Source of the DNA: Planctomycetota bacterium
GTDB taxonomy: Bacteria > Planctomycetota > UBA11346
Direction of reading: 5' to 3'
Length of the DNA: 64,000 nucleotides
Assembly: GCA_014193115.1 (NCBI GenBank)
Contig: BJHQ01000005.1
Span: 264,598-328,597 of the forward strand
In this document: one piece after another, positions 1 to 64,000 of the stretch
Position numbering within the stretch: position 1 is the stretch's first letter
Layout of the letters: the number at the start of each line of letters is the position of its first letter
Translations under genes and position numbers: made by a program
Notes under the pieces: generated by a model
The model's database searches: none
Told to the model about the DNA's origin: nothing
The model's input: only the letters and a program-made list of their open reading frames with translations

Positions 1-237
1 CTGGCGCGAAACAGGTCGTGCTGGTGTGCCTGGCGCGGACGCAGCGGCGGCGGGAACGCTGAGAAAGCCTGCGCCGGCACCGCAGGATTCACCTTCATCC
101 TGCGGTTGGGGAACCGCCACAACGCCAAAGCGCCAAGGGTCGGAGATAGTCCCAGCTGCCCCCGGTGGTTTTTCCAGGCAGCGGAGAAACTTCTCCGTTT
201 TTCCTTGGCGTCTTGGCGGTTTATCTGTTGGATTGGT

Positions 238-2067
238 TCACCGTTTGATCGTGACGCCCTTGTCGTCCACGGTCACGGCTTGGCCGCCGACAGTCAGCGC
301 AGCCTGCTTGGCCGAGCCGCTGCCGGTGACCGCAGGGGCCGTCTGCCCCTTGGGCTGCAACGTGAACACCACCAGGGTCTGCTGATCGCAGGGGAACTCG
401 ATCCACGAATTGTTGATGTATTTCTTGTCGCCGAACGGGAACCCGACGTGGCCGGCGCCACCGCCGCGTTCGAAACTGCCGGTTTTGAACTGGAGTTTCG
501 CCGGTTCGATCACCGTCGCCACGAGGGTCGCGCCGTTGGGCGCGGTGATCGTGAAGCCGTGTTCGCTGGTGGCGATGGTGTTGAATTCCGGGGTGTTCAA
601 CCGCCAGAGCGTGGCATTGGTGCTGGTCTCGGCCATCACCACCACTGCCGGGGCGCCTGATTTGCCGCTGAAATCGATGGCGGCGAGTCGTTTCTGATTG
701 GCGACGCCCATGCACGATCCGCTGGTGGTGGCGGTGCCGCCGCCATCTCCGGTAAAATCCGTGGCATCGAGCTTGCCGAGCCCGTTGGCGCCTTTGGCTG
801 GGGGCGGACCGATGAACAGGTTGGTCTGGCCGTTGGCGTCGCCGGTTCGTCCGCTGCCCACGACCCAGCAGCTGCCAAGGCCGAGCAGGCGCCAGGTGTT
901 GGTGTCGCAGCCGCCGTGGGCTCCAGGCGGCTGGCGGGCATGGCCGTTGACCGCCAGCACGATGTCGTCGGCATCCTGGAAACGATTGCGGAAGATGGCG
1001 ATGCCCGCGGACGGATCGGTGTAGTTCCGGCCCAGGCCGGGCACCGTGGTCGGATCCTGGGCTGGAATCTTGTCAGGATAAAAGAGCAGCGAGAAGATGC
1101 CCAGGCCGCCTTCGGCATCATAGGTGCCGTCGCCTTGGGCGCCGCACAGGTGGTCGTACATGAAGCGGAATCCAGGAAGGTGTTCCGCGGGCACGAAGCG
1201 GAAAGCCATGCCGCCGCAGCCGCCGCCGCCGACCGGATGGTCGTCGCCGAAGTCGGCGCGCAGGCCGAGCCCACCCGGCCGCGGGATCGCAGCCGTTCCG
1301 GCGAACAGGGTCCAGAATGTCTTTTGCGCTTTCTTCACTTCCTTGATCAGATCGCCGGCACCGGCGCGTTCCGCAGCGATGGCGAATGGTCCAGTGAATT
1401 GCCAGGGATATCCGGTGTAGCCGATGCCTTCGGGATTCCAGCCGTTTTCACCGAGATTGGCGGTGATGTGGGCCTTGAGCTTGGCGAAGGCGCCCTTCGC
1501 CTTGTCGACGCCGTCCGGCTGATCGCTGGCCAAAAAGGCGATACCGGCGGAGCAGTAGCGCACCGCCTGCCAGTTGTTGGCGATGCCGTTGTTCGCCCCG
1601 GCGCCCATCGAAGCGATGATGCCATCGGCGGCAGCGTGTAATTTGGTGTTCACCAGGCTGCGGGTGGATTCGGGCCAGGCATCATAGCAGGCGTCAAACG
1701 CGATAGCGACGGTCAGGGCTCCGGCAGCGCGGGTCAGGCCTTTGCTCTGGGGGCTGTTCCAGTACTCCGCATCGTTGACTTGTTTCAGAACGATTTCCTC
1801 GGCGGCCGCCGCGTACTGCTTATCGCCAGTCACCAGATAGAGCGCAGCCAGATCGCGCGGCCTGATGTCGTACAGCAATTTTCCAGCCGGATCAGGCACG
1901 ATGGCCGCCTGGGCCTTGATCTTCGCCACCATGGCGGTGTACGGCGCCTGATTCGCCTTGGCGCGAACCGCAGCGACGTCAGTCGCCGAAAGCAGCAAGC
2001 GGGGATGATCGGCAGCGGACAGAAGTCCTCCGGCGGCGAGGATGAGGAGCGTGGTGGAACGGGTCAT
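238..2067 (-). CDS. Heparinase II/III-like (polysaccharide lyase-like) secreted protein
   Basis: ORF 238..2151; the internal ATG at 2067 gives signal peptide MTRSTTLLILAAGGLLSAA. Then HPRLLLSATDVAAVRAKA, NNWQAVRYCSAGIAF and a C-terminal beta region (WRLNTPEFNTIATSEHGFTI), typical of the alginate_lyase/heparinase II-III superfamily. Confidence 0.75.
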   Translation of the reverse strand: MTRSTTLLILAAGGLLSAADHPRLLLSATDVAAVRAKANQAPYTAMVAKIKAQAAIVPDPAGKLLYDIRPRDLAALYLVTGDKQYAAAAEEIVLKQVNDAEYWNSPQSKGLTRAAGALTVAIAFDACYDAWPESTRSLVNTKLHAAADGIIASMGAGANNGIANNWQAVRYCSAGIAFLASDQPDGVDKAKGAFAKLKAHITANLGENGWNPEGIGYTGYPWQFTGPFAIAAERAGAGDLIKEVKKAQKTFWTLFAGTAAIPRPGGLGLRADFGDDHPVGGGGCGGMAFRFVPAEHLPGFRFMYDHLCGAQGDGTYDAEGGLGIFSLLFYPDKIPAQDPTTVPGLGRNYTDPSAGIAIFRNRFQDADDIVLAVNGHARQPPGAHGGCDTNTWRLLGLGSCWVVGSGRTGDANGQTNLFIGPPPAKGANGLGKLDATDFTGDGGGTATTSGSCMGVANQKRLAAIDFSGKSGAPAVVVMAETSTNATLWRLNTPEFNTIATSEHGFTITAPNGATLVATVIEPAKLQFKTGSFERGGGAGHVGFPFGDKKYINNSWIEFPCDQQTLVVFTLQPKGQTAPAVTGSGSAKQAALTVGGQAVTVDDKGVTIKR

Positions 2068-2208
2068 GGCGGATCCTGGTGACGAGATACCGGGGGTGAG
2101 CCGCGGCGTTGGCGGACAACTGGGGAATTTCTGGGACTGGTCGCGAACCACGGTGGCCTCCTGCGAGTTCCAGGGAAGGCTGGATCACGCTGACCGATGG
2201 ACGCCGGT

Positions 2209-5200
2209 TCAGAAATCATTGGCTCCACCGGTGGGCAAGGATGGCGGCGCTGGCTTGTCCGGTGTGGGAACCGCCTTGGGAGTCGATGGTTTTTCATTCG
2301 ACACGGCGAGGATGGACGATGCCTGGTTGATCACGGCATCGTCGTCCCAGCATCCGGCGAACAGCGTCTGTTCGAAGGTCAAATCCATGGAACTCATCGC
2401 TGGGCCGAGCCGGCGCCAAACCGCCAAGGCCCGTTGCGCTGCGGGCGCGGCGGCTGGATCGCTGACAGCAGCGGCGAAATGCAGGCCCCGCTCATCGACG
2501 AGGCAGGTCTGTTGGCCGAGCCTGACCAGGTATTCCAAAGCCGGACCGAGCCGCATCGTGACCACTTTGAGCGTGATCGGTACGACCGGCGGGTTGACCT
2601 GCGGCTCGATGGAGACCGGCATGCCGCAGATCTTGCCGATCTGGGCCGCCGCATCCTGAAAGGGCATGTCTTGGATATCGAAGGTGATCCGTTGAGCGAG
2701 CGCCGGCGCATTGCCGATCACGACGCAGGCTCCGGTCGCCCGGATCGCAGTCTTGACTGCGGCAAGGCGTTCATCGCCTGGTCCGAGCTGGGCGTGCTCG
2801 GCCAGCCAGCCCCAGGCGGCGTTGCGCAGCGCCGCGGATTCGGCGCCAGCCCAGCCGGTGACCAGGGACACCAAGCCCGGCGGGACCGACGCGAAAAAAC
2901 GCAGGCCGCCGCCAAAGGTCGGGTGGCGCAGGCCCGCACGCAGCCACATCGGATCGATCTTGCCCAGGGGTTGCTTGGCCAACCAGCCGATCATGGCCGG
3001 GGCGGTATCGGGATACCAGACCAGGCTGAGCCGGGCGGCGATCTCGGTCTTAGCCAGGTCATCCAAACCGCTCGCCAGCAGCCGCCGCAGGTCCGGATCG
3101 CCGAGATCGGCGAAACGCAGATTCGCCGCCAGGGCCACCGCGGCGCTCCGCGATTCCGGCCGGCGGTCGCGGGCCAGACCCTGGGCGCGCAACACCGGAC
3201 TGGTCGGAGCGATTGGCGCGTCGCCACGCTGTGCATACGTCAGCCAGAATCCAGCATCCTTGGCGAAGATCCGGCTGCGCAGTCCGGAATCTGGACCGAG
3301 GCGCGCCCCGAGCCATCGCGCCAGGACTTCGCTGAGCGCTGCCGGATCGGCGAAGATCCGGTCGCGGGCCGGGGCATCGCCCTGCACCGCAAGCATGGCA
3401 TCGACGACGGCCGCCCGGCGGGCATTGGCCACCGGATCGACCTCGGACTTGATCTTCTGGGCGAGGTCGGCCGCGACGCTGCGGAGCTGGACGAGGGTGG
3501 CCTCGGGGTCGCCGCGACCGATGCCGCCGGTGATCGCCTCGTTGATCCACCACCGATCAGGACGGACATCGCCGTTGAGCAGGTGCTCGGTCAGGATCGG
3601 GTGCGGCGCGCTGATCGCGGCATCCTGCCAACCGTTCACCACCGGTACTTTCACCAGGCGATCCAAGGCATCACCGCCGGCCAGGGCGCAGGCCAGGTAG
3701 TGTCGGCAGGCCACGATCCATTCGCCGGTCGGTTTCAGCTCGGCAATCAGCTTGCGGTCGGCGTCGGTGGCGACCCGGGCCAGGGTCAGGGCCTGGGCAG
3801 TGAGCCGGGCATGTCGCGATTCCGGGGTCATGACGGTTCGCAATTCCCCAGCGATCGATGCGGGATCGATGCGGGATATCGCCCACAGTGCTGCCCCAGC
3901 CAGACGTTCATGGACGAATCCGCTCCACGGATGTGCCGGATCGAGGGCCGGTCGGCAGGCCGTTGGCGCTGTGGCGGCCAGGCGCAGCCAGGGCAGGCTG
4001 GATCGGCTGCGGCAGGCTCCGGCGAGCAGGGCCAGGGTCGGGGTCGCGACCAGCCGGGTCGGCCGATCGTCGGCGAGGCCCACGGCCAGCCAGCTCGGAT
4101 CGTTGCCGCCGGCGACTGCCAATTGGGCCAGTGGAACGCTGGCGATCAGACGTGATGTATTGTCGGGTTCGGCCCGGATCGACACCAGGTCGACGCCCAC
4201 CGCGCCGAGCAGCGAGCGGTGGACATAGCCCAGGGTCGGCTTGGCCTGATCCCACAACCGGGCGATGGCGGCATCGACTGCCGGATCGTCGGCCAGCCAA
4301 TCCAGCGGCCTGGCCTCGGGCAACCAATCCTCAAACGTCGCGTCACGGCACAGGCCGGCAAGGAATGCCGACCACCAAGAGCGCGGCAAATCCTTGGCAG
4401 CTGCCGCGATCAGCAGGTCACGACGCAGATCGACATCGTCGAAGGCCGACCTGGCAATCGGATCGCCGCGCTCGATCGCAGCCAGAGCCGCGGCGCGTTC
4501 ATCGCCGGTAGCTGCCCGGTCGACCAGCACCAATCCTGAGCGTTCCCGCCAGCGCAGTCCGGTCTGGGTCGCCAGCTGATCGAGGGCGACCCGCAAAGGC
4601 GCACGACCGACCATCAGATCGGCGGCGAAGGCATCGCCATCCACCGCGACGGCGAATCGTTGGTTCGCCAAGGGGCGGAACTGCTCGGCGAGCAAGGCCA
4701 CGATGGCACCGACCGGCCAGCGGATGACGCTGATCGCGACTGGCTGATCGAGCACGCTGGGTACTGGCACCGGCTCCGGCGCTGGCGGGTCGGCCGGGAG
4801 CACCTGGGGGCGAGGCACCGCTTCCGAGCTGGTCTGGATCGGCGCGGGCGGCACCGCAGTCCACGCGGCCAGGACGAACATGGCAGCGCCAAGGGCCAGC
4901 CCGGCAGCCAGAATGGATGCAGGCGCGGTGGTCAGTCCAAACCAGGCCAGGCCGGTCGCTGCGGCCGAGTGGCTCGCCGGCGCGGCGACCAAAGCGACCT
5001 TCCCCAGCTGGGCCAGCAGGCCAGGTGGAGGAACGACCAGGGCTGCGCCCAAGGCGGCACCGAGCACCGCTGAACGCGGCTCATCGACGTTGAGCCGCCG
5101 GCGGAGCTCGGTCAGTCCGCGGTCGATCCTCCGGTGGATGGTCGGCTGGCTGCACCCGAGGCGAAGGGCGATCTGCTCCTGGGTTTGCCCCTCCAGGAAA

Positions 5201-5595
5201 CGAAGGACCACGACTTCGCGATGGTCGTCCGGCAGTTCGGCAAGCGCCTGGTCGAGGCGGTCGAGCAGTTCGCGCTGTTCGCGATCGGTTTCCGCCGCTG
5301 GAACGTCCGTTGCCTGTTCCAGCGTGACCCGCACATCGGCCCGTCTGCGCAGCGCCGCACGCAGGGCCGTGGTGTGCAGCCAGCCGGCCAGATTGCCACG
5401 GACCTGACGCGCATGTCTGGCCAGGGCCAGGAAGCAGTCCTGGGCCGCATCTTCGGCGGCGTGGGTATCGCGCAGCACCCGCTGACAGGTGCCATAGACC
5501 AGACCGGCATGCCTGACCACCAGGTCGGCAAAAGCCTCAGCATCGCGGCTTTCCGCATAGCGACCGAGCAGGACGGCATCTGGCGGCATGGACAT
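2209..5595 (-). CDS. ECF-type RNA polymerase sigma factor with very long membrane-anchored C-terminal extension containing STN/secretin-like segments
   Basis: N-terminus from M at 5595: DAEAFADLVVRHAGLVYGTCQRVLRDTHAAEDAAQDCFLALARHARQVRGNLAGWLHTTALRAALRRRAD (sigma-70 region 2) and ELPDDHREVVVLRFLEGQTQEQIALRLGCSQPTIHRRIDRGLTELRRRL (region 4). Then a hydrophobic helix (ASILAAGLALGAAMFVLAAW) and ~850 further aa. Confidence 0.85.
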   Translation of the reverse strand: MSMPPDAVLLGRYAESRDAEAFADLVVRHAGLVYGTCQRVLRDTHAAEDAAQDCFLALARHARQVRGNLAGWLHTTALRAALRRRADVRVTLEQATDVPAAETDREQRELLDRLDQALAELPDDHREVVVLRFLEGQTQEQIALRLGCSQPTIHRRIDRGLTELRRRLNVDEPRSAVLGAALGAALVVPPPGLLAQLGKVALVAAPASHSAAATGLAWFGLTTAPASILAAGLALGAAMFVLAAWTAVPPAPIQTSSEAVPRPQVLPADPPAPEPVPVPSVLDQPVAISVIRWPVGAIVALLAEQFRPLANQRFAVAVDGDAFAADLMVGRAPLRVALDQLATQTGLRWRERSGLVLVDRAATGDERAAALAAIERGDPIARSAFDDVDLRRDLLIAAAAKDLPRSWWSAFLAGLCRDATFEDWLPEARPLDWLADDPAVDAAIARLWDQAKPTLGYVHRSLLGAVGVDLVSIRAEPDNTSRLIASVPLAQLAVAGGNDPSWLAVGLADDRPTRLVATPTLALLAGACRSRSSLPWLRLAATAPTACRPALDPAHPWSGFVHERLAGAALWAISRIDPASIAGELRTVMTPESRHARLTAQALTLARVATDADRKLIAELKPTGEWIVACRHYLACALAGGDALDRLVKVPVVNGWQDAAISAPHPILTEHLLNGDVRPDRWWINEAITGGIGRGDPEATLVQLRSVAADLAQKIKSEVDPVANARRAAVVDAMLAVQGDAPARDRIFADPAALSEVLARWLGARLGPDSGLRSRIFAKDAGFWLTYAQRGDAPIAPTSPVLRAQGLARDRRPESRSAAVALAANLRFADLGDPDLRRLLASGLDDLAKTEIAARLSLVWYPDTAPAMIGWLAKQPLGKIDPMWLRAGLRHPTFGGGLRFFASVPPGLVSLVTGWAGAESAALRNAAWGWLAEHAQLGPGDERLAAVKTAIRATGACVVIGNAPALAQRITFDIQDMPFQDAAAQIGKICGMPVSIEPQVNPPVVPITLKVVTMRLGPALEYLVRLGQQTCLVDERGLHFAAAVSDPAAAPAAQRALAVWRRLGPAMSSMDLTFEQTLFAGCWDDDAVINQASSILAVSNEKPSTPKAVPTPDKPAPPSLPTGGANDF

Positions 5596-5761
5596 GGCTC
5601 CTTCAACGCGGTTCGGACGGCTCATCCGGCATGAAGTATGAGGCGCGAAGTCAGCAGAGTATTCACCAAAGATCGGGCCGTTGGCTGGAGGATGTTGCCG
5701 GATAGGTGAATAGCATTGTTTTTCGCTCAGCTGAGCGACCTGCGCCACTTTGGCGATCGAT

Positions 5762-6664
5762 TCATGCCCCAGGCGGAGCCGGTTCACCTGATGTGCCAGC
5801 CCCACGCGCCAGGTGGGATCGGCGCTGGCGCAACCAGCGTTTGGGCGGCTGGCCGTGATGCCTGGCAAAGGCGTGGACGAAGCCGGCCATGGTCCGGTAG
5901 CCGCAACGCTGGGCGATGTCGTGCAGATTCAGGGCTGGGTCGGTCTCCAGCAGGTAGGCGGCGTGATCGAGTCGCACGTGGCGGTGGTAAACGGTGGGCG
6001 CCATGCCGTAAGCGCTGCGGAATTGCCGGCGGAGGGTGCGCGGTGGAACACCGACGGTTTGGGCGAGGTGGTTGGCCATTGCCGGGGCCCTCAGATCACG
6101 GCGCATGGACATGGCCGCAGCCCGAGCCGGGCTCGGTTCGCGCGCCAACGGTCCGCCACGTCGCATGGCCACCAACGAGGACAGATAGGCGGTCAGCAGG
6201 CGGTCGAACAAGGGACGCATGGCCAGCCGGCGCTGGAGCACGCCCAGACGGTCCAACGACGGATCGCTGAGATCGCAGGTGGCAGCACAGGCATCACGCA
6301 GGCTGTCGGAATCCGGTAACGGCACGACGATCGGAAGGGCCAATCGGCCCCACGGTGAAGGTCCCGCAACCGGCGCGAAGCCCGCCAGGAAAGCAAGAAA
6401 GTCTGGGATGCCTTCCGAGCGCATCCGGTACATCGGCTGCGGTGGCAGGACCAAGGCGCTGCCGGCCGGCACCACCGCGTCGGTCTCGACCGTGCCCATC
6501 TTCAGGACACCACGGAACACCAGGATGATGGTGAAATGATCCCTGAGTCCGTTGGTGTTGGCGTCCTTCCCCCGGTGCCAGCAGGTCCAACGCGGAACCA
6601 CGGTGGTCTGGGACCAGGCGTCGAGCAGGGCTTCGCCGTCCGTTTGGGACAATATCGTGGCCAT
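5762..6664 (-). CDS. AraC-family transcriptional regulator
   Basis: Start ATG at 6664 (MATILSQTDGEALLDAWSQ). C-terminal double HTH: MANHLAQTVGVPPRTLRRQFRSAYGMAPTVYHRHVRLDHAAYLLETDPALNLHDIAQRCGYRTMAGFVHAFARHHGQPPKRW. Confidence 0.85.
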   Translation of the reverse strand: MATILSQTDGEALLDAWSQTTVVPRWTCWHRGKDANTNGLRDHFTIILVFRGVLKMGTVETDAVVPAGSALVLPPQPMYRMRSEGIPDFLAFLAGFAPVAGPSPWGRLALPIVVPLPDSDSLRDACAATCDLSDPSLDRLGVLQRRLAMRPLFDRLLTAYLSSLVAMRRGGPLAREPSPARAAAMSMRRDLRAPAMANHLAQTVGVPPRTLRRQFRSAYGMAPTVYHRHVRLDHAAYLLETDPALNLHDIAQRCGYRTMAGFVHAFARHHGQPPKRWLRQRRSHLARGAGTSGEPAPPGA

Positions 6665-6814
6665 TGCAGACAACCCTGGACCGGTGCAGAGGAGTACAAG
6701 CACCATGCCTCGTCTCCACTGGTCGCATGCCGGCAGGCGAGCCGCACCCGAGGACCTCGGAAACGCCGTCGTTGCCAACGGCCGTCTCTCGCGCCAACAC
6801 AAGGCCAAAAAAAC

Positions 6815-7102
6815 ATGACCGATCTGACCGCATCCCTTCGCGTCGTGCTGCTGACGATCGTGCTCGCAGTTTTTCTGACGACCGGTGCGGCAGAACCGCT
6901 CCCGGCTCCCGCCCAACCCATCCGCTTCGATATCCAACTCGGCCCCGCCCAGTTCCCGGCCGGCAAGCCCAAGGCGGGTGCACCTCAGCCCGCCGTCCTC
7001 GGAGGTTACATCGAAGTGTGGTCGGCTCTGTGGGCACGAGTCGTTCAGCATGACTTCCGCGCCCATCTGCATCTAAAACTCCATGCCGGAGGGATACTAT
7101 GA
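6815..7102 (+). pseudogene. 5' fragment of a type A paralog (signal peptide plus start of the N-terminal domain); still open, and overlaps the next start by ATGA
   Basis: MTDLTASLRVVLLTIVLAVFLTTGAAEPLPAPAQPIRFDIQLGPAQFPAGKPKAGAPQPAVLGGYIE matches IRFDIQLGPAQFPAGKPKAGAFQPAVLGGYIEGG of the gene at 10526. About 100 nt (6917-7015) nearly identical to ~10619-10717, then unrelated sequence. Confidence 0.8.
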
Positions 7103-10100
7103 AAACCACCCTTGCCCTGATCCTTACAACCGGGATTTTGACATGTTTATCCCCGCTTGCCGCCGCCGACCTGCCCCAGGTCGATCGGTCCAAACCCTTC
7201 CACATCGACCTGTGGATGGGAGTGCCGAGCAAAGATGCCCTGGCCAAAATCGGCATCGATGGTTCGAAGAATAAACTTCCTTCCGATCCTTCCAGCGGCT
7301 GGACCTTCCCCTGGTTCATCGGCGCCGTGCAGGTGGGGACCGAGATCCGGCAACCATATGCACTGCCCTACGAATCCTGGTACACCCCGCACAACCAGTT
7401 GCAGGAAAATGACGGGAACTGTCCCTACGCCTTCTTCAACTTCCGCCAGGCCAAGGAGGACCTGCAGGCTTTCTCGTGCACGATCACGGATGCAAAGATC
7501 AGCGGCAACGCACGGGTCGATCTGGGCGGAACCCAAGCCCTGTCCGTGGCCTGGGAAGGGACCATCAGCGGCAATTCGATCCGCGGCAAGGCGACCATGT
7601 CCCTGGCGGAAGACCGGGTTCTGGAACGACCGCTGGTCGGCGTCCTGCGCCCCACCGAACCGCTCGATCTGCGCAACGCCGTGTATCAGATCAGGTTCAA
7701 GGGCCAGGTCCTGGTCTTCGAGGTGCGCGATGGCAAAGCCGGGCAGGGTTCCGGTCGCCCGTGGGATCCCATTGGACGTCCCGTCGCCTTTGGCCGGCTG
7801 CTGCCGGTCGACGCCTCCCAACTGACGGTCACCGCCCTGCCCCCCGAGGTGCGTGGCGTTTCGGTGGCCCTCGCCGGGATCGTGCAGGTGGATGGAAAAC
7901 CGCTGGAGATTCCCACGACCGTGGTCCTGGCCAACGGTCTGGCCGTCGGACAGGCCACTCGGGGCAAGATGCCTGGGGTCGAGGTCCAGGCCTATCCCCT
8001 GACCGATCCGGTTGCCGCCCGCTGGCGCGACTGGATGGGCGCGATCCATGCCGAGGGCAAACCGGTGGATCCGGCCCTGGTTCAGCAGGCCCAGGACGAG
8101 GCTGCCACCATTCCCGCCCTGCCGGCACCCAGTCCCGCCACGACCTTCACCCATCAGCACCTGGAAGGCCGCTTTATTTACGCACCCTGGCTGCCCCTGT
8201 CGGCAACCGCTGGCGCCGTCAAATATCGGATTGAACTGACCCCATCGCATCCGCCACACTCCAAGCCCCTGGTTCTGGAGGTCGCCGCTGCGCAAAGTGT
8301 CGATCTGCGGCCGGTCTGGGCAGGCATGGCCCCTGGCAACTACGCCCTGGCGATCACCGCCCTGGATGCTGGCGGCGCAGCGATCGGCACGGCGCAGCGA
8401 TCCAAACTGATCAAGAAGGTGCCCTTCGGTTCCCATCCCTTGACGGTCATTCCTGATCCCATCGCCATGGACCTTGCCCTGCGCTTTCCGCGCTACCTGG
8501 CCGATCACCAGTATGCGTTCCATACCCTTTTTCGGGAAATCGATGCCGCCGGCGAGAATGCCGTCATCAGCAAAACCATCGCCTCCATCTGCCATTCGCC
8601 CTGGCATCTTCTGACTCGCTGGGGGACGCCCGCCGAGCAGGTCCGGGGCCGGGTGCTGGCGGACTATTTCACCAAGGTGCTCCAATGGGATGCCGACCAG
8701 CCCCTGGGCATCCAGCAGGGCTACAAGGCCATGTACTTCGGCGCGGCCCAGGACTGGGGCCGGGCCGTGCTGGATGATTTTGCGGCCACCAAGGCCGAGG
8801 ACCGCTTGGCCCTGGTGCGGACGGCCTTCGACCGCCTGTACCGCCTGCAGCAACCCAGCGGTTCGTGGGCACTGATGTGGGACCGGACTCCATGGCCCAA
8901 GTGGTCGGGCGCCTTCACCATGTGGAATACCGCCTGGCTTGACCACAATGGCGCCGCATACGCCCTGCCCTTCGGGCGCTACCGCAATCTGAGCGGCGAC
9001 CACCGCTATCTGGATGCCGAACTCAAGGCCGTGCGCTGGGTGCTGCGCAACTCTCTGCGCACCGGTTATTGGGAGACGCAGGCGCAGCAGGGCGACTCCA
9101 ACTACAACCGGCCCACGGCGCACACCATGGCCTTGGATTTCCTGCTCTACCTGCTGGAGCAGGCTCCGGCCGATCAGGCCGATTCCGTGCTGGCCGAGGA
9201 CATCATGCGCTACCTGGAAGACCAGTTCATCACCTGGGACCGCGTCCCGGCGGTCAGCGGTGGCACCATGACCGACAACGGCGTCCTGCGCCTGGCCATC
9301 GTCTCGCTGCTGCTGCACCAGCGCACCGGCAAGCCCATGCACCTGGCCAAGGCCGAAGCGCTGTTCAACGCCTACATGATCAACCGCGACCCGGTCAGCG
9401 GCCTGACCGACATGCGCTGGAACCGCTATATGTCGGAAGTTGACGATCCGGTGTACGCGCTGCGTTATGTTGAACTGCGCCGCCAGGTACTGGCTGAACC
9501 AACTTCGTCTGCCGTTCTTGGCACCACGCCGCTGACCCTGACCCTGGACCGCGCCGCCGCCGGCAGCGAACGGGTCCGTCTGCATCTGGACAGCCGTGAC
9601 GGGAAGGTCGTACAGGCCATCGCCACCACCCCCACCTGGCAGACCCTCGACATCCCCTTCACCACCGTTTCCCGGCGCCACCAGCAGGACGGTGAAACCC
9701 TGTTCCATGCCGTCGATGCCAGTGGCCTCAAGGTCGGCCCCCACGGCATCGAAGGCTCGGTGAGCGTGGCCCTGGCCGCACCCGGCGGCACGCCGGTGCC
9801 CACCGTGTTCAACCTCACCGCCGCACCTGGACAGCGGACGCTGGTCGGCACCTGGTCGCAGGGCACCGCCACCGGTCGCGTCGCCGGCGAAGGTCTGCGC
9901 CCAAGCGTGGCCAAGCCCAAGCACCTGCACCTCCAGATCGCCCAGGCCGTGGCCGGCGGCGAATCCTGGCAGAACTGGGCGCTGCTGCGCACCAATTTCC
10001 AGGACGGTACCGCAACCGGTGCAGTCATCTGTAACACCAACGCCGGCTGGCGCGCGACCACCACCGCCTGCGACCTGCGCCTGGGGACGGATGGAACCAT

Positions 10101-10485
10101 CAGCGGCAGTCTGGCCACCGACGTGCGCTGGATCGGCTTCATGGACAACAACGCCAGCGATGAGGCCAAGACCAAGGAATGGAAGACCGGCACCCTGGAT
10201 TGGCTGGCCTATTGGAAACTCGGCGGCCCCGGCACCGGACGCGGCAACGAATACGAACCCGGCTTCCGGCCCCTGCCTTGGCCCGAGCACACCAGGATCC
10301 CCGGCAAGGACGACAAGTCCACCGGCCAGCTCGAATATAGCACCACGTCAAAGCCAGTGACCCCAGGAACCTACCGGATCGTCTTCGCCAGCCGACGCAT
10401 CGGCGATCTGGTCGCCGGCACGGCCACGGTGGAAACACCGGATGGCAAAAAGCAGGTCAGCCAGTGTTTCGGCAGTGTCGAATGA
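7099..10485 (+). CDS. Type A large secreted protein of uncharacterised family, copy A1 (divergent)
   Basis: RBS ggaggg before ATG at 7099; signal peptide MKTTLALILTTGILTCLSPLAAA. Helical region with RLYRLQQPSGSW and LAEDIMRYLEDQFITWD; C-terminal tail GTATVETPDGKKQVSQCFGSVE. Confidence 0.8.
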   Translation: MKTTLALILTTGILTCLSPLAAADLPQVDRSKPFHIDLWMGVPSKDALAKIGIDGSKNKLPSDPSSGWTFPWFIGAVQVGTEIRQPYALPYESWYTPHNQLQENDGNCPYAFFNFRQAKEDLQAFSCTITDAKISGNARVDLGGTQALSVAWEGTISGNSIRGKATMSLAEDRVLERPLVGVLRPTEPLDLRNAVYQIRFKGQVLVFEVRDGKAGQGSGRPWDPIGRPVAFGRLLPVDASQLTVTALPPEVRGVSVALAGIVQVDGKPLEIPTTVVLANGLAVGQATRGKMPGVEVQAYPLTDPVAARWRDWMGAIHAEGKPVDPALVQQAQDEAATIPALPAPSPATTFTHQHLEGRFIYAPWLPLSATAGAVKYRIELTPSHPPHSKPLVLEVAAAQSVDLRPVWAGMAPGNYALAITALDAGGAAIGTAQRSKLIKKVPFGSHPLTVIPDPIAMDLALRFPRYLADHQYAFHTLFREIDAAGENAVISKTIASICHSPWHLLTRWGTPAEQVRGRVLADYFTKVLQWDADQPLGIQQGYKAMYFGAAQDWGRAVLDDFAATKAEDRLALVRTAFDRLYRLQQPSGSWALMWDRTPWPKWSGAFTMWNTAWLDHNGAAYALPFGRYRNLSGDHRYLDAELKAVRWVLRNSLRTGYWETQAQQGDSNYNRPTAHTMALDFLLYLLEQAPADQADSVLAEDIMRYLEDQFITWDRVPAVSGGTMTDNGVLRLAIVSLLLHQRTGKPMHLAKAEALFNAYMINRDPVSGLTDMRWNRYMSEVDDPVYALRYVELRRQVLAEPTSSAVLGTTPLTLTLDRAAAGSERVRLHLDSRDGKVVQAIATTPTWQTLDIPFTTVSRRHQQDGETLFHAVDASGLKVGPHGIEGSVSVALAAPGGTPVPTVFNLTAAPGQRTLVGTWSQGTATGRVAGEGLRPSVAKPKHLHLQIAQAVAGGESWQNWALLRTNFQDGTATGAVICNTNAGWRATTTACDLRLGTDGTISGSLATDVRWIGFMDNNASDEAKTKEWKTGTLDWLAYWKLGGPGTGRGNEYEPGFRPLPWPEHTRIPGKDDKSTGQLEYSTTSKPVTPGTYRIVFASRRIGDLVAGTATVETPDGKKQVSQCFGSVE

Positions 10486-10525
10486 AACTTCCTGCAACCG
10501 ATGATCTACGGAGAAACAACAAACC

Positions 10526-13500
10526 ATGACCAAGTCCATCCACCTGGTCCTGCTGGCGGGTTTGCTCGTGGGAATTCATTCACTCAGTGCAGCGGAAACC
10601 CCGCTGGATACCTCGAAACCCATCCGCTTCGACATCCAACTCGGCCCCGCCCAGTTCCCGGCCGGAAAACCCAAGGCGGGTGCCTTTCAGCCCGCCGTCC
10701 TCGGAGGTTACATCGAAGGCGGCAAGGTCACCGGGGCCTATGCGCCAAACATGACCGCAGTCTATGCGGCCGGGCAATCGCCTGATGACAACTATTGGGA
10801 TCTCTGCCCGTACGGGCCGCGTGCACCGATCGAAGGCGAGGCCGCCTGGAGCAGCCGCATCCGCGAGGTTTCAGCGTCCATCGGCCCGGATGGTTTCCAT
10901 GGCACCTGGAGCGTCAGTTTCGGCAAGGGCGATCCGGCCAAGAGCCCGGCCATCACCCCTGAATTGAAGATCCGCATCAAGGCGCATGCGGGTGTGGTCG
11001 GCTATGTGGGCACGTATGAAGGCACGGTGGGCGATGCGGCGGTGCAGGGTCCCTGCGTGGTCCGCGCCCGCAATGTCGCCGCCGGTATGATTGATCCCGC
11101 CAATGCCTTTTACCAGATCATCGGTGGCGGCTTCCGGGTCTTCGTCGAGGTCCGCGCCGGCAAGCCGGTGCAGGCCTGGGCGGTCGCCAATGGCGTGGGC
11201 AATCAGGGTTGGGTCTACCGGCGTCCGGACGCACCGGCGGCTGCCACCCGATTGTCCCCGGCCGATGCCACGGTGCTCACCATCGCCATTGCTGATGAAG
11301 GTCTGGCCGGAACGGCCGCCACCTTGCATGGCACCATCACCATCGCCCCGTCCACCACCCTCAAACTGAATGAAGTGGTCGTCAGTGGCGCCGGAAAAAT
11401 GCGGGTTTCCGGTAAGGATTCCACGGTCGAGGCGGTGCGCAGTTATCCGCTCAACGATCCGCAGATGGCTCGCTGTCTGGATCTGCTCAAGGAGACGCAT
11501 CGTGGCACCAAACCAGTCCCCGAGGCCCTGCTGGCCCAGGTCCGGCAGGAATCCGTGCGCGACGATGTCCAACCGGCGCCCAGCGAGGCGATGCGTTATA
11601 CCCACCGCCTTTGGAAATCGAGCAGTTTCATCTATGCGCCCTGGTTCGACTTCGAAACCGTGCCTGGCGCGGTGAAGTATCGCTTCGCCATCCACACCTC
11701 GAACGTCCACAACCAATTAGTTGAACCGCCGGTCATCAGTTTCGAGGCCGCTTCACCACGCGCCTCGTTGGCTCCGATCTGGGACAAAATGCCGGTCGCG
11801 GACGGTCCACGGGCGTTTCTGTCGCTCAAGGTGACCGGCCTGGATGCCGCCGGCAAGCCGGTTGGTGAACCGCAGTCCCGTGGCATCCAACGCCGGTCAC
11901 CCTTCAACCCCGAAATGATCGTCACCCCCGACGCAAAAGTGCTGATGGAACTGGCCCTGCGCCAACCACGCTTCCTGTTTGATCAGTATCATTCCCATCT
12001 GTATCTGACGGAAGCCGTGCGTGCGGCGGGCAACGGCGTTCAACCATTGGGCTACGGTCCCAGCCACTGGCATAACACGCAGCAATGGCTGGCCATGGAG
12101 GAGACCGACCCCGGGCGTCGCATCCAGCAGTTGCGCCTGCTGGATACCTTCAACAAGCAGCGCCTGCTCGACGTCAATGGCGCCTTCAAGACCCCGTACC
12201 ATTACAACGCCGTCGTCAGTGGCGTCGTGCAGGAGACCGGTCGCAACTATCTCAATGCCCTCGATATCCAGTTCGATGCCGAGGTGGTCGACCGGTTGCG
12301 GTTGTGGCTCCGGTATTTCGGTCGCTTGCAGCAACCCAGCGGCTCGTGGTGCATCTCGGAGCGGGCCGCGCTTGGCTGCTCTGGCGGGTATAGCCTGTGG
12401 GGCAGCCGGCACCTGGAGAATACCAGTGCGCCGTGGCTGCCTTTTATGGCGCGGCTGCGCCGGTTCGATGACCAAATCGAAACCCGCTCCCTCGCCCGCG
12501 CCATCGAGGAGCGAGCGTCATCGTGGGTTCGCAACAATACCCTGCGCACCGGTTTCGGCGAACAGATGCATCAGCAGACCGATCCCACCGACATGGCGCA
12601 TTCGGCCCAGAACCAGATCGAATACGTGCTCTACGTCCTCCGGCACGCACCGCCATCGCAACGCGATTTGGTCATGGCCAGCGACCTGATGCGCCGCATC
12701 GAAGATCTCTTCATCACCTGGGATGCGCTGCCGTTGACCGGGGGCGGTGCTTTCACCTTCGGACCATCGCTGCCTGCCGTCGAGGCGCTGTGCCTGCTGG
12801 AACTCTACACCCTGGATGGCGACCCAGCGCTGCTCGCCAAGAGTGAGGCCTTGGCCGCATCGTACCTGCAACGCGCTGATCCCTGGAACGGAAGCGGGGC
12901 CGATCCGATGACCGGCGGTTTCAGTTTATCCTACAACCGATTCCTGCAAGAAACCGATGACCCGGAATGGATCGTGCGCTGGGTGCAACTCCATCGCGCT
13001 CTCACCAAGGCTCCGCCTGCCGCCATCCCGGAACGTCATCTCACCCTCACCTGCGATCGGCTCATCGACGGCGTCGATCGCGTGGTTCTCGACCTGGCCA
13101 TCGCCGACGGCAAGATCACCCAGGCCCTGGCCCGCACTCCGACCTGGGATGGACCAGGAGCGAACTTTCATCAGCCCGGACGCCTGCACACCCGCCCCGG
13201 AAAGAAGCTGTTCCACACCGTGGATGCCACTGGTCTCGCCATCACGCCGGACGGCATCAGCGGGCAAGTCATGCTGACTTTGCACGATCCGCAGGGTGGG
13301 GAGGCGCGCCGCCTGACCGTCGAAGTTACGGCGAAAAGACAGCATGTCCGCGGCTGGCTGGGAACCTGGAAGCAGGGTCCATCAGGAGGTCGGGTCGAAG
13401 GCCGTACCGTTGCCGACGCGCCAGCCACCGGGGCTCAGCAGATCTTCGTTCAGGTGCATGAAGCCCTGGCTGGTGGCGAGGCATGGCAGACCTGGTCCCT

Positions 13501-13996
13501 GGCTGGCGCGGTACTGCCTGCGGTCGGCACGGCGACCGCCGCCACTTTCATCAATCCCAATGCCGGCTGGACCGCCCAGTCGACCGTGAGCGCGTGCTCC
13601 CTGAATGACGCGGATTTCTCCATGACCATGGATGCCGAGGTGACCTGGCAGGGCGTCGCGGAACTGGAGTACGTCAAGGGTGAATTGCCGAAGGCAACCG
13701 CCAACTATAAAACCACACCGGAATCCGCGCAGGCGCTGCTGGCCAATTGGGAGATTCCCGGCAAGGGATTTACCCTCGAATTCCCACTGCAACCAACCAA
13801 AGGGGATTGGGATCCGGCCAAGCCGGTGGCGTACACCACCACCTGGAAACCAGTCACTGCAGGCAAATACCGACTGAAATGTGATGGCAAACGCCTGGGC
13901 CATATTCTGTATGGCACGGCGATCGTCACCGGACCAGACGGCAAGGAAACTGCGCGGCAGTTTCTGGGTGATGTCGAATCAATCGTAAAACCGTGA
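10526..13996 (+). CDS. Type A large secreted protein of uncharacterised family, copy A2
   Basis: Signal peptide MTKSIHLVLLAGLLVGIHSLSAA; shared motifs VLGGYIEGGKVTGAYAP, GRLQQPSGSW, SDLMRRIEDLFITWDALP, ALARTPTWDGPG, INPNAGWTAQS, GPDGKETARQFLGDVES. Confidence 0.85.
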   Translation: MTKSIHLVLLAGLLVGIHSLSAAETPLDTSKPIRFDIQLGPAQFPAGKPKAGAFQPAVLGGYIEGGKVTGAYAPNMTAVYAAGQSPDDNYWDLCPYGPRAPIEGEAAWSSRIREVSASIGPDGFHGTWSVSFGKGDPAKSPAITPELKIRIKAHAGVVGYVGTYEGTVGDAAVQGPCVVRARNVAAGMIDPANAFYQIIGGGFRVFVEVRAGKPVQAWAVANGVGNQGWVYRRPDAPAAATRLSPADATVLTIAIADEGLAGTAATLHGTITIAPSTTLKLNEVVVSGAGKMRVSGKDSTVEAVRSYPLNDPQMARCLDLLKETHRGTKPVPEALLAQVRQESVRDDVQPAPSEAMRYTHRLWKSSSFIYAPWFDFETVPGAVKYRFAIHTSNVHNQLVEPPVISFEAASPRASLAPIWDKMPVADGPRAFLSLKVTGLDAAGKPVGEPQSRGIQRRSPFNPEMIVTPDAKVLMELALRQPRFLFDQYHSHLYLTEAVRAAGNGVQPLGYGPSHWHNTQQWLAMEETDPGRRIQQLRLLDTFNKQRLLDVNGAFKTPYHYNAVVSGVVQETGRNYLNALDIQFDAEVVDRLRLWLRYFGRLQQPSGSWCISERAALGCSGGYSLWGSRHLENTSAPWLPFMARLRRFDDQIETRSLARAIEERASSWVRNNTLRTGFGEQMHQQTDPTDMAHSAQNQIEYVLYVLRHAPPSQRDLVMASDLMRRIEDLFITWDALPLTGGGAFTFGPSLPAVEALCLLELYTLDGDPALLAKSEALAASYLQRADPWNGSGADPMTGGFSLSYNRFLQETDDPEWIVRWVQLHRALTKAPPAAIPERHLTLTCDRLIDGVDRVVLDLAIADGKITQALARTPTWDGPGANFHQPGRLHTRPGKKLFHTVDATGLAITPDGISGQVMLTLHDPQGGEARRLTVEVTAKRQHVRGWLGTWKQGPSGGRVEGRTVADAPATGAQQIFVQVHEALAGGEAWQTWSLAGAVLPAVGTATAATFINPNAGWTAQSTVSACSLNDADFSMTMDAEVTWQGVAELEYVKGELPKATANYKTTPESAQALLANWEIPGKGFTLEFPLQPTKGDWDPAKPVAYTTTWKPVTAGKYRLKCDGKRLGHILYGTAIVTGPDGKETARQFLGDVESIVKP

Positions 13997-14018
13997 CCAA
14001 ATCGGACGGGGAGGAGCC

Positions 14019-14822
14019 ATGACCAAATTCACCCATTTCAATCTTGGTCGGGAGGCGCCTGATCAGCAACGTCCGCTGTGGGAACGCGGGGTCGGGGTGG
14101 ATGTACTCGGACGGCACGATGATCGGATCACGTATCGGTTGCTTGTACTGCCCATGTTGTTCCTCATTGAACCAGCCGTTGCGGCGCGGGTAGGTGCGTA
14201 TGCGGAAAATGGTGGCACGGTGTTGGCGACCTGGTTGACCGGCATCGTGGACGAGAACAACCTGTGCCATCCTGGTTGGCCAGGTGGCGGCCCGCGCGAA
14301 TTATTTGGGATCTGGGCGGAGGAAATCGATGTGCTCCACGAAAGCGACCGGCAGGAAATTCACTTCAAGCCCGATACTTCGTTGAACCTGACCGGCCGGC
14401 ATCGCGTCCGAGCTTACGCCGATCTTCAGCATCTTGAAGGCGCAACGGCAATAGCAGAATATGGAAGCGATTTCTATGCCGGAAGACCTGCCTTGACCTG
14501 TCATCGCGTCGGTCGGGGCGAAGCCTGGTATCTCGCCGCCGAACTCGACCACGTCGGACTCCATGCCGTGGTTGGCGCATTGGCCAAACGAACCGGGATC
14601 CGCCAACTCCTGCCCACGCCGCATCCCGGTCTCACGGTTCAATCGCGTACCGACGGCAAGACCGAATGGCTCTTCGTCCTGAACTTCTCGGGTCAAACCC
14701 ATTCCGTGGACCCGGGACCAGTGACCGATCAGGAAACCGATGCCACCATACATGAACCTGTGCTGGTCACAGGATGGGGATCCAAAGTGGTATTTCGGAA
14801 AGCGAGGAATGCACTGTCATGA
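14019..14822 (+). pseudogene. GH42 beta-galactosidase C-terminal fragment (trimerisation and C-terminal beta domains only; catalytic TIM barrel absent)
   Basis: YRLLVLPMLFLIEPAVAARVGAYAENGGTVLATWLTGIVDENNLCHPGWPGGGPRELFGIWAEEIDVL is typical of the GH42 trimerisation domain; LTVQSRTDGKTEWLFVLNFSGQT is typical of the C-terminal region. No catalytic-domain sequence upstream. Confidence 0.75.
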
Positions 14823-17800
14823 ATGCACAACCAGGGATCAAGAAAGAGAGCGTGGACATGCGCCGCGAACTCATCCTGCTGGCGTATCTCGCCAGCGCAT
14901 CCTTCACCCTGATGGCGGCAGATGCCCTCCCGCTAGGAAAACTTCCGCCGCCGAAACTGGATTATTCCAAACCGATACAGTTTGATGTGCAATTTTCCCC
15001 TGTGGTATTTCCTCAAGATACCCCGAAAGAGGTTCGCGGTAATCCATTGCCGGCCATCATTGGCGGCTACCTGGAGGGTGGGAAGGTGACCGGCGCCTAT
15101 GCGCCGGATATCAGCCACATCTATCATGCGGGTGCAAGTCCGGATCAGTTCGAGTGGGATCTGTGTCCGTATGGGCCCCGTCATGGTACAGGATCGCGTG
15201 ATGCTCAACGTGAAAAATTCACCAGTTCCACGCTGCGGATGACTGATGCTCAGGTTGAGGGAACCTGGCGTTTCAACTACATTTCCACCAAGGATTCCGG
15301 AAAAACAACCTCGCCAGTCTATGAAATCAGCATCCAGGCCACCGCGACCAGTTGCGGGTATGCCGGAACCTATACCGGAAAAATAGCGGATGTGCCGGTC
15401 AGTGGCGATTGCGTGCTGGCCGCTCATAACATCCCGGCGGGGGTGATCGATCCAGCCAATGCCATTTACCAGATTCTTGGCGGGAACTACGCTGTCTTGG
15501 TCGAAGTCCAAGCGGGAAAAGCAGTCCAGGCCTGGGCGGTTGCGGGGGTGGTTAGTGCTGAACGAACCTGGAGGTATCGTTACCCCGGTGATGCGGTGGC
15601 CGCCACGTTCCTGTTTCCTGCCGATGCATCCGGCATGAGCCTGAAAATCACCGATGAGGGTCTGGATGGCAAGGCGGTCACGCTGGGTGGTCAGATTACC
15701 ATCACGCCGGAACCCAAAACCGCTTCAAGGATGTTTGGACCAACGACCCTCGATCTCAGCGGAACGGTCATCAGCGGCGCAGGAAAAATACGAGGGAATG
15801 GCAAGGAATCCAAGGTGGAACAGGCCAGAAGTTATCCGCTCACCGATCCGTTGATGGCCCGCAGTCTGGCGCTGCTCAAGGAAACTCATCGCGGTAGCAA
15901 ACCAACCGCTCCAGAACTGCTGGCGCAGGCCGATCAGGAATCGCTGCGCACGGATGTCCAACCGGGTCCGAGCGAACAGACCCGTTACATGCAGCGCCTT
16001 TGGAATGGTGGCACGAGTGGGGAATATAACTACCATCGTTCCTACATTTATGCACCCTGGCTCGATCTTGAGGTTGTACCCAGCGCCGTCCGTTATCGGT
16101 TTGACTTGATCGACGCTTCGCATGAAAATACCGGAATCCGGCCCTTGATCGATTTCTTCGAAGCGTCCTCTCCACGGGTCTCGCTTCTTCCGATCTGGGC
16201 CAAGGTGCCCAAGAACCTTGGTCGGAACCCCATCAGTTCACTTCGTGTCACTGCTTTCGATGCTGATGGTAAAGCGCTGGGAAAACCGCAGGAATGCGGT
16301 ATCACTCGTAGGCCGGCTTTTTCCCAGGATCAGATCGTGACCCCTGATCCCAAGGTGCTGATGGAACTAGCGATGCGCCAACCATACCATCTGACCACGC
16401 GATATTATTCACACCTGTATCTGACCGAGGCGGTACTGGCAGCCAAGAACGGGGTGAAGCCCCTGAGTTATGAATCTCCGCATCACCATTTGCCACAGAC
16501 CCTGATGGTCGAGCATGAGGATAATCCGGTCCAACGGGATCAGTACATGCGGTTGTTGAATACCTATGTGGATCGACGAATGAAGGAACAGAATGAACCC
16601 TACTTCAAGCTGCCCTACCACTACAACGTCGGCCTGAATGGCGTGGTCCAGGAAACCGGGCGAAATTTCCTGAACGTCCTGGATCTTCAGCCGAATACCG
16701 AATTATTGGATCGTATGCGTCTGTGGACTCGCTTTTTTTCGCGCATGCAGCAACCCAGTGGTTCATGGACGATTTCCTATCGAGGTATGTTGGGGTGCAC
16801 TGGCGGCTATTCCCTTGGTGGCAGTTTTTTCCTGGATCAACCGAGTACACCCTGGTTGCCATTTCTGGCCCGAATGCGCCAGCATGACAATGATCCGACC
16901 TTTCGCGCCATGGAACGCGCCATCGAGGAAAAGGCGGCGTCCTGGGTTTTGAACAATACGCTTCGTACTGGTTTTTCGGAAAACGTGCAGCAGCAGACCC
17001 TCAGCAACGACAATGGCCACACGGTGCCCAACCAGATTGAGTATGTGTTATATGTGCTGCGCCACGCACCGCCCGTCCAGCGCGATGTCGTCATGGCCAC
17101 CGATCTCATGCGTCGGATCGAGGATCTCTTCATTTCCTGGGAGGCGCACGCGAAAACGAGAGGAGGGAATTTCACCTTCGAGCGTTCGCTCTATCCGATC
17201 GAAGCCCTTTGCTTTCTGGAATTGTATGCGCTGACCGGTGATCCGTTGATGCGGGCCAAGAGTGAAGCCCTGGTCAGCACCTACTTGCAAGACAGCGATC
17301 CCTGGAATGGCAGCAATGGTCTTTCCGGATTGACGAGTAAAATGAATTATGACCGATTCATCCAAGAAACTGACGATCCCGACTGGATCGTGCGTTGGGT
17401 GCATCGTGACCGTGAACTTCGCGCCACCCCGCCCTCTGCCGCACCCGAGCAACACCTGACGGTAACCCTGGATCAACTGATCGATGGCATCGACCGGGTT
17501 GTGCTGGATTTGGCCCTGGCCGATGGCAGGGTGACCCAGGCCCTGGCGCGCACCCCAACCTGGGATGGACCTGGAATCAATTTCTATCAACCCGGCACTG
17601 TCCACACCCGTCCTGGCAAGGCTTTCTTCCACAGCGTGGATGCATCCGGCCTGAAGCTCAGCGCCGAAGGACTCAGTGGTACGGTGAAACTCACCCTAAA
17701 ACCGCCCCAAAGCGATACCTTGATCTCCATGATCGCTGAAATCAGCGCCAAACGCCACGCTCTACGCGGCTGGCGTGGAACCTGGAAACAAGATAATAAT

Positions 17801-18418
17801 CAGGGACGGGTCGAAGGCGTCACCCTGGTCGATGCGGTTGTCAAAGGCCCGCAACAGATTTTTGTCAAAGTCAACGACGCCCTGAGCGGCGGCGAAGCCT
17901 GGCAAAACTGGACTCTGGCCGGCGCGGTCCTCCCAAGCACAGGAAGTGCAACCGGCGCGACCCTCATCAACCCCAATGCCGGTTGGACCGCTCAAGCCAC
18001 GGGTCTCAAGGATTGCATCCTGAACGGCGACACCTTTACCATGTCCATGGATGGCGAAGTCACCTGGCACGGTGTCGCCGAGCGGATCCCAAAGGACGAA
18101 ACACAGACAACCTACACCTACAAGACCACCCCAGAATCCAATCAGGCGCTCTTGGCCCATTGGGAACTTTCCATCAACAAAAATAACAGCTCCCTGTACT
18201 GCCCATTCCTCAAACCAGGGACCGGAGATTTATCCGCAGACGGAAAGCTGATCTACCAGACCGATTCCAAACCCGTCACCCCCGGCAAATACCGATTGAA
18301 ACTAGATGGCAAACGCCTGGGCAATATTCTATTTGGCATGGCCACCATCACCGGCCCGGACGGCAGGGAATCCGTCCGACAGTTTCTGGGCGATGTGGAA
18401 AGCATCGGTAAACCATGA
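14819..18418 (+). CDS. Type A large secreted protein of uncharacterised family, copy A3
   Basis: Start at 14819 (ATGA overlap with preceding ORF) or 14858 (MRRELILLAYLASASFTLMAAD signal peptide). Highly similar to A4 over full length (GKLPPPKLDYSKPIQFDVQF, FFSRMQQPSGSW, SENVQQQTLSNDNGHT, RQFLGDVESIGKP). Confidence 0.85.
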   Translation: MNAQPGIKKESVDMRRELILLAYLASASFTLMAADALPLGKLPPPKLDYSKPIQFDVQFSPVVFPQDTPKEVRGNPLPAIIGGYLEGGKVTGAYAPDISHIYHAGASPDQFEWDLCPYGPRHGTGSRDAQREKFTSSTLRMTDAQVEGTWRFNYISTKDSGKTTSPVYEISIQATATSCGYAGTYTGKIADVPVSGDCVLAAHNIPAGVIDPANAIYQILGGNYAVLVEVQAGKAVQAWAVAGVVSAERTWRYRYPGDAVAATFLFPADASGMSLKITDEGLDGKAVTLGGQITITPEPKTASRMFGPTTLDLSGTVISGAGKIRGNGKESKVEQARSYPLTDPLMARSLALLKETHRGSKPTAPELLAQADQESLRTDVQPGPSEQTRYMQRLWNGGTSGEYNYHRSYIYAPWLDLEVVPSAVRYRFDLIDASHENTGIRPLIDFFEASSPRVSLLPIWAKVPKNLGRNPISSLRVTAFDADGKALGKPQECGITRRPAFSQDQIVTPDPKVLMELAMRQPYHLTTRYYSHLYLTEAVLAAKNGVKPLSYESPHHHLPQTLMVEHEDNPVQRDQYMRLLNTYVDRRMKEQNEPYFKLPYHYNVGLNGVVQETGRNFLNVLDLQPNTELLDRMRLWTRFFSRMQQPSGSWTISYRGMLGCTGGYSLGGSFFLDQPSTPWLPFLARMRQHDNDPTFRAMERAIEEKAASWVLNNTLRTGFSENVQQQTLSNDNGHTVPNQIEYVLYVLRHAPPVQRDVVMATDLMRRIEDLFISWEAHAKTRGGNFTFERSLYPIEALCFLELYALTGDPLMRAKSEALVSTYLQDSDPWNGSNGLSGLTSKMNYDRFIQETDDPDWIVRWVHRDRELRATPPSAAPEQHLTVTLDQLIDGIDRVVLDLALADGRVTQALARTPTWDGPGINFYQPGTVHTRPGKAFFHSVDASGLKLSAEGLSGTVKLTLKPPQSDTLISMIAEISAKRHALRGWRGTWKQDNNQGRVEGVTLVDAVVKGPQQIFVKVNDALSGGEAWQNWTLAGAVLPSTGSATGATLINPNAGWTAQATGLKDCILNGDTFTMSMDGEVTWHGVAERIPKDETQTTYTYKTTPESNQALLAHWELSINKNNSSLYCPFLKPGTGDLSADGKLIYQTDSKPVTPGKYRLKLDGKRLGNILFGMATITGPDGRESVRQFLGDVESIGKP

Positions 18419-21189
18419 CCAAATCCAACAAAGTAGTCACCATGAAGTCCATCCAACTCAGCCTGCTGGCGAGTTTGCTCGTCGCACAAGTCTCCCTCCA
18501 CGCTGCGGACACCCCGCAAATCGACCCGAACGGATCGATCTGCCTGCGGCTGGAGAATCCTGCGCAGAAGGAGGATCCGCTTTGGGTGCCGCTGCACCTC
18601 GACATCGCTTTGAAGGACGGCCGTCCGTCGGTCGGCACTGCTTTTGCCACCCGGTTCAACTTTGCCAGCCATCCGGTGGATGTCACCAAGCTGACGCTCG
18701 CCTCCGGACGCTTGTCCGGCGAGGTGACCGTGGCGTTCTCGTGGGACGATGCCCAGCGGCAGGCCGCCGAAAACTTCAAACAGAAATTGCAGGAACGGGA
18801 TACATCGCCCCAGTGGAAGAGTGGTACAACCCAGGTGTTGCAGGTGGATTGTCCGATCACCGATCTGCTGTCATCCGCGTCGGGAACGATGTCGTGGACG
18901 GCGGTGAGCGTCCCGGTGTCCAACAAACCAGGATCCGCTCCCGCCCGTGCCTGGATCGATGCGTCAGTGGAATTGGCCAAACCAGTCCATTTCGAATTCA
19001 TGCTGGGCTCCTGGTCTCCGACCGGGGCCAGGAATGCATCCATGGACAGCATGCCGGGTGCGTCAACCGTGCTCGTGCGGGGTGTGGCCCGAGCTGGCAA
19101 AGTGTCGGAGCTCATCTGCCTGCAAGGGGTGGAACGCTATATGATGCACAGCGCCGACCTGGTCTGGTCGGTGACGGAGTCGGCGCTGACCTTGGAACGC
19201 GGAGCCCTGACCGGTCGGATGACGATCACGGCGAACAAGGCGACCAAGGTGCGTGCCATGATCGGCGAATCGACCATCGCCAGCATTATTGAATCAGGCA
19301 AAAAAGGTGCGCCGCTGCCGGATGCACCGGTATCGCTCAATCTTGCCGGCACCTTGGTCGGGAGGCGCCTGATCGGCAGCGCAGAAGTGACGGTGGGGGG
19401 AGCGACCCACAGCAGCAGCATCCTTGGCCAGGTGCGTTCGTATCCATTCACGGCCCACGCCGACCGGACCGCACGGGAATGGAAGTTCACCAAACAAGCC
19501 GACGCAGATTTGGTCGAGGCCGCTCGCAAGGAAGCGCTGCTCCCGATCCGTCCCGGTGAACCGGGAAAGCGCGATTTCTGGACCGAGTACGCCATCCAGG
19601 GCGGCGTTTGCGTCTTTTACAAGGACGGCCAGAAAATGGTACAGAAACATAAAGAAGTGATGCCGTATGACGAGTACCGGCAAAAGGCCAAGGTGAGCAA
19701 TTGGGGTTCAGGCGGCCCTTTCAGCTGCATCGCTGCGCCGTCGTTCAACATCGCACCCATCGCCGGGGCGGAGCGGTATCGTGTGAGTATCCGCACCGCC
19801 GATCACACGGGTAAAATCCAGCAGGACTACTCGTTTGAGGCGCCGCAACCGTGGGTGCCTCCCGCTCCGGTCTGGGCGAAGGTGGAATTCAGGCCCAACG
19901 ACCACGAACAGAATCGCCGTTGGTCTTTGACCGTGGTCGGTCTGGATCCAGCCGGCAAGGATATCGGGACGCCGGTGACCCAGGGGTTCACCTTGCGTAC
20001 CACTTTCGCCGGTCCCTATCACGAACTGCCACGCAGTTACCGGCAGGCAGCGCTGATGCACGGGCGCTGGTTGCGCGACAACCCGCGCAACGCCGACGCA
20101 CGCCAGGTGATCGGCGCCGGGGACTACACCGGTTCAGGCGGCGATGGTCAACTGTGGTACATCACTTTCAGCGCGTTCTATGGGGCCCAGATCATCTATG
20201 AAATCAGCGATCACGCCGAGGAACGCAGCGACGCCTTGCGCATGATGCGCGAAGTCGGCGACTGGTGGGAGAAGAATTTCAAACACAATTACCTGCCCGA
20301 CACCTATCAGGGCTGGGTTTTCGACCACCATGTCTATGGTAATGCCTGGCTCGATCTCTTCCGAATCACCGGTGACAAAAAATACGCCGAAGCGGCGCAA
20401 TTGCTGGCCCAGCGGCTCGTGGCCAAGCAGATGCCCAACGGCAACTGGACGGAAGTCGAACCCGGTGATGGTCGCATGGCCCATGACCCGGACACCGGAC
20501 TTTACTTCTGGTACGGCAAATACGCAGCGTCGTGGCCGGCAGACATCGATCCGTCCAGCCTGCTGCATTTCCTCGGCCAGGTTCGGGCGGAACTGAAGAC
20601 GGATGAATTTAAGACCAACGAGGAGAAATGCTGGCGGTGGCTGGTGGACAACAGCATCGCCCGCTTCGACTGGCGCAAACAGGGGCCTGGGGAGTCGTCG
20701 AACGTCAAGATGCCCTGGGCCACGATCCCTGACTACGCCCTGCACTGCTTCGAATACCTGGCCCTCGACCTGCCTGGCCGCGAAAAGGATGTGGCATTGA
20801 TGACGGATCTGGTGCGGTGGTGCGAGGACCGCGCCGTGGATTGGCAACGCAAGGAGGATAAACTCCTGGTGTATCCACGATTCGTCCCGCCGTCTGACCG
20901 CATGTCCCCGAGCCAGAACGGTGCGTTCGGGCGCCTCGCCCTGGCCTATGCGCGCCTGGCTGCACTGACCGGTGACAAACTCCACCGGGCCAAGGCGGAA
21001 GCCCTCGCCAGCGCCCTCGCCGTCGCCCAGAATCCGGTCACCGGCCAGATCTATGACAACAACCTCACCATCGACCCGGCGAACTCCGGCAGCGGCGACG
21101 GCGGCAACCGCGGCGAATTCACGGGCAAGGCCCTGATGCGCCTGGCGCAACTGTGGGAAGGGACCGTGCCGGCGGACAAGAAGCCCTGA
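18415..21189 (+). CDS. Type B secreted protein of uncharacterised family, copy B1 (lacks the type A C-terminal beta region)
   Basis: ATGA overlap with A3; signal peptide MKSIQLSLLASLLVAQVSLHAAD. Helical repeats GNAWLDLFRITGDKKYAEAAQLLAQRLVAKQMPNGNW; ends after the helical domain. Confidence 0.8.
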   Translation: MTKSNKVVTMKSIQLSLLASLLVAQVSLHAADTPQIDPNGSICLRLENPAQKEDPLWVPLHLDIALKDGRPSVGTAFATRFNFASHPVDVTKLTLASGRLSGEVTVAFSWDDAQRQAAENFKQKLQERDTSPQWKSGTTQVLQVDCPITDLLSSASGTMSWTAVSVPVSNKPGSAPARAWIDASVELAKPVHFEFMLGSWSPTGARNASMDSMPGASTVLVRGVARAGKVSELICLQGVERYMMHSADLVWSVTESALTLERGALTGRMTITANKATKVRAMIGESTIASIIESGKKGAPLPDAPVSLNLAGTLVGRRLIGSAEVTVGGATHSSSILGQVRSYPFTAHADRTAREWKFTKQADADLVEAARKEALLPIRPGEPGKRDFWTEYAIQGGVCVFYKDGQKMVQKHKEVMPYDEYRQKAKVSNWGSGGPFSCIAAPSFNIAPIAGAERYRVSIRTADHTGKIQQDYSFEAPQPWVPPAPVWAKVEFRPNDHEQNRRWSLTVVGLDPAGKDIGTPVTQGFTLRTTFAGPYHELPRSYRQAALMHGRWLRDNPRNADARQVIGAGDYTGSGGDGQLWYITFSAFYGAQIIYEISDHAEERSDALRMMREVGDWWEKNFKHNYLPDTYQGWVFDHHVYGNAWLDLFRITGDKKYAEAAQLLAQRLVAKQMPNGNWTEVEPGDGRMAHDPDTGLYFWYGKYAASWPADIDPSSLLHFLGQVRAELKTDEFKTNEEKCWRWLVDNSIARFDWRKQGPGESSNVKMPWATIPDYALHCFEYLALDLPGREKDVALMTDLVRWCEDRAVDWQRKEDKLLVYPRFVPPSDRMSPSQNGAFGRLALAYARLAALTGDKLHRAKAEALASALAVAQNPVTGQIYDNNLTIDPANSGSGDGGNRGEFTGKALMRLAQLWEGTVPADKKP

Positions 21190-21236
21190 GCGCCACATGC
21201 TGTTCGTACCCAGTGTTCATTGATCATGGAGCCATC

Positions 21237-22880
21237 ATGAATCGCACCATCTCCTTCATCTGCGGTTGCCTTGCCATCGCCACGTCGTCCGGCGCCGATC
21301 CGACCAAGGTCTATTCCGAGGCCGAGGCGATCCAGATCGGCTGGCCGGCGCTGGCCGGACCGTTCAGCAACTTCTCGCCGGTGAAGACGGAAGTCCGGTT
21401 GGTCGATGACCTGGCGACCGTCACTGTGGCCTGGACCTGCGAGGGTTTGGGGTTGGGCATCGGCAAGCAAAGCACGGACTTCGGCAAGTCGATGGTGACC
21501 TCGCGGATCGAAAACTATCTGGGACCGAATTCCAAGGCGGCACCCGGATCGTGGGCCGGAGCCATCGTCGCCGAGGGCAAGGTTTTCGCGTCCTCGATGC
21601 GTCCGGCTGGGGAGTTTGTCGAGGTCGAATATCCGGACAGGAAAGCGAAGGTCCGGGTCGATGCCGAAGATTTGGTCGTGGCGGTGGATTTCCTGACCGG
21701 CAAGAAACTGTGGGAAGCGGCCGAACCCGGCAGCGTTCTATGGGGTGGCGGCAAGCGGGTGTGCTTCCAGGTCGCGCCGGTGTACAGCGATGGCAAAGTA
21801 TTCAGCATGGGTGCGACCGGGCGAGTGTTCGCCTATGATGCTGCCAGCGGCAAGAAGCTGTGGCAGACCGACATCGGCGATAAGCACAAGATGGCCTCGG
21901 CGGAACGGACCAAGGTCCTCGAATCCCTCGCCAAGGGGAAGTTCGCCTTCCCGAAGATCGATAGTTGGAGCAGCGCCCTGGTGGTCGCGGACGGGGTGCT
22001 GGCGGTGCCGACCTTCACTGGCAACTCCATCCGCGGCCTCAATCTGGCCGATGGCGGCACCTTGTGGGAGGCCTCCGGCGTGCTCTCGACGCGCAACGCC
22101 CCCAGCGTCTTCACCAGCGGTGGCCGTGAATATTTCCTCACCGCGAATGAACGCGGCGAGATGCGGTTGATCAATCCGAAGGATGGCAAGGAGTTGTGGA
22201 AGGTCGCCGATCTCGGTCCCAACCATTTCACCCTGGCCCCCAGCCAGACCCACGTTCTGGTCAATGTGAGCAAAGGCAAATCCCGCGCAGAAAAAGATGC
22301 CCCACGCGAACCAGGGTCATGGGGTGGCTACCGGATCAGTCCCGAAAAGGCGGAGCTGGCCTGGAGAAAGGACGGCAAGACCGATGGCTGCGGCATGCCG
22401 ATCTGGCCTGATACCTACGCCAACCATCAGCAGACGATCCGCGACGGCATCGGCTATTTCACCACGATCGATGGTGCGGAATCCAGCGGAGCAAGCGGAA
22501 GTGGAAGCAAAGGAAGCCGGTTCGTCCTGGTCCGCATGGACACCGGGGACATCGTCCGCGAGCATCAGAATTCCATGGGGAACTTGCCCCAGGCGGAACT
22601 GAGCCTGCTGGGCGGTCAATTGTGGTACCTGGTCGGTGAAAAAGTCATCTGCCGACCCAATTCCACCCACGGCCCGCGTCATGGTGGACGCCATCCCTGG
22701 TCGCTGTGGCAGGTTACCGACAAGGAAATCAAACAAATGCCCGGCCACCTTGACAAGAATGAATTCATCACCGGTTACGAGGTGCTCACCCAGGTGCCGA
22801 TCGTCGCCGGGCGAATGATCGAGCGCACCGAGACCGGAGGCATCCTGTGTTATGACCTGCGCGCCGAACCAAAGCCGTGA
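21237..22880 (+). CDS. PQQ-like (BamB-like) beta-propeller secreted protein
   Basis: MNRTISFICGCLAIATSSGAD signal peptide; repeats such as DFLTGKKLWEAAEPGSV, YDAASGKKLWQTDIG, LADGGTLWEASGV, NPKDGKELWKVADLG. Confidence 0.8.
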   Translation: MNRTISFICGCLAIATSSGADPTKVYSEAEAIQIGWPALAGPFSNFSPVKTEVRLVDDLATVTVAWTCEGLGLGIGKQSTDFGKSMVTSRIENYLGPNSKAAPGSWAGAIVAEGKVFASSMRPAGEFVEVEYPDRKAKVRVDAEDLVVAVDFLTGKKLWEAAEPGSVLWGGGKRVCFQVAPVYSDGKVFSMGATGRVFAYDAASGKKLWQTDIGDKHKMASAERTKVLESLAKGKFAFPKIDSWSSALVVADGVLAVPTFTGNSIRGLNLADGGTLWEASGVLSTRNAPSVFTSGGREYFLTANERGEMRLINPKDGKELWKVADLGPNHFTLAPSQTHVLVNVSKGKSRAEKDAPREPGSWGGYRISPEKAELAWRKDGKTDGCGMPIWPDTYANHQQTIRDGIGYFTTIDGAESSGASGSGSKGSRFVLVRMDTGDIVREHQNSMGNLPQAELSLLGGQLWYLVGEKVICRPNSTHGPRHGGRHPWSLWQVTDKEIKQMPGHLDKNEFITGYEVLTQVPIVAGRMIERTETGGILCYDLRAEPKP

Positions 22881-22927
22881 AGAATCCTGAAAAAGTTGCA
22901 AAACCCGTGGATCCGAAGAGGAACCCT

Positions 22928-25696
22928 ATGCATCGATCGATGCTGCAAATCGCCTTGATCGCCGGTTTGCTTTCCATTCCCATGACCATGTTTGCTCAGG
23001 AGACCGCCATCATCCGGGAATCGACCGTCGTCAAGATCGAGCGGCCGGAAGCGATGGGCACGACCACCACCTGCCGTGGTTTCAACGATCTGCCGCCTGC
23101 GTGGCTGCCGCTACGGATCGCTGTGGCTCTGGACCAGGGTCGGCCGGTGACGGGCGTCGCCTTTGCGGCGCAGTTCAATGCATCGGGACATGAGGTGAAT
23201 GTTGATGCATTGCGGATCGAACAGGGCCGGCTCAAGGGCGAGGTCGTCGTCTCACTCCGATGGGGTGAACTCCAGTCGGCAATGGCTGTTTCCGAGGATA
23301 AACGGGTGCAGGAAGGAGCGCCGAAGTGGGCAGATGGAACCCGCCAGACGATTCGGTTGGATACACCCATTGCCCAACACATCGGGGCGCCCAATGGCAC
23401 GGCCTCTTGGCCGAGCGATGTGACCAATCCACGTGGAAAGATATTAAACGCCCCGGCCCAGGCCTGGCGTGATCCGGGCATTGTCCCGGGACTGGCGGTC
23501 AACGTTGAACTCCACTTGGGAACCTATGTGGGACCCAAGGAGCGCAAACTGACGCGATGCAACCACTATGACGGTATGCATGGCAGCGGGTGCCTGCTTT
23601 TGCGAACCACCTTCCAAGATGGCAAAACCGGTGCGTGGACGGTTTTGCAGGCGCCGGAGCGTTACAACGCAGACACCGCCGACCTTTTGTGGAAGGTCGA
23701 GGCGTCCGAGGTTTCGTTGTCAGAAGGTAAGTTGTATGGAAAGTTGACCCTGAAGAGCCTGGTTGATCAGCACATGCTGGGGCGCTTGAAGTCACCGATT
23801 CAGCAATTGAAGTATGAGCCATTCCCTGAAGGCCTCGTGTCGCTGGATCTTTCCTGCGTCGTGGCTGGCCGGTCTATCGCCGGATCTGCAACCGTGGCGG
23901 TGGCCGGAGCGACCCATTCGTCCAGAATAACAGGCGCTGCACGGGGTTACCCGTTCGCCATTTTCGCTGATCGGACGTCAGCCAATGCCGTTTGGAAACT
24001 CGATCGTCAATCCGATCCCGCCTTGGTGGCACAGGCGGTGGAGGAGTCATTGGTATCCATCCGACCCGGCGAACCGGGAAAGCGGGAGTTCTGGAGCGAC
24101 TATGCGGACAAGGGCGCCTGTTCGATCTATCCGGTGGATGGGAAGAATATGGTGTGGTTTACCAAAGCGATCCCAGGCGTCGGCTGGTCGTTCCACGAGA
24201 TGCCGCTTGAGGATTTCTGGAATGCACACCCTTTGCCCAGGTCCGGACCGTCCGCCTTCATCGCGGCACCGAGTCTCAACCTCGCACCGATCCCCGGCGC
24301 CGAGCGGTATCGTCTGACGGCCTATCCCAACGAAGGCCAGAAGTCCAAGGCCATAGCGAGTGTTGAAGTGGAACAACCTTGGAAACCCCTGGTGGAGTTG
24401 TGGAGGGCGTTACCGGCCGGGGATCAACGATGGGATCTGGCGATCGAAGGTCTGAACGCCCAGGGATCGGCAGTCCCCGGCAGTGGCGTCGTTCGCCTGG
24501 CGATCAAAAGGAAATTACCATTCCAGGGGCCCTACTCGACCTCACCACGATCCTATCGCGAAGGCGCCTTGAAGTTGGCCCGATGGATCCGCGACAATCC
24601 ACGTTTTACTGATATGCGGGGCCTCGCGGGCGAGCCGGTCGATGCGGGACCCGGCGATGCCCAAACCTGGCTCATTTCCTTCGGCGCATTGTACGCAGGT
24701 CAGGTCCTGTATCAATTATCACCGGATCCCGTCGAGCGGGCAGATGCCTTGGAACTGTCGCTGAACGTCGCCGATGTCTGGCGAGAGTGCTGCCGGCTAA
24801 ATGTCATGCCGGATGTTTATCAGACAGCCACTGGTGATATGTTCCACTATGGCATCGCCTGGATGGATATGTATCGGCTCAGTGGTGATCCGGTCTTCCG
24901 CGATCTGGCGCTGCACTTGGCACAGAAGTTTGCCCAACGTCAGGAAGCCAATGGGGTGTGGGGGCCGATATACCCGGCGACCGGGAAAGTATCACGTGAT
25001 GAGAAAACCGGACGCCCGGTGGTCATTACCGCTCACTTGCCGGGGCTGATGGAATACGACCCCTCATCCACCCTGTATTTCCTGGGGCGATTGCGCAAGG
25101 AACTCAAGGTGGATGACTTCGTGCCGACCGAGGCCAGGGCGTGGGCGTGGATGGAGGCCAACAGCATCGCCCGCTTCGATTGGCGGAGGGAAGGACCAGG
25201 CGAATCGACCCAGCACAGAATGCCCTCTCCCACGGTTGCTGATTGCGCGCTACGTTGTTTCGACTACCTGGACCTCGATCTACCGGACCGACCGGCCGAT
25301 GTCGCGCTTATGACCGATCTGTTGCGCTGGTGCGAGGATCGTCACGTGGATTGGAGCCGGAAGGACGGCAGCTCGCTGGTGTATCCTCGGATGTTCGGTC
25401 GAAAGGATGAACACATGCGTCTTGCGGATGCATACGCACGTCTGGCGGATCGCACCAAGAACGCGCTGCACCGCGCTAAAGCGGAGGCCCTCGCCACCGC
25501 CGCCTTGGTGGCCCAGAACGCCGTAAGCGGCCAACTCGGCGTGGGGATCTACCCTTCGCCGCAACTTCTGAACAAGTCGGCAGACCTCCAGGGTACCGGC
25601 GATGGCGGCCTGCGCGGTGAATACAGTGTTCTATCACTGATGCGCTTGGCGCAGATGTGGGAACAGGAAAAGACCGATCCGGCGGTGAAGCCGTGA
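22928..25696 (+). CDS. Type B secreted protein of uncharacterised family, copy B2
   Basis: MHRSMLQIALIAGLLSIPMTMFAQ signal peptide (in-frame upstream GTG at 22877). Collinear with B1: RPGEPGKREFWSDYA, IAAPSLNLAPIPGAERYRL, NSIARFDWRREGPGES, DLLRWCEDRHVDW, LHRAKAEALATAALVAQNAVSGQ. Confidence 0.8.
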   Translation: MHRSMLQIALIAGLLSIPMTMFAQETAIIRESTVVKIERPEAMGTTTTCRGFNDLPPAWLPLRIAVALDQGRPVTGVAFAAQFNASGHEVNVDALRIEQGRLKGEVVVSLRWGELQSAMAVSEDKRVQEGAPKWADGTRQTIRLDTPIAQHIGAPNGTASWPSDVTNPRGKILNAPAQAWRDPGIVPGLAVNVELHLGTYVGPKERKLTRCNHYDGMHGSGCLLLRTTFQDGKTGAWTVLQAPERYNADTADLLWKVEASEVSLSEGKLYGKLTLKSLVDQHMLGRLKSPIQQLKYEPFPEGLVSLDLSCVVAGRSIAGSATVAVAGATHSSRITGAARGYPFAIFADRTSANAVWKLDRQSDPALVAQAVEESLVSIRPGEPGKREFWSDYADKGACSIYPVDGKNMVWFTKAIPGVGWSFHEMPLEDFWNAHPLPRSGPSAFIAAPSLNLAPIPGAERYRLTAYPNEGQKSKAIASVEVEQPWKPLVELWRALPAGDQRWDLAIEGLNAQGSAVPGSGVVRLAIKRKLPFQGPYSTSPRSYREGALKLARWIRDNPRFTDMRGLAGEPVDAGPGDAQTWLISFGALYAGQVLYQLSPDPVERADALELSLNVADVWRECCRLNVMPDVYQTATGDMFHYGIAWMDMYRLSGDPVFRDLALHLAQKFAQRQEANGVWGPIYPATGKVSRDEKTGRPVVITAHLPGLMEYDPSSTLYFLGRLRKELKVDDFVPTEARAWAWMEANSIARFDWRREGPGESTQHRMPSPTVADCALRCFDYLDLDLPDRPADVALMTDLLRWCEDRHVDWSRKDGSSLVYPRMFGRKDEHMRLADAYARLADRTKNALHRAKAEALATAALVAQNAVSGQLGVGIYPSPQLLNKSADLQGTGDGGLRGEYSVLSLMRLAQMWEQEKTDPAVKP

Positions 25697-25708
25697 TATC
25701 CAAATCCG

Positions 25709-26104
25709 ATGCGCAACCATCGTATCAGCGATGACAATCCAATGATTCACTGTTTACACCCGCATCGGTCACGATCCCTGGTGGTGGACTGCAAGCCTCT
25801 GACTCTGGATCCGGTCGAGATAAGACCGAATGGCTGGGTGGCCAAGGAGACCGAGGACAACAAAACTTGGTATGGCCTTGGTGGCATTCGTACCCGTGCC
25901 TATCACCACACCGGTCCGGTCGCCAAACACTGGAAGGAATGGATGACGGCGACCTATACGGGTACGCAGACGCTTTCGTCCGAACTGAGGCAACAGGTGG
26001 CCCGGGAGACTGCGGAACTTCGGCGACGTGCTCGCGGGGACGGTTGCCGTGAAAGCCCGGATGGCAAAGAGGTCGTGTGCCAGTGTTTCGGAAGCCTTGA
26101 ATGA
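25709..26104 (+). pseudogene. Internally deleted, frameshifted type A remnant (resembles A1)
   Basis: IRTRAYHHTGPVAKHWKEWM resembles A1 VEVQAYPLTDPVAARWRDWM; the end SPDGKEVVCQCFGSLE resembles A1 TPDGKKQVSQCFGSVE. The preceding GDVLAGTVAV (A1: GDLVAGTATV) is in another frame. The helical core is missing. Confidence 0.75.
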
Positions 26105-26139
26105 ATAATCCGTCAATGATCACCACCAAGGAGCTTCTC

Positions 26140-29100
26140 ATGATCAAACCCATCATCTTCCTGACTGGCCTGCTCGGCGCATTCCTGCCCCTGATGGCGG
26201 CAGACTCCGCACCGCTGGGAAAACTCCCGCCACCAAAACTGGATTATTCCAAACCGATCCAGTTTGATGTGCAATTCGCTCCTGCGACCTTCCCCAAGGA
26301 TGCCCCGAAGGAGGTCCGCAACAATCCCATGCCGGCCATTATCGGCGGGTATCTGGAAGGTGGGAAAGTTACCGGTGCCTATGCGCCGGTTATGAGTCAT
26401 GTTTATCATGCTGGTTTAAGTCCGGATCAATACGAGTGGGATCTGTGTCCCTATGGTCCCCGTCCCAGTGAAGGGCAACCAGAAAAATTCAACAGTGCCA
26501 CGCTGCGGTTGACGGATACTCAGGTCGAGGGTACCTGGAGTTTTCACTACATTTCCGCCAAGGATCCCAGCCAAACAACTTCACCTGTCTATGAACTCAG
26601 CATCAAGGCCACCGCAAATGGTTGCGGATATGCCGGAACTTATACAGGGAAAATCGCGGATGTGCCGGTCAGTGGCGACTGCGTTCTGGCCGCCCACAAC
26701 ATTCCGGCGGGGATGATCGATCCGGCCAATGCTTTTTACCAGATTATTGGTGGTAATTATGATGTTATTGTTGAAGTCCAAGCGGGCAAAGCGGTCCAGG
26801 CCTGGGCGGTTGCAGGGGTGATTGGTGCCCACGGGTGGGTGTATCGTCAAACGAATGATTCGGTGGCTGCCACCTTTCTTTTTCCTGCCGATGCGTCGGG
26901 CATGACCCTGATAATCACCGACGAGGGTCTGGATGGCAAAGCCGTCACGCTGGGCGGTCAAATCACCATCACGCCGGATCCGAAAATTGCGTCGAAGATG
27001 TTCGGACCAATGTCGCTTGATCTCAGCGGTACCGTCATCAGTGGCGCAGGAAAATTGCGTGGGAAAGCCAAAGAATCCAAGATCGTGCAGGCCAGAAATT
27101 ATCCGCTCACCGATTCCCTGATGGCCCGGAGCCTGGCCCTTCTCAAGGAAAGCTTTCGTGGCTGCAAACCAACCGCGCCAGAACTACTGGCCCAGGCCGA
27201 ACAGGAATCGCTGCGCACGGATGTTCAACCGGCCCCGAGCGAACAGACCCGTTATATGCAACGTCTTTGGAAGTATGGCGCAGATTCCTACTCTTGTTCC
27301 TACATCTATGCTCCCTGGCTCGATCTTGATGTTGTCCCCAACGCTGTCCGGTATCGATTCGAATTGATCGACGCAACCATCCAGAACCGGCCAGTGATCG
27401 ACTCATTCGAGGCGTCCTCGCCCCGGGCCTCGCTCAGTCCTTTCTGGGCAAAGGTGCCCAAGAACCCTGGAAAGGTTTTTGATCGCAACCCCCTCAGTTC
27501 GCTGCGCGTCACCGCTCTGGATGCTGAAGGGAAAGCGCTGGGAAAACCGCAGGAATGCGGTATCACCCGCCGGCCGGCTTTTGCCCAGGATCAGATCGTG
27601 ACCCCTGATCCCAAGGTGCTGATGGAACTGGCGCTGCGCCAAGCATACCATTTGACGAATCGTTATTATTCCCACCTGTATCTGACCGAGGCGGTATTGG
27701 CGGCCAAGAATGGGGTAAAACCACTGGAGTATTACTCTCCGCATCACCATTATCCACAGACTTTGATGGTTCAGCAGGAGGAAAATCCAGTTCGCCGGGA
27801 TCAGTACATGCGGCTGTTGAACACCTATGTAGAACAACGGAACAAGGAGCAATTCGGTTTCTTCAAGACGCCGTACCACTACAACGTTGCCCTGGGTGGC
27901 GTGGCCCAGGAAACCGGACGCAATCTTCTGAACGTCCTGGATCTGCAACCAAACTCCGAAATACTGGATCGCCTTCGCCTGTGGACACGTTTCTTTGCTC
28001 GCCTGCAGCAACCCAGCGGTTCGTGGACGATTTCGCATCGGGACATGCTCGGGTGCATCGGCGCTTATGCCCTCAGTGGATCTTTCTTTTTGGATCAACC
28101 GAGCACGCCCTGGTTGCCATTTCTGGCCCGTCTGCGCCAGCACGACCACGATCCGACCTTTCGCGCTCTGGAGCGTGGTCTTGAGGAAAAAGCCGTGTCC
28201 TGGGTCTGTAACAACATGCTGCGCACCGGTTTTTCGGAGAACGTACAACAGCAGACCCTCAGCAACGATAACGGTCACACGGCAGTCAATCAAATCGAAT
28301 ATGCATTGTACGTACTGCGCCATGCCCCGCCCGCCCAACGTGATGTGGTCATGGCCACCGATCTCATGCGCCGGATCGAGGATCTCTTCATCACCTGGGA
28401 TACACATCCTCTGACCAGGGGAATGAATTTAACCTTTGACCGTTCGTTGTATGCGGTTGAAGCCCTTTGCTTCCTGGAATTGTATGCCTTGACCGGTGAT
28501 CAGTTGATGCGGACCAAGAGTGAGGCCCTGGTCAGCACCTATTTGCAGGACAGCGATCCGTGGCACGGTAGCAAAGGTGGATTCTTGAGCAAAACCGGCT
28601 ATGATCGATTCCTACAGGAAACAGACGATCCCGACTGGATCGTGCGCTGGGTGGAGCGTGACCGCGAACTGCGCACCACACCGATTGCTGCCGTGCCCGA
28701 AAAACACCTGACGGTAACCCTGGATCAATTGATCGATGGAATCGACCGGGTGGTGATCGATCTGGCCCTGTCTGATGGCAAGGTGACCCAGGCACTGGCG
28801 CGCACCCCGACCTGGGATGGTCCCGGGATCAATTTTTATCAACCCGGCACCGTCCACACCCGTCTTGGCAAGGCTTTCTATCACAGCGTGGACGCGTCCG
28901 GTCTGAAACTGAGCGCCGAAGGGCTCAGTGGCCTGGTGAAACTTACCCTGAAACCGCCCCAAGGCGAGCAATTGATCTCTCTGACAGCTGAAATCAGCGC
29001 CAAGCGACATGCCCTGCGCGGCTGGCGCGGAACCTGGAAACAGGACAATAATCAGGGCCGGGTCGAAGGCGTCACCCTGGTCGATGCCGTTGTCAAAGGT

Positions 29101-29685
29101 CCGCAGCAGATCTTCGTCAAAGTGAACGAGGCCCTGAGCGGTGGAGAAGCCTGGCAGAACTGGGCCTTGGCCGGGGCAGTCCTCTCAAGCACAGGAAGTG
29201 CAACCGGCGCGACCCTCATCAATCCGAACGCTGGCTGGACCGCCCAGTCCACGGGCCTGAATGACTGCGCTCTCAACGGTGATACGTTCACCATGACCCT
29301 GGATAGCGAGGTCACCTGGCATGGCGTCGCCGAGCGCACCCCGCCAGACAACTACCAACGGTCTCTTTACAAGACCACCCCGGAATCCAAGGAGGCGCTC
29401 TTGGCGCACTGGGAGATCCCCGTCAATGGAACTCCTCCATACAACAAGGGAGAAGTTTCTCTGAGTTGCCGATTCCTCAAAGCCGGAACCGGTGATTTCC
29501 CCGCCGACGGAAAACTGATCTACCAGACCGATTCCAAACCCATCGTCCCCGGAAAATACCGACTGAAACTTGAGGGCAAACGCCTGGGCAACATTCTCTA
29601 CGGTAAGGCCACCATCACCGGACCAGACGGCAAGGAAACTGCCCGGCAGTTTCTGGGTGATGTGGAGGCGGTCGGAAAATCTTGA
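26140..29685 (+). CDS. Type A large secreted protein of uncharacterised family, copy A4
   Basis: RBS aaggag; MIKPIIFLTGLLGAFLPLMAAD signal peptide (upstream in-frame ATG at 26101 overlaps the previous stop). Near-duplicate of A3. Confidence 0.85.
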   Translation: MIKPIIFLTGLLGAFLPLMAADSAPLGKLPPPKLDYSKPIQFDVQFAPATFPKDAPKEVRNNPMPAIIGGYLEGGKVTGAYAPVMSHVYHAGLSPDQYEWDLCPYGPRPSEGQPEKFNSATLRLTDTQVEGTWSFHYISAKDPSQTTSPVYELSIKATANGCGYAGTYTGKIADVPVSGDCVLAAHNIPAGMIDPANAFYQIIGGNYDVIVEVQAGKAVQAWAVAGVIGAHGWVYRQTNDSVAATFLFPADASGMTLIITDEGLDGKAVTLGGQITITPDPKIASKMFGPMSLDLSGTVISGAGKLRGKAKESKIVQARNYPLTDSLMARSLALLKESFRGCKPTAPELLAQAEQESLRTDVQPAPSEQTRYMQRLWKYGADSYSCSYIYAPWLDLDVVPNAVRYRFELIDATIQNRPVIDSFEASSPRASLSPFWAKVPKNPGKVFDRNPLSSLRVTALDAEGKALGKPQECGITRRPAFAQDQIVTPDPKVLMELALRQAYHLTNRYYSHLYLTEAVLAAKNGVKPLEYYSPHHHYPQTLMVQQEENPVRRDQYMRLLNTYVEQRNKEQFGFFKTPYHYNVALGGVAQETGRNLLNVLDLQPNSEILDRLRLWTRFFARLQQPSGSWTISHRDMLGCIGAYALSGSFFLDQPSTPWLPFLARLRQHDHDPTFRALERGLEEKAVSWVCNNMLRTGFSENVQQQTLSNDNGHTAVNQIEYALYVLRHAPPAQRDVVMATDLMRRIEDLFITWDTHPLTRGMNLTFDRSLYAVEALCFLELYALTGDQLMRTKSEALVSTYLQDSDPWHGSKGGFLSKTGYDRFLQETDDPDWIVRWVERDRELRTTPIAAVPEKHLTVTLDQLIDGIDRVVIDLALSDGKVTQALARTPTWDGPGINFYQPGTVHTRLGKAFYHSVDASGLKLSAEGLSGLVKLTLKPPQGEQLISLTAEISAKRHALRGWRGTWKQDNNQGRVEGVTLVDAVVKGPQQIFVKVNEALSGGEAWQNWALAGAVLSSTGSATGATLINPNAGWTAQSTGLNDCALNGDTFTMTLDSEVTWHGVAERTPPDNYQRSLYKTTPESKEALLAHWEIPVNGTPPYNKGEVSLSCRFLKAGTGDFPADGKLIYQTDSKPIVPGKYRLKLEGKRLGNILYGKATITGPDGKETARQFLGDVEAVGKS

Positions 29686-29689
29686 TCGC

Positions 29690-29865
29690 CAGCGCGGTAC
29701 GAGGGTGGCCTGGGATCAAGCGACGCCAGGCTTCGTCGTCCATTTGGGACAATAGAGTGGCCGTTGCAGACAACACTGGCCAGGTGCACGGGAGTACAAG
29801 GATTATGCCCGTCTCAACTGGTCGATTGTCGGCACCGCTCCGGCAGGTGAGCCGCCCCCGATCTG
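29690..29865. repeat. Degraded duplicate of the AraC regulator 5' end and its upstream region (cf. ~6590-6755)
   Basis: catttgggacaatagagtggccgttgcagacaacactggccaggtgcacgggagtacaag..ctcaactggtcg versus cgtttgggacaatatcgtggccattgcagacaaccctggaccggtgcagaggagtacaag..ctccactggtcg. The AraC start codon position is changed (ATG to ACG on the - strand). Confidence 0.8.
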
Positions 29866-29991
29866 CTGCGAACGAAGGAGAATGAATCCCTTGGACGCTC
29901 TCGGTACGCTTGCGATGCGCTCAATACCACCGTCCTCCGCCATCCTGGCTGGGGCGAATCGCGATCACCTCCGCTTTAGGATAGGTGCCCC

Positions 29992-31386
29992 ATGACCACC
30001 ACCCCGATCATCCTTGAGAACGGCCAAGAATGGAAAATCCTCGAATCAGCAACTGCTTTTTCCACGGATAAATACAAAGATCTGATTGAGGACAGCCATG
30101 CCCGCATCGATCAGCGGCGGCGGCGCTGGTTGGCCCTGCGGCTGAGCGACCGGGACGGCAAAGCCCTTGCCCATCGGACCGTGCGCCTGCGGCAGTTGCG
30201 CAGTGATTTTCTCTGGGGATTTTGCGGTGCCGGAGTGATGGACGCCTGTCACGAACCGCAAAGACTCGAAAATGATGTGGTCAGACGCAACCTGCTGCAC
30301 CTGGGTCGCCTGTTCAACGCGGTGAATCTGTTGAACTATTGGCAGGAGTGGTCTTGGAAGGAGACGCAAAAAGGCGAAGAGTTCATGGGGTACCAGAACT
30401 ACGACACCCTTGACCGGGCGGTGCAGTGGGCCTGTGGCCATGGTCTGGTGGCCAAGTGCCATCCGCTGTGGTGGGGCGTCCCCAAGGCCATCCCCGCTTG
30501 GATGGACCGTTTTGATGCGAAGAAACGCTCCATGTTCCGTGAGGTCCGTCTGCGTCAGATCGTCAACCGGTTCAAGGGACGCGTCAGTGTTTATGACGCA
30601 GTCAACGAGGCCATCTGGGAACCGACCCTGGCCAAGACCGCCACCCGCCACTGGCCTCACAACACACCGATCCCCGAGTTGGCACAGGACCTCGCCGAAG
30701 TCATGGCCATCGTTCGTGATGAGGATCCAAATGCGACGATGGTCATCAATGATTACGGCCAATGGGTCGGCGATACGACCAAGATTCCGGTTGCCTGCAG
30801 CGATGGCACCTTTATCAGCAATCAGGACCAGGCCCAGCGTTACCGGGACCTGATGATGGCCCTCAAGGATCTGGGTGCTGCCCCCGATGCCATGGGTTTT
30901 CAGGGATTTTCAGCCATCGGGAAACTGGAACAGCACGTGGCCACGTATGATTTCCTGGCCAAGACCGGCCTGCCCATCCACGTCACCGAATTCCATGCCG
31001 GAGGAGCCCATGCTGCAAACTTGGTGAAGGCCGGTGTGCCCCGACCTGAAATCATCGACCGGATCGCCGAATATGCCGATGCCTCGATGGTTTTGGCTTT
31101 CGCCCATCCGGCTCTTGAGGCATTCTTCTTCTGGTATGACCAGGACTATCTGTTCGATGGACGCGGTCTGCCCAGCGCCTGGTACAACCGGATCTACCAG
31201 CGCATCCACAAAGACTGGACCACCGATGTGGTTATGACCACTGACGCGGATGGACTCCTGCGTACTCGCGCCTTTACCGGCAGTTATCGCCTGTCCTTCG
31301 AAGAGCCAGGCGTATCGCCCACCGGAATCAATCTCAGCATCCCGGCCGCCAGTCGCGGGGAAATCGCGATGCAGGTCATCATATGA
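29992..31386 (+). CDS. Glycoside hydrolase family 10 (endo-beta-1,4-xylanase-like), no evident signal peptide
   Basis: GLVAKCHPLWWGVPKAIPAWM, VYDAVNEAIWEP (acid/base Glu), GLPIHVTEFHAGG (nucleophile Glu). Confidence 0.85.
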   Translation: MTTTPIILENGQEWKILESATAFSTDKYKDLIEDSHARIDQRRRRWLALRLSDRDGKALAHRTVRLRQLRSDFLWGFCGAGVMDACHEPQRLENDVVRRNLLHLGRLFNAVNLLNYWQEWSWKETQKGEEFMGYQNYDTLDRAVQWACGHGLVAKCHPLWWGVPKAIPAWMDRFDAKKRSMFREVRLRQIVNRFKGRVSVYDAVNEAIWEPTLAKTATRHWPHNTPIPELAQDLAEVMAIVRDEDPNATMVINDYGQWVGDTTKIPVACSDGTFISNQDQAQRYRDLMMALKDLGAAPDAMGFQGFSAIGKLEQHVATYDFLAKTGLPIHVTEFHAGGAHAANLVKAGVPRPEIIDRIAEYADASMVLAFAHPALEAFFFWYDQDYLFDGRGLPSAWYNRIYQRIHKDWTTDVVMTTDADGLLRTRAFTGSYRLSFEEPGVSPTGINLSIPAASRGEIAMQVII

Positions 31387-31537
31387 TCGGCTGGCAACAA
31401 GCCGCGCAGGACACTCATCCTGGAATGAGATGTCAACAAACGCGAGATATTCCGACCATGCAGAAGGGAACCAGATGACCCAATGCGCTGGACGGGCATC
31501 GTGGTGCATCATGAACCAACCGCAGGAGAATATTCCT

Positions 31538-34500
31538 ATGTGCTGCCAGCCCGTTACTGATCGTCTCGCCTCTTTCCCTCCGGCACCGTCCTGGCCACAC
31601 GGCGCAGCATCAGTCTGGGGCAGGCGGTTGGCGGTTTTCCTAGCGGTGCTGTCCGTGGCCGTGGCCGCCGATCCGGCCCTCGCCGGCCTCACCATCGATC
31701 GCGGTGTCGCCCTGAGCGTGCCCGGTTCCAAGACCACCATCGAACTCGCCAGCAGCGGGCGGTTCGTGGTCCATGCCCTGGTGGTGGATGAGGCCGCCCG
31801 TGCGTCCCTGGCGGCGCAGCTGGCGGCGGCGGAGAGCTCCGCCGGTATCGTTCAGTCGGATGCACTGCCCCGCCTGCCGTATGGCGACCGAATCGCCAAC
31901 CTGGTGGTGTGTGATGCCGACGCCCTCGGCGGCAAGGCTCCGACCCAGGCTGAGGTGCAGCGGGTGTTGGCTCCAGGCGGTGTCCTGCGCTGGCACCAGG
32001 GCGGGACCTGGACGACCATCGCCGCCTCGGCCACCGCCTCAGGCATCTGGCCAAGTTTCGATGGCGGCCGAGGCAGCATGGCCAGCACCGATGATCCGCT
32101 GATCACCCTGCCTCTGGCGGCGCGCTGGCTGGATGGGCCGGTGATCGGCCAGACCCCGGCCGGGGTCGACATCTGGTGCAGCGTGGTCAATGGCGGCCGA
32201 TATGTCCAGGTCACCAACATCGACGAGGCCAATGTCCATGCGCCGGCCCGACAACGGCCGTTGTGGATCGTCGCCCGGGACGCCAGCAATGGCACCCGGC
32301 TGTGGCGGCAGCGCTATCCAACCGATCTGTCGGCCCAGAAGGCTCTGCCCTGGGGCGGCTACATTGCCGCCAGCCCGCGCTGCATCTTCGCTTTCGCTGG
32401 CAGCGATCAGGTTGCGGCCTTCGACGGTGCCACCGGGGCAGAGATTCGCCGCTTCGCCCTTGGCGGTCCCCGGCGGATTCCCGGGCACCTGGTGTGGCAG
32501 GGCGACCGGCTGCTGGCTCAGACCACCGCCGGCTGGAGCGCCTTCGCCGAGGACGGCACACCGGCCTGGTCCATCGTCACGAAGGACCTGTGGCCAGGCT
32601 GGGGAGCGGCGATGATCACCCATCTTGCCGACCATCAGGTCCTGGTGCTCCAGGAAGGCGATCGCATGCGGGCGTTCAACCTCGCCGACGGCACTGAACG
32701 CTGGTCGGTGGCCATGTCCGCTCCCGGCGACCGCGGCGTGCGAACCTGGCAGCTGCAGGCGCTGTCCGGGGGCAGCGTGGCGGTCCGGACCCAAGGCGAA
32801 CTCACCGCGTATTCCCTGGTGGATGGCCTCAAGCGCTGGACGGTGGCAGCGACCGGCAACCTTCCTTTCACTGGCCGGCCTGACACCTACGCCTGGAACG
32901 GTGGATTCGCCCGTGCCGGGAAGAAATTTGATGCGGTGACCGGGGCCGACCTGGGCGGAGCGCCGAACGCCAGCGTCGATCGCTGCACCCTGCCTCTGCT
33001 GACTTCTACCTTCCACATCAGCAGCCACAGCAGCCATGTCGGCAGCGCTGATCCCAAACAGCGCCTGCCTGGTTACGCAGCCCTGCGCCTGTCCTGCAAC
33101 AGCGCCAACGCGGTGGGTTCGGGGCTGATCTTCGGCATCGCCTCGGACTGCATGTGCAATGCCAGCCATCTGCGCGGCATCACCGCCCATGGTTCGGCCC
33201 CGGCTGCGCTCATCCAGGCCGATCCGCAGACGCCCCGGCCCACGGTGCGCGGTGCCGGGAAGCCGGCGCCAGCTGCCAGCTCAGCGCCGGCAGCAGCCTC
33301 TGGCAAGGAATGGCCGATGTTCCGGCAGAATATCCAGCGATCTGCTGGTCTCGACGCCGCGCCGCTGCGGTCGCCAGCTCAGCTCTGGAGCGTGGCCGCA
33401 TCACCGTCGTTGGTCCCTGGCCCGGTGGCCGTGTCCCGGGCGGCTGGCGGACAGGCGGGCATCCGCGGGCTGACCTGTGCCGAGGGACTGGTCTGCGTCG
33501 CCGATGCCGGCCATCAGCGGGTCCTTGGCCTGGACGTTGGCGACGGTCGGCGGCGCTGGGCGGTGCAACTGGGCGCTGGCCTGGACACACCGCCAACCAT
33601 TCACGCCGGGCGGGTGCTGTTCGGCGCCCTCGACGGCTGGGTGTGGTGTCTTGCGGCGACGGACGGAGCGCTGATCTGGCGTACCCGGCTGGCCCCCGCC
33701 GAGGATTTCCTGCCCGCATACGGCCAGGTGGCGTCGCGTTGGCCGGTGGTGGGGGCGGTGACGGTGGCGGATGGCCTGGTCCTGGCCAGCGTCGGGCGCA
33801 GCACCGCGGTGGATGGCGGGGTGCTGTTGGCTGCTCTCGATCTCGATACCGGCGCAGTGCGCTGGATCCGTCCGATCAATCCGGTTGGAGGCCGGGAAAG
33901 CCGCTCGTTCAACGACGTGCTCATCGCCGGCGGCCGCGGTCTGCGCTTCCTCGGTCAGCCGGCGACGCCGGTACCGGCGCCTGCTGCTCAGGAAAAGGAA
34001 TCACCTTCCGACACCCTGGTCCCAGCGGTGGAGGGCCTGGCCAACTTCGTGCGCAATGACCAGGACGCGGCTCTGCACGGCTATACCTGGGCCCCGATGT
34101 TGTACGGCGGTATTCGTGGCCGGTTGCTGGCCTGGCGCGATCAGCGGATCTTCGGCTTCGCCCGGCACAGCTACGCGTGGATCAACAACAGCACCACCCA
34201 GCTCAAGGATCCCCTGGCCGTTTTCATGGCCCCGGCCGACCTCGTCAGCTCGGCCGCCAGCAACCTGCCGGCCAAGAATGCGCCCGCGGACTACGGTCCA
34301 CCGACGGCGTGGAGCCGGCCCCTGGGTGCGACCAGCGATCGCCTGCAGGCCTGCCTGGTGGTGGGCGACACCGCCTGGGCCGCCTGGACGGTTGCTCCGG
34401 CGGCGTCTGGCGCTGCGGATGCTGCGGCTGCGGCTGCGCCAGCCGCGGTCCGGGAGACCGGCCGCATCGCCAGTTGGAAACTCGCGGATGGCACGCCCGG

Positions 34501-34612
34501 TCCGATCATCGACCTCGATGCCGGCCTGATGCGCGACGGCCTGATCGCCACCGACGGCCGGCTGTATGCGGCCTGCTCCGATGGTTCCGTGCGCTGCTTC
34601 CATGATCGCTGA
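31538..34612 (+). CDS. Secreted PQQ-like beta-propeller protein with N-terminal degenerate methyltransferase-like segment, copy 1
   Basis: Start at 31538 (RBS caggag) or 31511. N-terminus contains ALPRLPYGDRIANLVVCDADALGGKAPTQAEVQRVLAPGGVLRW; propeller repeats IVARDASNGTRLWRQRYP, VLGLDVGDGRRRWAVQLGAGLDTPPT, LAATDGALIWRTRL. Confidence 0.8.
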   Translation: MCCQPVTDRLASFPPAPSWPHGAASVWGRRLAVFLAVLSVAVAADPALAGLTIDRGVALSVPGSKTTIELASSGRFVVHALVVDEAARASLAAQLAAAESSAGIVQSDALPRLPYGDRIANLVVCDADALGGKAPTQAEVQRVLAPGGVLRWHQGGTWTTIAASATASGIWPSFDGGRGSMASTDDPLITLPLAARWLDGPVIGQTPAGVDIWCSVVNGGRYVQVTNIDEANVHAPARQRPLWIVARDASNGTRLWRQRYPTDLSAQKALPWGGYIAASPRCIFAFAGSDQVAAFDGATGAEIRRFALGGPRRIPGHLVWQGDRLLAQTTAGWSAFAEDGTPAWSIVTKDLWPGWGAAMITHLADHQVLVLQEGDRMRAFNLADGTERWSVAMSAPGDRGVRTWQLQALSGGSVAVRTQGELTAYSLVDGLKRWTVAATGNLPFTGRPDTYAWNGGFARAGKKFDAVTGADLGGAPNASVDRCTLPLLTSTFHISSHSSHVGSADPKQRLPGYAALRLSCNSANAVGSGLIFGIASDCMCNASHLRGITAHGSAPAALIQADPQTPRPTVRGAGKPAPAASSAPAAASGKEWPMFRQNIQRSAGLDAAPLRSPAQLWSVAASPSLVPGPVAVSRAAGGQAGIRGLTCAEGLVCVADAGHQRVLGLDVGDGRRRWAVQLGAGLDTPPTIHAGRVLFGALDGWVWCLAATDGALIWRTRLAPAEDFLPAYGQVASRWPVVGAVTVADGLVLASVGRSTAVDGGVLLAALDLDTGAVRWIRPINPVGGRESRSFNDVLIAGGRGLRFLGQPATPVPAPAAQEKESPSDTLVPAVEGLANFVRNDQDAALHGYTWAPMLYGGIRGRLLAWRDQRIFGFARHSYAWINNSTTQLKDPLAVFMAPADLVSSAASNLPAKNAPADYGPPTAWSRPLGATSDRLQACLVVGDTAWAAWTVAPAASGAADAAAAAAPAAVRETGRIASWKLADGTPGPIIDLDAGLMRDGLIATDGRLYAACSDGSVRCFHDR

Positions 34613-34745
34613 ACCAGACCAGGCGAGCATCCAAAGTATTCACCAGGCATGTCAGTGCCTGCATCAGCATCACCGCTTGACCTCGGAGCCGCCATCGGAG
34701 CGGCCAGAGTTCCAACATGCCAAGCACAATCACCAGAAGATAACC

Positions 34746-37700
34746 ATGATTAGGTCCATCCAGATTATCCTGCTGACGACTCTCGTCGGCCTATCATGCA
34801 CATTGGCGGCTGCAGACGCCGCCAGCACTCCGCCGTCGCCAAGACTGGATTTGACCAAACCGGTTATCTTCGATGTCCAATTCGCTCCGGCGACGATTCC
34901 AAAGGATGCTCCGAACGAGGTTCGCAGCAATCCCATGCCGCTGATCATCGGCGGCTATCTGGAAGGCGGCAAGGTCACCGGGGCCTATGCACCGGATATC
35001 AGTTATGTGTATTTTCCTGGCGGAAGTCCGGATGAGGTCGCATGGGCGCTGTATCCCTATGGCCCATGTCGGGAAACGGGGAATCGTGGTGGACGTTATG
35101 CACAACAAGAGAAGTTCGCTCGTGCATCCCTGCGATTGAACGGGAATCAGGCTGAGGGGGCCTGGACCTTTCGTTTCGTATCCAGCAAGGATCCCAGCAA
35201 GGCGCTCTCTCCAGATTATGCCCTGAGTATCAAGGCTGTCGTGAAGGGCAGCGGATTTGCCGGAACCTATTCGGGGAAGATTGCTGACTATCCGGTCAGC
35301 GGCGAGTGCGTCCTGTTCGCCCGCAATGTTCCGGCGGGGATGATCGATCCCCTCAATGCGTTCTACCAGATCATCGCCAGCAATTACCGAGTAGTGGTGG
35401 AAGTCCGGGCGGGCAAGGCGGTCCAGGCCCTGGCAATAGCCAGCGGCAATGACGCACATGCCACCGCTGTGCATCCCGCCGATGCGTCAGGCATGACATT
35501 CACGCCGATGGATCAGGGCCTCGACGGGACTGCGGTGACGCTGGGCGGACAGATCATAGTCACGCCATCGGTTTCAGCAGGTGCCAAGGCGATCCCCCCG
35601 GTCAGCATTTCCCTCGACGGCACGGTCATCAGTGGCGCCGGGAAGCTTCAGGTGAAATCCACGGTCAATTCCGCGCGCAATTACCCGCTGGGCGAACCCT
35701 TGATGGCCAAGAGCTTCGATGTGCTGAAGGCGAGTTTCCGCGGGGCAAAACCAGTTTCACCAGAACTTTTGGCGCAGGCCGAGGCGGAGTCTCAGTGGAA
35801 CGTTCAGCCGGCCCCAAGCGAGTCGACGCGTTATTCCCATCGTCTGTGGCGCACCACGAGTTTCATCTATGCCCCTTGGCTGGATTTCGATGCGGTGCCC
35901 AATGCCGTGCGCTACCGCTATACCATCGATCCGGCAGAACCGAGCAAGGACGTGAAAACCGCCAGTTTCGAGTCCCTGTCGCCCAAGGCGTCGCTCGCTC
36001 CGGTGTGGAAGGATCTTCCCACCAATACGGGGCTCAGACTGCAAGTGACCGCCCTTGATGCCCAAGGTGCGCCCATCGGCAAACCCCAGGAAAAGCTGAT
36101 CACGAAACGCGCCCCCTTCGGTCCTGAGATGGCGGTGACCCCTGAGGCCAGGGTGCTCATGGATCTGGCCATGCGCCAACCCTATCACCTGACCGAACGC
36201 CTCCATTCCCACCTGTACCTGACCGAGGCGGTGATCGCCGCAAATACCTCGGTCAAACCGATGGAGTATCACAATGCCCATTTTCATTTCTCACAGCAAC
36301 TGATGGCTGAACAGGAGCAGGATCAGGCGGGGCGGGATCAGTACCTGCGTCTCCTGGACACCTTCGTTCAGAGACGCCTGGAGGAAACCTTCGGGGAATT
36401 CAAGATCCCGTACCACTACAATGTGGTCCTGAGCGGCGTGGTGCAGGAAAACGGCCGCAATTTCCTCAATGCCTATGAGCAACTCCCGAATGCAACCGTA
36501 CTGGATCGTTTCCGGCTTTGGGTGCGTTACTTCGCCCGTTTGCAGCAACCGAGCGGTTCTTGGACCATTTCCTCGCGTGCGGCATTCAGTAGTACCGGCG
36601 GGTTCAGTCTGTGGGGAAACCGTTTTCTGGATGCAACCAGCATTCCGTGGCCGCCGTTTCTCGCGCGCCTGCGCCAGATCGACTCTGATCCTGGCACGCG
36701 TGCGCTCGAACGTGCCATCGAGGAACGTGCCATCGCCTGGTTTTCCAACAACACCTTGCGGACGGGTTTCGGAGAATTGCTGCACCAGCAGACCGATCCT
36801 GGTGATATGCAGCACTCCGCCGGGAACCAGATTGAATACGCCTTATATGTTCTGCTCCACGCGCCGCCTGCGCAGCGCGATGTGCTCATGGCCTCGGACC
36901 TCATGCGGCGCATCGAGGATCTCTTCATTTCTTGGCATGCTGTCCCCACCACCGGGGGTTGGAATCTGACCTTTGGCAATTCTCTGTATGCGGTCGAAGC
37001 CCTGTGCCTCATGGAATTATACGCCCTCACCGGCGATCCGCTGCTGCGCGCCAAGTCGGAGGCCCTGGCAACCGCCTATTTGCAACGGAATGATTCGTGG
37101 CATGGCACCAATCCCAATTCCAACGCCTATGTCGGTGGCGATGCCCTCGGCTATAATCGCTATATCCAAGAGCAGGATGATCCCGACTGGATCGTCCGCT
37201 GGGTGAAACGGGACCGTGAACTGCGCGCCTCACCGCCAGTCGCGATTGCTGAAAAGCATATCTCGTTGTCGTTGGATCGGCTGATCGATCAGACCGATCG
37301 GGTGGTTTTGGATCTCCAGGTGGCGGATGGCCAAGTGACCCAGGCCCTGGCGCGCACGCCGACCTGGGACGGCCCAGGAATCAATTTTTACCAGCCTGGC
37401 AGGCTTCACACCAGGTCCGGCAAGGCACTGTTTCATGGTGTTGATGCCTCGGCCTTGAAACTCAGCGCCCAGGGGCTGAGCGGCACGGTCAAACTTGCCC
37501 TCAAACCGCCACAGGGCGAAGAGATCCGCAATATCACCGTGGAAATCAACGCCAAACGCCACGCGCAACGCGCCTGGCGCGGCGCCTGGAAACTCGCCCA
37601 GGAAAATGGTCGGACCGAAGGCATCACCCTGCTTGATCCGGAGATCACCGGATCGCAGCAGGTCTTTGTCAAAGTCCACGAAGCCCTGGACGGTGGCGAA

Positions 37701-38240
37701 GCCTGGCAGACCTGGGCCTTGGCCGGTACCGTCATCCCGAAAAACGGCAGTGCGAGCGGTGCCATGCTGGTCAATCCCAATGCCGGTTGGACCGCCCAGA
37801 CTTCGGTGAGCGACTGTGAACTGAAATCCGAATCCTTCGCCATGACCATGAACACCGAAGTCGCCTGGCACGGTGTGGCAGAACGATCCAAGCCCGATGC
37901 CTGGCAGTGTTACACCTACAAGACCACTCCTGAAGCGAAGGAGGCGCTGCTGGGGTATTGGCAGATCCCCATCACCCGAGGCGGCGGCGGCGAAAAGAAC
38001 GGTGAGTTATACCTCAATCTCGGCTTCCCCCTGCGCCCGGAAATCGGGGATCTGCCACCAGATGGAAAACTGACCTATGAAACCAGCTGGAAACCGGTCA
38101 CCCCGGGAAAATACCTGTTGAAGCTCACAGGCCAGCGCCTGGGCAACATCCTGTACGGCACAGCCACCGTGACCGGGCCGGACGGAAAAAACGTTGTTCG
38201 TCAGTTCCTTGGCGATGCCGAAAGCATCGGAAAGCCGTGA
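34746..38240 (+). CDS. Type A large secreted protein of uncharacterised family, copy A5
   Basis: MIRSIQIILLTTLVGLSCTLAAAD signal peptide; IIGGYLEGGKVTGAYAP, FARLQQPSGSWTIS, ALARTPTWDGPGINFYQPG, NPNAGWTAQT, GPDGKNVVRQFLGDAESIGKP. Confidence 0.85.
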   Translation: MIRSIQIILLTTLVGLSCTLAAADAASTPPSPRLDLTKPVIFDVQFAPATIPKDAPNEVRSNPMPLIIGGYLEGGKVTGAYAPDISYVYFPGGSPDEVAWALYPYGPCRETGNRGGRYAQQEKFARASLRLNGNQAEGAWTFRFVSSKDPSKALSPDYALSIKAVVKGSGFAGTYSGKIADYPVSGECVLFARNVPAGMIDPLNAFYQIIASNYRVVVEVRAGKAVQALAIASGNDAHATAVHPADASGMTFTPMDQGLDGTAVTLGGQIIVTPSVSAGAKAIPPVSISLDGTVISGAGKLQVKSTVNSARNYPLGEPLMAKSFDVLKASFRGAKPVSPELLAQAEAESQWNVQPAPSESTRYSHRLWRTTSFIYAPWLDFDAVPNAVRYRYTIDPAEPSKDVKTASFESLSPKASLAPVWKDLPTNTGLRLQVTALDAQGAPIGKPQEKLITKRAPFGPEMAVTPEARVLMDLAMRQPYHLTERLHSHLYLTEAVIAANTSVKPMEYHNAHFHFSQQLMAEQEQDQAGRDQYLRLLDTFVQRRLEETFGEFKIPYHYNVVLSGVVQENGRNFLNAYEQLPNATVLDRFRLWVRYFARLQQPSGSWTISSRAAFSSTGGFSLWGNRFLDATSIPWPPFLARLRQIDSDPGTRALERAIEERAIAWFSNNTLRTGFGELLHQQTDPGDMQHSAGNQIEYALYVLLHAPPAQRDVLMASDLMRRIEDLFISWHAVPTTGGWNLTFGNSLYAVEALCLMELYALTGDPLLRAKSEALATAYLQRNDSWHGTNPNSNAYVGGDALGYNRYIQEQDDPDWIVRWVKRDRELRASPPVAIAEKHISLSLDRLIDQTDRVVLDLQVADGQVTQALARTPTWDGPGINFYQPGRLHTRSGKALFHGVDASALKLSAQGLSGTVKLALKPPQGEEIRNITVEINAKRHAQRAWRGAWKLAQENGRTEGITLLDPEITGSQQVFVKVHEALDGGEAWQTWALAGTVIPKNGSASGAMLVNPNAGWTAQTSVSDCELKSESFAMTMNTEVAWHGVAERSKPDAWQCYTYKTTPEAKEALLGYWQIPITRGGGGEKNGELYLNLGFPLRPEIGDLPPDGKLTYETSWKPVTPGKYLLKLTGQRLGNILYGTATVTGPDGKNVVRQFLGDAESIGKP

Positions 38241-41200
38241 TCACCATTCCCCAGAACCAGCTCCTCATCGCCACCGCCTGCCTGGTGGCCACCATCGGCG
38301 CCGCTGAACCCCTGCCCGATCCCGGACCTGGCTCCGGCCTGGCGGTGGTGGTTGGCCAGGACGATCTGGAACAGACCGGCAAGCTCGCGGCCACCGGCCG
38401 GTTCCTGGTCCACCAGCTGGTTCCGGCGGCCCGGGTCGATGCCCTGCGCAACGCGGCGCTGAACCAAGGCATCCATGGCGCCGTGGTCATCGATGCCCTG
38501 CCCACCGGTCAGCTGCCCCATCCCAGCCGATTCGCCGATCTGGTGATGGCTGATCTGGCAGCGCCCGGTTGTCCGGCTCAGGCCGAACTGGAACGCATCG
38601 CCAATGTCGGGGCGACGCTCCACCTGCGGGTCTCCGGGACCTGGCAGGCCAAGCCCCGTCCGCCCGAGACCGGCATCGCCGATTGGACCCACAAGTGGTA
38701 CGACGCGGGCGGCAACAATGTTTCGGCCGACCGCAAAGCCGGGCCGCCCCAGCTCATCCAGTGGCAAGCCGGGCCGGCGTTCGCCGATGGTGCGGGCAAC
38801 GGACAGCATCCCGTCATCGGCAAGGGCGCGTTCGCCTGCATCAGCGCTGTTGATGGGAGCCTGGTGGTGCGCTCCGCCGGGAATGGCCTGGGCCGGTGGC
38901 GGAGCCAACCGACCTTGGCGTATCTCACGGAACTGCTGATCGCCGGGGATCGGGTGCTGACCCGGGCGGATCCGACCGTCAAGAACACGAAGCTCCTCGG
39001 CAAATTCGAATACGGTCCGCTGATCGCCTTCGACCTGGCCAGCGGTGCGGCCTCGGTGCTGCCCGACGCGCCGGAGCTGCCCCTCGATCCCAAGTACCAG
39101 ATGCCGATGGGCGGCGTTGGTTTCCCTAGTGCCATCTCGGCTGGTTCGGACCTGGTGGTCGTCGCCGCCGGTGACCTGGCGGTCATGGACGCGGCCAGCG
39201 GCAAGCGGCGATGGGCGGTCTCGAACCCTGATGGCCTGTGGTTCTCGCCCCGGATCCTCGAGGATCAGATCATCGTCGCCGAATGCCCGAAAGGCGACAA
39301 GTCGATGGGACGCGGTCGGGTCGACAGCGCCTATGCCGTGCGGGCGATCTGCGCCTTCGCCTTGGCAGACGGCACGCCGCGGTGGCGGAGCGAGGTCACG
39401 ATCCCGACCCCGCAGCCTGATCCGCTGCCGCTCGGCAGGGATGGCAAACCGGTCACCCGCGTGCCGAAAGCCTCGTTGAAACCCATGACCTGCGCTGCCG
39501 GCAAGGTGTTCCTCCACACCTGCGCGTACCAGGCCGCGGCGGCGGATTCGGGCATTACGGCCCTGGACGCGAAGACCGGGAAACAGCTCTGGCGGTTCGC
39601 CCTTCCGGGACGGAAATGGGCGGCGACCGACTCGGCGAGCTGCATCCTGTACCGCGATGGCGAGCTGATCTACATCGGCGGACACGGCAGCGGCGGCATT
39701 GCCCGGTTCGATCCCGAGACCGGCGCCCAGCGGGGCGAGTTCAAGGACGGTCTGCGGCATTATGCCTATGCGGGCGAGTGCAGCATGTCGCGCGGCACCA
39801 CCGACTGGCTGATCAAGGCGGCGGTGACCTGGTACGATAAGGACCTGACCGCGATCAGCCGGCCGGCGAACCGCGGCTCCTGCGGGGCCGGCGTCTTCCC
39901 GGCCCAGGGCATGGTCTTCTCAACACCCATCGGTTGCGACTGCACCGACTATGCGCGCGGCTATCAGGGCCTGTCGTGCGAGCCCGCCTTGCCGGTGGCC
40001 GACGAGCAGCGGCTGACCAGCGGACCCGGCAAGCCCGGGAAGTCGCTGCCGGTCGCCGGCGACTGGCCGATGTTCATGGCCGACGCCCGGCGGTCGGTGA
40101 GTTCCACCGTGGCGCTGCCCCCTGAACTGGCGGTGCGCTGGACGGTGGCGGGCGCGCCCCGGCCGATCGCCGGCAGGTTGATCGATGATCGCCGCCGCGA
40201 CGAATACTGGATCGGTGCGTTGACCGCCCCGGTGATCGTCGGCGGCACGGTCTATGCCGGCCTGCCCGAGGCCCACGCCGTCACCGCCCACGACGCGACC
40301 ACGGGAAAATTGCGCTGGCGCACGCCGGTGGGCGGTCCGGTGGACACTCCGCCAACCATTGCCGGCGGGCTGTGCGTCTTCGGCTGCCAGGATGGCACCA
40401 TCTCTGCGCTCAGCACCACCGATGGCGCGCTGGTGTGGCGTTTCGACGGTGCCCCCGGTCGGCGGCTGGCGATGCTCAATGGCCGTCTGGCCAGTGCATT
40501 CCCAGCGCCGGGCTCGGTGGTGGTGGTCGGCGACAAGGTCCACGCCACCGTCGGCCATCACACCTACCTGGGCGGGCTGACCACCTGGATGCTGGACCTG
40601 GCCAGCGGCAAGCCCCTGGCCACCAATCGGGTCGGTGGCGATCCCAAGGTGTCGGTCCCGGACAAGGAAACCGTTCCCAACCTGCTCAACGACATCCTGG
40701 TGGCGGCGGATGATGGCGGATTGTGGATCGGCAAATCCCTGCGCATCCCGCCTGATGGAAAGCTGGAAAAAACCAAGACCAGTGTGCTGCCGCCCATCGC
40801 CATGTCCCGTCGCGTCTCGGTGGTCGGCTTTACGCAACCCCAGCGCGGCGGCTCGACTCATCAATGGGTGTCACCGACGTGGCTGCCCGCACGCTGGCTC
40901 ATGCGCGCTTGGACGATGGTCCAGGACGGCGACCGGATCTATGGGCTGATGGGCGACCAGCGCAATGCCTCGCTGGAAGCAGGAACCTTGAGTGAGGATC
41001 TGCGCGCCCGGGCGATTCCGCTGTGGAGCCTGACCAACGCCAAGGATTTCACTGATCTGGAGGTCAACACCGCGCTGATCAAGGCCGGTGACCGGCTGTT
41101 CATGGGCGGCGGCAGCTACGACGGCGCCAAGGGCAGCCTCTATGCCATCAGTCTCGACGGCAAGATCCTCCAGCGCTTCGATCTGCCCAGCCGGCTGGTG

Positions 41201-41281
41201 CCGAACGGCCTCGCGGCCGCCGGCGGCCAGATCGTCGCCACCTGCGTCGATGGCTCGCTGATCGCCATCGCCGGCAAGTGA
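38237..41281 (+). CDS. Secreted PQQ-like beta-propeller protein with N-terminal degenerate methyltransferase-like segment, copy 2
   Basis: GTG start overlaps the previous stop (GTGA). MITIPQNQLLIATACLVATIGAAEPLPDPGPGSG; ALDAKTGKQLWRFALPG, AHDATTGKLRWRTPVGGPVDTPPT. Confidence 0.8.
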   Translation: MITIPQNQLLIATACLVATIGAAEPLPDPGPGSGLAVVVGQDDLEQTGKLAATGRFLVHQLVPAARVDALRNAALNQGIHGAVVIDALPTGQLPHPSRFADLVMADLAAPGCPAQAELERIANVGATLHLRVSGTWQAKPRPPETGIADWTHKWYDAGGNNVSADRKAGPPQLIQWQAGPAFADGAGNGQHPVIGKGAFACISAVDGSLVVRSAGNGLGRWRSQPTLAYLTELLIAGDRVLTRADPTVKNTKLLGKFEYGPLIAFDLASGAASVLPDAPELPLDPKYQMPMGGVGFPSAISAGSDLVVVAAGDLAVMDAASGKRRWAVSNPDGLWFSPRILEDQIIVAECPKGDKSMGRGRVDSAYAVRAICAFALADGTPRWRSEVTIPTPQPDPLPLGRDGKPVTRVPKASLKPMTCAAGKVFLHTCAYQAAAADSGITALDAKTGKQLWRFALPGRKWAATDSASCILYRDGELIYIGGHGSGGIARFDPETGAQRGEFKDGLRHYAYAGECSMSRGTTDWLIKAAVTWYDKDLTAISRPANRGSCGAGVFPAQGMVFSTPIGCDCTDYARGYQGLSCEPALPVADEQRLTSGPGKPGKSLPVAGDWPMFMADARRSVSSTVALPPELAVRWTVAGAPRPIAGRLIDDRRRDEYWIGALTAPVIVGGTVYAGLPEAHAVTAHDATTGKLRWRTPVGGPVDTPPTIAGGLCVFGCQDGTISALSTTDGALVWRFDGAPGRRLAMLNGRLASAFPAPGSVVVVGDKVHATVGHHTYLGGLTTWMLDLASGKPLATNRVGGDPKVSVPDKETVPNLLNDILVAADDGGLWIGKSLRIPPDGKLEKTKTSVLPPIAMSRRVSVVGFTQPQRGGSTHQWVSPTWLPARWLMRAWTMVQDGDRIYGLMGDQRNASLEAGTLSEDLRARAIPLWSLTNAKDFTDLEVNTALIKAGDRLFMGGGSYDGAKGSLYAISLDGKILQRFDLPSRLVPNGLAAAGGQIVATCVDGSLIAIAGK

Positions 41282-41373
41282 TCACCACGCGCCATTCCAA
41301 CTGTTCAATAAGCAGAAAGCCGCTCGCGATGACGATCGCCAAACCAGACCAAGACAACCATCCAGGTTCTGCC

Positions 41374-44300
41374 ATGCATACCTGCCAACGCTTCCTCACC
41401 ACCGTCTGCCTGGTGGCCGCCATCGGCGCCGCCGAACCCTTGCCCGATCCCGGATCAGGCTCCGGACTGGTGGTGGTGGTGGGTCAGGACGACCTCGAAC
41501 AAACCAGCAAGCTCGCCGCCAGCGGCCGGTTCCTGGTGCACCAGTTGGTGCCGGCAGCCCGGGTCGATGCCCTGCGCAGCGCGGCGCTGAACCAGGGCAT
41601 CCATGGCGCCGTGGTCATTGATGCCCTGCCCACCGCTGGGCCATTGCCCCATCCCAGCCGGTTCGCCGACCTGGTGATGGCTGATCTGGCCGCGCCGGGC
41701 TGTCCGGCCCGGGCTGAACTGGAGCGCATCGCCAATGTCGGGGCGATACTCCACCTGCGGGTCGCCGGGACCTGGCAGGCCAAGCCCCGCCCGCCCGAGG
41801 CCGGCATCGCCGCCTGGACCCACAAGTGGTACGACGCCACTGGCAACGGGGTCTCGGCCGATGCCAAGGTGGGGCCACCGGAAACGGTGCAGTGGCAGGC
41901 TGGGCCGGCCTTCTCCTCCAGCGGGCTGCATGTGGCGGTGGATTCCGGTGCCTTCGTCGCCACCGATGACAGCACCCTCATGGTGCGCTCGTCCGGCAGC
42001 GGTCTGCCGCGTTGGCGCAGCCAGGCCACCATCCATTATAATGATGAATTCCTCATCGATGGCGACCGCATCCTGGCCCGGGGCGATCCTTCCACCGGCC
42101 ATGGCGGCAAGATCTGGGGCCGCTCTGAATGTGGTGCGCTGATCGCCTACGACCTGGCTGGGGGCGCGACCACGGCGCTCACCGAAGCCCCGGTCATGCC
42201 TCTCAATCAATGGCGCCTGCCCACCCACGGCCATGGCTTTCCCAGCACCGTGGTGGCGGGGAACTCCCTGGTGGCCTCCGCCGGTGCCGACCTGGCGGTG
42301 CTCGAACGGGTCAGCGGCAAGCGCAGGTGGGCGGTCACCTTGCCCGATGGTCTGTGGTTCTCGCCCCGGGTGCTCGACGATGCGGTGATTGCCGTGGAAT
42401 GCCCGGTGGGCGAAAAAGCCGTGTATCGGGGTCGGGTGGACAGCGCCTATCAGGTGCGGGCCGTCCACGCCTATGGCCTGGCCGATGGCAAGCTGCGCTG
42501 GAAGACCGCGTTCGTCGTGCCGGATCCAACCCAGCCTGTTCCGATCGATCCCAAGACCGGCAAGCCCGCTACCAATCCTTCTCGGGCCTCGTTGAAACCG
42601 CTGACCTGCGCTGCCGGTACTGTTTTCCTGTTCACCAGCAGCTATCAATGCGTCGCCAACGATGCGAGCATCTCCGCGATCGATGCCAAAGACGGAACAC
42701 TGCGCTGGAAGAGCTACACCCCGGAAGGTGGCCGCGAAAAGCTCAACTGGTCGCGTACCGATTCATCCGGGAACATCTTCTACCGCGATGATCGCCTGTA
42801 TTTCGTGGCCGGTTTCGGGATGGTGAATGGCTATGGCGCAGGCCCGGTCGCGATCTTCGATCCGGCCACCGGCAATCGCCTATCGATCACCTCGGCGCAG
42901 GGCCAGGGCTATGGCGCCTGCGGCATGTCCAGGGCGACGGTGAACTGGTTCATCAAATCGGCCCAGACCTGGAATGACAAAGAACTGAAGCAGGTCGAGC
43001 GACCGGCGGCGCGTGGGCCGTGCGGCTCGGGCGGATTCCCCGCCCAAGGCATGTTCTACGTCCAGCCATCGGTGTGCGATTGCCGCGAACAGTCCCGCGG
43101 GTTCCTCGGCATGGGCAGCGAACCGCCTCTGGCTATCACGGATTCGGACCGGCTTTCAACGGGATCGGGCACGGCCGGCAGCCAGCGTCCGACGGCCGGC
43201 GATTGGGTGTCTTTTCTCGGCAATCCCCAGCGCACCGCGAGCACCACCGCCGCCTTGCCGACGACGCTGACCGCTGGCTGGAGCCAGGCAGCAGCGCCGA
43301 AACCGATCGCTGGCCTGCTCACCGATGACCGTCGCCGCGATGAGTACTGGGTGGGTTCCGTCACCGCCCCGGTGGCGGCCGCCGGGCTGGTCGTGGTGGG
43401 GTGCCCAGACGCCCGGTCGGTGGTCGCCCTGGACGCCGCCACCGGCGTTCGGCGTTGGGCCAGCCCGCTGCCGGGATCCATCGACACGCCGCCGACCATC
43501 GCGGACGGCCTGTGCGTGGCCGGCTGCCAGGATGGCTCCATCGTTGCGCTCAGCCTCGACGACGGTCGCCTGGTCTGGCGCTTCGACGCCGCTCCAGGCC
43601 GCCGACTGGCGATGCTCAACGGCCGCCTGACCAGCGCCTTCCCTGCGCCTGGCTCGGTCCTGGTGGTGGACGGAAAGGTCCACGTCAACGCTGGATTCCA
43701 CACGTATCTGGGTGGAATCGCGTTTTGGACCCTCGACCTGGCGAGCGGTCGGCCCCTGGCCCAGCGCCGGTTGAGCGGTCAGGCCGACCCGACCGTCACC
43801 AGCTTGAGCAACGATATGCTCTGCCAGGCCAAGGATGGCAGTCTGTGGATCGGCCAATCCTTGCGCCTGATGCCGGACTTGACCCTGGCCAGCGGCATCC
43901 GCTATCCCAAGTCGGAGCAGATCTCCCAGGTCGCCCAGGTCGCCTTCACGAGGCGGTCGGCCATCGTTTCCTTCACCAATGGTGGCCGTGGCGGCTCGAC
44001 CCATGATTGGACCGGCAAGATCGGTGTGCCCCGGGCCCCCCAGCTGCATGCATGGCGCCAGGCGGTGGACGGCGACACAGTGGTCTCGCTCAGCGATGGT
44101 GGGGCCGTCACCTGCATCAACCTGGCATTCGACCCCAAGCCGGCGGTGGCCTGGAAGAACTTCAACACGACCGAGGCCTGGAAAATCCCAGCCAAGGACC
44201 TGCCCGCCATGGAATCGCCCACTTCCCTGATCCGGGCCGGCGGGCGCACCATCATCGCAGGCGGGAATTATGCCGGGACCGCCGGGGTGGTCACCGTCCT

Positions 44301-44433
44301 CAGCGCCGAAGGCAAAGTCGAGTCCAGCTTTGCTCTGCCGGCGCGGGTGGTGGCCAATGGCTTGGCGGTGGCCGGCGGCCGTCTGGTGGCGACCTGCGTC
44401 GACGGAACGGTGGCGACTTTTGCCGGGCCGTGA
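41374..44433 (+). CDS. Secreted PQQ-like beta-propeller protein with N-terminal degenerate methyltransferase-like segment, copy 3 (tandem duplicate of copy 2)
   Basis: MHTCQRFLTTVCLVAAIGAAEPLPDPGSGSGLVVVVGQDDLEQTSKLAASGRFLVHQLVPAARVDALRSAALNQGIHGAVVIDALPT, nearly identical to copy 2 in this stretch. Confidence 0.8.
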   Translation: MHTCQRFLTTVCLVAAIGAAEPLPDPGSGSGLVVVVGQDDLEQTSKLAASGRFLVHQLVPAARVDALRSAALNQGIHGAVVIDALPTAGPLPHPSRFADLVMADLAAPGCPARAELERIANVGAILHLRVAGTWQAKPRPPEAGIAAWTHKWYDATGNGVSADAKVGPPETVQWQAGPAFSSSGLHVAVDSGAFVATDDSTLMVRSSGSGLPRWRSQATIHYNDEFLIDGDRILARGDPSTGHGGKIWGRSECGALIAYDLAGGATTALTEAPVMPLNQWRLPTHGHGFPSTVVAGNSLVASAGADLAVLERVSGKRRWAVTLPDGLWFSPRVLDDAVIAVECPVGEKAVYRGRVDSAYQVRAVHAYGLADGKLRWKTAFVVPDPTQPVPIDPKTGKPATNPSRASLKPLTCAAGTVFLFTSSYQCVANDASISAIDAKDGTLRWKSYTPEGGREKLNWSRTDSSGNIFYRDDRLYFVAGFGMVNGYGAGPVAIFDPATGNRLSITSAQGQGYGACGMSRATVNWFIKSAQTWNDKELKQVERPAARGPCGSGGFPAQGMFYVQPSVCDCREQSRGFLGMGSEPPLAITDSDRLSTGSGTAGSQRPTAGDWVSFLGNPQRTASTTAALPTTLTAGWSQAAAPKPIAGLLTDDRRRDEYWVGSVTAPVAAAGLVVVGCPDARSVVALDAATGVRRWASPLPGSIDTPPTIADGLCVAGCQDGSIVALSLDDGRLVWRFDAAPGRRLAMLNGRLTSAFPAPGSVLVVDGKVHVNAGFHTYLGGIAFWTLDLASGRPLAQRRLSGQADPTVTSLSNDMLCQAKDGSLWIGQSLRLMPDLTLASGIRYPKSEQISQVAQVAFTRRSAIVSFTNGGRGGSTHDWTGKIGVPRAPQLHAWRQAVDGDTVVSLSDGGAVTCINLAFDPKPAVAWKNFNTTEAWKIPAKDLPAMESPTSLIRAGGRTIIAGGNYAGTAGVVTVLSAEGKVESSFALPARVVANGLAVAGGRLVATCVDGTVATFAGP

Positions 44434-44470
44434 GATGCTGGTCTGACCTTCTGAAAACAGACGAATTCCC

Positions 44471-46873
44471 ATGACCGACCACGGCCCCCAGACGATCCAT
44501 TTCCGGTCCCATGCCCTGGCCTGGCAAGATGCCCTGCCACTGGGGAATGGACTCAGCAGCCTGCTCTTGTTGGGCGGCATCGCCCAGGAGCGGCTGATCC
44601 TCGGTCATGGCGGCTGCTGGTTGCCGCGGGAGGAACGCCGGCCGATGGTGTGCAGCTTGGCCGACGAGCTTCCTGCGATCCGCAGCCTGCTGCGCGGTAG
44701 CCAGCCTCAGGAAGCCGAGCGAGCCTGGCTGCTCCGCTGCAAAGCCGCTGGCATCCGCTATGTCGGCACCGATTCCTGCCATCCGGCTGCCGGCGTGCGC
44801 ATCGCCCTGAGCGATCCGGGCGAGGCTCTGGGCTATCGACGCTGGCTCGATCCGCGTGCCGGACTGGCTGGTGCATCCTGGCACGAGGCGGATGGGCAGA
44901 CCTGGGAACGCCAGGCGTGGGTCGATCGCGAGCAGGATCTGGTGGTGTGGCGGCAGACCGCGCCGCGCCCCCTGGTCCTGAAAGTGACGTTGGACGATGT
45001 CGGCGCGGATCGTGAAAGCACCTGGATCGCCAGTACCTATCCTGGCATCGATGCCTCAGGCTGGGCCGGACATACGGTCCCGATCCGCGATCTGGTGCGC
45101 ATTGAGAGTTGGTATGAAGGCGACACCGCCTGGCTTTCAGGCACGTATAAACATGGACCGGGGGGATGGCTGGTGGCGCTGCGCGTACCGGGCGCGACCT
45201 GGGTCGACGGCACGGCGGTGACTCCGGCCCGGCTGAACCATGATCTTGTGGCGGTGGTTGCGGCTGATCCGACAACGCCGCCTACGGTCGATAGCGTGCG
45301 TGACCGGCTGCATCGGCAGATCAATCCAGCCGCTCAGGCCAGGGCCCATGCCGGCTGGTTCGACCGCTGCCGGCTGCACCTGGTGAATCCGGACGAGGAC
45401 CGCGACACGCCGGTGGAGGATCTCCTGGCCCGGGCCAGCGATGGCGCGGTGCCTGCCCGCTTGTGGCAGCATCTCTGGGCCATGGGCCGCACCACCTTCA
45501 TCGCCAGCACCAGTCCGGATGGCCAGTACCCGCCGCACCTGCAAGGCATCTGGAGCGGGGGATGGCGGGTGCCGTGGTTCGGCTGCTATACCAACGATGA
45601 GAATGTCCAGATGATGCACTGGCAGGCGGTGTCCGGGAACCTGGCTCCGCTGCTGCGGCCGCTTCGCCGGCTGATCGCAGCCAGCCGTCCAGCCTGGCGG
45701 ACCAATGCCCAGGCTTTGTTCGGTTGCCGGGGAGTCCTGGCACCGTTGCAGCAGGGCGGCACCAATGCGGAGCACCAGCAGGCGGAATGGCAGGGTTGGA
45801 CCGGCGGCGCCGGCTGGCTCGCCAGACATGTCTGGGATGCCTGGCTGATGGATCGCGACGACGCCCTGTTGCGCGATGAGTTGCTCCCCTTGCTGCGTGA
45901 GGTCTTGGAATTCTACGAGGATTTCCTCGAACACGGAACCGACGGCCGGCGCCACGCCCTGCCTTCGGTCTCGGTTGAGAACCATCCCGTGGGCTGGCCC
46001 AGCCGCTGGACCATCGATGCCACCATGGAGATCTCCATCGTCCGCGAAGTGGCCCGCCATGCGATCGCCGCCGCCACGGCCGCCGGTGAGTCCGTGCCCG
46101 AATCCTGGCCCAGGCTCTTAGCGACCCTGCCCGAATATCGCATCAATGCCGACGGCGAATTGGCCGAATGGATCCATGCCGAGCACCACGATGAGCACCA
46201 GCATCGGCATTTGTCCCACATCTATCCCTTGTTTCCCGGCGATGAGTTCGCTCCGGGCGAGACCGCTTTGCGGGAGGCGACTGCCCGCGCCGTGGCCGCC
46301 CGGGCCAGGCTCGGACTGCGCAGCCAGACCAGTTGGAGCTGGGTCCACCTGGCCAACATCCATGCTCGCCTGGGCAATGGCCGTGAAGCCCAACGCTGCC
46401 TGGAGCGGGTCGTGCGGACCTGCCTGCAAAACAATCTGCTGACCGCGTCCGATGATTGGCGTGGTCAGGGACTGACCATGGGCGGCGGCGAACGCGAACG
46501 CAGCGTCATGCAATTGGACGCCCTGTACGGTGCGGCCAACGCCATGCAGGAATGCTTGATCCAAAGCGAGGCCGACCACCTGTGGTTGCTGCCGGCCTTG
46601 CCGCCGGCCTGGAACCACGGAGAGGCCCGCGGCCTGGGCACGCGCTGCGCCGTGGTTGTGGATTTGACCTGGAATGGGACGGACGCCACGGCCACCATCA
46701 CCGCCATCCGAGCCGGCACTTTGCAACTGCTCCTTGGTTCGGGTCGAGCTACTCAGGACCTGCGCCTGGAACCCGGACAAGTCCACCAGGTGCGCTGGGA
46801 ACTCGATCGGGCCCACCGAATTGATCCAGCCGCCGAGGCAGCCGGGCAGAGCGTTTCCGGGATTTCTACCTGA
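44471..46873 (+). CDS. Glycoside hydrolase family 95 (alpha-L-fucosidase/galactosidase-like)
   Basis: WQDALPLGNGLSSLLLLGGIAQERLILGHGGCW, PDGQYPPHLQGIWSGGWRVPWFGCYTNDENVQMMHWQA, HDEHQHRHLSHIYPLFPGDEF. Confidence 0.85.
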   Translation: MTDHGPQTIHFRSHALAWQDALPLGNGLSSLLLLGGIAQERLILGHGGCWLPREERRPMVCSLADELPAIRSLLRGSQPQEAERAWLLRCKAAGIRYVGTDSCHPAAGVRIALSDPGEALGYRRWLDPRAGLAGASWHEADGQTWERQAWVDREQDLVVWRQTAPRPLVLKVTLDDVGADRESTWIASTYPGIDASGWAGHTVPIRDLVRIESWYEGDTAWLSGTYKHGPGGWLVALRVPGATWVDGTAVTPARLNHDLVAVVAADPTTPPTVDSVRDRLHRQINPAAQARAHAGWFDRCRLHLVNPDEDRDTPVEDLLARASDGAVPARLWQHLWAMGRTTFIASTSPDGQYPPHLQGIWSGGWRVPWFGCYTNDENVQMMHWQAVSGNLAPLLRPLRRLIAASRPAWRTNAQALFGCRGVLAPLQQGGTNAEHQQAEWQGWTGGAGWLARHVWDAWLMDRDDALLRDELLPLLREVLEFYEDFLEHGTDGRRHALPSVSVENHPVGWPSRWTIDATMEISIVREVARHAIAAATAAGESVPESWPRLLATLPEYRINADGELAEWIHAEHHDEHQHRHLSHIYPLFPGDEFAPGETALREATARAVAARARLGLRSQTSWSWVHLANIHARLGNGREAQRCLERVVRTCLQNNLLTASDDWRGQGLTMGGGERERSVMQLDALYGAANAMQECLIQSEADHLWLLPALPPAWNHGEARGLGTRCAVVVDLTWNGTDATATITAIRAGTLQLLLGSGRATQDLRLEPGQVHQVRWELDRAHRIDPAAEAAGQSVSGIST

Positions 46874-47045
46874 TCCATCGATCATTGGCTGGAGCACGGA
46901 CCGATGCACCAGCCATCGACCAAGGGCAAGGCGGTAGTCGAAGCCATCGGCACCGTGCTGCTGGGACCATCGGTACCACGAGGCAATCGATTGAACGACT
47001 TCGAAGTGGAGGCGTTCCCTTGCCAGATGTGCTCATAAGAACGAG

Positions 47046-49391
47046 ATGAAACATCCATCGATCGCGCCCCGCGCCAGCTCTGGAGTCCCCATGCCCACCG
47101 CCGCCTTCCATGCCGCCCGTCCGGTGTGGCCCGCTGCCGCTCGCGGCGCCATCAACCGCCTGGCCGGATTCCGGGCGGTGATTCCGCCGGGTGCGGCGGT
47201 GACGGTGCGCTTGGCGGCGGCGTCGCTGTACCGCCTGCGGATCGACGGGCGGTGGATCGGCCATGGGCCGGCGCGCACTGCCCACGGCCACGCCCAGGTG
47301 GATACCTATGAACTGTCGTCGGCGGAACAGCCGCGGGTGCTGGCGGTGGAGGTCTGCGGCTATCACGCCAACGGCTATTGGCTGATCGAGCAGCCGGCTT
47401 TTTTGTGCGCTGAGATTTTGCACGGCGAATCCGTGATCGCCGCCACCGCCGCCGAGGGTCGTAGCGGCTTCGCCGGCCGGATCCTCGACCACCGGGTCGC
47501 GGCGGTGCAGCGCTATTCGTTTATGCGCAGCTTCGTCGAGGTCTATCGCCTGGGCGCCGGCTTCGACGCCTGGGCCAGCGATCCGTCTGCTGGTTTCCCA
47601 GGAGAAACGCTGGCCGAGCAGCCCAGCCCGGTGTGGCTGCCGCGGGCGGTGCCCTATCTGGCTGGCACGGTGTTGCGGCCGTCGGCCGTGGCCGGCAGCG
47701 GCCGGCTGGTGCCAACGGTTCCGGAAACTCCGTGGAGCGACCGCAGCCTGGAGCGCACCGGGCCGCGCTGGGCTGGGCCGCCGGAAGCGCCCAACGAGAT
47801 CATCGTCGGCTTCCCGTCCACCGCGCTGGAGGAACGGCTTTCGGATGCGCTGGCCGCGACCGCCGAGATCGCCGACCCGGCCGTGGGTGCCGACGATCTG
47901 CCGGCCGACGCCTGGGCGCTGCACGATTTCGCTGCGGTGCAGACCGGCTTCATCGGAGTCGAGCTGACCTGCGCCGGAGCGGTCGTGCTCGACCTGACCT
48001 TCGACGAGGTGCTGACCGAGGGGCGGATCGCGCCGCTGCGCAAAGACCACGTCAATGGCGTCCGTCTGCACCTTGGTCCTGGTCGTCATCGCATCGAGAC
48101 CCTGGAACCGTACACCCTGCGCTGGTTGCGCCTGGCCGCCCACGGCGGCGCGGTGCGCGTTCACGACCGCTGGCTGCGCGAATGCTGCGGCCCTGCCGAG
48201 CGGCTGCGCCTGGAGCAGGGCGACGGTGATCTGGCCGCAGTGCTCGCTGCTGGCCGCGCCACCTTCCGCCAAAACGTCGTCGATCTGCCCATGGACTGCC
48301 CCTCGCGTGAGCGCGCCGCGTGGTTCGGTGACACCTTCTTCACTTGCCGGGTCGAACCCTGGCTGACCGGGGCCAGCCTGGTCGAACGCGCCCACCTCGA
48401 CGCCCTGCTGCGCGGCGGCCAGCGGCCGAAGCTGCCCCCGGGCATGATCCCGATGGTCTATCCCGGCGATCACCCGGGTGGGCGCTTCATCCCCAACTGG
48501 GCGCTGTTCGCCGTCCTGCAGTTGGCGGAATACCGCGAGCGCAGCGGCGACGACGCCCTGGTCGCCGCCTTCGCTCCGCGCCTGGAGCAGTTATTCGCGT
48601 GGTTCGCTGGTTTCCACGGCCCGCACGGATTGCTGACCCGGCTGCCGGGGTGGATCTTCGTCGAGTGGTCCAAGGCCAACGACCTGGTGCAGGACGTCAA
48701 CGCGCCCACCAACATGCTCTACGCCGCGGCCCTGGCTGCCGCCGGCCGGTTGTACGGCCGCGCCGACTGGACGGCCCGGGCCGCCGCGATCCACGCCGCG
48801 GTGCGCGCCCAGTCCTGGGACGGCCGCTGGTTCCGCGACCGCGCCCAGGTGGTGGACGGCGGCCTGGTGTGGAGCGACGACCGCACCGAGGTCTGCCAAT
48901 ATTACGCTTTTGTGTGCGGCACCGCCGATGGCCAGCGCGATGCCGGATTGGCCGCACGACTGGCCGACGACTGCCGGCCGGGTCGTCCGCTGCCGGAGGG
49001 CCTCCATCCCTGCAACGCCTTCATCGGGTTTTACCTGCGCCTAGAGATGCTGTCGGCCCTGGGCCGGCGGGTCCAGATTGCCGAAGAAATGAAGGCGCTG
49101 TTCCTGCCCATGGCCCGGGCCACCGGCACCCTGTGGGAGAACGACACCACCAGGGCTTCGGCCTGCCACGGTTTCGCCAGCCACGTCTGGCATGTCGCCT
49201 TGCGCGACCTGTGCGCGGTGACTCTGGACCGCGTCGCCCGCACCATCGACCTGGGCACACCGGTGCTGCCGTGGCTGGAATTGGACCTGCCCCTGGGTCC
49301 AGCCATGGCCCGCCTGGTCTGGCGCGACAAAGCCTGGCAGACCGTCGCGCTGCCGCCGGGATGGACCAGATCGAACCCCAAATCCCCCTGA
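47046..49391 (+). CDS. Alpha-L-rhamnosidase-like protein (GH78-type)
   Basis: VVDLPMDCPSRERAAWFGDTFFTCRVEPWL is the GH78 DCPxRER..GD signature; N-terminal LYRLRIDGRWIGHGPARTAHGHAQVDTYEL. In-frame alternative ATG at 47091. Confidence 0.8.
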   Translation: MKHPSIAPRASSGVPMPTAAFHAARPVWPAAARGAINRLAGFRAVIPPGAAVTVRLAAASLYRLRIDGRWIGHGPARTAHGHAQVDTYELSSAEQPRVLAVEVCGYHANGYWLIEQPAFLCAEILHGESVIAATAAEGRSGFAGRILDHRVAAVQRYSFMRSFVEVYRLGAGFDAWASDPSAGFPGETLAEQPSPVWLPRAVPYLAGTVLRPSAVAGSGRLVPTVPETPWSDRSLERTGPRWAGPPEAPNEIIVGFPSTALEERLSDALAATAEIADPAVGADDLPADAWALHDFAAVQTGFIGVELTCAGAVVLDLTFDEVLTEGRIAPLRKDHVNGVRLHLGPGRHRIETLEPYTLRWLRLAAHGGAVRVHDRWLRECCGPAERLRLEQGDGDLAAVLAAGRATFRQNVVDLPMDCPSRERAAWFGDTFFTCRVEPWLTGASLVERAHLDALLRGGQRPKLPPGMIPMVYPGDHPGGRFIPNWALFAVLQLAEYRERSGDDALVAAFAPRLEQLFAWFAGFHGPHGLLTRLPGWIFVEWSKANDLVQDVNAPTNMLYAAALAAAGRLYGRADWTARAAAIHAAVRAQSWDGRWFRDRAQVVDGGLVWSDDRTEVCQYYAFVCGTADGQRDAGLAARLADDCRPGRPLPEGLHPCNAFIGFYLRLEMLSALGRRVQIAEEMKALFLPMARATGTLWENDTTRASACHGFASHVWHVALRDLCAVTLDRVARTIDLGTPVLPWLELDLPLGPAMARLVWRDKAWQTVALPPGWTRSNPKSP

Positions 49392-49413
49392 TGGGACAAC
49401 GGAGGATTTCCGT

Positions 49414-49430
49414 CCTGGACGCGGTCCAGG
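49414..49430. terminator. Possible hairpin between convergent genes (7-bp stem, 3-nt loop, no clear U tract)
   Basis: cctggac-gcg-gtccagg, between GH78 (+, ends 49391) and AraC (-, ends 49439). Confidence 0.3.
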
Positions 49431-49438
49431 CATCAGAC

Positions 49439-50293
49439 TCAGCGTTCGATCTGCCGGGCCCAGGTCCCTGGTGGCTGGCCGAATCGCTGACGGAAAGCAG
49501 CAGAAAACGCAGCCCGGTCACGCCAGCCGCAGGCCGGGCCGACCGCCTTCAGCGGTTCGCCCCGACGCAGGGCCTCGGCGGCCCGGTCCAGGCGCAGGTC
49601 GCGCAGCAGGCGCTGCGGACTGGTGCCGGTCTCGGCCTGGAAAAGACGCAGGAAGCGACCCAGGGAGAGTCCGGCCGCACGGGCCAGCGCGGCGTTGTCC
49701 CAGGCGGTGCAGGGATCAGCCTGCATGCGGTCGATGGCGCTGCGGATCCGCACGTCGGCAGGTCCGACCTGCCAGCTGGCTGCGGGTAGAGACGTGCATA
49801 CCAGGGCCACCAGGGCGGTGGTGGCGACGGCCTCGACGGCAGTGGGTGGCTGCCGTGCGATCTGGGCGCCGGCGCAGGTGCGCACCAAGGCGGCCTCGGT
49901 CGGTCCCAAGGGATGCAGCAACGGCCGGTCGGGCCGGCAAGCCAGACTCAGACGCAGGGCCAGATAGAACTGGATGCAGGCTCCCGATATCCGCCGTTCC
50001 ACCACCAGGCCGGGCGGGAACAGCACGATGACGTCGGCGTTCTGGCGCGCCTGGTGACGGCGACCGCCTGCGGTCCATCTCAATGTTGCCTCCGGGCGGT
50101 CGATCCAGGACAGACCCCAATGTGGTGACGCGCCCACACCCATTTCGTTCGGCTGGACCCAGCGGCAGCCGCCGTGCAGCACCGTCCAGGATGGTAGGGC
50201 GATGGGCCGATGCCGGGGCGGCCGCTGGCGTGGCACCGGTTCGAGGCCGGCGAGGAGATCCGCAGGAGACGCATCCATGGCCGGCAGGGTCAC
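49439..50293 (-). CDS. AraC-family transcriptional regulator
   Basis: AWDNAALARAAGLSLGRFLRLFQAETGTSPQRLLRDLRLDRAAEALRRGEPLKAVGPACGWRDRAAFSAAFRQRFGQPPGTW. Confidence 0.85.
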   Translation of the reverse strand: MTLPAMDASPADLLAGLEPVPRQRPPRHRPIALPSWTVLHGGCRWVQPNEMGVGASPHWGLSWIDRPEATLRWTAGGRRHQARQNADVIVLFPPGLVVERRISGACIQFYLALRLSLACRPDRPLLHPLGPTEAALVRTCAGAQIARQPPTAVEAVATTALVALVCTSLPAASWQVGPADVRIRSAIDRMQADPCTAWDNAALARAAGLSLGRFLRLFQAETGTSPQRLLRDLRLDRAAEALRRGEPLKAVGPACGWRDRAAFSAAFRQRFGQPPGTWARQIER

Positions 50294-50482
50294 TCCTGCC
50301 TACATCAGGGGAACCCTTCCTCCAATCCAGGGCTGGGAACGTGACACTGATGGTCATCATCGGCCACGGGAGTTGACCATGACCGACCTTCCTCCGTGCT
50401 GGCTTGACCGAAGCCCCACACGCACCTTCGGCGAGCTCTCCGGCGTCGCTCGAAAAACCGTGAGTAAGTTGGGGCGATTCCA

Positions 50483-52186
50483 ATGAACGACAAGCTGTTG
50501 AATACGATTGCCGCCCGCGATGTGAAAGTGGGCGGGCTGATCGGGCGACGCATCGAATTGACCTGGCAGAACAACCTGCTGGCGATCAATTGGGAACGAG
50601 ATTTCCTGGCGCCGTTTCTCGCAAAGAACAGCGATGCTGGTGCCTACATCGGTCTGGGGAAATCATTGGATGGTCTGGTGCGCTTGGCGGCGCATACCGG
50701 GGATGGACGCCTCCTGGCCCGGCGCCAGCAGGTCCTGGACACGCTCCTGCCGGCCCAGGAAGCAGACGGCTACCTCGGCATCTACCGGCCGGCCGACCGG
50801 GCGATTCCCACCTGGGATGCCCACGAGCAGGCGTATGTGCTGATGGCCTTGGTGGTGGACTGGCAGTTGTTCCGCCAAGAACGATCCCTGGCATCTGCCC
50901 AGCGTCTTGGTCGCTGGCTGGTATCGCGGATTCCGTCCACGGCGCTCCATCTCGTCGGCAAACGGACCTGGCAGGGCCAGGTTTCTTTCCTTTCCCGTCA
51001 ACTCGTCCTGACCGGATTGGATCGGGCATTGCTGGCGCTGTATAGAGCGACCGGCGAGCCGTCGTTGCTTGACTACTGCGTGGAGACCTTGCGGGTGGCA
51101 GAGTGGGATCAGCCGATCGTCGAGGGCCGGTTTGGGCCGATCGAAGGACACGTGTACTGCTTCTTATCGCATTGCCTGGCCCAGTTGGATCTGTTCGAGA
51201 TCACGGGCGACCGCCGCCTGCTCGCCCAGACTCGACGTGCCCTCGAATACCTCCGCGACGGACGGGCGCTGGTCATCAGCGGCACCAACGGCATCACGGA
51301 ATGCTGGCATTCCGATCAGACCGGAACTGGCGACATAGGCGAGACCTGCTCCGTGGCCTACCTGATCCGGTTGCTCTCCCACCAGCTCCAGATCGAAGGC
51401 GACGGCTGGTATGGCGACTGGATGGAACGCTCCATCTACAACGCGCTCTTTGCCGCCCAGTCGCCCGACGGTCGTCGTTTGAGTTACTACGTGCCGTTGG
51501 AGGGCGAACGCCACTATTGGGACCGTGACACCTATTGCTGTCCTGGCAACTTCCGCCGCATCATCGGCGAACTTCCAGAGATGATCGCCTACCGGCAGGC
51601 CGATGGTGTCATGGTGAACCTGTACACCGAATCCGACATCACCACCGCCCTGGCCAACGGCACCCCGCTGGTCCTGCGCCAGCACACGGACTATCCGCAC
51701 TCCGGCCAGGTCCGCCTGGACGTCGAACCGGCCAGGCCGGCGCGATTCGCCGTGCGCCTGCGCCGACCGGCCTGGTGCACGGAATTCGTAGTGGCCGTCA
51801 ACGGCGAAACTGTTTCTCCGATCGGCGGCCCGCATTTCCTGGCGATTTCCAGCGAATGGCGTCCCGGCGACCGGGTGACGCTCGCCATGCCGATGCCGTG
51901 GCGACTCGTCCGTGGTTTCCGCAAACAAGTTGGCAAGGTCGCAGCCATGCGCGGACCCCAGCTCTTTTGCCGGGCGACCCCGTCGGATTCGGCAACCGAG
52001 TTCCGGGCAGATGACATCGCGGCGAATCTGAGCCTAATGGAATTCCCCGATCCCGGTGGCCGGGCCACCTACTTCGCCTGTGCCGACTCGCCACTGATGA
52101 CCGACGACGAGCTTTTCCCGCAAGGCATTGGCCTCAGCCAAGGTCTCCGGCGAAGTGATTCGGAAGGCGAGGACCACCGGCATTGA
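50483..52186 (+). CDS. GH127-type beta-L-arabinofuranosidase-like (DUF1680) protein
   Basis: GDIGETCSVAYLIRL plus DRDTYCCPGNFRRIIGELPEMIA (conserved Glu/Cys and CC zinc ligands of GH127); YNALFAAQSPDGRRLSYYVPLEG. Confidence 0.85.
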   Translation: MNDKLLNTIAARDVKVGGLIGRRIELTWQNNLLAINWERDFLAPFLAKNSDAGAYIGLGKSLDGLVRLAAHTGDGRLLARRQQVLDTLLPAQEADGYLGIYRPADRAIPTWDAHEQAYVLMALVVDWQLFRQERSLASAQRLGRWLVSRIPSTALHLVGKRTWQGQVSFLSRQLVLTGLDRALLALYRATGEPSLLDYCVETLRVAEWDQPIVEGRFGPIEGHVYCFLSHCLAQLDLFEITGDRRLLAQTRRALEYLRDGRALVISGTNGITECWHSDQTGTGDIGETCSVAYLIRLLSHQLQIEGDGWYGDWMERSIYNALFAAQSPDGRRLSYYVPLEGERHYWDRDTYCCPGNFRRIIGELPEMIAYRQADGVMVNLYTESDITTALANGTPLVLRQHTDYPHSGQVRLDVEPARPARFAVRLRRPAWCTEFVVAVNGETVSPIGGPHFLAISSEWRPGDRVTLAMPMPWRLVRGFRKQVGKVAAMRGPQLFCRATPSDSATEFRADDIAANLSLMEFPDPGGRATYFACADSPLMTDDELFPQGIGLSQGLRRSDSEGEDHRH

Positions 52187-52294
52187 CCAGGCCTACTTCG
52201 ACCTGGTCATGGTCCGCCTGCTGTCCTGGCAGGTGTGGCGGACCGGATAGATCCGAGAACAGTCCCTGCACGAAGCCGTCCTGTTGGGACCGGA

Positions 52295-53806
52295 TCACCG
52301 TCCGCCGAGTGCGCGGCCGACGAGCATGCCGCTGGTGATGGCCCAGGCGATGTGCAGGCCGTGGCCGAAGAGAATCTGGCCCCCCAAGCCGTTCTGGCCG
52401 ATGGCGTAGAGCCCAGGGATGGGTGTGCCGTCAGGGCGGAGCACGCGGCAGGTCAGGTCGATGCTGGCGCCGCCTTCGGTGATGGTGATGTAGGGGTAGG
52501 CTGGCCCGAGGATGAGCCACGGTCCGGTCAAGGCCGGGCCGCTGGCGCTGCGCCCGACATCGTCGATAGAACCCGCGGCCAGCGCCCGATTGCGCGCAGC
52601 CACCGCGGCGATCACCGCTGATCCTGGCAAGCCGGCGGCAGTGGCGACTCGGGCGAGATCGGAACCGGCCCGGCACAGGTCGGGACGCAGCCGGAGGTAG
52701 TCCCGGACATAGGCGTAGGCGATGCTGGGAGCGGTGCTGATGAAGTTCGGCCAGGCCGAGAACATCTGCTGGATCCGGGCGTCGAGGATGATCCAGCCGG
52801 ATGCACCGGGCTGCCGCGCCAGGGCCAGCTCGCGCGCGCCGGGGTCGGTCTCGTCGGCGAAGCGCTCTCCCTTGGCGTTGACCAGGATGGCACCTTGGGT
52901 GAACAGGTTGTGCTCCGGGTGCTGCCACGCGACGACCCGGCGCATGGCGACCGCGCGTACCACCGCCCCGGGCAGGGCGGGGATCAGCGCTCGCGCCAGC
53001 CAGGCCGCCGGCCCGCGGGTCGGCCAGCGGTCGAGCAGGCCCTGCGGCGCCGGTGCGAAGCGCAGTTCCGGCCCATAGGTGATGTCCATGTTGACCAGCG
53101 CGCCGCCGGCGCTCTCGACCATGCGCTGCCCGTCGCCGGTGGCCTGGGGATTGACGTGGCGCATGCCGGTGAATTCCGCCCCCTTGAAGCGGGCGATGAG
53201 ATCATCGGCAGCGGCGTAGTCGCCTGCCGCCAGCACCACTCCGCGCCGGGCGTGGAAGGTCCGCCGGCCCGCGGGAGTCTCGGCGACCACGCCGGTGACC
53301 CGGCCGTGTCTCGTCTCCAGACCGACCACACGGGTGCGGCACTGCACCTCCACCCCGTGCCGCGCCAGGTGGCGAACGAAGGTGCTGATGTAGGCGTGGG
53401 CGCGGGGTACCGCGTTGTGCATGCGCGGAGCGCGGTTGGGCGGCTCGGGCATGGGTCCCTGGAAGAGCACGCCGAGATCTTCGAGCCAATTGCAGGCGGC
53501 GGCGGCATGGCGCAGGAAATACGCCCGCAGCTCGGCGTGGTTGCGCGCTTCGCATGCCGGCGGGGCGAAGCCGGCAACGTCCTCGATGTGGTGCGCCGGA
53601 TCGTCGACCACGCCGCTTCGTGCCTGGAGCGTCGTGCCGGCGGCGGTGAATGATCCTACTGCAAGGCCGGTGGTGCCGCCGGGCTGGTCAGCCTTGTCGA
53701 TGATGATCACCGAGCCGCCCGCCCGGCAGGTCGCCAGCGCCGCGGCCAGGCCGCTGCCGCCGGCACCGACCACCACCACGTCGGCCTGGTCTCGGGCTGC
53801 GTTCAT
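52295..53806 (-). CDS. FAD-dependent oxidoreductase, fumarate reductase/succinate dehydrogenase flavoprotein-like
   Basis: MNAARDQADVVVVGAGGSGLAAALATCRAGGSVIIIDKADQPGGTTGLAVGSFTAAGT (Rossmann GxGxxG); C-terminal IPGLYAIGQNGLGGQILFGHGLHIAWAITSG. Start overlaps the upstream gene's stop (ATGA). Confidence 0.85.
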   Translation of the reverse strand: MNAARDQADVVVVGAGGSGLAAALATCRAGGSVIIIDKADQPGGTTGLAVGSFTAAGTTLQARSGVVDDPAHHIEDVAGFAPPACEARNHAELRAYFLRHAAAACNWLEDLGVLFQGPMPEPPNRAPRMHNAVPRAHAYISTFVRHLARHGVEVQCRTRVVGLETRHGRVTGVVAETPAGRRTFHARRGVVLAAGDYAAADDLIARFKGAEFTGMRHVNPQATGDGQRMVESAGGALVNMDITYGPELRFAPAPQGLLDRWPTRGPAAWLARALIPALPGAVVRAVAMRRVVAWQHPEHNLFTQGAILVNAKGERFADETDPGARELALARQPGASGWIILDARIQQMFSAWPNFISTAPSIAYAYVRDYLRLRPDLCRAGSDLARVATAAGLPGSAVIAAVAARNRALAAGSIDDVGRSASGPALTGPWLILGPAYPYITITEGGASIDLTCRVLRPDGTPIPGLYAIGQNGLGGQILFGHGLHIAWAITSGMLVGRALGGR

Positions 53807-54789
53807 GCCAAGCGCTCCAGGTCGCCCAGGGTCACCTCGTGGCGCAGGTTCCGGCCGTCGAGCCAAGCCGAGAACTCCTCGGTCAAGAGGTCGACCAGGC
53901 GCAGACATTCGGTTCCGATGGATCCGGCGATGTGCGGCGTGGCGTGGATATTGGGGCAGGCGCGCAGAGCCGGATCCAGGGCCGGGCCGCGGTGGACGTC
54001 CAACAGTATGGTCAGATCACTGCGTTCGCGGCAGACCGCCAGGAGATCCGTCTCGACCACCGTGGATCCCCGGCCGGTATTGATGAAGGTCGCGCCCGGC
54101 CGCAGGCGGCGCAGCAGGGTCCCGTCCACCGCGTCGGCGGTCGCGGGCAGGGACGGCAGGTGGTTGCTGACCACATCGGCCCGGGCGAAGGCCTCGGCCA
54201 TGGACACCAGCTCGACCTGCTCGCTCGCCGCCGTCGCAGCATCCAGGTAGGGGTCCACCACCAGCACGCTCAGGTCGTGGGACCTCAGCAGGCGGCGCAG
54301 GTGGCGCGCGACCTGGCCGTAGCCGAGCAGAGCGATGGTCGCCTCGAAGGTCCCGCGCACCAATGGTCGCGGTCCGCCACTGCCGGCGCGGACCCAGGCG
54401 GCGCAGGCAAAGTAGCCCTTGAGGGCGAGAAGGACCTGGGCGAGGGCGAATTCCGCGACCGGGAAGGCGTTGGCTGACCAGGCGCTGACCACCCGGATGC
54501 CGCGGCGCAGCATCGGCTCGGCGAACTGCTTGACGCTGGAAGCAGCATAGAAGACCGCCCGCAACCGGGGCAAGGCATCGAGCTGACGGTCGTCCAGCCG
54601 AGCCAGGCCCCAGGTGGCGAACAACGCATCGATGCGGTCGAGCCCGGGCGAACCGGGCACCAGATCGCGGCTGGCCAGCGCCACCGGATGCCAGGTGGCG
54701 CGGCGGGCGAGAGCGTCCAGCCGGTCGGCGCTGTAGACCTGCTCGATCACATCAGGTCGTTCGCCGAGCAGGGCGATGGTCGTGGGCAT
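53803..54789 (-). CDS. D-isomer-specific 2-hydroxyacid dehydrogenase
   Basis: ATIALLGYGQVARHLRRLLRSHDLSVLVVDPYL (NAD-binding); LLRRLRPGATFINTGRGSTVVETDLLAV; NIHATPHIAGS. Confidence 0.85.
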   Translation of the reverse strand: MPTTIALLGERPDVIEQVYSADRLDALARRATWHPVALASRDLVPGSPGLDRIDALFATWGLARLDDRQLDALPRLRAVFYAASSVKQFAEPMLRRGIRVVSAWSANAFPVAEFALAQVLLALKGYFACAAWVRAGSGGPRPLVRGTFEATIALLGYGQVARHLRRLLRSHDLSVLVVDPYLDAATAASEQVELVSMAEAFARADVVSNHLPSLPATADAVDGTLLRRLRPGATFINTGRGSTVVETDLLAVCRERSDLTILLDVHRGPALDPALRACPNIHATPHIAGSIGTECLRLVDLLTEEFSAWLDGRNLRHEVTLGDLERLA

Positions 54790-55000
54790 GGCGTCCTTCC
54801 GGGACTGCGGTTCTGGAGTTGGCCATGATGGTCGGCGAGCGCTCTGCGCAGTGGCAGGATCACGGTCGGCGCAGGGACGATCGACGGATCCCGTTGCTGG
54901 AACCGACGCACCAGTCGCAGGGCGTCAAGCATTCCCCAAACTGACGAGGCTAGTCCAGTCAGGGCTCACGCAACAAAACAAAAAGATGCGCGTTTCGGAG

Positions 55001-55020
55001 CGGCGATGCCCTCATCGCCG
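55001..55020 (-). terminator. Hairpin in the 442-bp gap between two - strand genes; U-rich run lies further downstream on the - strand
   Basis: Perfect 8-bp inverted repeat cggcgatg-ccct-catcgccg. On the - strand, ctttttgttttgttg follows about 15 nt later, too far for a canonical terminator. Confidence 0.35.
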
Positions 55021-55231
55021 GCGCGATGCTGGTTCCGATGGCAGTATGGTCTGACCGCCGCCGGTTTGAAAACGGGAATGGTTCCGCGGCTCTGCGCAAT
55101 TCGTTCGATGGGGGCACTCCGCACCGGATCCGAGCAAGTTCTTCTTGCGGGAGCTCTTTGGACTGCCCGGCGCGCTTCCTGGCGCACCGCAGGATTACGC
55201 CGATCCCCGGGATGTGCTGGACGTCGGTGTC

Positions 55232-56128
55232 TCAGCCCAACCCGGCGCGCCAGCGCGCTTCGGCGTTTTGCATGAAGCTGACGAAGGCGGGAAAGGCGGT
55301 GTCCGGTTCGTCCAGGTAGGGATGCCAGCGTTTTTCCGATTCCAGCGTGTACCAGCCCGAATAACCGTGGCCAAGGAGCAGATCCAAGGCATCGAGCGCG
55401 GGCATGACTCCTTCGCCCAAGTTGCCGAGGCGGCCGGTGGAGCGGACCTGCTTGGTGGTCCGCTCGTCGACGAAGGTCCCTGACCACCAGCGGCGGGCAT
55501 CCTTCCAGTGGGTGTTTCGGACCCAGGCGGACAGGTTCGCCCAGGAGGTCGCCGGGACCTCGCCGGCGGCCCACCAGGTGTGCTTGATGTCCCAGCAGCA
55601 AACCACGTCGGTGCGGCCGATGGCGGCGAGGACGCGTCCCATCTCGGCGCTGGCGGTCCAGCTGTCGTGGGTCTCGATGAGCAGGTCCACCGCCGCGAGC
55701 TGCCTGGCTCTTGCCGCCAGTTCCGCCGCCCGCTCCACCAGGCGCCGGGCCGCCTCCGGGCGGTCCGGTTCTCCGGCGCCGTCGCGCAAGCCGCCGAGAC
55801 CGCCGCCGAAAATCCGGATCTGGCCGCAGCCCAGCGCAGCGCAGAGTTCAGCGGTGCGGACCAGCTCCTCGTCGATGGCGGACACCTGGGCTGGCCTGCT
55901 TTCCACAAGTGAAATTCCTGAAGAAATGCACGAGACTGCCAGTCCGGCAGCGGCGAGGCGGCGGGCGGTGGCAACCACACCGGTGGAGAATTCCGGCAAG
56001 GTCCAGAGCTTCATCTCGCCGCGCAGACCGCGGAAATCCACTGCCTGATAGCCAAAACCCGGTAGCCGGGCCAGGACCGTGTCCAGGTCCCAGTCCGGAC
56101 AGCCGAGGGTGGAAGTGGAGAGTTTCAT
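55232..56128 (-). CDS. Sugar phosphate isomerase/epimerase (xylose isomerase-like TIM barrel)
   Basis: MKLSTSTLGCPDWDLDTVLARLPGFGYQAVDFRGL; VDLLIETHDSWTAS; VVCCWDIKHTWWA; NTHWKDARRW. Confidence 0.8.
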   Translation of the reverse strand: MKLSTSTLGCPDWDLDTVLARLPGFGYQAVDFRGLRGEMKLWTLPEFSTGVVATARRLAAAGLAVSCISSGISLVESRPAQVSAIDEELVRTAELCAALGCGQIRIFGGGLGGLRDGAGEPDRPEAARRLVERAAELAARARQLAAVDLLIETHDSWTASAEMGRVLAAIGRTDVVCCWDIKHTWWAAGEVPATSWANLSAWVRNTHWKDARRWWSGTFVDERTTKQVRSTGRLGNLGEGVMPALDALDLLLGHGYSGWYTLESEKRWHPYLDEPDTAFPAFVSFMQNAEARWRAGLG

Positions 56129-56352
56129 GATGGATTTCCTGCGGTTTCGCTGCCGCGACCTGATGGTGGTTCGCTTCGCCGGCAATGGGCCGGACACGGT
56201 CGCGGTTGGTGGAATTCACTGGTCCCTTTCCCGGCACCGTGGTGCGCCGGGAACGCGGCGTCCGGCCAGGCCAGGCCAGGCCTGAGCTGTGCTGGGCTGC
56301 GCTTGTCTGGCCTGGGCCTGGCAACCCCGCGCAGGCAATCAGCATCCAAACC

Positions 56353-57168
56353 ATGGTGGAGCGCGACCGTTGGCTCACCCGCGGACACCACGTCCAGGCC
56401 ATGCCGGGACTCGGCCTGCGGATTGAACTGGTCGGAATCGCCCGCTTCGCTCCGGGCGAGACCGGATGCGAACACGACCATGCCTTCCACGAGGCCCTGC
56501 TCGTCATGGATGGACCGATCGATGTCCTGACCCAGGTTGGCGATCGGCGTCTCGACCGGGGCAGGATGCTTCTGGTCCCGCCCGGCCTGCGCCACGCCAT
56601 CCGGGCCGGAGACCGGCCTGCGCGCCTGGCCTATCTCGGCGCAAGCATGCACGGCGTGGCCGACATGGCGATGCCGATCGAGATCCCTCCGGGCCTGACT
56701 GCGGAGCTGACCGCGCTGATCGTCGGCGCCGAGGTGCAAGACGATCAACTTGTCCTGCCCGATCCCATGGCCCTGCTCGTGGCCCTGGTCCAGGTGGTGC
56801 GCAACACCGGCCTGGTCGCCGCGGCGCTGGCCCAGGACCCCGCCCCGCGCATCGTCCAGGCAGTGCGCGATCTGGTCGCGGCACGCCTGGACCAGGTCGT
56901 CTCAGTCCGCCAGATCGCGCGCAGCCTGTACCTGACTCCGAACCACGTCGGCGAGGTCTTCCGCCGCACGACGGGCATGACCATCAAGGCCTATCACCGC
57001 AGCCTGCGCCTCCAGGAAGCCGCAGCGCGGCTGCTGTCGCCCGGAGCCAGTCCCGGCACCATCGCCCAGGACCTGGGCTATCCGAACATCCAGGAGTTCT
57101 CCAAGGCCTTCCGCGCCCACCATGGAATGACGCCGAGCGCCTGGCGGCTCTGCGGTGGCATCCGCTGA
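56353..57168 (+). CDS. AraC-family transcriptional regulator with cupin-like sensor domain
   Basis: VSVRQIARSLYLTPNHVGEVFRRTTGMTIKAYHRSLRLQEAARLLSPGASPGTIAQDLGYPNIQEFSKAFRAHHGMTPSAWR. Confidence 0.85.
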   Translation: MVERDRWLTRGHHVQAMPGLGLRIELVGIARFAPGETGCEHDHAFHEALLVMDGPIDVLTQVGDRRLDRGRMLLVPPGLRHAIRAGDRPARLAYLGASMHGVADMAMPIEIPPGLTAELTALIVGAEVQDDQLVLPDPMALLVALVQVVRNTGLVAAALAQDPAPRIVQAVRDLVAARLDQVVSVRQIARSLYLTPNHVGEVFRRTTGMTIKAYHRSLRLQEAAARLLSPGASPGTIAQDLGYPNIQEFSKAFRAHHGMTPSAWRLCGGIR

Positions 57169-57369
57169 TCGTCCCTGGCCTGCATGGCCAGTGCCGACAG
57201 GTACCGAGACCTCGGCGGGCAGTCCGTCCGGCCACCGCTGGGTCGTCAACCGCACCACATGGCCATGGTTTGCAGGGACTCCAGCCGCCAGCATCTGTCC
57301 GACTGCGATTCCCAGGCGCTCCCAGGCCTGTGACGCAGCGGCGACTTCCGCAGTCGATTCTTCAGCGGC

Positions 57370-58332
57370 TCAGCCGCGCAGATCCAACCAGGCGGCCTCT
57401 TGCGCCGTTAGCGGGATGTCCAGCGCTCCAGCATTGGCGATGGCTTCGGCCTCGTTGTAGGCCGCGACCAGGGCGACCGTGGGAAAATCCTGGCGTAGCA
57501 CGAAAGCGAGGGCGAGCTGGGCGACGGTGCACTGCTTTTTTGCAGCCAAATCGTGCAGGCGGTCGAGCCGGGTGAAATTGGCCTCGGTGGCATAACAGCG
57601 GAAGACGTGCTCTTCGACCTGGCCGCGCATCGCTTCAGCGTTGGCCCGGGTGATCCGGCCCGACAGGAATCCCCGGGCCAGGCTCGACCAGGTGAAGGCG
57701 GTCAGGCCGGTCTTGCTCAGCCAGGCCCGATCCGCGGCGTGATCAGGGCCTGAGATGGTCAGGCAGTCGGGCCACGGTTCGGCAACCTGCTCGGCCAGGG
57801 AGAAATTCGGACTGGTACAGACGAATCCGGTCAGGCCATGGGCCTGCGCAAAAGCCTGGGCCTCGGCCAGGCGGGCGGTGGTCCAGTTCGAGGCCCCGAA
57901 AGCGTTGATCCGTCCGGCATCGCGTTGGCGGTTGAGTTCTTCAATCAGTGGCCCGACCGGCTGCGATGGATCATCGCGGTGGAAGCACCACAGATCGATG
58001 GAGGATACCTTGAGCCGGGCCAGGCTGTCGGCGATGTCGTGGGCGATGTCGAATGGCGTCACGCGCTTGCGGTCGCCGTTGTGGTGGCAGCCCTTGTCGA
58101 GGATCACGATCCGATCGCGGTTGCCGCGGGTGGACAGCCATTTGCCAAAGGCCCGTTCGCAGGCGCCGCCGCCATAGACGTACGAATGGTCGTAGCAGGT
58201 GACGCCCTGGGCGAACGCCGCATCAAGCATCGCAAAGCTGGCAGCCAAGCCATCGCCGTCCTTCAGCATCATGCATCCTTGGCCAAGGCGCGAGATCGGT
58301 TTGGTGATGCCGGGAATGCTGGTGTAATGCAT
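57370..58332 (-). CDS. Aldo/keto reductase
   Basis: LDAAFAQGVTCYDHSYVYGGGACERAFGKWL; SSIDLWCFHRDDPSQPVGPLIEELNRQRDAGRINAFGASNW. Confidence 0.85.
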   Translation of the reverse strand: MHYTSIPGITKPISRLGQGCMMLKDGDGLAASFAMLDAAFAQGVTCYDHSYVYGGGACERAFGKWLSTRGNRDRIVILDKGCHHNGDRKRVTPFDIAHDIADSLARLKVSSIDLWCFHRDDPSQPVGPLIEELNRQRDAGRINAFGASNWTTARLAEAQAFAQAHGLTGFVCTSPNFSLAEQVAEPWPDCLTISGPDHAADRAWLSKTGLTAFTWSSLARGFLSGRITRANAEAMRGQVEEHVFRCYATEANFTRLDRLHDLAAKKQCTVAQLALAFVLRQDFPTVALVAAYNEAEAIANAGALDIPLTAQEAAWLDLRG

Positions 58333-58462
58333 GGGTTTCTAGCGGTGGAGGTGAGCCGCGACCTGGTCGCAGCGGATCGAGATGGACGACATGAGCCCCG
58401 GTCTGCCGAGCGGTGCTGCGCCTGTCACGCGGGGCTCCCTGGCTCCGGCCACGGCCGGCAGG

Positions 58463-59452
58463 TCACTCGCAGGGATAAGACACGCCGATCTGGCGCCTGG
58501 CCTGATCGAGGACCGCCATGACCGCCCGGGAATCGGCGTGGGTCATGGCCGGGCTTTCGAGCCATCCGGCGCGGATGCAGCGGGCGGCCTCTTCAATTTC
58601 ATATTCGAAACCGCTGGCGCGGAGCGGGCAGACCCGTTCCTCTTTGGCGCCGCCGGCATCGATGGTGGCGGTGGTGGATTTGTAGAACGGCGGCGCGATG
58701 GTGATCATGCCTTCTTCGCCATAGATCCGCACCGCGACCTCGGTCCGGGTGCGCACCGCGCAATCGAGCAAGGCGACGCCGCCGTCGCTGAAACCGAGCA
58801 CCAAGGCGGCCTGTTCATCGACCCCGGTGAGGCCCCGGTGGCCCGCTGCCTGCACCGAGAGCGGCGCCCGTCCCATCGCCCACAGCGCAACGCTGACCAC
58901 ATAGACGCCGACATCGAGCAGACCGCCACCGGCCAAGGCCGGATCGAACAGCCGGCTGGCGGGATCCAGCCCGGCGCGGAAGCCGAAGCTCGCCTGGACC
59001 ATCCGCACCCGACCGATCCGACCCTGATCGATCCACTCCTTGACCACGCCATGGATCGGAATGCAGCGCGTCCACATGGCTTCCATCAAAAACGTCTTCT
59101 TCGCGGCGCTGGCGGACAGAATGCGTTCGACCTGGGCGCTGTTCACCGCCAACGGTTTTTCGCACAGCACCGGACGACCGGCGTTGAGGCAGGCCACCGC
59201 CTGATCGACATGGGACGGATGCGGGGTGGCGATGTAGATCGCGTCCACGTTCGGATCGGCGATCAGCGCTTCATAGCTGCCGTGGACGGCGACCTGATCG
59301 CTGCGGACATGATCCCGGGCGAAGTCCTGAGCCCGGGACAGCTCGCGGCTGCCCACGGCCGAGATCCGCTGGCCGGGACTGGCGGCGATGCCAAGGGCGA
59401 ATTGTCGGGCGATGCGGCCTGGGCCGAGGATGCCCCAACGAAAGTCGTTCAT
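58463..59452 (-). CDS. Gfo/Idh/MocA-family oxidoreductase
   Basis: MNDFRWGILGPGRIARQFALGIAASPGQRISAVGSRELSRAQDFA; DAIYIATPHPSHVDQAVACLNAGRPVLCEKPLAVN. Confidence 0.9.
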   Translation of the reverse strand: MNDFRWGILGPGRIARQFALGIAASPGQRISAVGSRELSRAQDFARDHVRSDQVAVHGSYEALIADPNVDAIYIATPHPSHVDQAVACLNAGRPVLCEKPLAVNSAQVERILSASAAKKTFLMEAMWTRCIPIHGVVKEWIDQGRIGRVRMVQASFGFRAGLDPASRLFDPALAGGGLLDVGVYVVSVALWAMGRAPLSVQAAGHRGLTGVDEQAALVLGFSDGGVALLDCAVRTRTEVAVRIYGEEGMITIAPPFYKSTTATIDAGGAKEERVCPLRASGFEYEIEEAARCIRAGWLESPAMTHADSRAVMAVLDQARRQIGVSYPCE

Positions 59453-59528
59453 GGTCGGCAGCATAGCTGGAATTGTACCCGTCAAACCGCTGGAACTGTC
59501 ACCAACTAGGACGAAACTGCCACGCACC

Positions 59529-60350
59529 ATGGTACGCGCGGTAACCTCGTTCGCCTTCACTGGACGGATTTCGGCCGGGCGCACCGAAATCACCGATCAT
59601 CGTCACGATATCTACCGGCCCGAGGGCCTGCCGGCCTGGACGCTGAACTGGACCGATGCCGGGGTCGGCCGGGTAGAGGTCGGCGGCCAGCGACGCCTGA
59701 CCCAGGCCGGTGATTTGCTGCTGTTCGCACCGCAGGTCTTCAACGATTACGGCTGCGATGACGCCACTCGGCACTGGGTCCACCTGTGGAGCGTGTTCCA
59801 GCCCGGACCCGATTGGATGCCGTTGCTCGCCTGGCCTGAGGTCTTACCCGGCGTCTTTGGCCTGACCGTCGCCGATCCGGTGGTCCAGCAGCGGATCGTC
59901 GCCGGATTCACCGACCTGATCGCCGCGGTGCGCGGACCGTGGCCGAACCGGACCGACATCGCTGTAAGCGCCCTGCGGACGATCCTGCTGTGGGGGGCCA
60001 CCGCCCATCCCCACGACCGGATCCGCAGCCTCGACCCGCGCATCGCCGAGGCGGTGCGTTTGTGCTGTTCCGAACCGGAACGGATCCGCTCAGTGACGGG
60101 GCTGGCCAGGCGGGTCGGCATGTCGTCGTCACGCCTCGCCCACCGGTTCCGTGCCGAGGTCGGTCTCAGTCCGATGGCCTATGCCGAGCAGCAGCGGGTG
60201 CTGCGTGCCTGCGATCTGCTACGCATGACCGGACGCCCGATCGCGGCCATCGCCGGGGAATGCGGTTTCAGCGATCCCGCGTATTTCGCCCGACGGTTCC
60301 GGATCCACACCCACCTGACACCGCGTGCCTACCGCCTGGGACGGAGGTGA
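59529..60350 (+). CDS. AraC-family transcriptional regulator
   Basis: SVTGLARRVGMSSSRLAHRFRAEVGLSPMAYAEQQRVLRACDLLRMTGRPIAAIAGECGFSDPAYFARRFRIHTHLTPRAYR. Confidence 0.85.
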   Translation: MVRAVTSFAFTGRISAGRTEITDHRHDIYRPEGLPAWTLNWTDAGVGRVEVGGQRRLTQAGDLLLFAPQVFNDYGCDDATRHWVHLWSVFQPGPDWMPLLAWPEVLPGVFGLTVADPVVQQRIVAGFTDLIAAVRGPWPNRTDIAVSALRTILLWGATAHPHDRIRSLDPRIAEAVRLCCSEPERIRSVTGLARRVGMSSSRLAHRFRAEVGLSPMAYAEQQRVLRACDLLRMTGRPIAAIAGECGFSDPAYFARRFRIHTHLTPRAYRLGRR

Positions 60351-60866
60351 ACCGGAGTTGCCCAGTCGGGCGTATTTTTCTGCCCCATGACGAACAATGA
60401 ATGCGGTCTTCCCTGAACTATAGCCATTGATGTCGTCCGGAAACTGTTTCGCCAACTGCTTTTTCAGAACAACGTACTCATCGCGCAGAGCATGGGACCT
60501 GCGGAGTTCGTCACGGAAGGTCAGATTGTGATGAATCTGCCAGTGTCCCACCGGGAAGCAGGAAAGATGAAACTTGGGCGTTTTATGATAGGCAATGAAC
60601 ATGTCCCGATCAGGAACACCGGCCATTCCAACAGCGTCATAGCCCAGGCTTGAAAGTGGGCCAGCAGCGGCAAGCAGACTATTCCGATCGGTGAACTCCA
60701 TCAAAATATCCACGATAGGCTTCGCCGAGCAGCCAGGAATGGACGTGCTTCCAAAATGATGAAGCGAACAAGAAGGCAGCACTTGTGCAATGGACCGCAT
60801 CTCGCGTTCTGCTATGACCGGCCAATCGGGATCATAAGAGACCAGGTAGACGTGCTTGGTAAACAT
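60219..60866 (-). CDS. GrpB/UPF0157-family protein; 3' end runs antisense into the AraC gene
   Basis: VSYDPDWPVIAEREMRSIAQVLPSCSLHHFGSTSIPGCSAKPIVDILMEF; GYDAVGMAGVPDRDMFIAYHK; HNLTFRDELRRSHALRDEYVVLKKQLA. The recognisable family ends near IVRHGAEKYARLG (~60356). Confidence 0.75.
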   Translation of the reverse strand: MFTKHVYLVSYDPDWPVIAEREMRSIAQVLPSCSLHHFGSTSIPGCSAKPIVDILMEFTDRNSLLAAAGPLSSLGYDAVGMAGVPDRDMFIAYHKTPKFHLSCFPVGHWQIHHNLTFRDELRRSHALRDEYVVLKKQLAKQFPDDINGYSSGKTAFIVRHGAEKYARLGNSGSPPSQAVGTRCQVGVDPEPSGEIRGIAETAFPGDGRDRASGHA

Positions 60867-60884
60867 GTGATGTCCAACGTTGTT

Positions 60885-63755
60885 TCATCTGGACTCCAAC
60901 CGGATGCCATTTGGACCGAAGTTCAATCGCGCATTGCCCACCGTCCACGCGTTTTCGCCATCGGCGGCCACTGACGGCGCCGGTCCGCGCTGGACGGTGA
61001 GCACCGCAAGGTACGAGTCGCCGCCAGCGGCATCGACGATGGTCGTGGTGAATTTCTTTTGGGCGTGGTCGCCGTGATAATTGATCTCGTGGGTGTTGGT
61101 GTGCTGATAGGTGGTAAAGGTGGCACCGGCAGGTCGCAGCAGGCTGATCTTCAGCGTGGCCCCGTCGCTGGCGGTGGCGGTGCAGGTCGAACCGTCAGCG
61201 GCGACTTTCAAACTGCCGTCCAAGGCCAGCTGCCAGTGGGTTTCCTTGGGCGTTCCGACCACAAGGTCCGCAATCGCCACAGTGACCGTGGATCCGCTGG
61301 CGAAGGCCACTGCCACGTCTCGGCGCCATTCACCATTGGCCTGGGATGTGGTGGCGCTCGCGCTGGCAGAACCTCCGTTGTCGTCGCTGGACGCTGATGT
61401 CTGTGCGGGCTTCATGCCGATGCGCATCCCGAACCGGCCGCCCAGGGCCGTCGCTTCTGGCGCGACCAGTTCGGCTTGGCGTTTGAGGTCCGCGCTCCAG
61501 CCCGGGATTTGGACCAGATTCTGGTGGAGGCGGCCGTTCGGCTGTTTCCGTCCACTGGAGCCATTGCCCCAACCGCTGCCCCTGACCAGCCAGTCGTAGC
61601 CGAGGGCAGTCAGGCGGAGATCCCCGTTGTCTTCCGCGCTCCATGACGGTGCGCGCACTCCGAGCCAGGCAGAGAACACCGCATCGTCGCCATCCTGGAA
61701 ACGGTCGCGGAAGGATACCGCTTTCATCTGCGGATCGACCTGCATGCGCTGGATGCTGGGCTTCGGTGCGACATCGCCGGGACCGTCCACGGCCAGCAGC
61801 AGTCCGGAGAGTCCATCGATACCGTCGATGATCGCGTGGGGATCCTTGAATTTTCCTGCCTTGGCCAGAGTCAGGCATTGCTGGAAGGTCAACGCGACCT
61901 GAGGCCGGTCCTCGGCTGAAACGAACGGGAAACCACGGGCGAAACTGTCGAGGCCGGTCGGACCGCCACCTGGGCCGAAGGCCGGAGCGCTGGCGTGGCT
62001 GGCATCGACCACCGCGGTGAACGCCGATCGCGACAGGAAAGCGCCGAGATGTCCGCTCCAGATCATCGGCAGACCGCGGCAATGCTGATAGGCCCGAGCG
62101 AAGGGATAGACCAGGCGCAGGCTGTGCTGGGAATACGCTTGGCCTTCGCTCGGCCAGCCGCCAGCGCCGATGGCCTGGGTCGACCACGCTTCGACCCGTT
62201 GACGGGCTACGGCCAGCCAGCGCTCGGCGACCGGATTGCTGTCAGGGGCCTGGGCGACAGCGGCGATGGCGCCTTCGTGCATGGCCAATGCCCGCTGGAA
62301 CCTGACCGTGGCCTTGGCCAGTTCCACCTCGGCTGCCGCTTGGTCGAGGGGCACCAGGCGCAGGCCGAACGGGACGCCTTCCCAGTTGCCGCAGGGCATC
62401 CGGGTGCCGCTGACCGACACGACATGGCGGCCGGCGGCGAGCCGTACTACATCGCCATCCGCTAGGGAAACACCGTCGATTCCGGCACGCATGCCGATCA
62501 GCCGCGGGCGTCTGGGATCACGACGGATATCGACTCGGCAGAGCCCGCCTGGATGGTCGATCGCCGCCGCCAGCACGCAGGTCTGGTGGAACGTTCCCGG
62601 GGCGGCCTTGGCCAGATTGGCGACCCCGGCGAGTTCGGGCATCTTCCATTTCGCTGCGGTTTCAGCGGAAAGTACCGCGGTCTCAGGAATCGCTGTGGCG
62701 CTGGTCGGGATCCCGGCAGGAACCTGGTCGGGCGGGTACGATCCGGCCAAGGCCAGGCCGGTCACCACGCCTGCGGCATCGACGGTTGCGACCGGCAGGG
62801 TGGTCGACGAAGCGACCGCGAAGTCGCGGATCGCCGGCGCGATCGGAGCCGGCGGCGCCGTCCACGGCAGGTCGAGAGCGAGCAAGGCGCACATGCCCAT
62901 GCCGCTGCGGTACATCGCGCTCCAGTTGCTCGCATCATTGTTGTTATACAGGCTGCTCCAGGCGCCCACGTCGTAATAGGGCAGGATGATCGGCAGCTGG
63001 GTTGCGAACCAGGATTTCAGCTCGGCGTCGGCCTGATCGAAGGCCAGATCATAGGCGAGGCAGCTCGGCAGGGCAGAGTGGGCCGGACCGTGGGCGATGC
63101 TGGTGGCGTACCATTCCGGGCTTAGTGATTTCACGGACTGGATGGCCGCAGCCCGGGCCTGGGCATCGCCGCTGACCCATCCGTTGAACGCCTGCCAGGC
63201 AGCCGCATCGGAAGGCGACGAGGTTTTCACCAGTGTCGCCAGATCCTTCCTCCAACCGTCAGCCATCTTTGCGGCAAGTCCCTGGCGATCGGCTTCGCTC
63301 ACGACCAGGCGAGGGTGCCCAGCATGACCGGCTCCAAGCGCCGGAGCGGCCCGCCAGGTGCCTTGGGCGATACCGACGACGCTGCCGAACGTGCCCGAGC
63401 CATTGTACCGGCCACCGCAGATCTCTCCGCGATGACGCAGCTCGATCCGCAGCCGCACCAAACCTTCCTCGCCATCGGTCACCGACCATGGATCGCGCTC
63501 GATCGCGAGCACCAGCTCAAGCACGTCATCTTCGACCTTGGTGATGAATCCATAATGGTCGCCCCGATTGAAACCCCGGGCTGAGCCGACGACATAGGGC
63601 CACCATTTCCCATCGCGGCGTTGGATCACCAGCTGGAGTTCCGATTTGCCCTGCCCACTGACGAAGAGGTTGGGGATTGCCAGACGGATTTCCTCCCAGC
63701 GCTCGCTTGGGAATGCCGCTGCCACGAGCAGGAGACTGAGGAAGACGGACCGCAT
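60885..63755 (-). CDS. Large heparinase II/III-like secreted protein
   Basis: Start ATG at 63755 gives signal peptide MRSVFLSLLLVAAAFP; HPRLVVSEADRQGLAAKMADGW, NNNDASNWSAMYRSGMGMCALLALDLPW, AGGWPSEGQAYSQHSLRLVYPFARAYQ. Confidence 0.7.
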   Translation of the reverse strand: MRSVFLSLLLVAAAFPSERWEEIRLAIPNLFVSGQGKSELQLVIQRRDGKWWPYVVGSARGFNRGDHYGFITKVEDDVLELVLAIERDPWSVTDGEEGLVRLRIELRHRGEICGGRYNGSGTFGSVVGIAQGTWRAAPALGAGHAGHPRLVVSEADRQGLAAKMADGWRKDLATLVKTSSPSDAAAWQAFNGWVSGDAQARAAAIQSVKSLSPEWYATSIAHGPAHSALPSCLAYDLAFDQADAELKSWFATQLPIILPYYDVGAWSSLYNNNDASNWSAMYRSGMGMCALLALDLPWTAPPAPIAPAIRDFAVASSTTLPVATVDAAGVVTGLALAGSYPPDQVPAGIPTSATAIPETAVLSAETAAKWKMPELAGVANLAKAAPGTFHQTCVLAAAIDHPGGLCRVDIRRDPRRPRLIGMRAGIDGVSLADGDVVRLAAGRHVVSVSGTRMPCGNWEGVPFGLRLVPLDQAAAEVELAKATVRFQRALAMHEGAIAAVAQAPDSNPVAERWLAVARQRVEAWSTQAIGAGGWPSEGQAYSQHSLRLVYPFARAYQHCRGLPMIWSGHLGAFLSRSAFTAVVDASHASAPAFGPGGGPTGLDSFARGFPFVSAEDRPQVALTFQQCLTLAKAGKFKDPHAIIDGIDGLSGLLLAVDGPGDVAPKPSIQRMQVDPQMKAVSFRDRFQDGDDAVFSAWLGVRAPSWSAEDNGDLRLTALGYDWLVRGSGWGNGSSGRKQPNGRLHQNLVQIPGWSADLKRQAELVAPEATALGGRFGMRIGMKPAQTSASSDDNGGSASASATTSQANGEWRRDVAVAFASGSTVTVAIADLVVGTPKETHWQLALDGSLKVAADGSTCTATASDGATLKISLLRPAGATFTTYQHTNTHEINYHGDHAQKKFTTTIVDAAGGDSYLAVLTVQRGPAPSVAADGENAWTVGNARLNFGPNGIRLESR

Positions 63756-64000
63756 GAGGGCTCCAGTGGTGCTGGTGGCGATACCGTCAGCGTCCCCGCG
63801 TCGTTGACCAGCGATGGGCCAGGTCGCGTCGCTCAGCTGAACCGGGTCGTCATCCACGGCAACCGCCGTCGGTAAATGAGGACACCTGTCCGCCATCCGG
63901 ACGTTGGCCCTGCTGGGCGTATGGGTTTCGGCTTATCGGGTGGCGGTTGAGTCTTTCAAGAGTTGGTCGAATTTGCTGCTGGTCACGGCATACTCCTCGA

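Follow-up and report, generated by a model that had tools for sequence, protein, structure and literature searches.

Can an ECF sigma factor, a membrane anchor and a large sensory part beyond the membrane be joined in one polypeptide? The question is raised by a gene lying in the 64,000-nucleotide stretch of planctomycete DNA analysed here (the window). The initial annotation, made from the sequence, saw a sigma factor whose regions 2 and 4 are normal, followed by a single hydrophobic helix, an STN-like stretch, a long helical Ala/Leu/Arg-rich region and a second STN-like segment near the C-terminal end, and proposed that sensor, anti-sigma and sigma factor are merged in this chain.

Gene and domain architecture

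The gene is an open reading frame of 1128 codons on the minus strand, with an ATG at 5595 and a TGA stop at 2209-2211; its coordinates had been given correctly. GAAGGAG, a ribosome-binding-like motif, lies just before the ATG, and the GC content by codon position is coding-like throughout all 1128 codons. The fusion of a sigma factor, a transmembrane (TM) helix and STN domains at 2209-5595 was confirmed, with the following features.

2209..5595, minus strand: complete gene, its 1128-aa product an ECF sigma factor continued by a TM helix and a large C-terminal extension (ORF, Pfam, position-specific GC)
5338..5523, minus strand: sigma-70 region 2, aa 25-86 (Pfam PF04542, E 1e-10)
5101..5262, minus strand: sigma-70 region 4, aa 112-165 (Pfam PF04545, E 5e-14; PF08281, E 3e-13)
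4981..5094, minus strand: conserved juxtamembrane segment, aa 168-205 (alignment of 52 TM-fusion sigma factors)
4864..4920, minus strand: single predicted TM helix, aa about 226-244 (Kyte-Doolittle 2.18)
4744..4857, minus strand: Pro-rich linker, aa about 247-284 (sequence)
4516..4743, minus strand: STN-fold domain 1 (STN1), aa about 285-360 (AlphaFold pLDDT 80.9, structural matches Z 8.9-9.6, 2000 shuffles)
2713..4506, minus strand: orphan region, predicted helical, Ala/Leu/Arg-rich, aa about 364-961 (homologue searches, low-confidence model)
2467..2703, minus strand: STN domain 2 (STN2), secretin-N type, aa about 965-1043 (blastp down to E 7e-11, genome searches E 7e-7)
2212..2298, minus strand: C-terminal tail, rich in Pro and with NDF as its last residues, aa 1100-1128 (excess of terminal Phe in this class)

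The sigma part has regions 2 and 4 and lacks region 3, as in ECF sigma factors, and matched the NCBIfam model sigma70-ECF (8.6e-26). Beyond them, no domain above threshold was found in the 1128-aa protein using Pfam and NCBIfam. Cys37 is conserved in 63% of the 52 aligned fusions and Cys148 is present, conserved cysteines in sigma2 and sigma4 being a trait of ECF57. The best named match of the sigma part in a plasmid collection, a weak one, was an Isosphaeraceae sigma factor that also carries a TM helix and an extension. Between region 4 and the TM helix the alignment showed only the short conserved juxtamembrane segment of some 40 residues, in which Pro190 is kept in 90% of the 52 fusions. 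The postulated anti-sigma part of the chain was not found, since neither Pfam nor NCBIfam gave a match to an anti-sigma or FecR family and nothing except this segment precedes the helix.

As anticipated, a single strong TM candidate follows the sigma regions: residues 226-244, the strongest hydrophobic stretch, were predicted by hydropathy only (Kyte-Doolittle 2.18), and a comparable helix lies at a similar position in most related long-extension sigma fusions. Of two weaker hydrophobic stretches, residues 176-194 fall within the juxtamembrane segment, and residues 285-303 were assigned from the AlphaFold model to the first strand and helix of STN1.

STN domains are small and also occur in secretion channels and in proteins of siderophore signalling. 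STN1 is weak by sequence (Pfam STN E 0.17), and its score of 9.8 bits against an STN profile exceeded the maximum of 2000 shuffles, 8.3 bits, by a small margin. Its AlphaFold model had a pLDDT of 80.9 and the order E-H-E-E-H-E-E of the STN fold (beta-alpha-beta-beta-alpha-beta-beta), on an input alignment (A2) of 22 rows with 21 STN relatives, presumed homologues that can steer such a model. VIA structure comparison of the model gave Z 9.6 and 9.3 with the secretin N0 domains of EscC and PilQ, 9.5 with the anti-sigma factor BDI_1681 (4m0n), 8.9 with the PupR-PupB complex (chain B) and 8.8 with FecA, and Foldseek gave modest E-values, the best being 1.5e-3. The STN-like stretch beyond the helix, of which only the second half had been quoted, is borne out by this fold. 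Phage baseplate and VgrG proteins reached Z values similar to those of STN structures, which we took as a common small-domain arrangement.

The long Ala/Leu/Arg-rich region is indeed present between STN1 and STN2; it is helical throughout in a full-length single-sequence AlphaFold model of low confidence (pLDDT 40), which we used only as a hint of helices. No relative of residues 364-961 was found in 98 genomes of the phylum, the same genus included. HEAT repeats were considered for this region and set aside, there being no Pfam match to it.

When the whole extension was searched in the 98 genomes, STN2 was the only part matched. By sequence comparison, this second segment near the C-terminal end is clearly homologous to secretin N-domains, as the blastp E-values of 7e-11 to 4e-6 against N-domain segments from fetched loci indicate. 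Whole-genome searches gave E-values of about 1e-6, down to 7e-7; the pairwise blastp values are the ones to trust, because the profile built from the STN2 hits is partly circular. Two of the matching proteins in the same genome are true secretins (PF00263). The Pfam STN model and a sequence search of the PDB gave no match to STN2. Two secretin genes of the genome lie about 5 kb apart (contig C4:36000-55000, locus L082), each with TPR matches and STN2-like N-domains.

Related fusions and their C-terminal ends

Matches were obtained in 96 of the 98 related genomes searched, nearly all to the sigma part and many in frames of 400-1300 aa. Of the 30 distinct sigma genes recovered from the genome under study, 7 encode a TM helix after region 4, followed by more than 120 aa of extension. 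Such sigma-TM-extension proteins are a large, little described family. Among the extensions of related fusions, CarboxypepD_reg was found in 9 of 37, and HEAT, ankyrin, beta-helix and Ig-like domains also occurred; reading of the sequences added types resembling sulfatase-modifying factors and LamG. A scan of public genomes yielded one long-extension relative, of CarboxypepD type, in a Hydrogenedentes MAG, the rest matching the sigma part only.

The combination of sigma part, TM helix and STN recurs elsewhere in the family, in at least four genomes (G012, G011, G009 and G017). One STN copy was counted at locus L144, two at L120 and at L140, one together with ankyrin at L092, and three at L148, where the sigma part is cut by the contig edge; at L156 two copies are supported by the profile and two more were seen by eye. 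No obvious common neighbourhood emerged on comparing the sigma-TM-STN genes. The STN repeats of L156 and L140 (G009 contigs C32 and C30, from an AT-richer relative) stand in tandem, in two to four copies.

Two paralogues in the same genome carry other extensions. One (L066/L078, C11:66638-67444) joins its sigma part and TM helix to an extension of HEAT type that ends ENF; an STN-like segment seen by eye before this extension scored 1.2 bits against the STN profile and is not claimed. The other (L069/L077, C8:172559-173482) has an extension that reads like a sulfatase-modifying-factor (FGE) domain and ends VAF.

The last residue drew attention as well. A terminal Phe was present in 18 of 57 complete TM fusions (19 of 58 with L148), compared with 8 of 278 control genes of the same genome, four of which resemble outer-membrane barrels and one of which is the gene at 2209-5595 itself, 3 of 148 genes from other loci and 1 of 24 short sigma factors. 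Fisher's test, made after the pattern had been noticed and on counts that are not fully independent because the fusions are related in their sigma part, gave p of about 1e-9 to 1e-10 against the 278- and 148-gene controls and 0.009 against the short sigma factors. Phe-ended tails were found at positions 2212-2220 of the window and in L066, L069, L084, L086, L092, L093, L096, L120, L144 and L148. They occur on extensions otherwise unrelated to each other, and the tail that leads up to the Phe is often acidic or rich in Pro (EDF, DDF, NDF, ENF, VDF, RDF; often [D/E/N]-x-F or xDF). This excess in sigma-TM fusions, 19/58 versus about 3% of control genes, is a new observation, and offers a cheap, testable handle on a proteolytic step.

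Known systems and the mode of control

The order of sigma factor, one TM segment and periplasmic part with STN, on predicted topology, is that of IutY. This Pseudomonas putida protein unites its sigma domain with a single TM segment and, in the periplasm, an anti-sigma region; its outer part is trimmed by Prc, for which the extreme, native C-terminus is dispensable according to mutants, and the sigma domain is then released by RseP (PMC5411451). IutY, a sigma/anti-sigma hybrid of group ECF243 (PMC5411451, PMC8999054), and the 1128-aa protein share a cytosolic ECF sigma factor, a single TM segment and a periplasmic regulatory part. IutY is 374 aa long and has as its partner the TonB receptor IutA, the product of an adjacent gene, whereas the protein described here has an outer part of about 880 aa with two STN domains, a secretin-like STN2 and a large orphan helical insert. 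Unlike for IutY, no STN-bearing TonB receptor was detected: the genome has five TonB plug domains, and the five frames gave no STN match at E 0.01, with a weak STN model and a genome 94% complete. The known type of partner may therefore be missing. Since IutY already joins a sigma factor to a periplasmic regulatory region, there is a precedent for sensor and sigma factor within a single polypeptide; of the merger first proposed, the sigma factor, the TM helix and two STN domains do lie in one chain, and an anti-sigma domain is not supported.

Other systems resemble parts of the protein. The anti-sigma factors PupR and FoxR of CSS systems, whose C-terminal STN meets the STN of a TonB receptor (PMC7186176, PMC11637429), share with it, as do FecR-type proteins, a single TM helix and a periplasmic STN at or near the C-terminus, but each of them carries an anti-sigma domain in the cytosol and is a polypeptide distinct from its sigma factor; in the 1128-aa protein no such domain was seen, and the sigma factor is part of the chain. 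The CSS juxtamembrane all-beta subdomain was not recognised here, and similarity of the extension to the CSS anti-sigma factors was seen only in the STN fold. ECF57 and other planctomycete ECFs (PMC8999054, PMC8567305) also combine an ECF sigma factor with a large C-terminal extension, which in ECF57 is WD40 and here is STN plus helical. ECF52 (SCO4117), ECF48 and ECF53 of Actinobacteria have sigma, TM helices and extracytoplasmic domains, with proposed proteolytic activation (PMC8999054), but they contain a zinc-finger anti-sigma domain, and SCO4117 a carbohydrate-binding domain, neither of which was seen here. Secretins (GspD/PilQ) have an N-domain homologous to STN2; the 1128-aa protein has no secretin channel domain and its N-domain is attached to a sigma factor. 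Taken together, the protein is a sigma factor of IutY-like design, probably tethered to the membrane, whose STN domains are of secretin type.

Regulated proteolytic release of the sigma domain is, we infer, the best mechanism for this protein; the sequence architecture, the STN folds, the recurrence and the presence of candidate protease genes are shown. Among the proteases of the genome are an RseP-type M50 protease with PDZ, one S41 tail-type protease with PDZ and HtrA-type proteases, and together with the IutY precedent these make proteolytic release the most economical model. We give a probability of about 0.55 to a tethered ECF sigma factor whose periplasmic STN part senses and whose sigma domain is freed by proteolysis. 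The sigma domain (aa 1-170) would be cytoplasmic, with one helix across the inner membrane and about 880 aa in the periplasm, where the membrane-near and C-terminal STN domains probably sense or bind an envelope component by STN-type contacts. At rest the sigma factor would be held at the membrane, without productive binding to RNA polymerase, and the conserved juxtamembrane segment may help in this inhibition. On a signal, the outer part would be trimmed by a protease of the periplasm, whose PDZ domain possibly recognises the Phe-ended tail; the sigma domain would then be freed by an intramembrane protease of RseP type. The idea of a tail signal cannot simply be carried over from IutY, whose Prc does not need the extreme C-terminus, and the Phe tail may have another role, Prc being independent of the native C-terminus. 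The exterior or envelope-type domains found at the position of the extension in relatives (CarboxypepD_reg, beta-helix, Ig-like) were counted in favour of tethering; counted against it were that no anti-sigma domain was found to explain inhibition, that no STN-bearing TonB receptor was detected, and that sister proteins have HEAT and ankyrin extensions. HEAT and ankyrin domains are often cytoplasmic.

A tethered sigma factor might also be controlled by a conformational change or a partner, with STN contacts to a secretin or receptor moving it on and off RNA polymerase and no cleavage taking place. STN domains serve for contacts between proteins (PMC11637429), STN2 comes nearest to the N-domains of secretins from this genome and its family, and protein interaction is the mode proposed for ECF57 with WD40 extensions (PMC8999054). 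Against this, the sigma factor would need access to promoters while staying at the membrane, and the characterised sigma-TM-periplasmic fusion, IutY, acts by proteolysis; we regard control without cleavage as possible rather than likely. It is improbable that the helix is no anchor and that the extension acts in the cytoplasm as a scaffold or inhibitor, as in the C-terminally extended ECF41 and ECF42. The TM call from hydropathy, the HEAT and ankyrin repeats of sister proteins and a helical region that could be an alpha-solenoid would fit such an arrangement, but the helix has a hydropathy of 2.2 and, in most relatives with a long extension, a similarly placed counterpart, exterior-type domains occur in relatives, and STN domains are familiar from proteins of the periplasm. 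A fusion that is degenerate or drifting and regulates nothing would agree with the lack of an orthologue of the extension, even in a same-genus genome (81% complete), and is very improbable given a coding signal intact over 1128 codons, two STN folds kept and a recurrent architecture.

A broader proposal, which we make tentatively and consider rather doubtful as a whole, is a class of sensors that link the envelope to transcription in one piece: exchangeable modules in the periplasm (STN, CarboxypepD_reg, HEAT, ankyrin, others) would sit on a common sigma-TM base, the Phe-ended tail would be a signal for a PDZ protease, and STN members would read the state of a secretin, a partner other than a TonB receptor. 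If this is true, the usual pair of sigma and anti-sigma factor would be replaced in bacteria of this group by single-chain sensors with freely swapped outer modules, a simple reason why some ECF sigma genes have no anti-sigma gene beside them. With the STN members, the design of IutY would reach past TonB receptors, and the input they suggest is contacts of a secretin-like kind.

Gene neighbourhood

The gene is flanked on the minus strand by a gene for an AraC-type regulator (5762-7072) and by a gene whose product may be a polysaccharide lyase (238-2151; Alginate_lyase in Pfam, E 0.0016, short of the cut-off of that model). Large proteins are encoded one after another on the plus strand, and some of them match GH127 weakly or GH10 and PQQ clearly. 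Given the lyase-like, GH127-like and GH10 neighbours, a glycan-related role is possible, and a glycan signal for the sigma-TM-STN protein is suggested by these genes only. No Pfam match above threshold was obtained for three proteins encoded within 7099-18418 on the plus strand; they are large (1128-1214 aa), similar-looking and arranged in tandem (7099-10485, 10526-13996 and 14774-18418), near the GH127-like and GH10 genes.

Follow-up and report, generated by a model that had tools for sequence, protein, structure and literature searches.

Seven large secreted proteins encoded within a single gene cluster of a Planctomycetota bacterium are read here, with a probability of about one half, as multimodular carbohydrate-active enzymes in which a divergent Fn3-like and toroid core has been fused to beta domains and amplified in tandem. 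The window, meaning the whole 64,000-nucleotide stretch of DNA that was analysed, contains five type A paralogs of 1128-1224 aa and two type B paralogs of 924 and 939 aa; both the open reading frames (ORFs) and an all-against-all comparison confirm this set, which the original prediction had described at the same coordinates. Internal ATGs are probably the real starts of A3, A4, A5, B1 and B2. The genes and remnants of the cluster, with the regulator that precedes it and a gene further downstream, are as follows:

5762..7072, minus strand: AraC-type regulator (HTH_18), divergent from the cluster, at its start
6824..7015, plus strand: remnant, the first 64 aa of a truncated A2-like gene, 64% identical to A2 residues 1-64, which runs into the AraC ORF at its 5' end region
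7099..10485, plus strand: A1, 1128 aa, secreted, with N-terminal beta, Fn3-like, toroid and C-terminal beta domains; groups with the copies on contigs C7 and C19
10526..13996, plus strand: A2, 1156 aa, architecture as A1
14019..14822, plus strand: GH42 fragment reduced to the trimerisation and C-terminal domains, without the catalytic barrel
14774..18418, plus strand: A3, ORF of 1214 aa, probable start at ~14858
18415..21189, plus strand: B1, 924 aa, probable start at ~18442; an N-terminal beta region of its own, Fn3-like domain and toroid, without the C-terminal beta domain
21153..22880, plus strand: PQQ-type beta-propeller protein
22877..25696, plus strand: B2, 939 aa, probable start at ~22928
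~25784..26098, plus strand: remnant, an A1/A7-like fragment running straight into the extreme A-type C-terminus, a copy with a large internal deletion
26101..29685, plus strand: A4, 1194 aa, probable start at ~26140
29992..31386, plus strand: GH10 protein
31250..34612, plus strand: large PQQ-type beta-propeller protein, true start downstream of the ORF start
34566..38240, plus strand: A5, ORF of 1224 aa, probable start at ~34746
38237-41281 and 41278-44433, plus strand: two large PQQ-type beta-propeller proteins
44471..46873, plus strand: GH95 protein
47046..49391, plus strand: GH78-like (Bac_rhamnosid6H) protein
50483..52186, plus strand: GH127 protein, further downstream

From A1 to the GH78-like gene, all genes are co-directional and follow one another in the order listed, several neighbours overlapping by 4 bp, and they would be expected to be co-transcribed. 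The GH10, GH95 and GH78-like genes bear out the glycanase neighbourhood that had been proposed, Pfam recognised no lyase or GH88 gene in the cluster, and Rfam returned no RNA family in the window. Large propeller proteins are also abundant in the genome as a whole, which has 77 PQQ_2 matches.

Pairwise identity among A2-A5 is 54-79% in the all-against-all comparison, and the dN/dS comparison puts A3 and A4 at 81%; A1 aligns with these four proteins end to end at about 30-32% identity, and B1 and B2 are 40% identical. Similarity between the two types is limited to the Fn3-like and toroid region, where E-values fall as low as ~4e-18, and profile comparison detected no match between the type A N-terminal region and those of B1 and B2. 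The earlier notion of an N-terminal beta domain common to all seven thus holds within type A, where the motifs IRFDxQ and GGYLEGGKVTGAYAP are features of A2-A5 and A1 has diverged, but it does not extend to type B. Signal peptides had been proposed for all seven, and a hydrophobic segment ending in A-x-A, judged by eye, is indeed found at every N-terminus. Two additional full-length type A genes lie outside the window on contigs C7 and C19, giving a genome-wide total of nine A/B proteins, and the type A tree splits into A2-A5 on one side and A1 with these two copies on the other. The proposed expansion inside one locus therefore applies to the seven clustered genes, but not to the two type A genes elsewhere, nor to the toroid core, which occurs in a wider family.

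The two decayed copies in the cluster, along with the 81% identity of A3 and A4, indicate repeated duplication and loss. The A3/A4 pair has an overall dN/dS of 0.18, and domain estimates for the pairs where they were computable span 0.13-0.27, the values for A4/A2 and A4/A5 being rough owing to near-saturation at synonymous sites. Among the four domains, the toroid has the lowest ratio (0.13-0.17) in three of three pairs. Purifying selection of this extent argues that the A/B genes are functional and not chance ORFs.

The AlphaFold model of A4 (pLDDT 69.8, pTM 0.77) contains the predicted Fn3-like stretch (residues ~398-499) and helical toroid (~504-859, about 11-12 helices), flanked by an N-terminal beta domain (~53-335) and a C-terminal beta domain (~869-1190). 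The B1 model has a pLDDT of 60.5 and a pTM of 0.57, and in both models confidence is low in the putative active-site loops. Short loops join the helices on one side of the modelled A4 toroid and long loops on the other, and positions invariant in type A make up 17% of the long-loop, 9% of the short-loop and 12% of the helix positions, a modest enrichment. In line with expectation, Foldseek matched the toroids of A4 and B1 best with sugar-active (alpha/alpha)6 proteins, at weak E-values. For A4, the best folds were the apramycin transaldolase AprG (TMt 0.58), Lin0763 (0.55), which we take to be GH76-like, and the GH88 unsaturated glucuronyl hydrolase, UGL (0.46), all with E > 0.01; AprG, which received the highest Foldseek probability, is an antibiotic-biosynthesis enzyme sharing 13% identity with A4. 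For B1, GH76 was the best family by structure (TMt 0.50-0.60), with GH127, represented by the beta-L-arabinofuranosidase HypBA1, PL5 and epimerases also listed, and the sole match at E<0.001 was complement C3b, an unrelated toroid; A4 had none at this level. These matches support the fold class, namely an (alpha/alpha) toroid.

The core shared by the seven proteins is related to an uncatalogued family of compact Fn3-toroid proteins from Bacteroidales, Clostridia and Planctomycetota (example loci L043, L059, L061 and L039), mostly of ~520-620 aa, two of which have an additional N-terminal part and most of which have a signal-type N-terminus. A pattern scan of genome contigs with a compact relative recovered Coprobacter secundus and a Clostridia MAG, and searching the Coprobacter order (295 genomes) added another copy from Coprobacter along with three further convincing members. 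Type A matches the compact family at an hhalign probability of 99.9% (E 1.3e-35, 424 columns), co-linear over the Fn3-like domain and toroid, and B1 matches at 99.9% (E 2e-33), with shuffled sequences scoring nothing; the A/B proteins differ in carrying added beta domains. In a more distant group (G232, G252 and G111), the toroid sits between other beta domains. The C-terminal beta domain of type A is related to toroid-free beta-only proteins (L033, L077).

As in the original prediction, which recognised no named GH or PL family, the A/B proteins gave no full-length match above cut-off in Pfam or NCBIfam, searches that CAZy families without Pfam models may escape, and PDB sequence profile searches returned only short helical hairpins, weak noise or spurious matches. 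A full-length match to an established GH, PL or binding family was looked for as the result that would speak against a new family, and none appeared. The strongest hints that A/B might be diverged members of an established family, missed by profile searches, point towards GH127 and GH76. The best Pfam score, that of B1 to GH127 (PF07944), is 21.8 bits against a cut-off of 24.9, confined to one short stretch, and type A has no Pfam match to this family, with which the toroid is shared. GH76 (alpha-1,6-mannanase, e.g. BcGH76), whose catalytic residues are an adjacent Asp pair, has the (alpha/alpha)6 fold in common with A/B, its TMt with B1 reaches 0.60, and the compact-family profile matches a GH76 structure at E 2.6e-7, with a best stretch of ~31 residues; however, identity between GH76 and A/B is 11-12% with weak E-values, A/B have no Pfam match to PF03663, and a single compact member scores that model at 16.7 bits against a cut-off of 25.9. 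There is likewise no Pfam match of A/B to GH88/GH105. The nine compact members give weak scores that are spread across GH127, GH47, GlcNAc-2-epimerase and pectate lyases, and such short, sub-threshold matches are the pattern expected from a shared helical-hairpin repeat. Since the GH127 protein of the window also fails to match the compact-family profile (hhalign 4%), descent from a known family, already disfavoured, is very unlikely. A search of the open-access literature turned up no account of the family. GH154 was considered as an identity and gained no supporting evidence; for neither the A4 nor the B1 model do the top 50 listed PDB folds include it.

The surroundings of the relatives bear on the chemistry that might be expected. 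In Coprobacter, one compact gene comes after a pair of heparinase II/III-like genes and a gene for GH88, whose product does not match the compact-family profile, and the other adjoins genes for a PL8 lyase, SusD, an esterase and a BNR-repeat protein; in G111, a distant relative lies near a sulfatase and a GH42 gene. For two other Bacteroidales members (L060 and L062), the neighbouring ORFs as read include no evident glycan genes, so that glycan association is frequent but not universal. Toroid lyases typically use a His/Tyr/Arg set, and it is conceivable that the toroid does not hydrolyse its target but attacks uronic acids through elimination of the lyase type or through dehydration, with A/B inheriting that chemistry. 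Besides the Coprobacter lyases and GH88, this would fit the PL5 lyases among the structural neighbours of B1 and the precedent of the sugar-active family once called GH154, a glucuronate dehydratase (BcGDH) that feeds its partner GH88 (PMC12269599). However, the window cluster has no Pfam-recognised lyase or GH88 and a His/Tyr/Arg set is not evident among the family-wide invariants, making such chemistry doubtful. A role as structural envelope proteins unrelated to glycan processing would suit large, secreted products of a propeller-rich genome, but glycanase genes cluster with them in the window and near several relatives, and the toroid motifs are conserved, which renders this role highly improbable.

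Conservation within the toroid identifies candidate functional residues. All 18 sequences of the compact, A and B groups keep EDxxxxW; 17 of them have QxxxGxW, the exception being the Clostridia member, which has V for Q. In A4, the former motif is located as follows:

28378..28398, plus strand: E760-D761-x4-W766 motif of A4, placed by the model on the side of the toroid that bears the long loops; kept in the compact, A and B groups and missing in G232, G252 and G111

The motifs LEQY...PIDAS (EQY...[IV][DN]) and WxNC occur in nine of nine compact members and in none of the A/B proteins, which are consequently classed as relatives outside the compact subfamily. The compact members also have a QFEDV-type motif, and A/B have an acid close to that position (E713 in A4), although its equivalence to the FEDV acid was placed by eye, depends on the alignment and is not cleanly aligned. 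With LEQY...PIDAS and WxNC lost, catalysis by A/B is judged no more than plausible, on the combined grounds of conservation, fold and neighbourhood. Loss of motifs of this kind is also seen in inactive paralogs.

The main rival to an enzymatic role is that A/B descend from toroid enzymes, are catalytically dead and have been kept as secreted proteins that bind or present glycans, with the beta domains serving adhesion. The disappearance of both compact-family motifs from A and B, the share of type A taken up by beta domains (more than half in the A4 model) and the kinship of the C-terminal beta domain with beta-only proteins all agree with this, but against it stand the dN/dS of the toroid, the lowest of the four domains in the three pairs compared, and the retention of EDxxxxW and QxxxGxW, and we consider an inactive binding protein unlikely. 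The loss of the compact motifs, taken together with the divergence of the A/B copies, points to changed specificity, and the favoured reading is an enzyme whose specificity or chemistry has been altered.

Under the preferred interpretation of A/B as secreted carbohydrate-active enzymes, the core would consist of a helical (alpha/alpha) toroid preceded by an Fn3-like domain, and would be a divergent branch of the wider uncatalogued toroid family. Beta domains, which probably serve in glycan binding or as spacers, would have been joined to this core before it was duplicated in tandem within one co-directional cluster alongside the GH10, GH95, GH78-like and PQQ-propeller genes. A cleft may be formed by the long loops that line one side of the toroid; there, an acidic residue in loop 707-727 (in A4, E713) would cleave the glycosidic bond together with the invariant pair E760 and D761, and W642 and W766 would act as sugar platforms. 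A plant-type heteroglycan, which the neighbouring enzymes would also trim, would supply the putative substrate in the form of side chains or oligosaccharides. More tentatively, the whole group may constitute a new (alpha/alpha)6 carbohydrate-active family, with the compact proteins as founders and the planctomycete giants, nine genes with seven in an operon-like cluster, as members with a re-made active site.

Among 392 Planctomycetota genomes, a profile search in which at most two candidates per genome were scored found the giant form in none besides the genome of the window, and a protein search of 294 Planctomycetota likewise returned that genome only. Profile searches of 288 and 392 Planctomycetota genomes detected relatives at the toroid or beta-domain level only, the toroid-level ones in a few genomes. 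Pattern scans, which are of limited reach, yielded 20 candidates with no relatives among them on genome contigs with the A-type profile, and no giant form on viral contigs; nor was it found in one congeneric genome, which is 81% complete. One candidate of the profile searches (L038, genome G250) was dropped as a probable match through a pectate-lyase-like helical repeat.

Toroid enzymes are important for processing uronic-acid-rich and heavily branched polysaccharides, and the toroid family described here is nameless in the libraries that were searched; matching no catalogued family, the A/B proteins are good candidates for a polysaccharide-active group that is new. The relationship links uncatalogued proteins of gut bacteria, whose genes neighbour those of GAG-type lyases and GH88, with an extreme local expansion in a planctomycete. 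A biochemical result for any one of the compact proteins would point to a role for all of their relatives, and the seven paralogs lend themselves to studying how specificity changes.

Each of the three loci in this genome that encode type A proteins, the giant secreted paralogs with a toroid domain, has PQQ-type beta-propeller genes in its vicinity; these loci are in the window (contig C5), on contig C7 (L063) and on contig C19 (L064). As PQQ_2 matches number 77 genome-wide, this proximity is partly background. The type A gene cluster also contains a GH42 remnant, and an open frame antisense to the paralog A1 probably reflects GC-rich coding sequence, as a shadow ORF:

window 14019-14822, GH42 remnant that keeps the trimerisation and C-terminal domains, catalytic barrel absent
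window 7147-10290 (-), 1047-aa open frame antisense to A1

Two proteins of ~520-560 aa consist of beta repeats alone and lack the toroid; the repeats are related to the C-terminal domain of type A, and neither protein has a Pfam match:

L033:1351-2925 (-), beta-repeat-only protein
L077:879-2570 (-), beta-repeat-only protein

Within the compact family of Fn3-like and toroid proteins, a decayed gene fragment accompanies a nearby intact copy in a Bacteroidales genome:

G355 contig C42, 76398-76769 (L060 region), fragment with three stop codons

Two window proteins without Pfam matches, paired by hhalign at 92.5%, appear from sequence comparison to be related to each other:

window 241-2151 (-), 637-aa protein
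window 60888-63896 (-), 1003-aa protein

Follow-up and report, generated by a model that had tools for sequence, protein, structure and literature searches.

A decayed copy of an AraC-type regulator start and its upstream DNA in the longest gap of a Planctomycetota operon

We analysed a 64,000-nucleotide stretch of a Planctomycetota genome (the window) and found that the longest intergenic gap of its long operon holds a 173-base copy of the start of an AraC-type regulator gene together with the DNA upstream of it. The copy begins 3 nt past the stop codon of the gene A4, about 23,000 bases from its source. Its regulator part is dead, and the fragment as a whole is probably a neutral, non-functional remnant of a segmental duplication, left in an array of paralogues in which short-patch copying is ongoing.

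The copied fragment, its source and its surroundings

BLAST and local alignment both place the fragment against the regulator region, with the two segments on the + strand (Table 1). The aligned sequences are identical at 134/162 ungapped columns, and the 14 gap columns form gaps of 2, 1 and 11 nt. The alignment score is 186 while shuffled gap sequences reach at most 53, and the BLAST E value within the window is 1e-31. The homology of the fragment to the parent AraC-type gene is therefore well above chance (82.7 % over 162 columns, E 1e-31). The original prediction that about 170 nt in the A4-GH10 gap copy the AraC start and its upstream DNA in the same orientation agrees with the pairwise alignment, and its limits of 29690-29865 are correct to a few bases.

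The genome (5.25 Mb, 36 contigs) contains exactly two copies according to both BLAST and a profile built from the two sequences, and the profile search adds only 13-bit matches at chance level. One of them, at C7:83107-83207, lies close to another A-family gene and might have been a third remnant; it was set aside because an equal 13-bit match (C16) sits in a long ORF unconnected to the cluster. With two copies only, the end of a mobile element or a dispersed repeat was ruled out. It is barely credible that the similarity reflects chance, an assembly artefact or a dispersed repeat element, given the score relative to shuffles, the copy number and a divergence of 17 %, which means that the fragment is not an assembly duplicate. 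Among 59 related genomes no copy was found, BLAST giving only matches of 20-32 nt and the profile none. One genome of the same genus is without the regulator and without the A family at the thresholds used.

Table 1. Coordinates of the copied fragment, its source and the neighbouring genes (window positions unless a locus is given)
Feature	Position	Strand or orientation	Basis or remark
Copied fragment	29689..29861		alignment to 6587-6751, 82.7 % identity without gaps; two copies in genome
Fragment, decayed AraC-type 5' end	29689-29764	antisense to operon	alignment
Fragment, copied upstream DNA	29765-29861	ahead of + strand GH10	alignment
Source segment	6587..6751		first ~26 AraC-type codons and 87 nt of divergent intergenic region
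AraC/XylS-type regulator gene, 300 aa	5762..6664, start possibly 6706	-	PF12833 E 1.5e-20
A4-GH10 gap, longest intergenic of operon, 306 nt	29686..29991	+	gap list
A4, paralogue ending 3 nt before fragment	26101..29685	+	A-family
GH10 gene downstream of fragment	29992..31386	+	PF00331 E 6.5e-14
A0, truncated, internally deleted A-family 5' end	6817..7038	+	next to source intergenic region, ahead of X
Short ORF, apparently internally deleted remnant of X-like (A-family) gene	25709..26104	+	
A-family members in window	7099-10485, 10526-13996, 14774-18418, 26101-29685, 34566-38240		
A-family members elsewhere in genome	L041:8479-12096; L042:8846-12397		

The operon (7099-46873) consists of + strand genes that overlap or are separated by at most 150 nt; only A4 and GH10 lie further apart, at 306 nt. 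The sizes of the gaps next to A2, P1, P2 and A5 depend on manual trimming of the starts of these genes. The cluster contains five A-family paralogues (X, A1, A2, A4 and A5), two B genes, PQQ-repeat genes, GH10 and GH95. The A family has seven members in the genome, and its proteins of about 1130-1220 aa mostly carry a signal-peptide-like start. The family has no Pfam match and A4 no NCBIfam match. Searches of public genome contigs with A4 or the A-family alignment as query found no relatives, and no member was found in 24 relatives or in 293 sampled genomes of the phylum. The structure model of A4 is too poor to rely on (mean pLDDT 50); it suggests strand-rich ends around a helical middle.

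Two further observations concern the cluster and the genome. The 267-aa ORF at 14019-14822 has the GH42 trimerisation and C-terminal domains without the GH42 catalytic domain and, judging from this domain content, represents a partial beta-galactosidase gene within the cluster. The 5.25 Mb genome is unusually rich in regulators, with 109 matches to the AraC-type HTH_18 domain.

State of the regulator part and of the copied control DNA

The regulator gene runs leftwards to 5762 from an ATG at 6664-6662 (minus strand) or from an alternative in-frame ATG at 6706-6704, 14 codons before it. In the copy the first of these reads ACG and the second ATA, and the roughly 26 codons present carry a 2-nt deletion that shifts the frame. 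The remaining 839 nt of the regulator are not duplicated anywhere in the window or genome, except for a 29-nt chance-like match. With both starts lost, the frame disrupted and the rest of the gene present only once, the regulator part is a dead fragment, as anticipated by the claims that the copied AraC start is mutated and the remainder of the regulator absent.

On one reading of the upstream part, the AraC-type regulator still binds the duplicated intergenic DNA, which initiates or enhances transcription of GH10 and the following genes. The upstream DNA was copied along with the start and sits ahead of GH10 on the + strand, in the orientation right for promoter capture and in the longest gap of the operon, and both copies retain two GACA-containing 12-mers at a spacing of 21 bp. 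We nevertheless consider this reading unlikely. The pair of 12-mers lacks statistical significance: in shuffles, the strongest repeat of this type in the source segment has a P of 0.13. The upstream DNA is not more conserved than the dead coding sequence (73/86 versus 61/76 identical bases, Fisher P 0.53), so the substitution rate does not differ between the two parts.

Mismatches are evenly spread along the fragment, a comparison of two sequences that has low power to see purifying selection. The longest identical run is 12 compared to a mean of 19.8 expected with randomly placed mismatches, and no window of 20, 30 or 38 columns is conserved beyond chance (P 0.95-0.99). The string ggagtacaag, highlighted in the original prediction, is indeed common to both segments as a run of 10 bases, but such a run is unremarkable and falls short of what chance would produce at the observed identity. 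A scan of 29600-30050 found neither a sigma-70 promoter-like site nor a terminator. The sigma-70 scan of the source region found no promoter-like site either, so the scan may simply not suit the host organism. The RNA folding of the fragment is ordinary, with no conserved structure (z -0.8 to +1.2). Taken together, the even mismatches, the ordinary folding and the lack of a promoter-like site or conserved block provide no positive support for the suggested duplicated operator or promoter.

Power simulation with two sequences indicates that a conserved block of 38 nt would be noticed in 56 % of cases and one of 20 nt almost never. Because the test has so little power, the copy may yet have a function. 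Any activity would be that of an additional binding or promoter region serving GH10 and the downstream genes. In the more specific form of this idea, a putative AraC-type operator would have outlived the decayed regulator copy, and the half of the operon led by GH10 would form a separate transcription unit under the one regulator, a scenario we hold to be rather doubtful.

Short + strand ORFs of 37 codons each are found upstream of A0 (6705-6818) and of GH10 (29882-29994), and their stop codons overlap the ATGA at which the following gene begins; they may be coupled leader ORFs or a product of chance. Conservation of the small + strand ORF at 6705-6818 (with AGGAG before the ATG) was considered and rejected, as a 1-nt deletion breaks it in the copy.

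Age and origin of the copy

Identity at fourfold-degenerate sites is 62 % for A2/A4, 59 % for P3/P4 and 43 % for A1/A4. The 83 % identity of the fragment is significantly higher than that of the A2/A4 fourfold sites (binomial P 1e-8), and its excess over the 62 % and 59 % of the two pairs suggests a separate, later copying event. Either the fragment is younger than the main tandem duplications of the array, as this comparison would suggest, or it has been conserved; an identity above that predicted by the tandem duplications also speaks for a working promoter.

Several shorter pieces of the cluster are shared between its genes. A 49-nt tract at the 3' end of A4 (29615-29663) matches A1 (13926-13974) with one mismatch, and X and A4 have 27 nt in common (8842-8868 and 28000-28026). 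The A0 piece at 6915-7016 is 94 % identical to 102 nt of A1 (10617-10718), A0 7016-7038 matches 10992-11014, and the 5' ends of A1 and B1 are related. The near-identical tracts of 49, 27 and 102 nt between otherwise distant paralogues look as expected for short-patch gene conversion. Given the 94 % identity of A0 and A1 and the single mismatch of the A1/A4 tract, the copying of short pieces seemingly continued after the fragment arose. The A1-like 3' end of A4 was also considered as a trace of the junction and rejected, its 48/49 identity being far above the 83 % of the fragment; the tract is thus probably a separate and younger event. On the other side of the copy, the right-hand junction is unreadable because nothing else in the genome matches 29862-29991 and the source side is a recent mosaic (the A0 piece). 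A tandem duplication of the whole regulator-to-A unit is possible.

The fragment could alternatively be what is left of a captured unit, GH10 having arrived with its own divergent AraC-type gene that later decayed. The fragment is divergent to GH10 just as the regulator is divergent to A0, and an AraC-type gene is divergent to an A-family gene on another contig (L042), so the divergent regulator-A pair occurs twice in the genome. No divergent regulator-GH10 pair was seen among the examined GH10 loci. At six loci from this and four related genomes, none of the tested neighbours of GH10 relatives is an AraC-type gene: Pfam identifies no AraC-type protein among those in L043, L045, L046, L047 and L048, and L044 has no ORF of at least 200 aa in the 715 nt upstream of GH10 before the contig end. 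In addition, 83 % DNA identity derives the fragment from the present regulator, whose nearest other relative in the genome has 31 % protein identity. These results make the capture of a second regulator-led unit improbable. Of the original prediction, the copy, its mutated start and the missing rest are supported, while the working operator or promoter and the captured unit are not.

Comparison with known systems and meaning of the copy

Partial or segmental gene duplication leaves pseudogene fragments in bacteria. The fragment resembles these in being a truncated 5' copy with lost starts, a frameshift and even drift, located near other remnants of its cluster. It differs in that the copied piece spans both the regulator start and its control region, and a leftover regulatory effect is therefore conceivable. 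Systems of the araC-araBAD type have an AraC-type regulator divergent to an operon, which is comparable to the AraC/XylS-type regulator divergent to a carbohydrate-active gene cluster described here, whereas the copied segment is without a significant half-site pair.

Promoter capture by tandem duplication is exemplified by citT in the E. coli long-term experiment (Blount et al. 2012, cited in PMC11111574). Both cases share a duplicated stretch of control DNA, here a putative one, that lies in the same orientation ahead of a different gene. Unlike citT, the present fragment is 17 % diverged and has no readable duplication junction beyond its left end. Our literature search returned general promoter-capture papers only.

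We infer the absence of a regulatory role, as well as the mechanism of copying. A stretch extending from within the AraC-type gene past its start and on into the divergent intergenic DNA would have been copied, either in a tandem duplication followed by loss or through short-patch recombination, would have landed directly behind the paralogue A4, and would then have drifted. The loss of both starts together with the 2-nt deletion, the even mismatches and the lack of a sigma-70 promoter-like site argue for such a neutral remnant, as do the other copied or decayed pieces of the cluster (A0, 25709-26104, the A1/A4 3' tract and the 27 nt of X/A4). Against it, the 83 % identity could also reflect constraint on a part of the copy, the fragment occupies the only long gap of the operon, a useful place for a promoter, and two sequences give little power.

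If the copy did work, it would represent natural promoter capture inside one operon, the existing regulator splitting a long cluster into separately controlled halves. If the fragment is a remnant, as we think probable, it records the growth of the cluster by the repeated copying of both short pieces and whole genes, the regulator region having been one of the donors.
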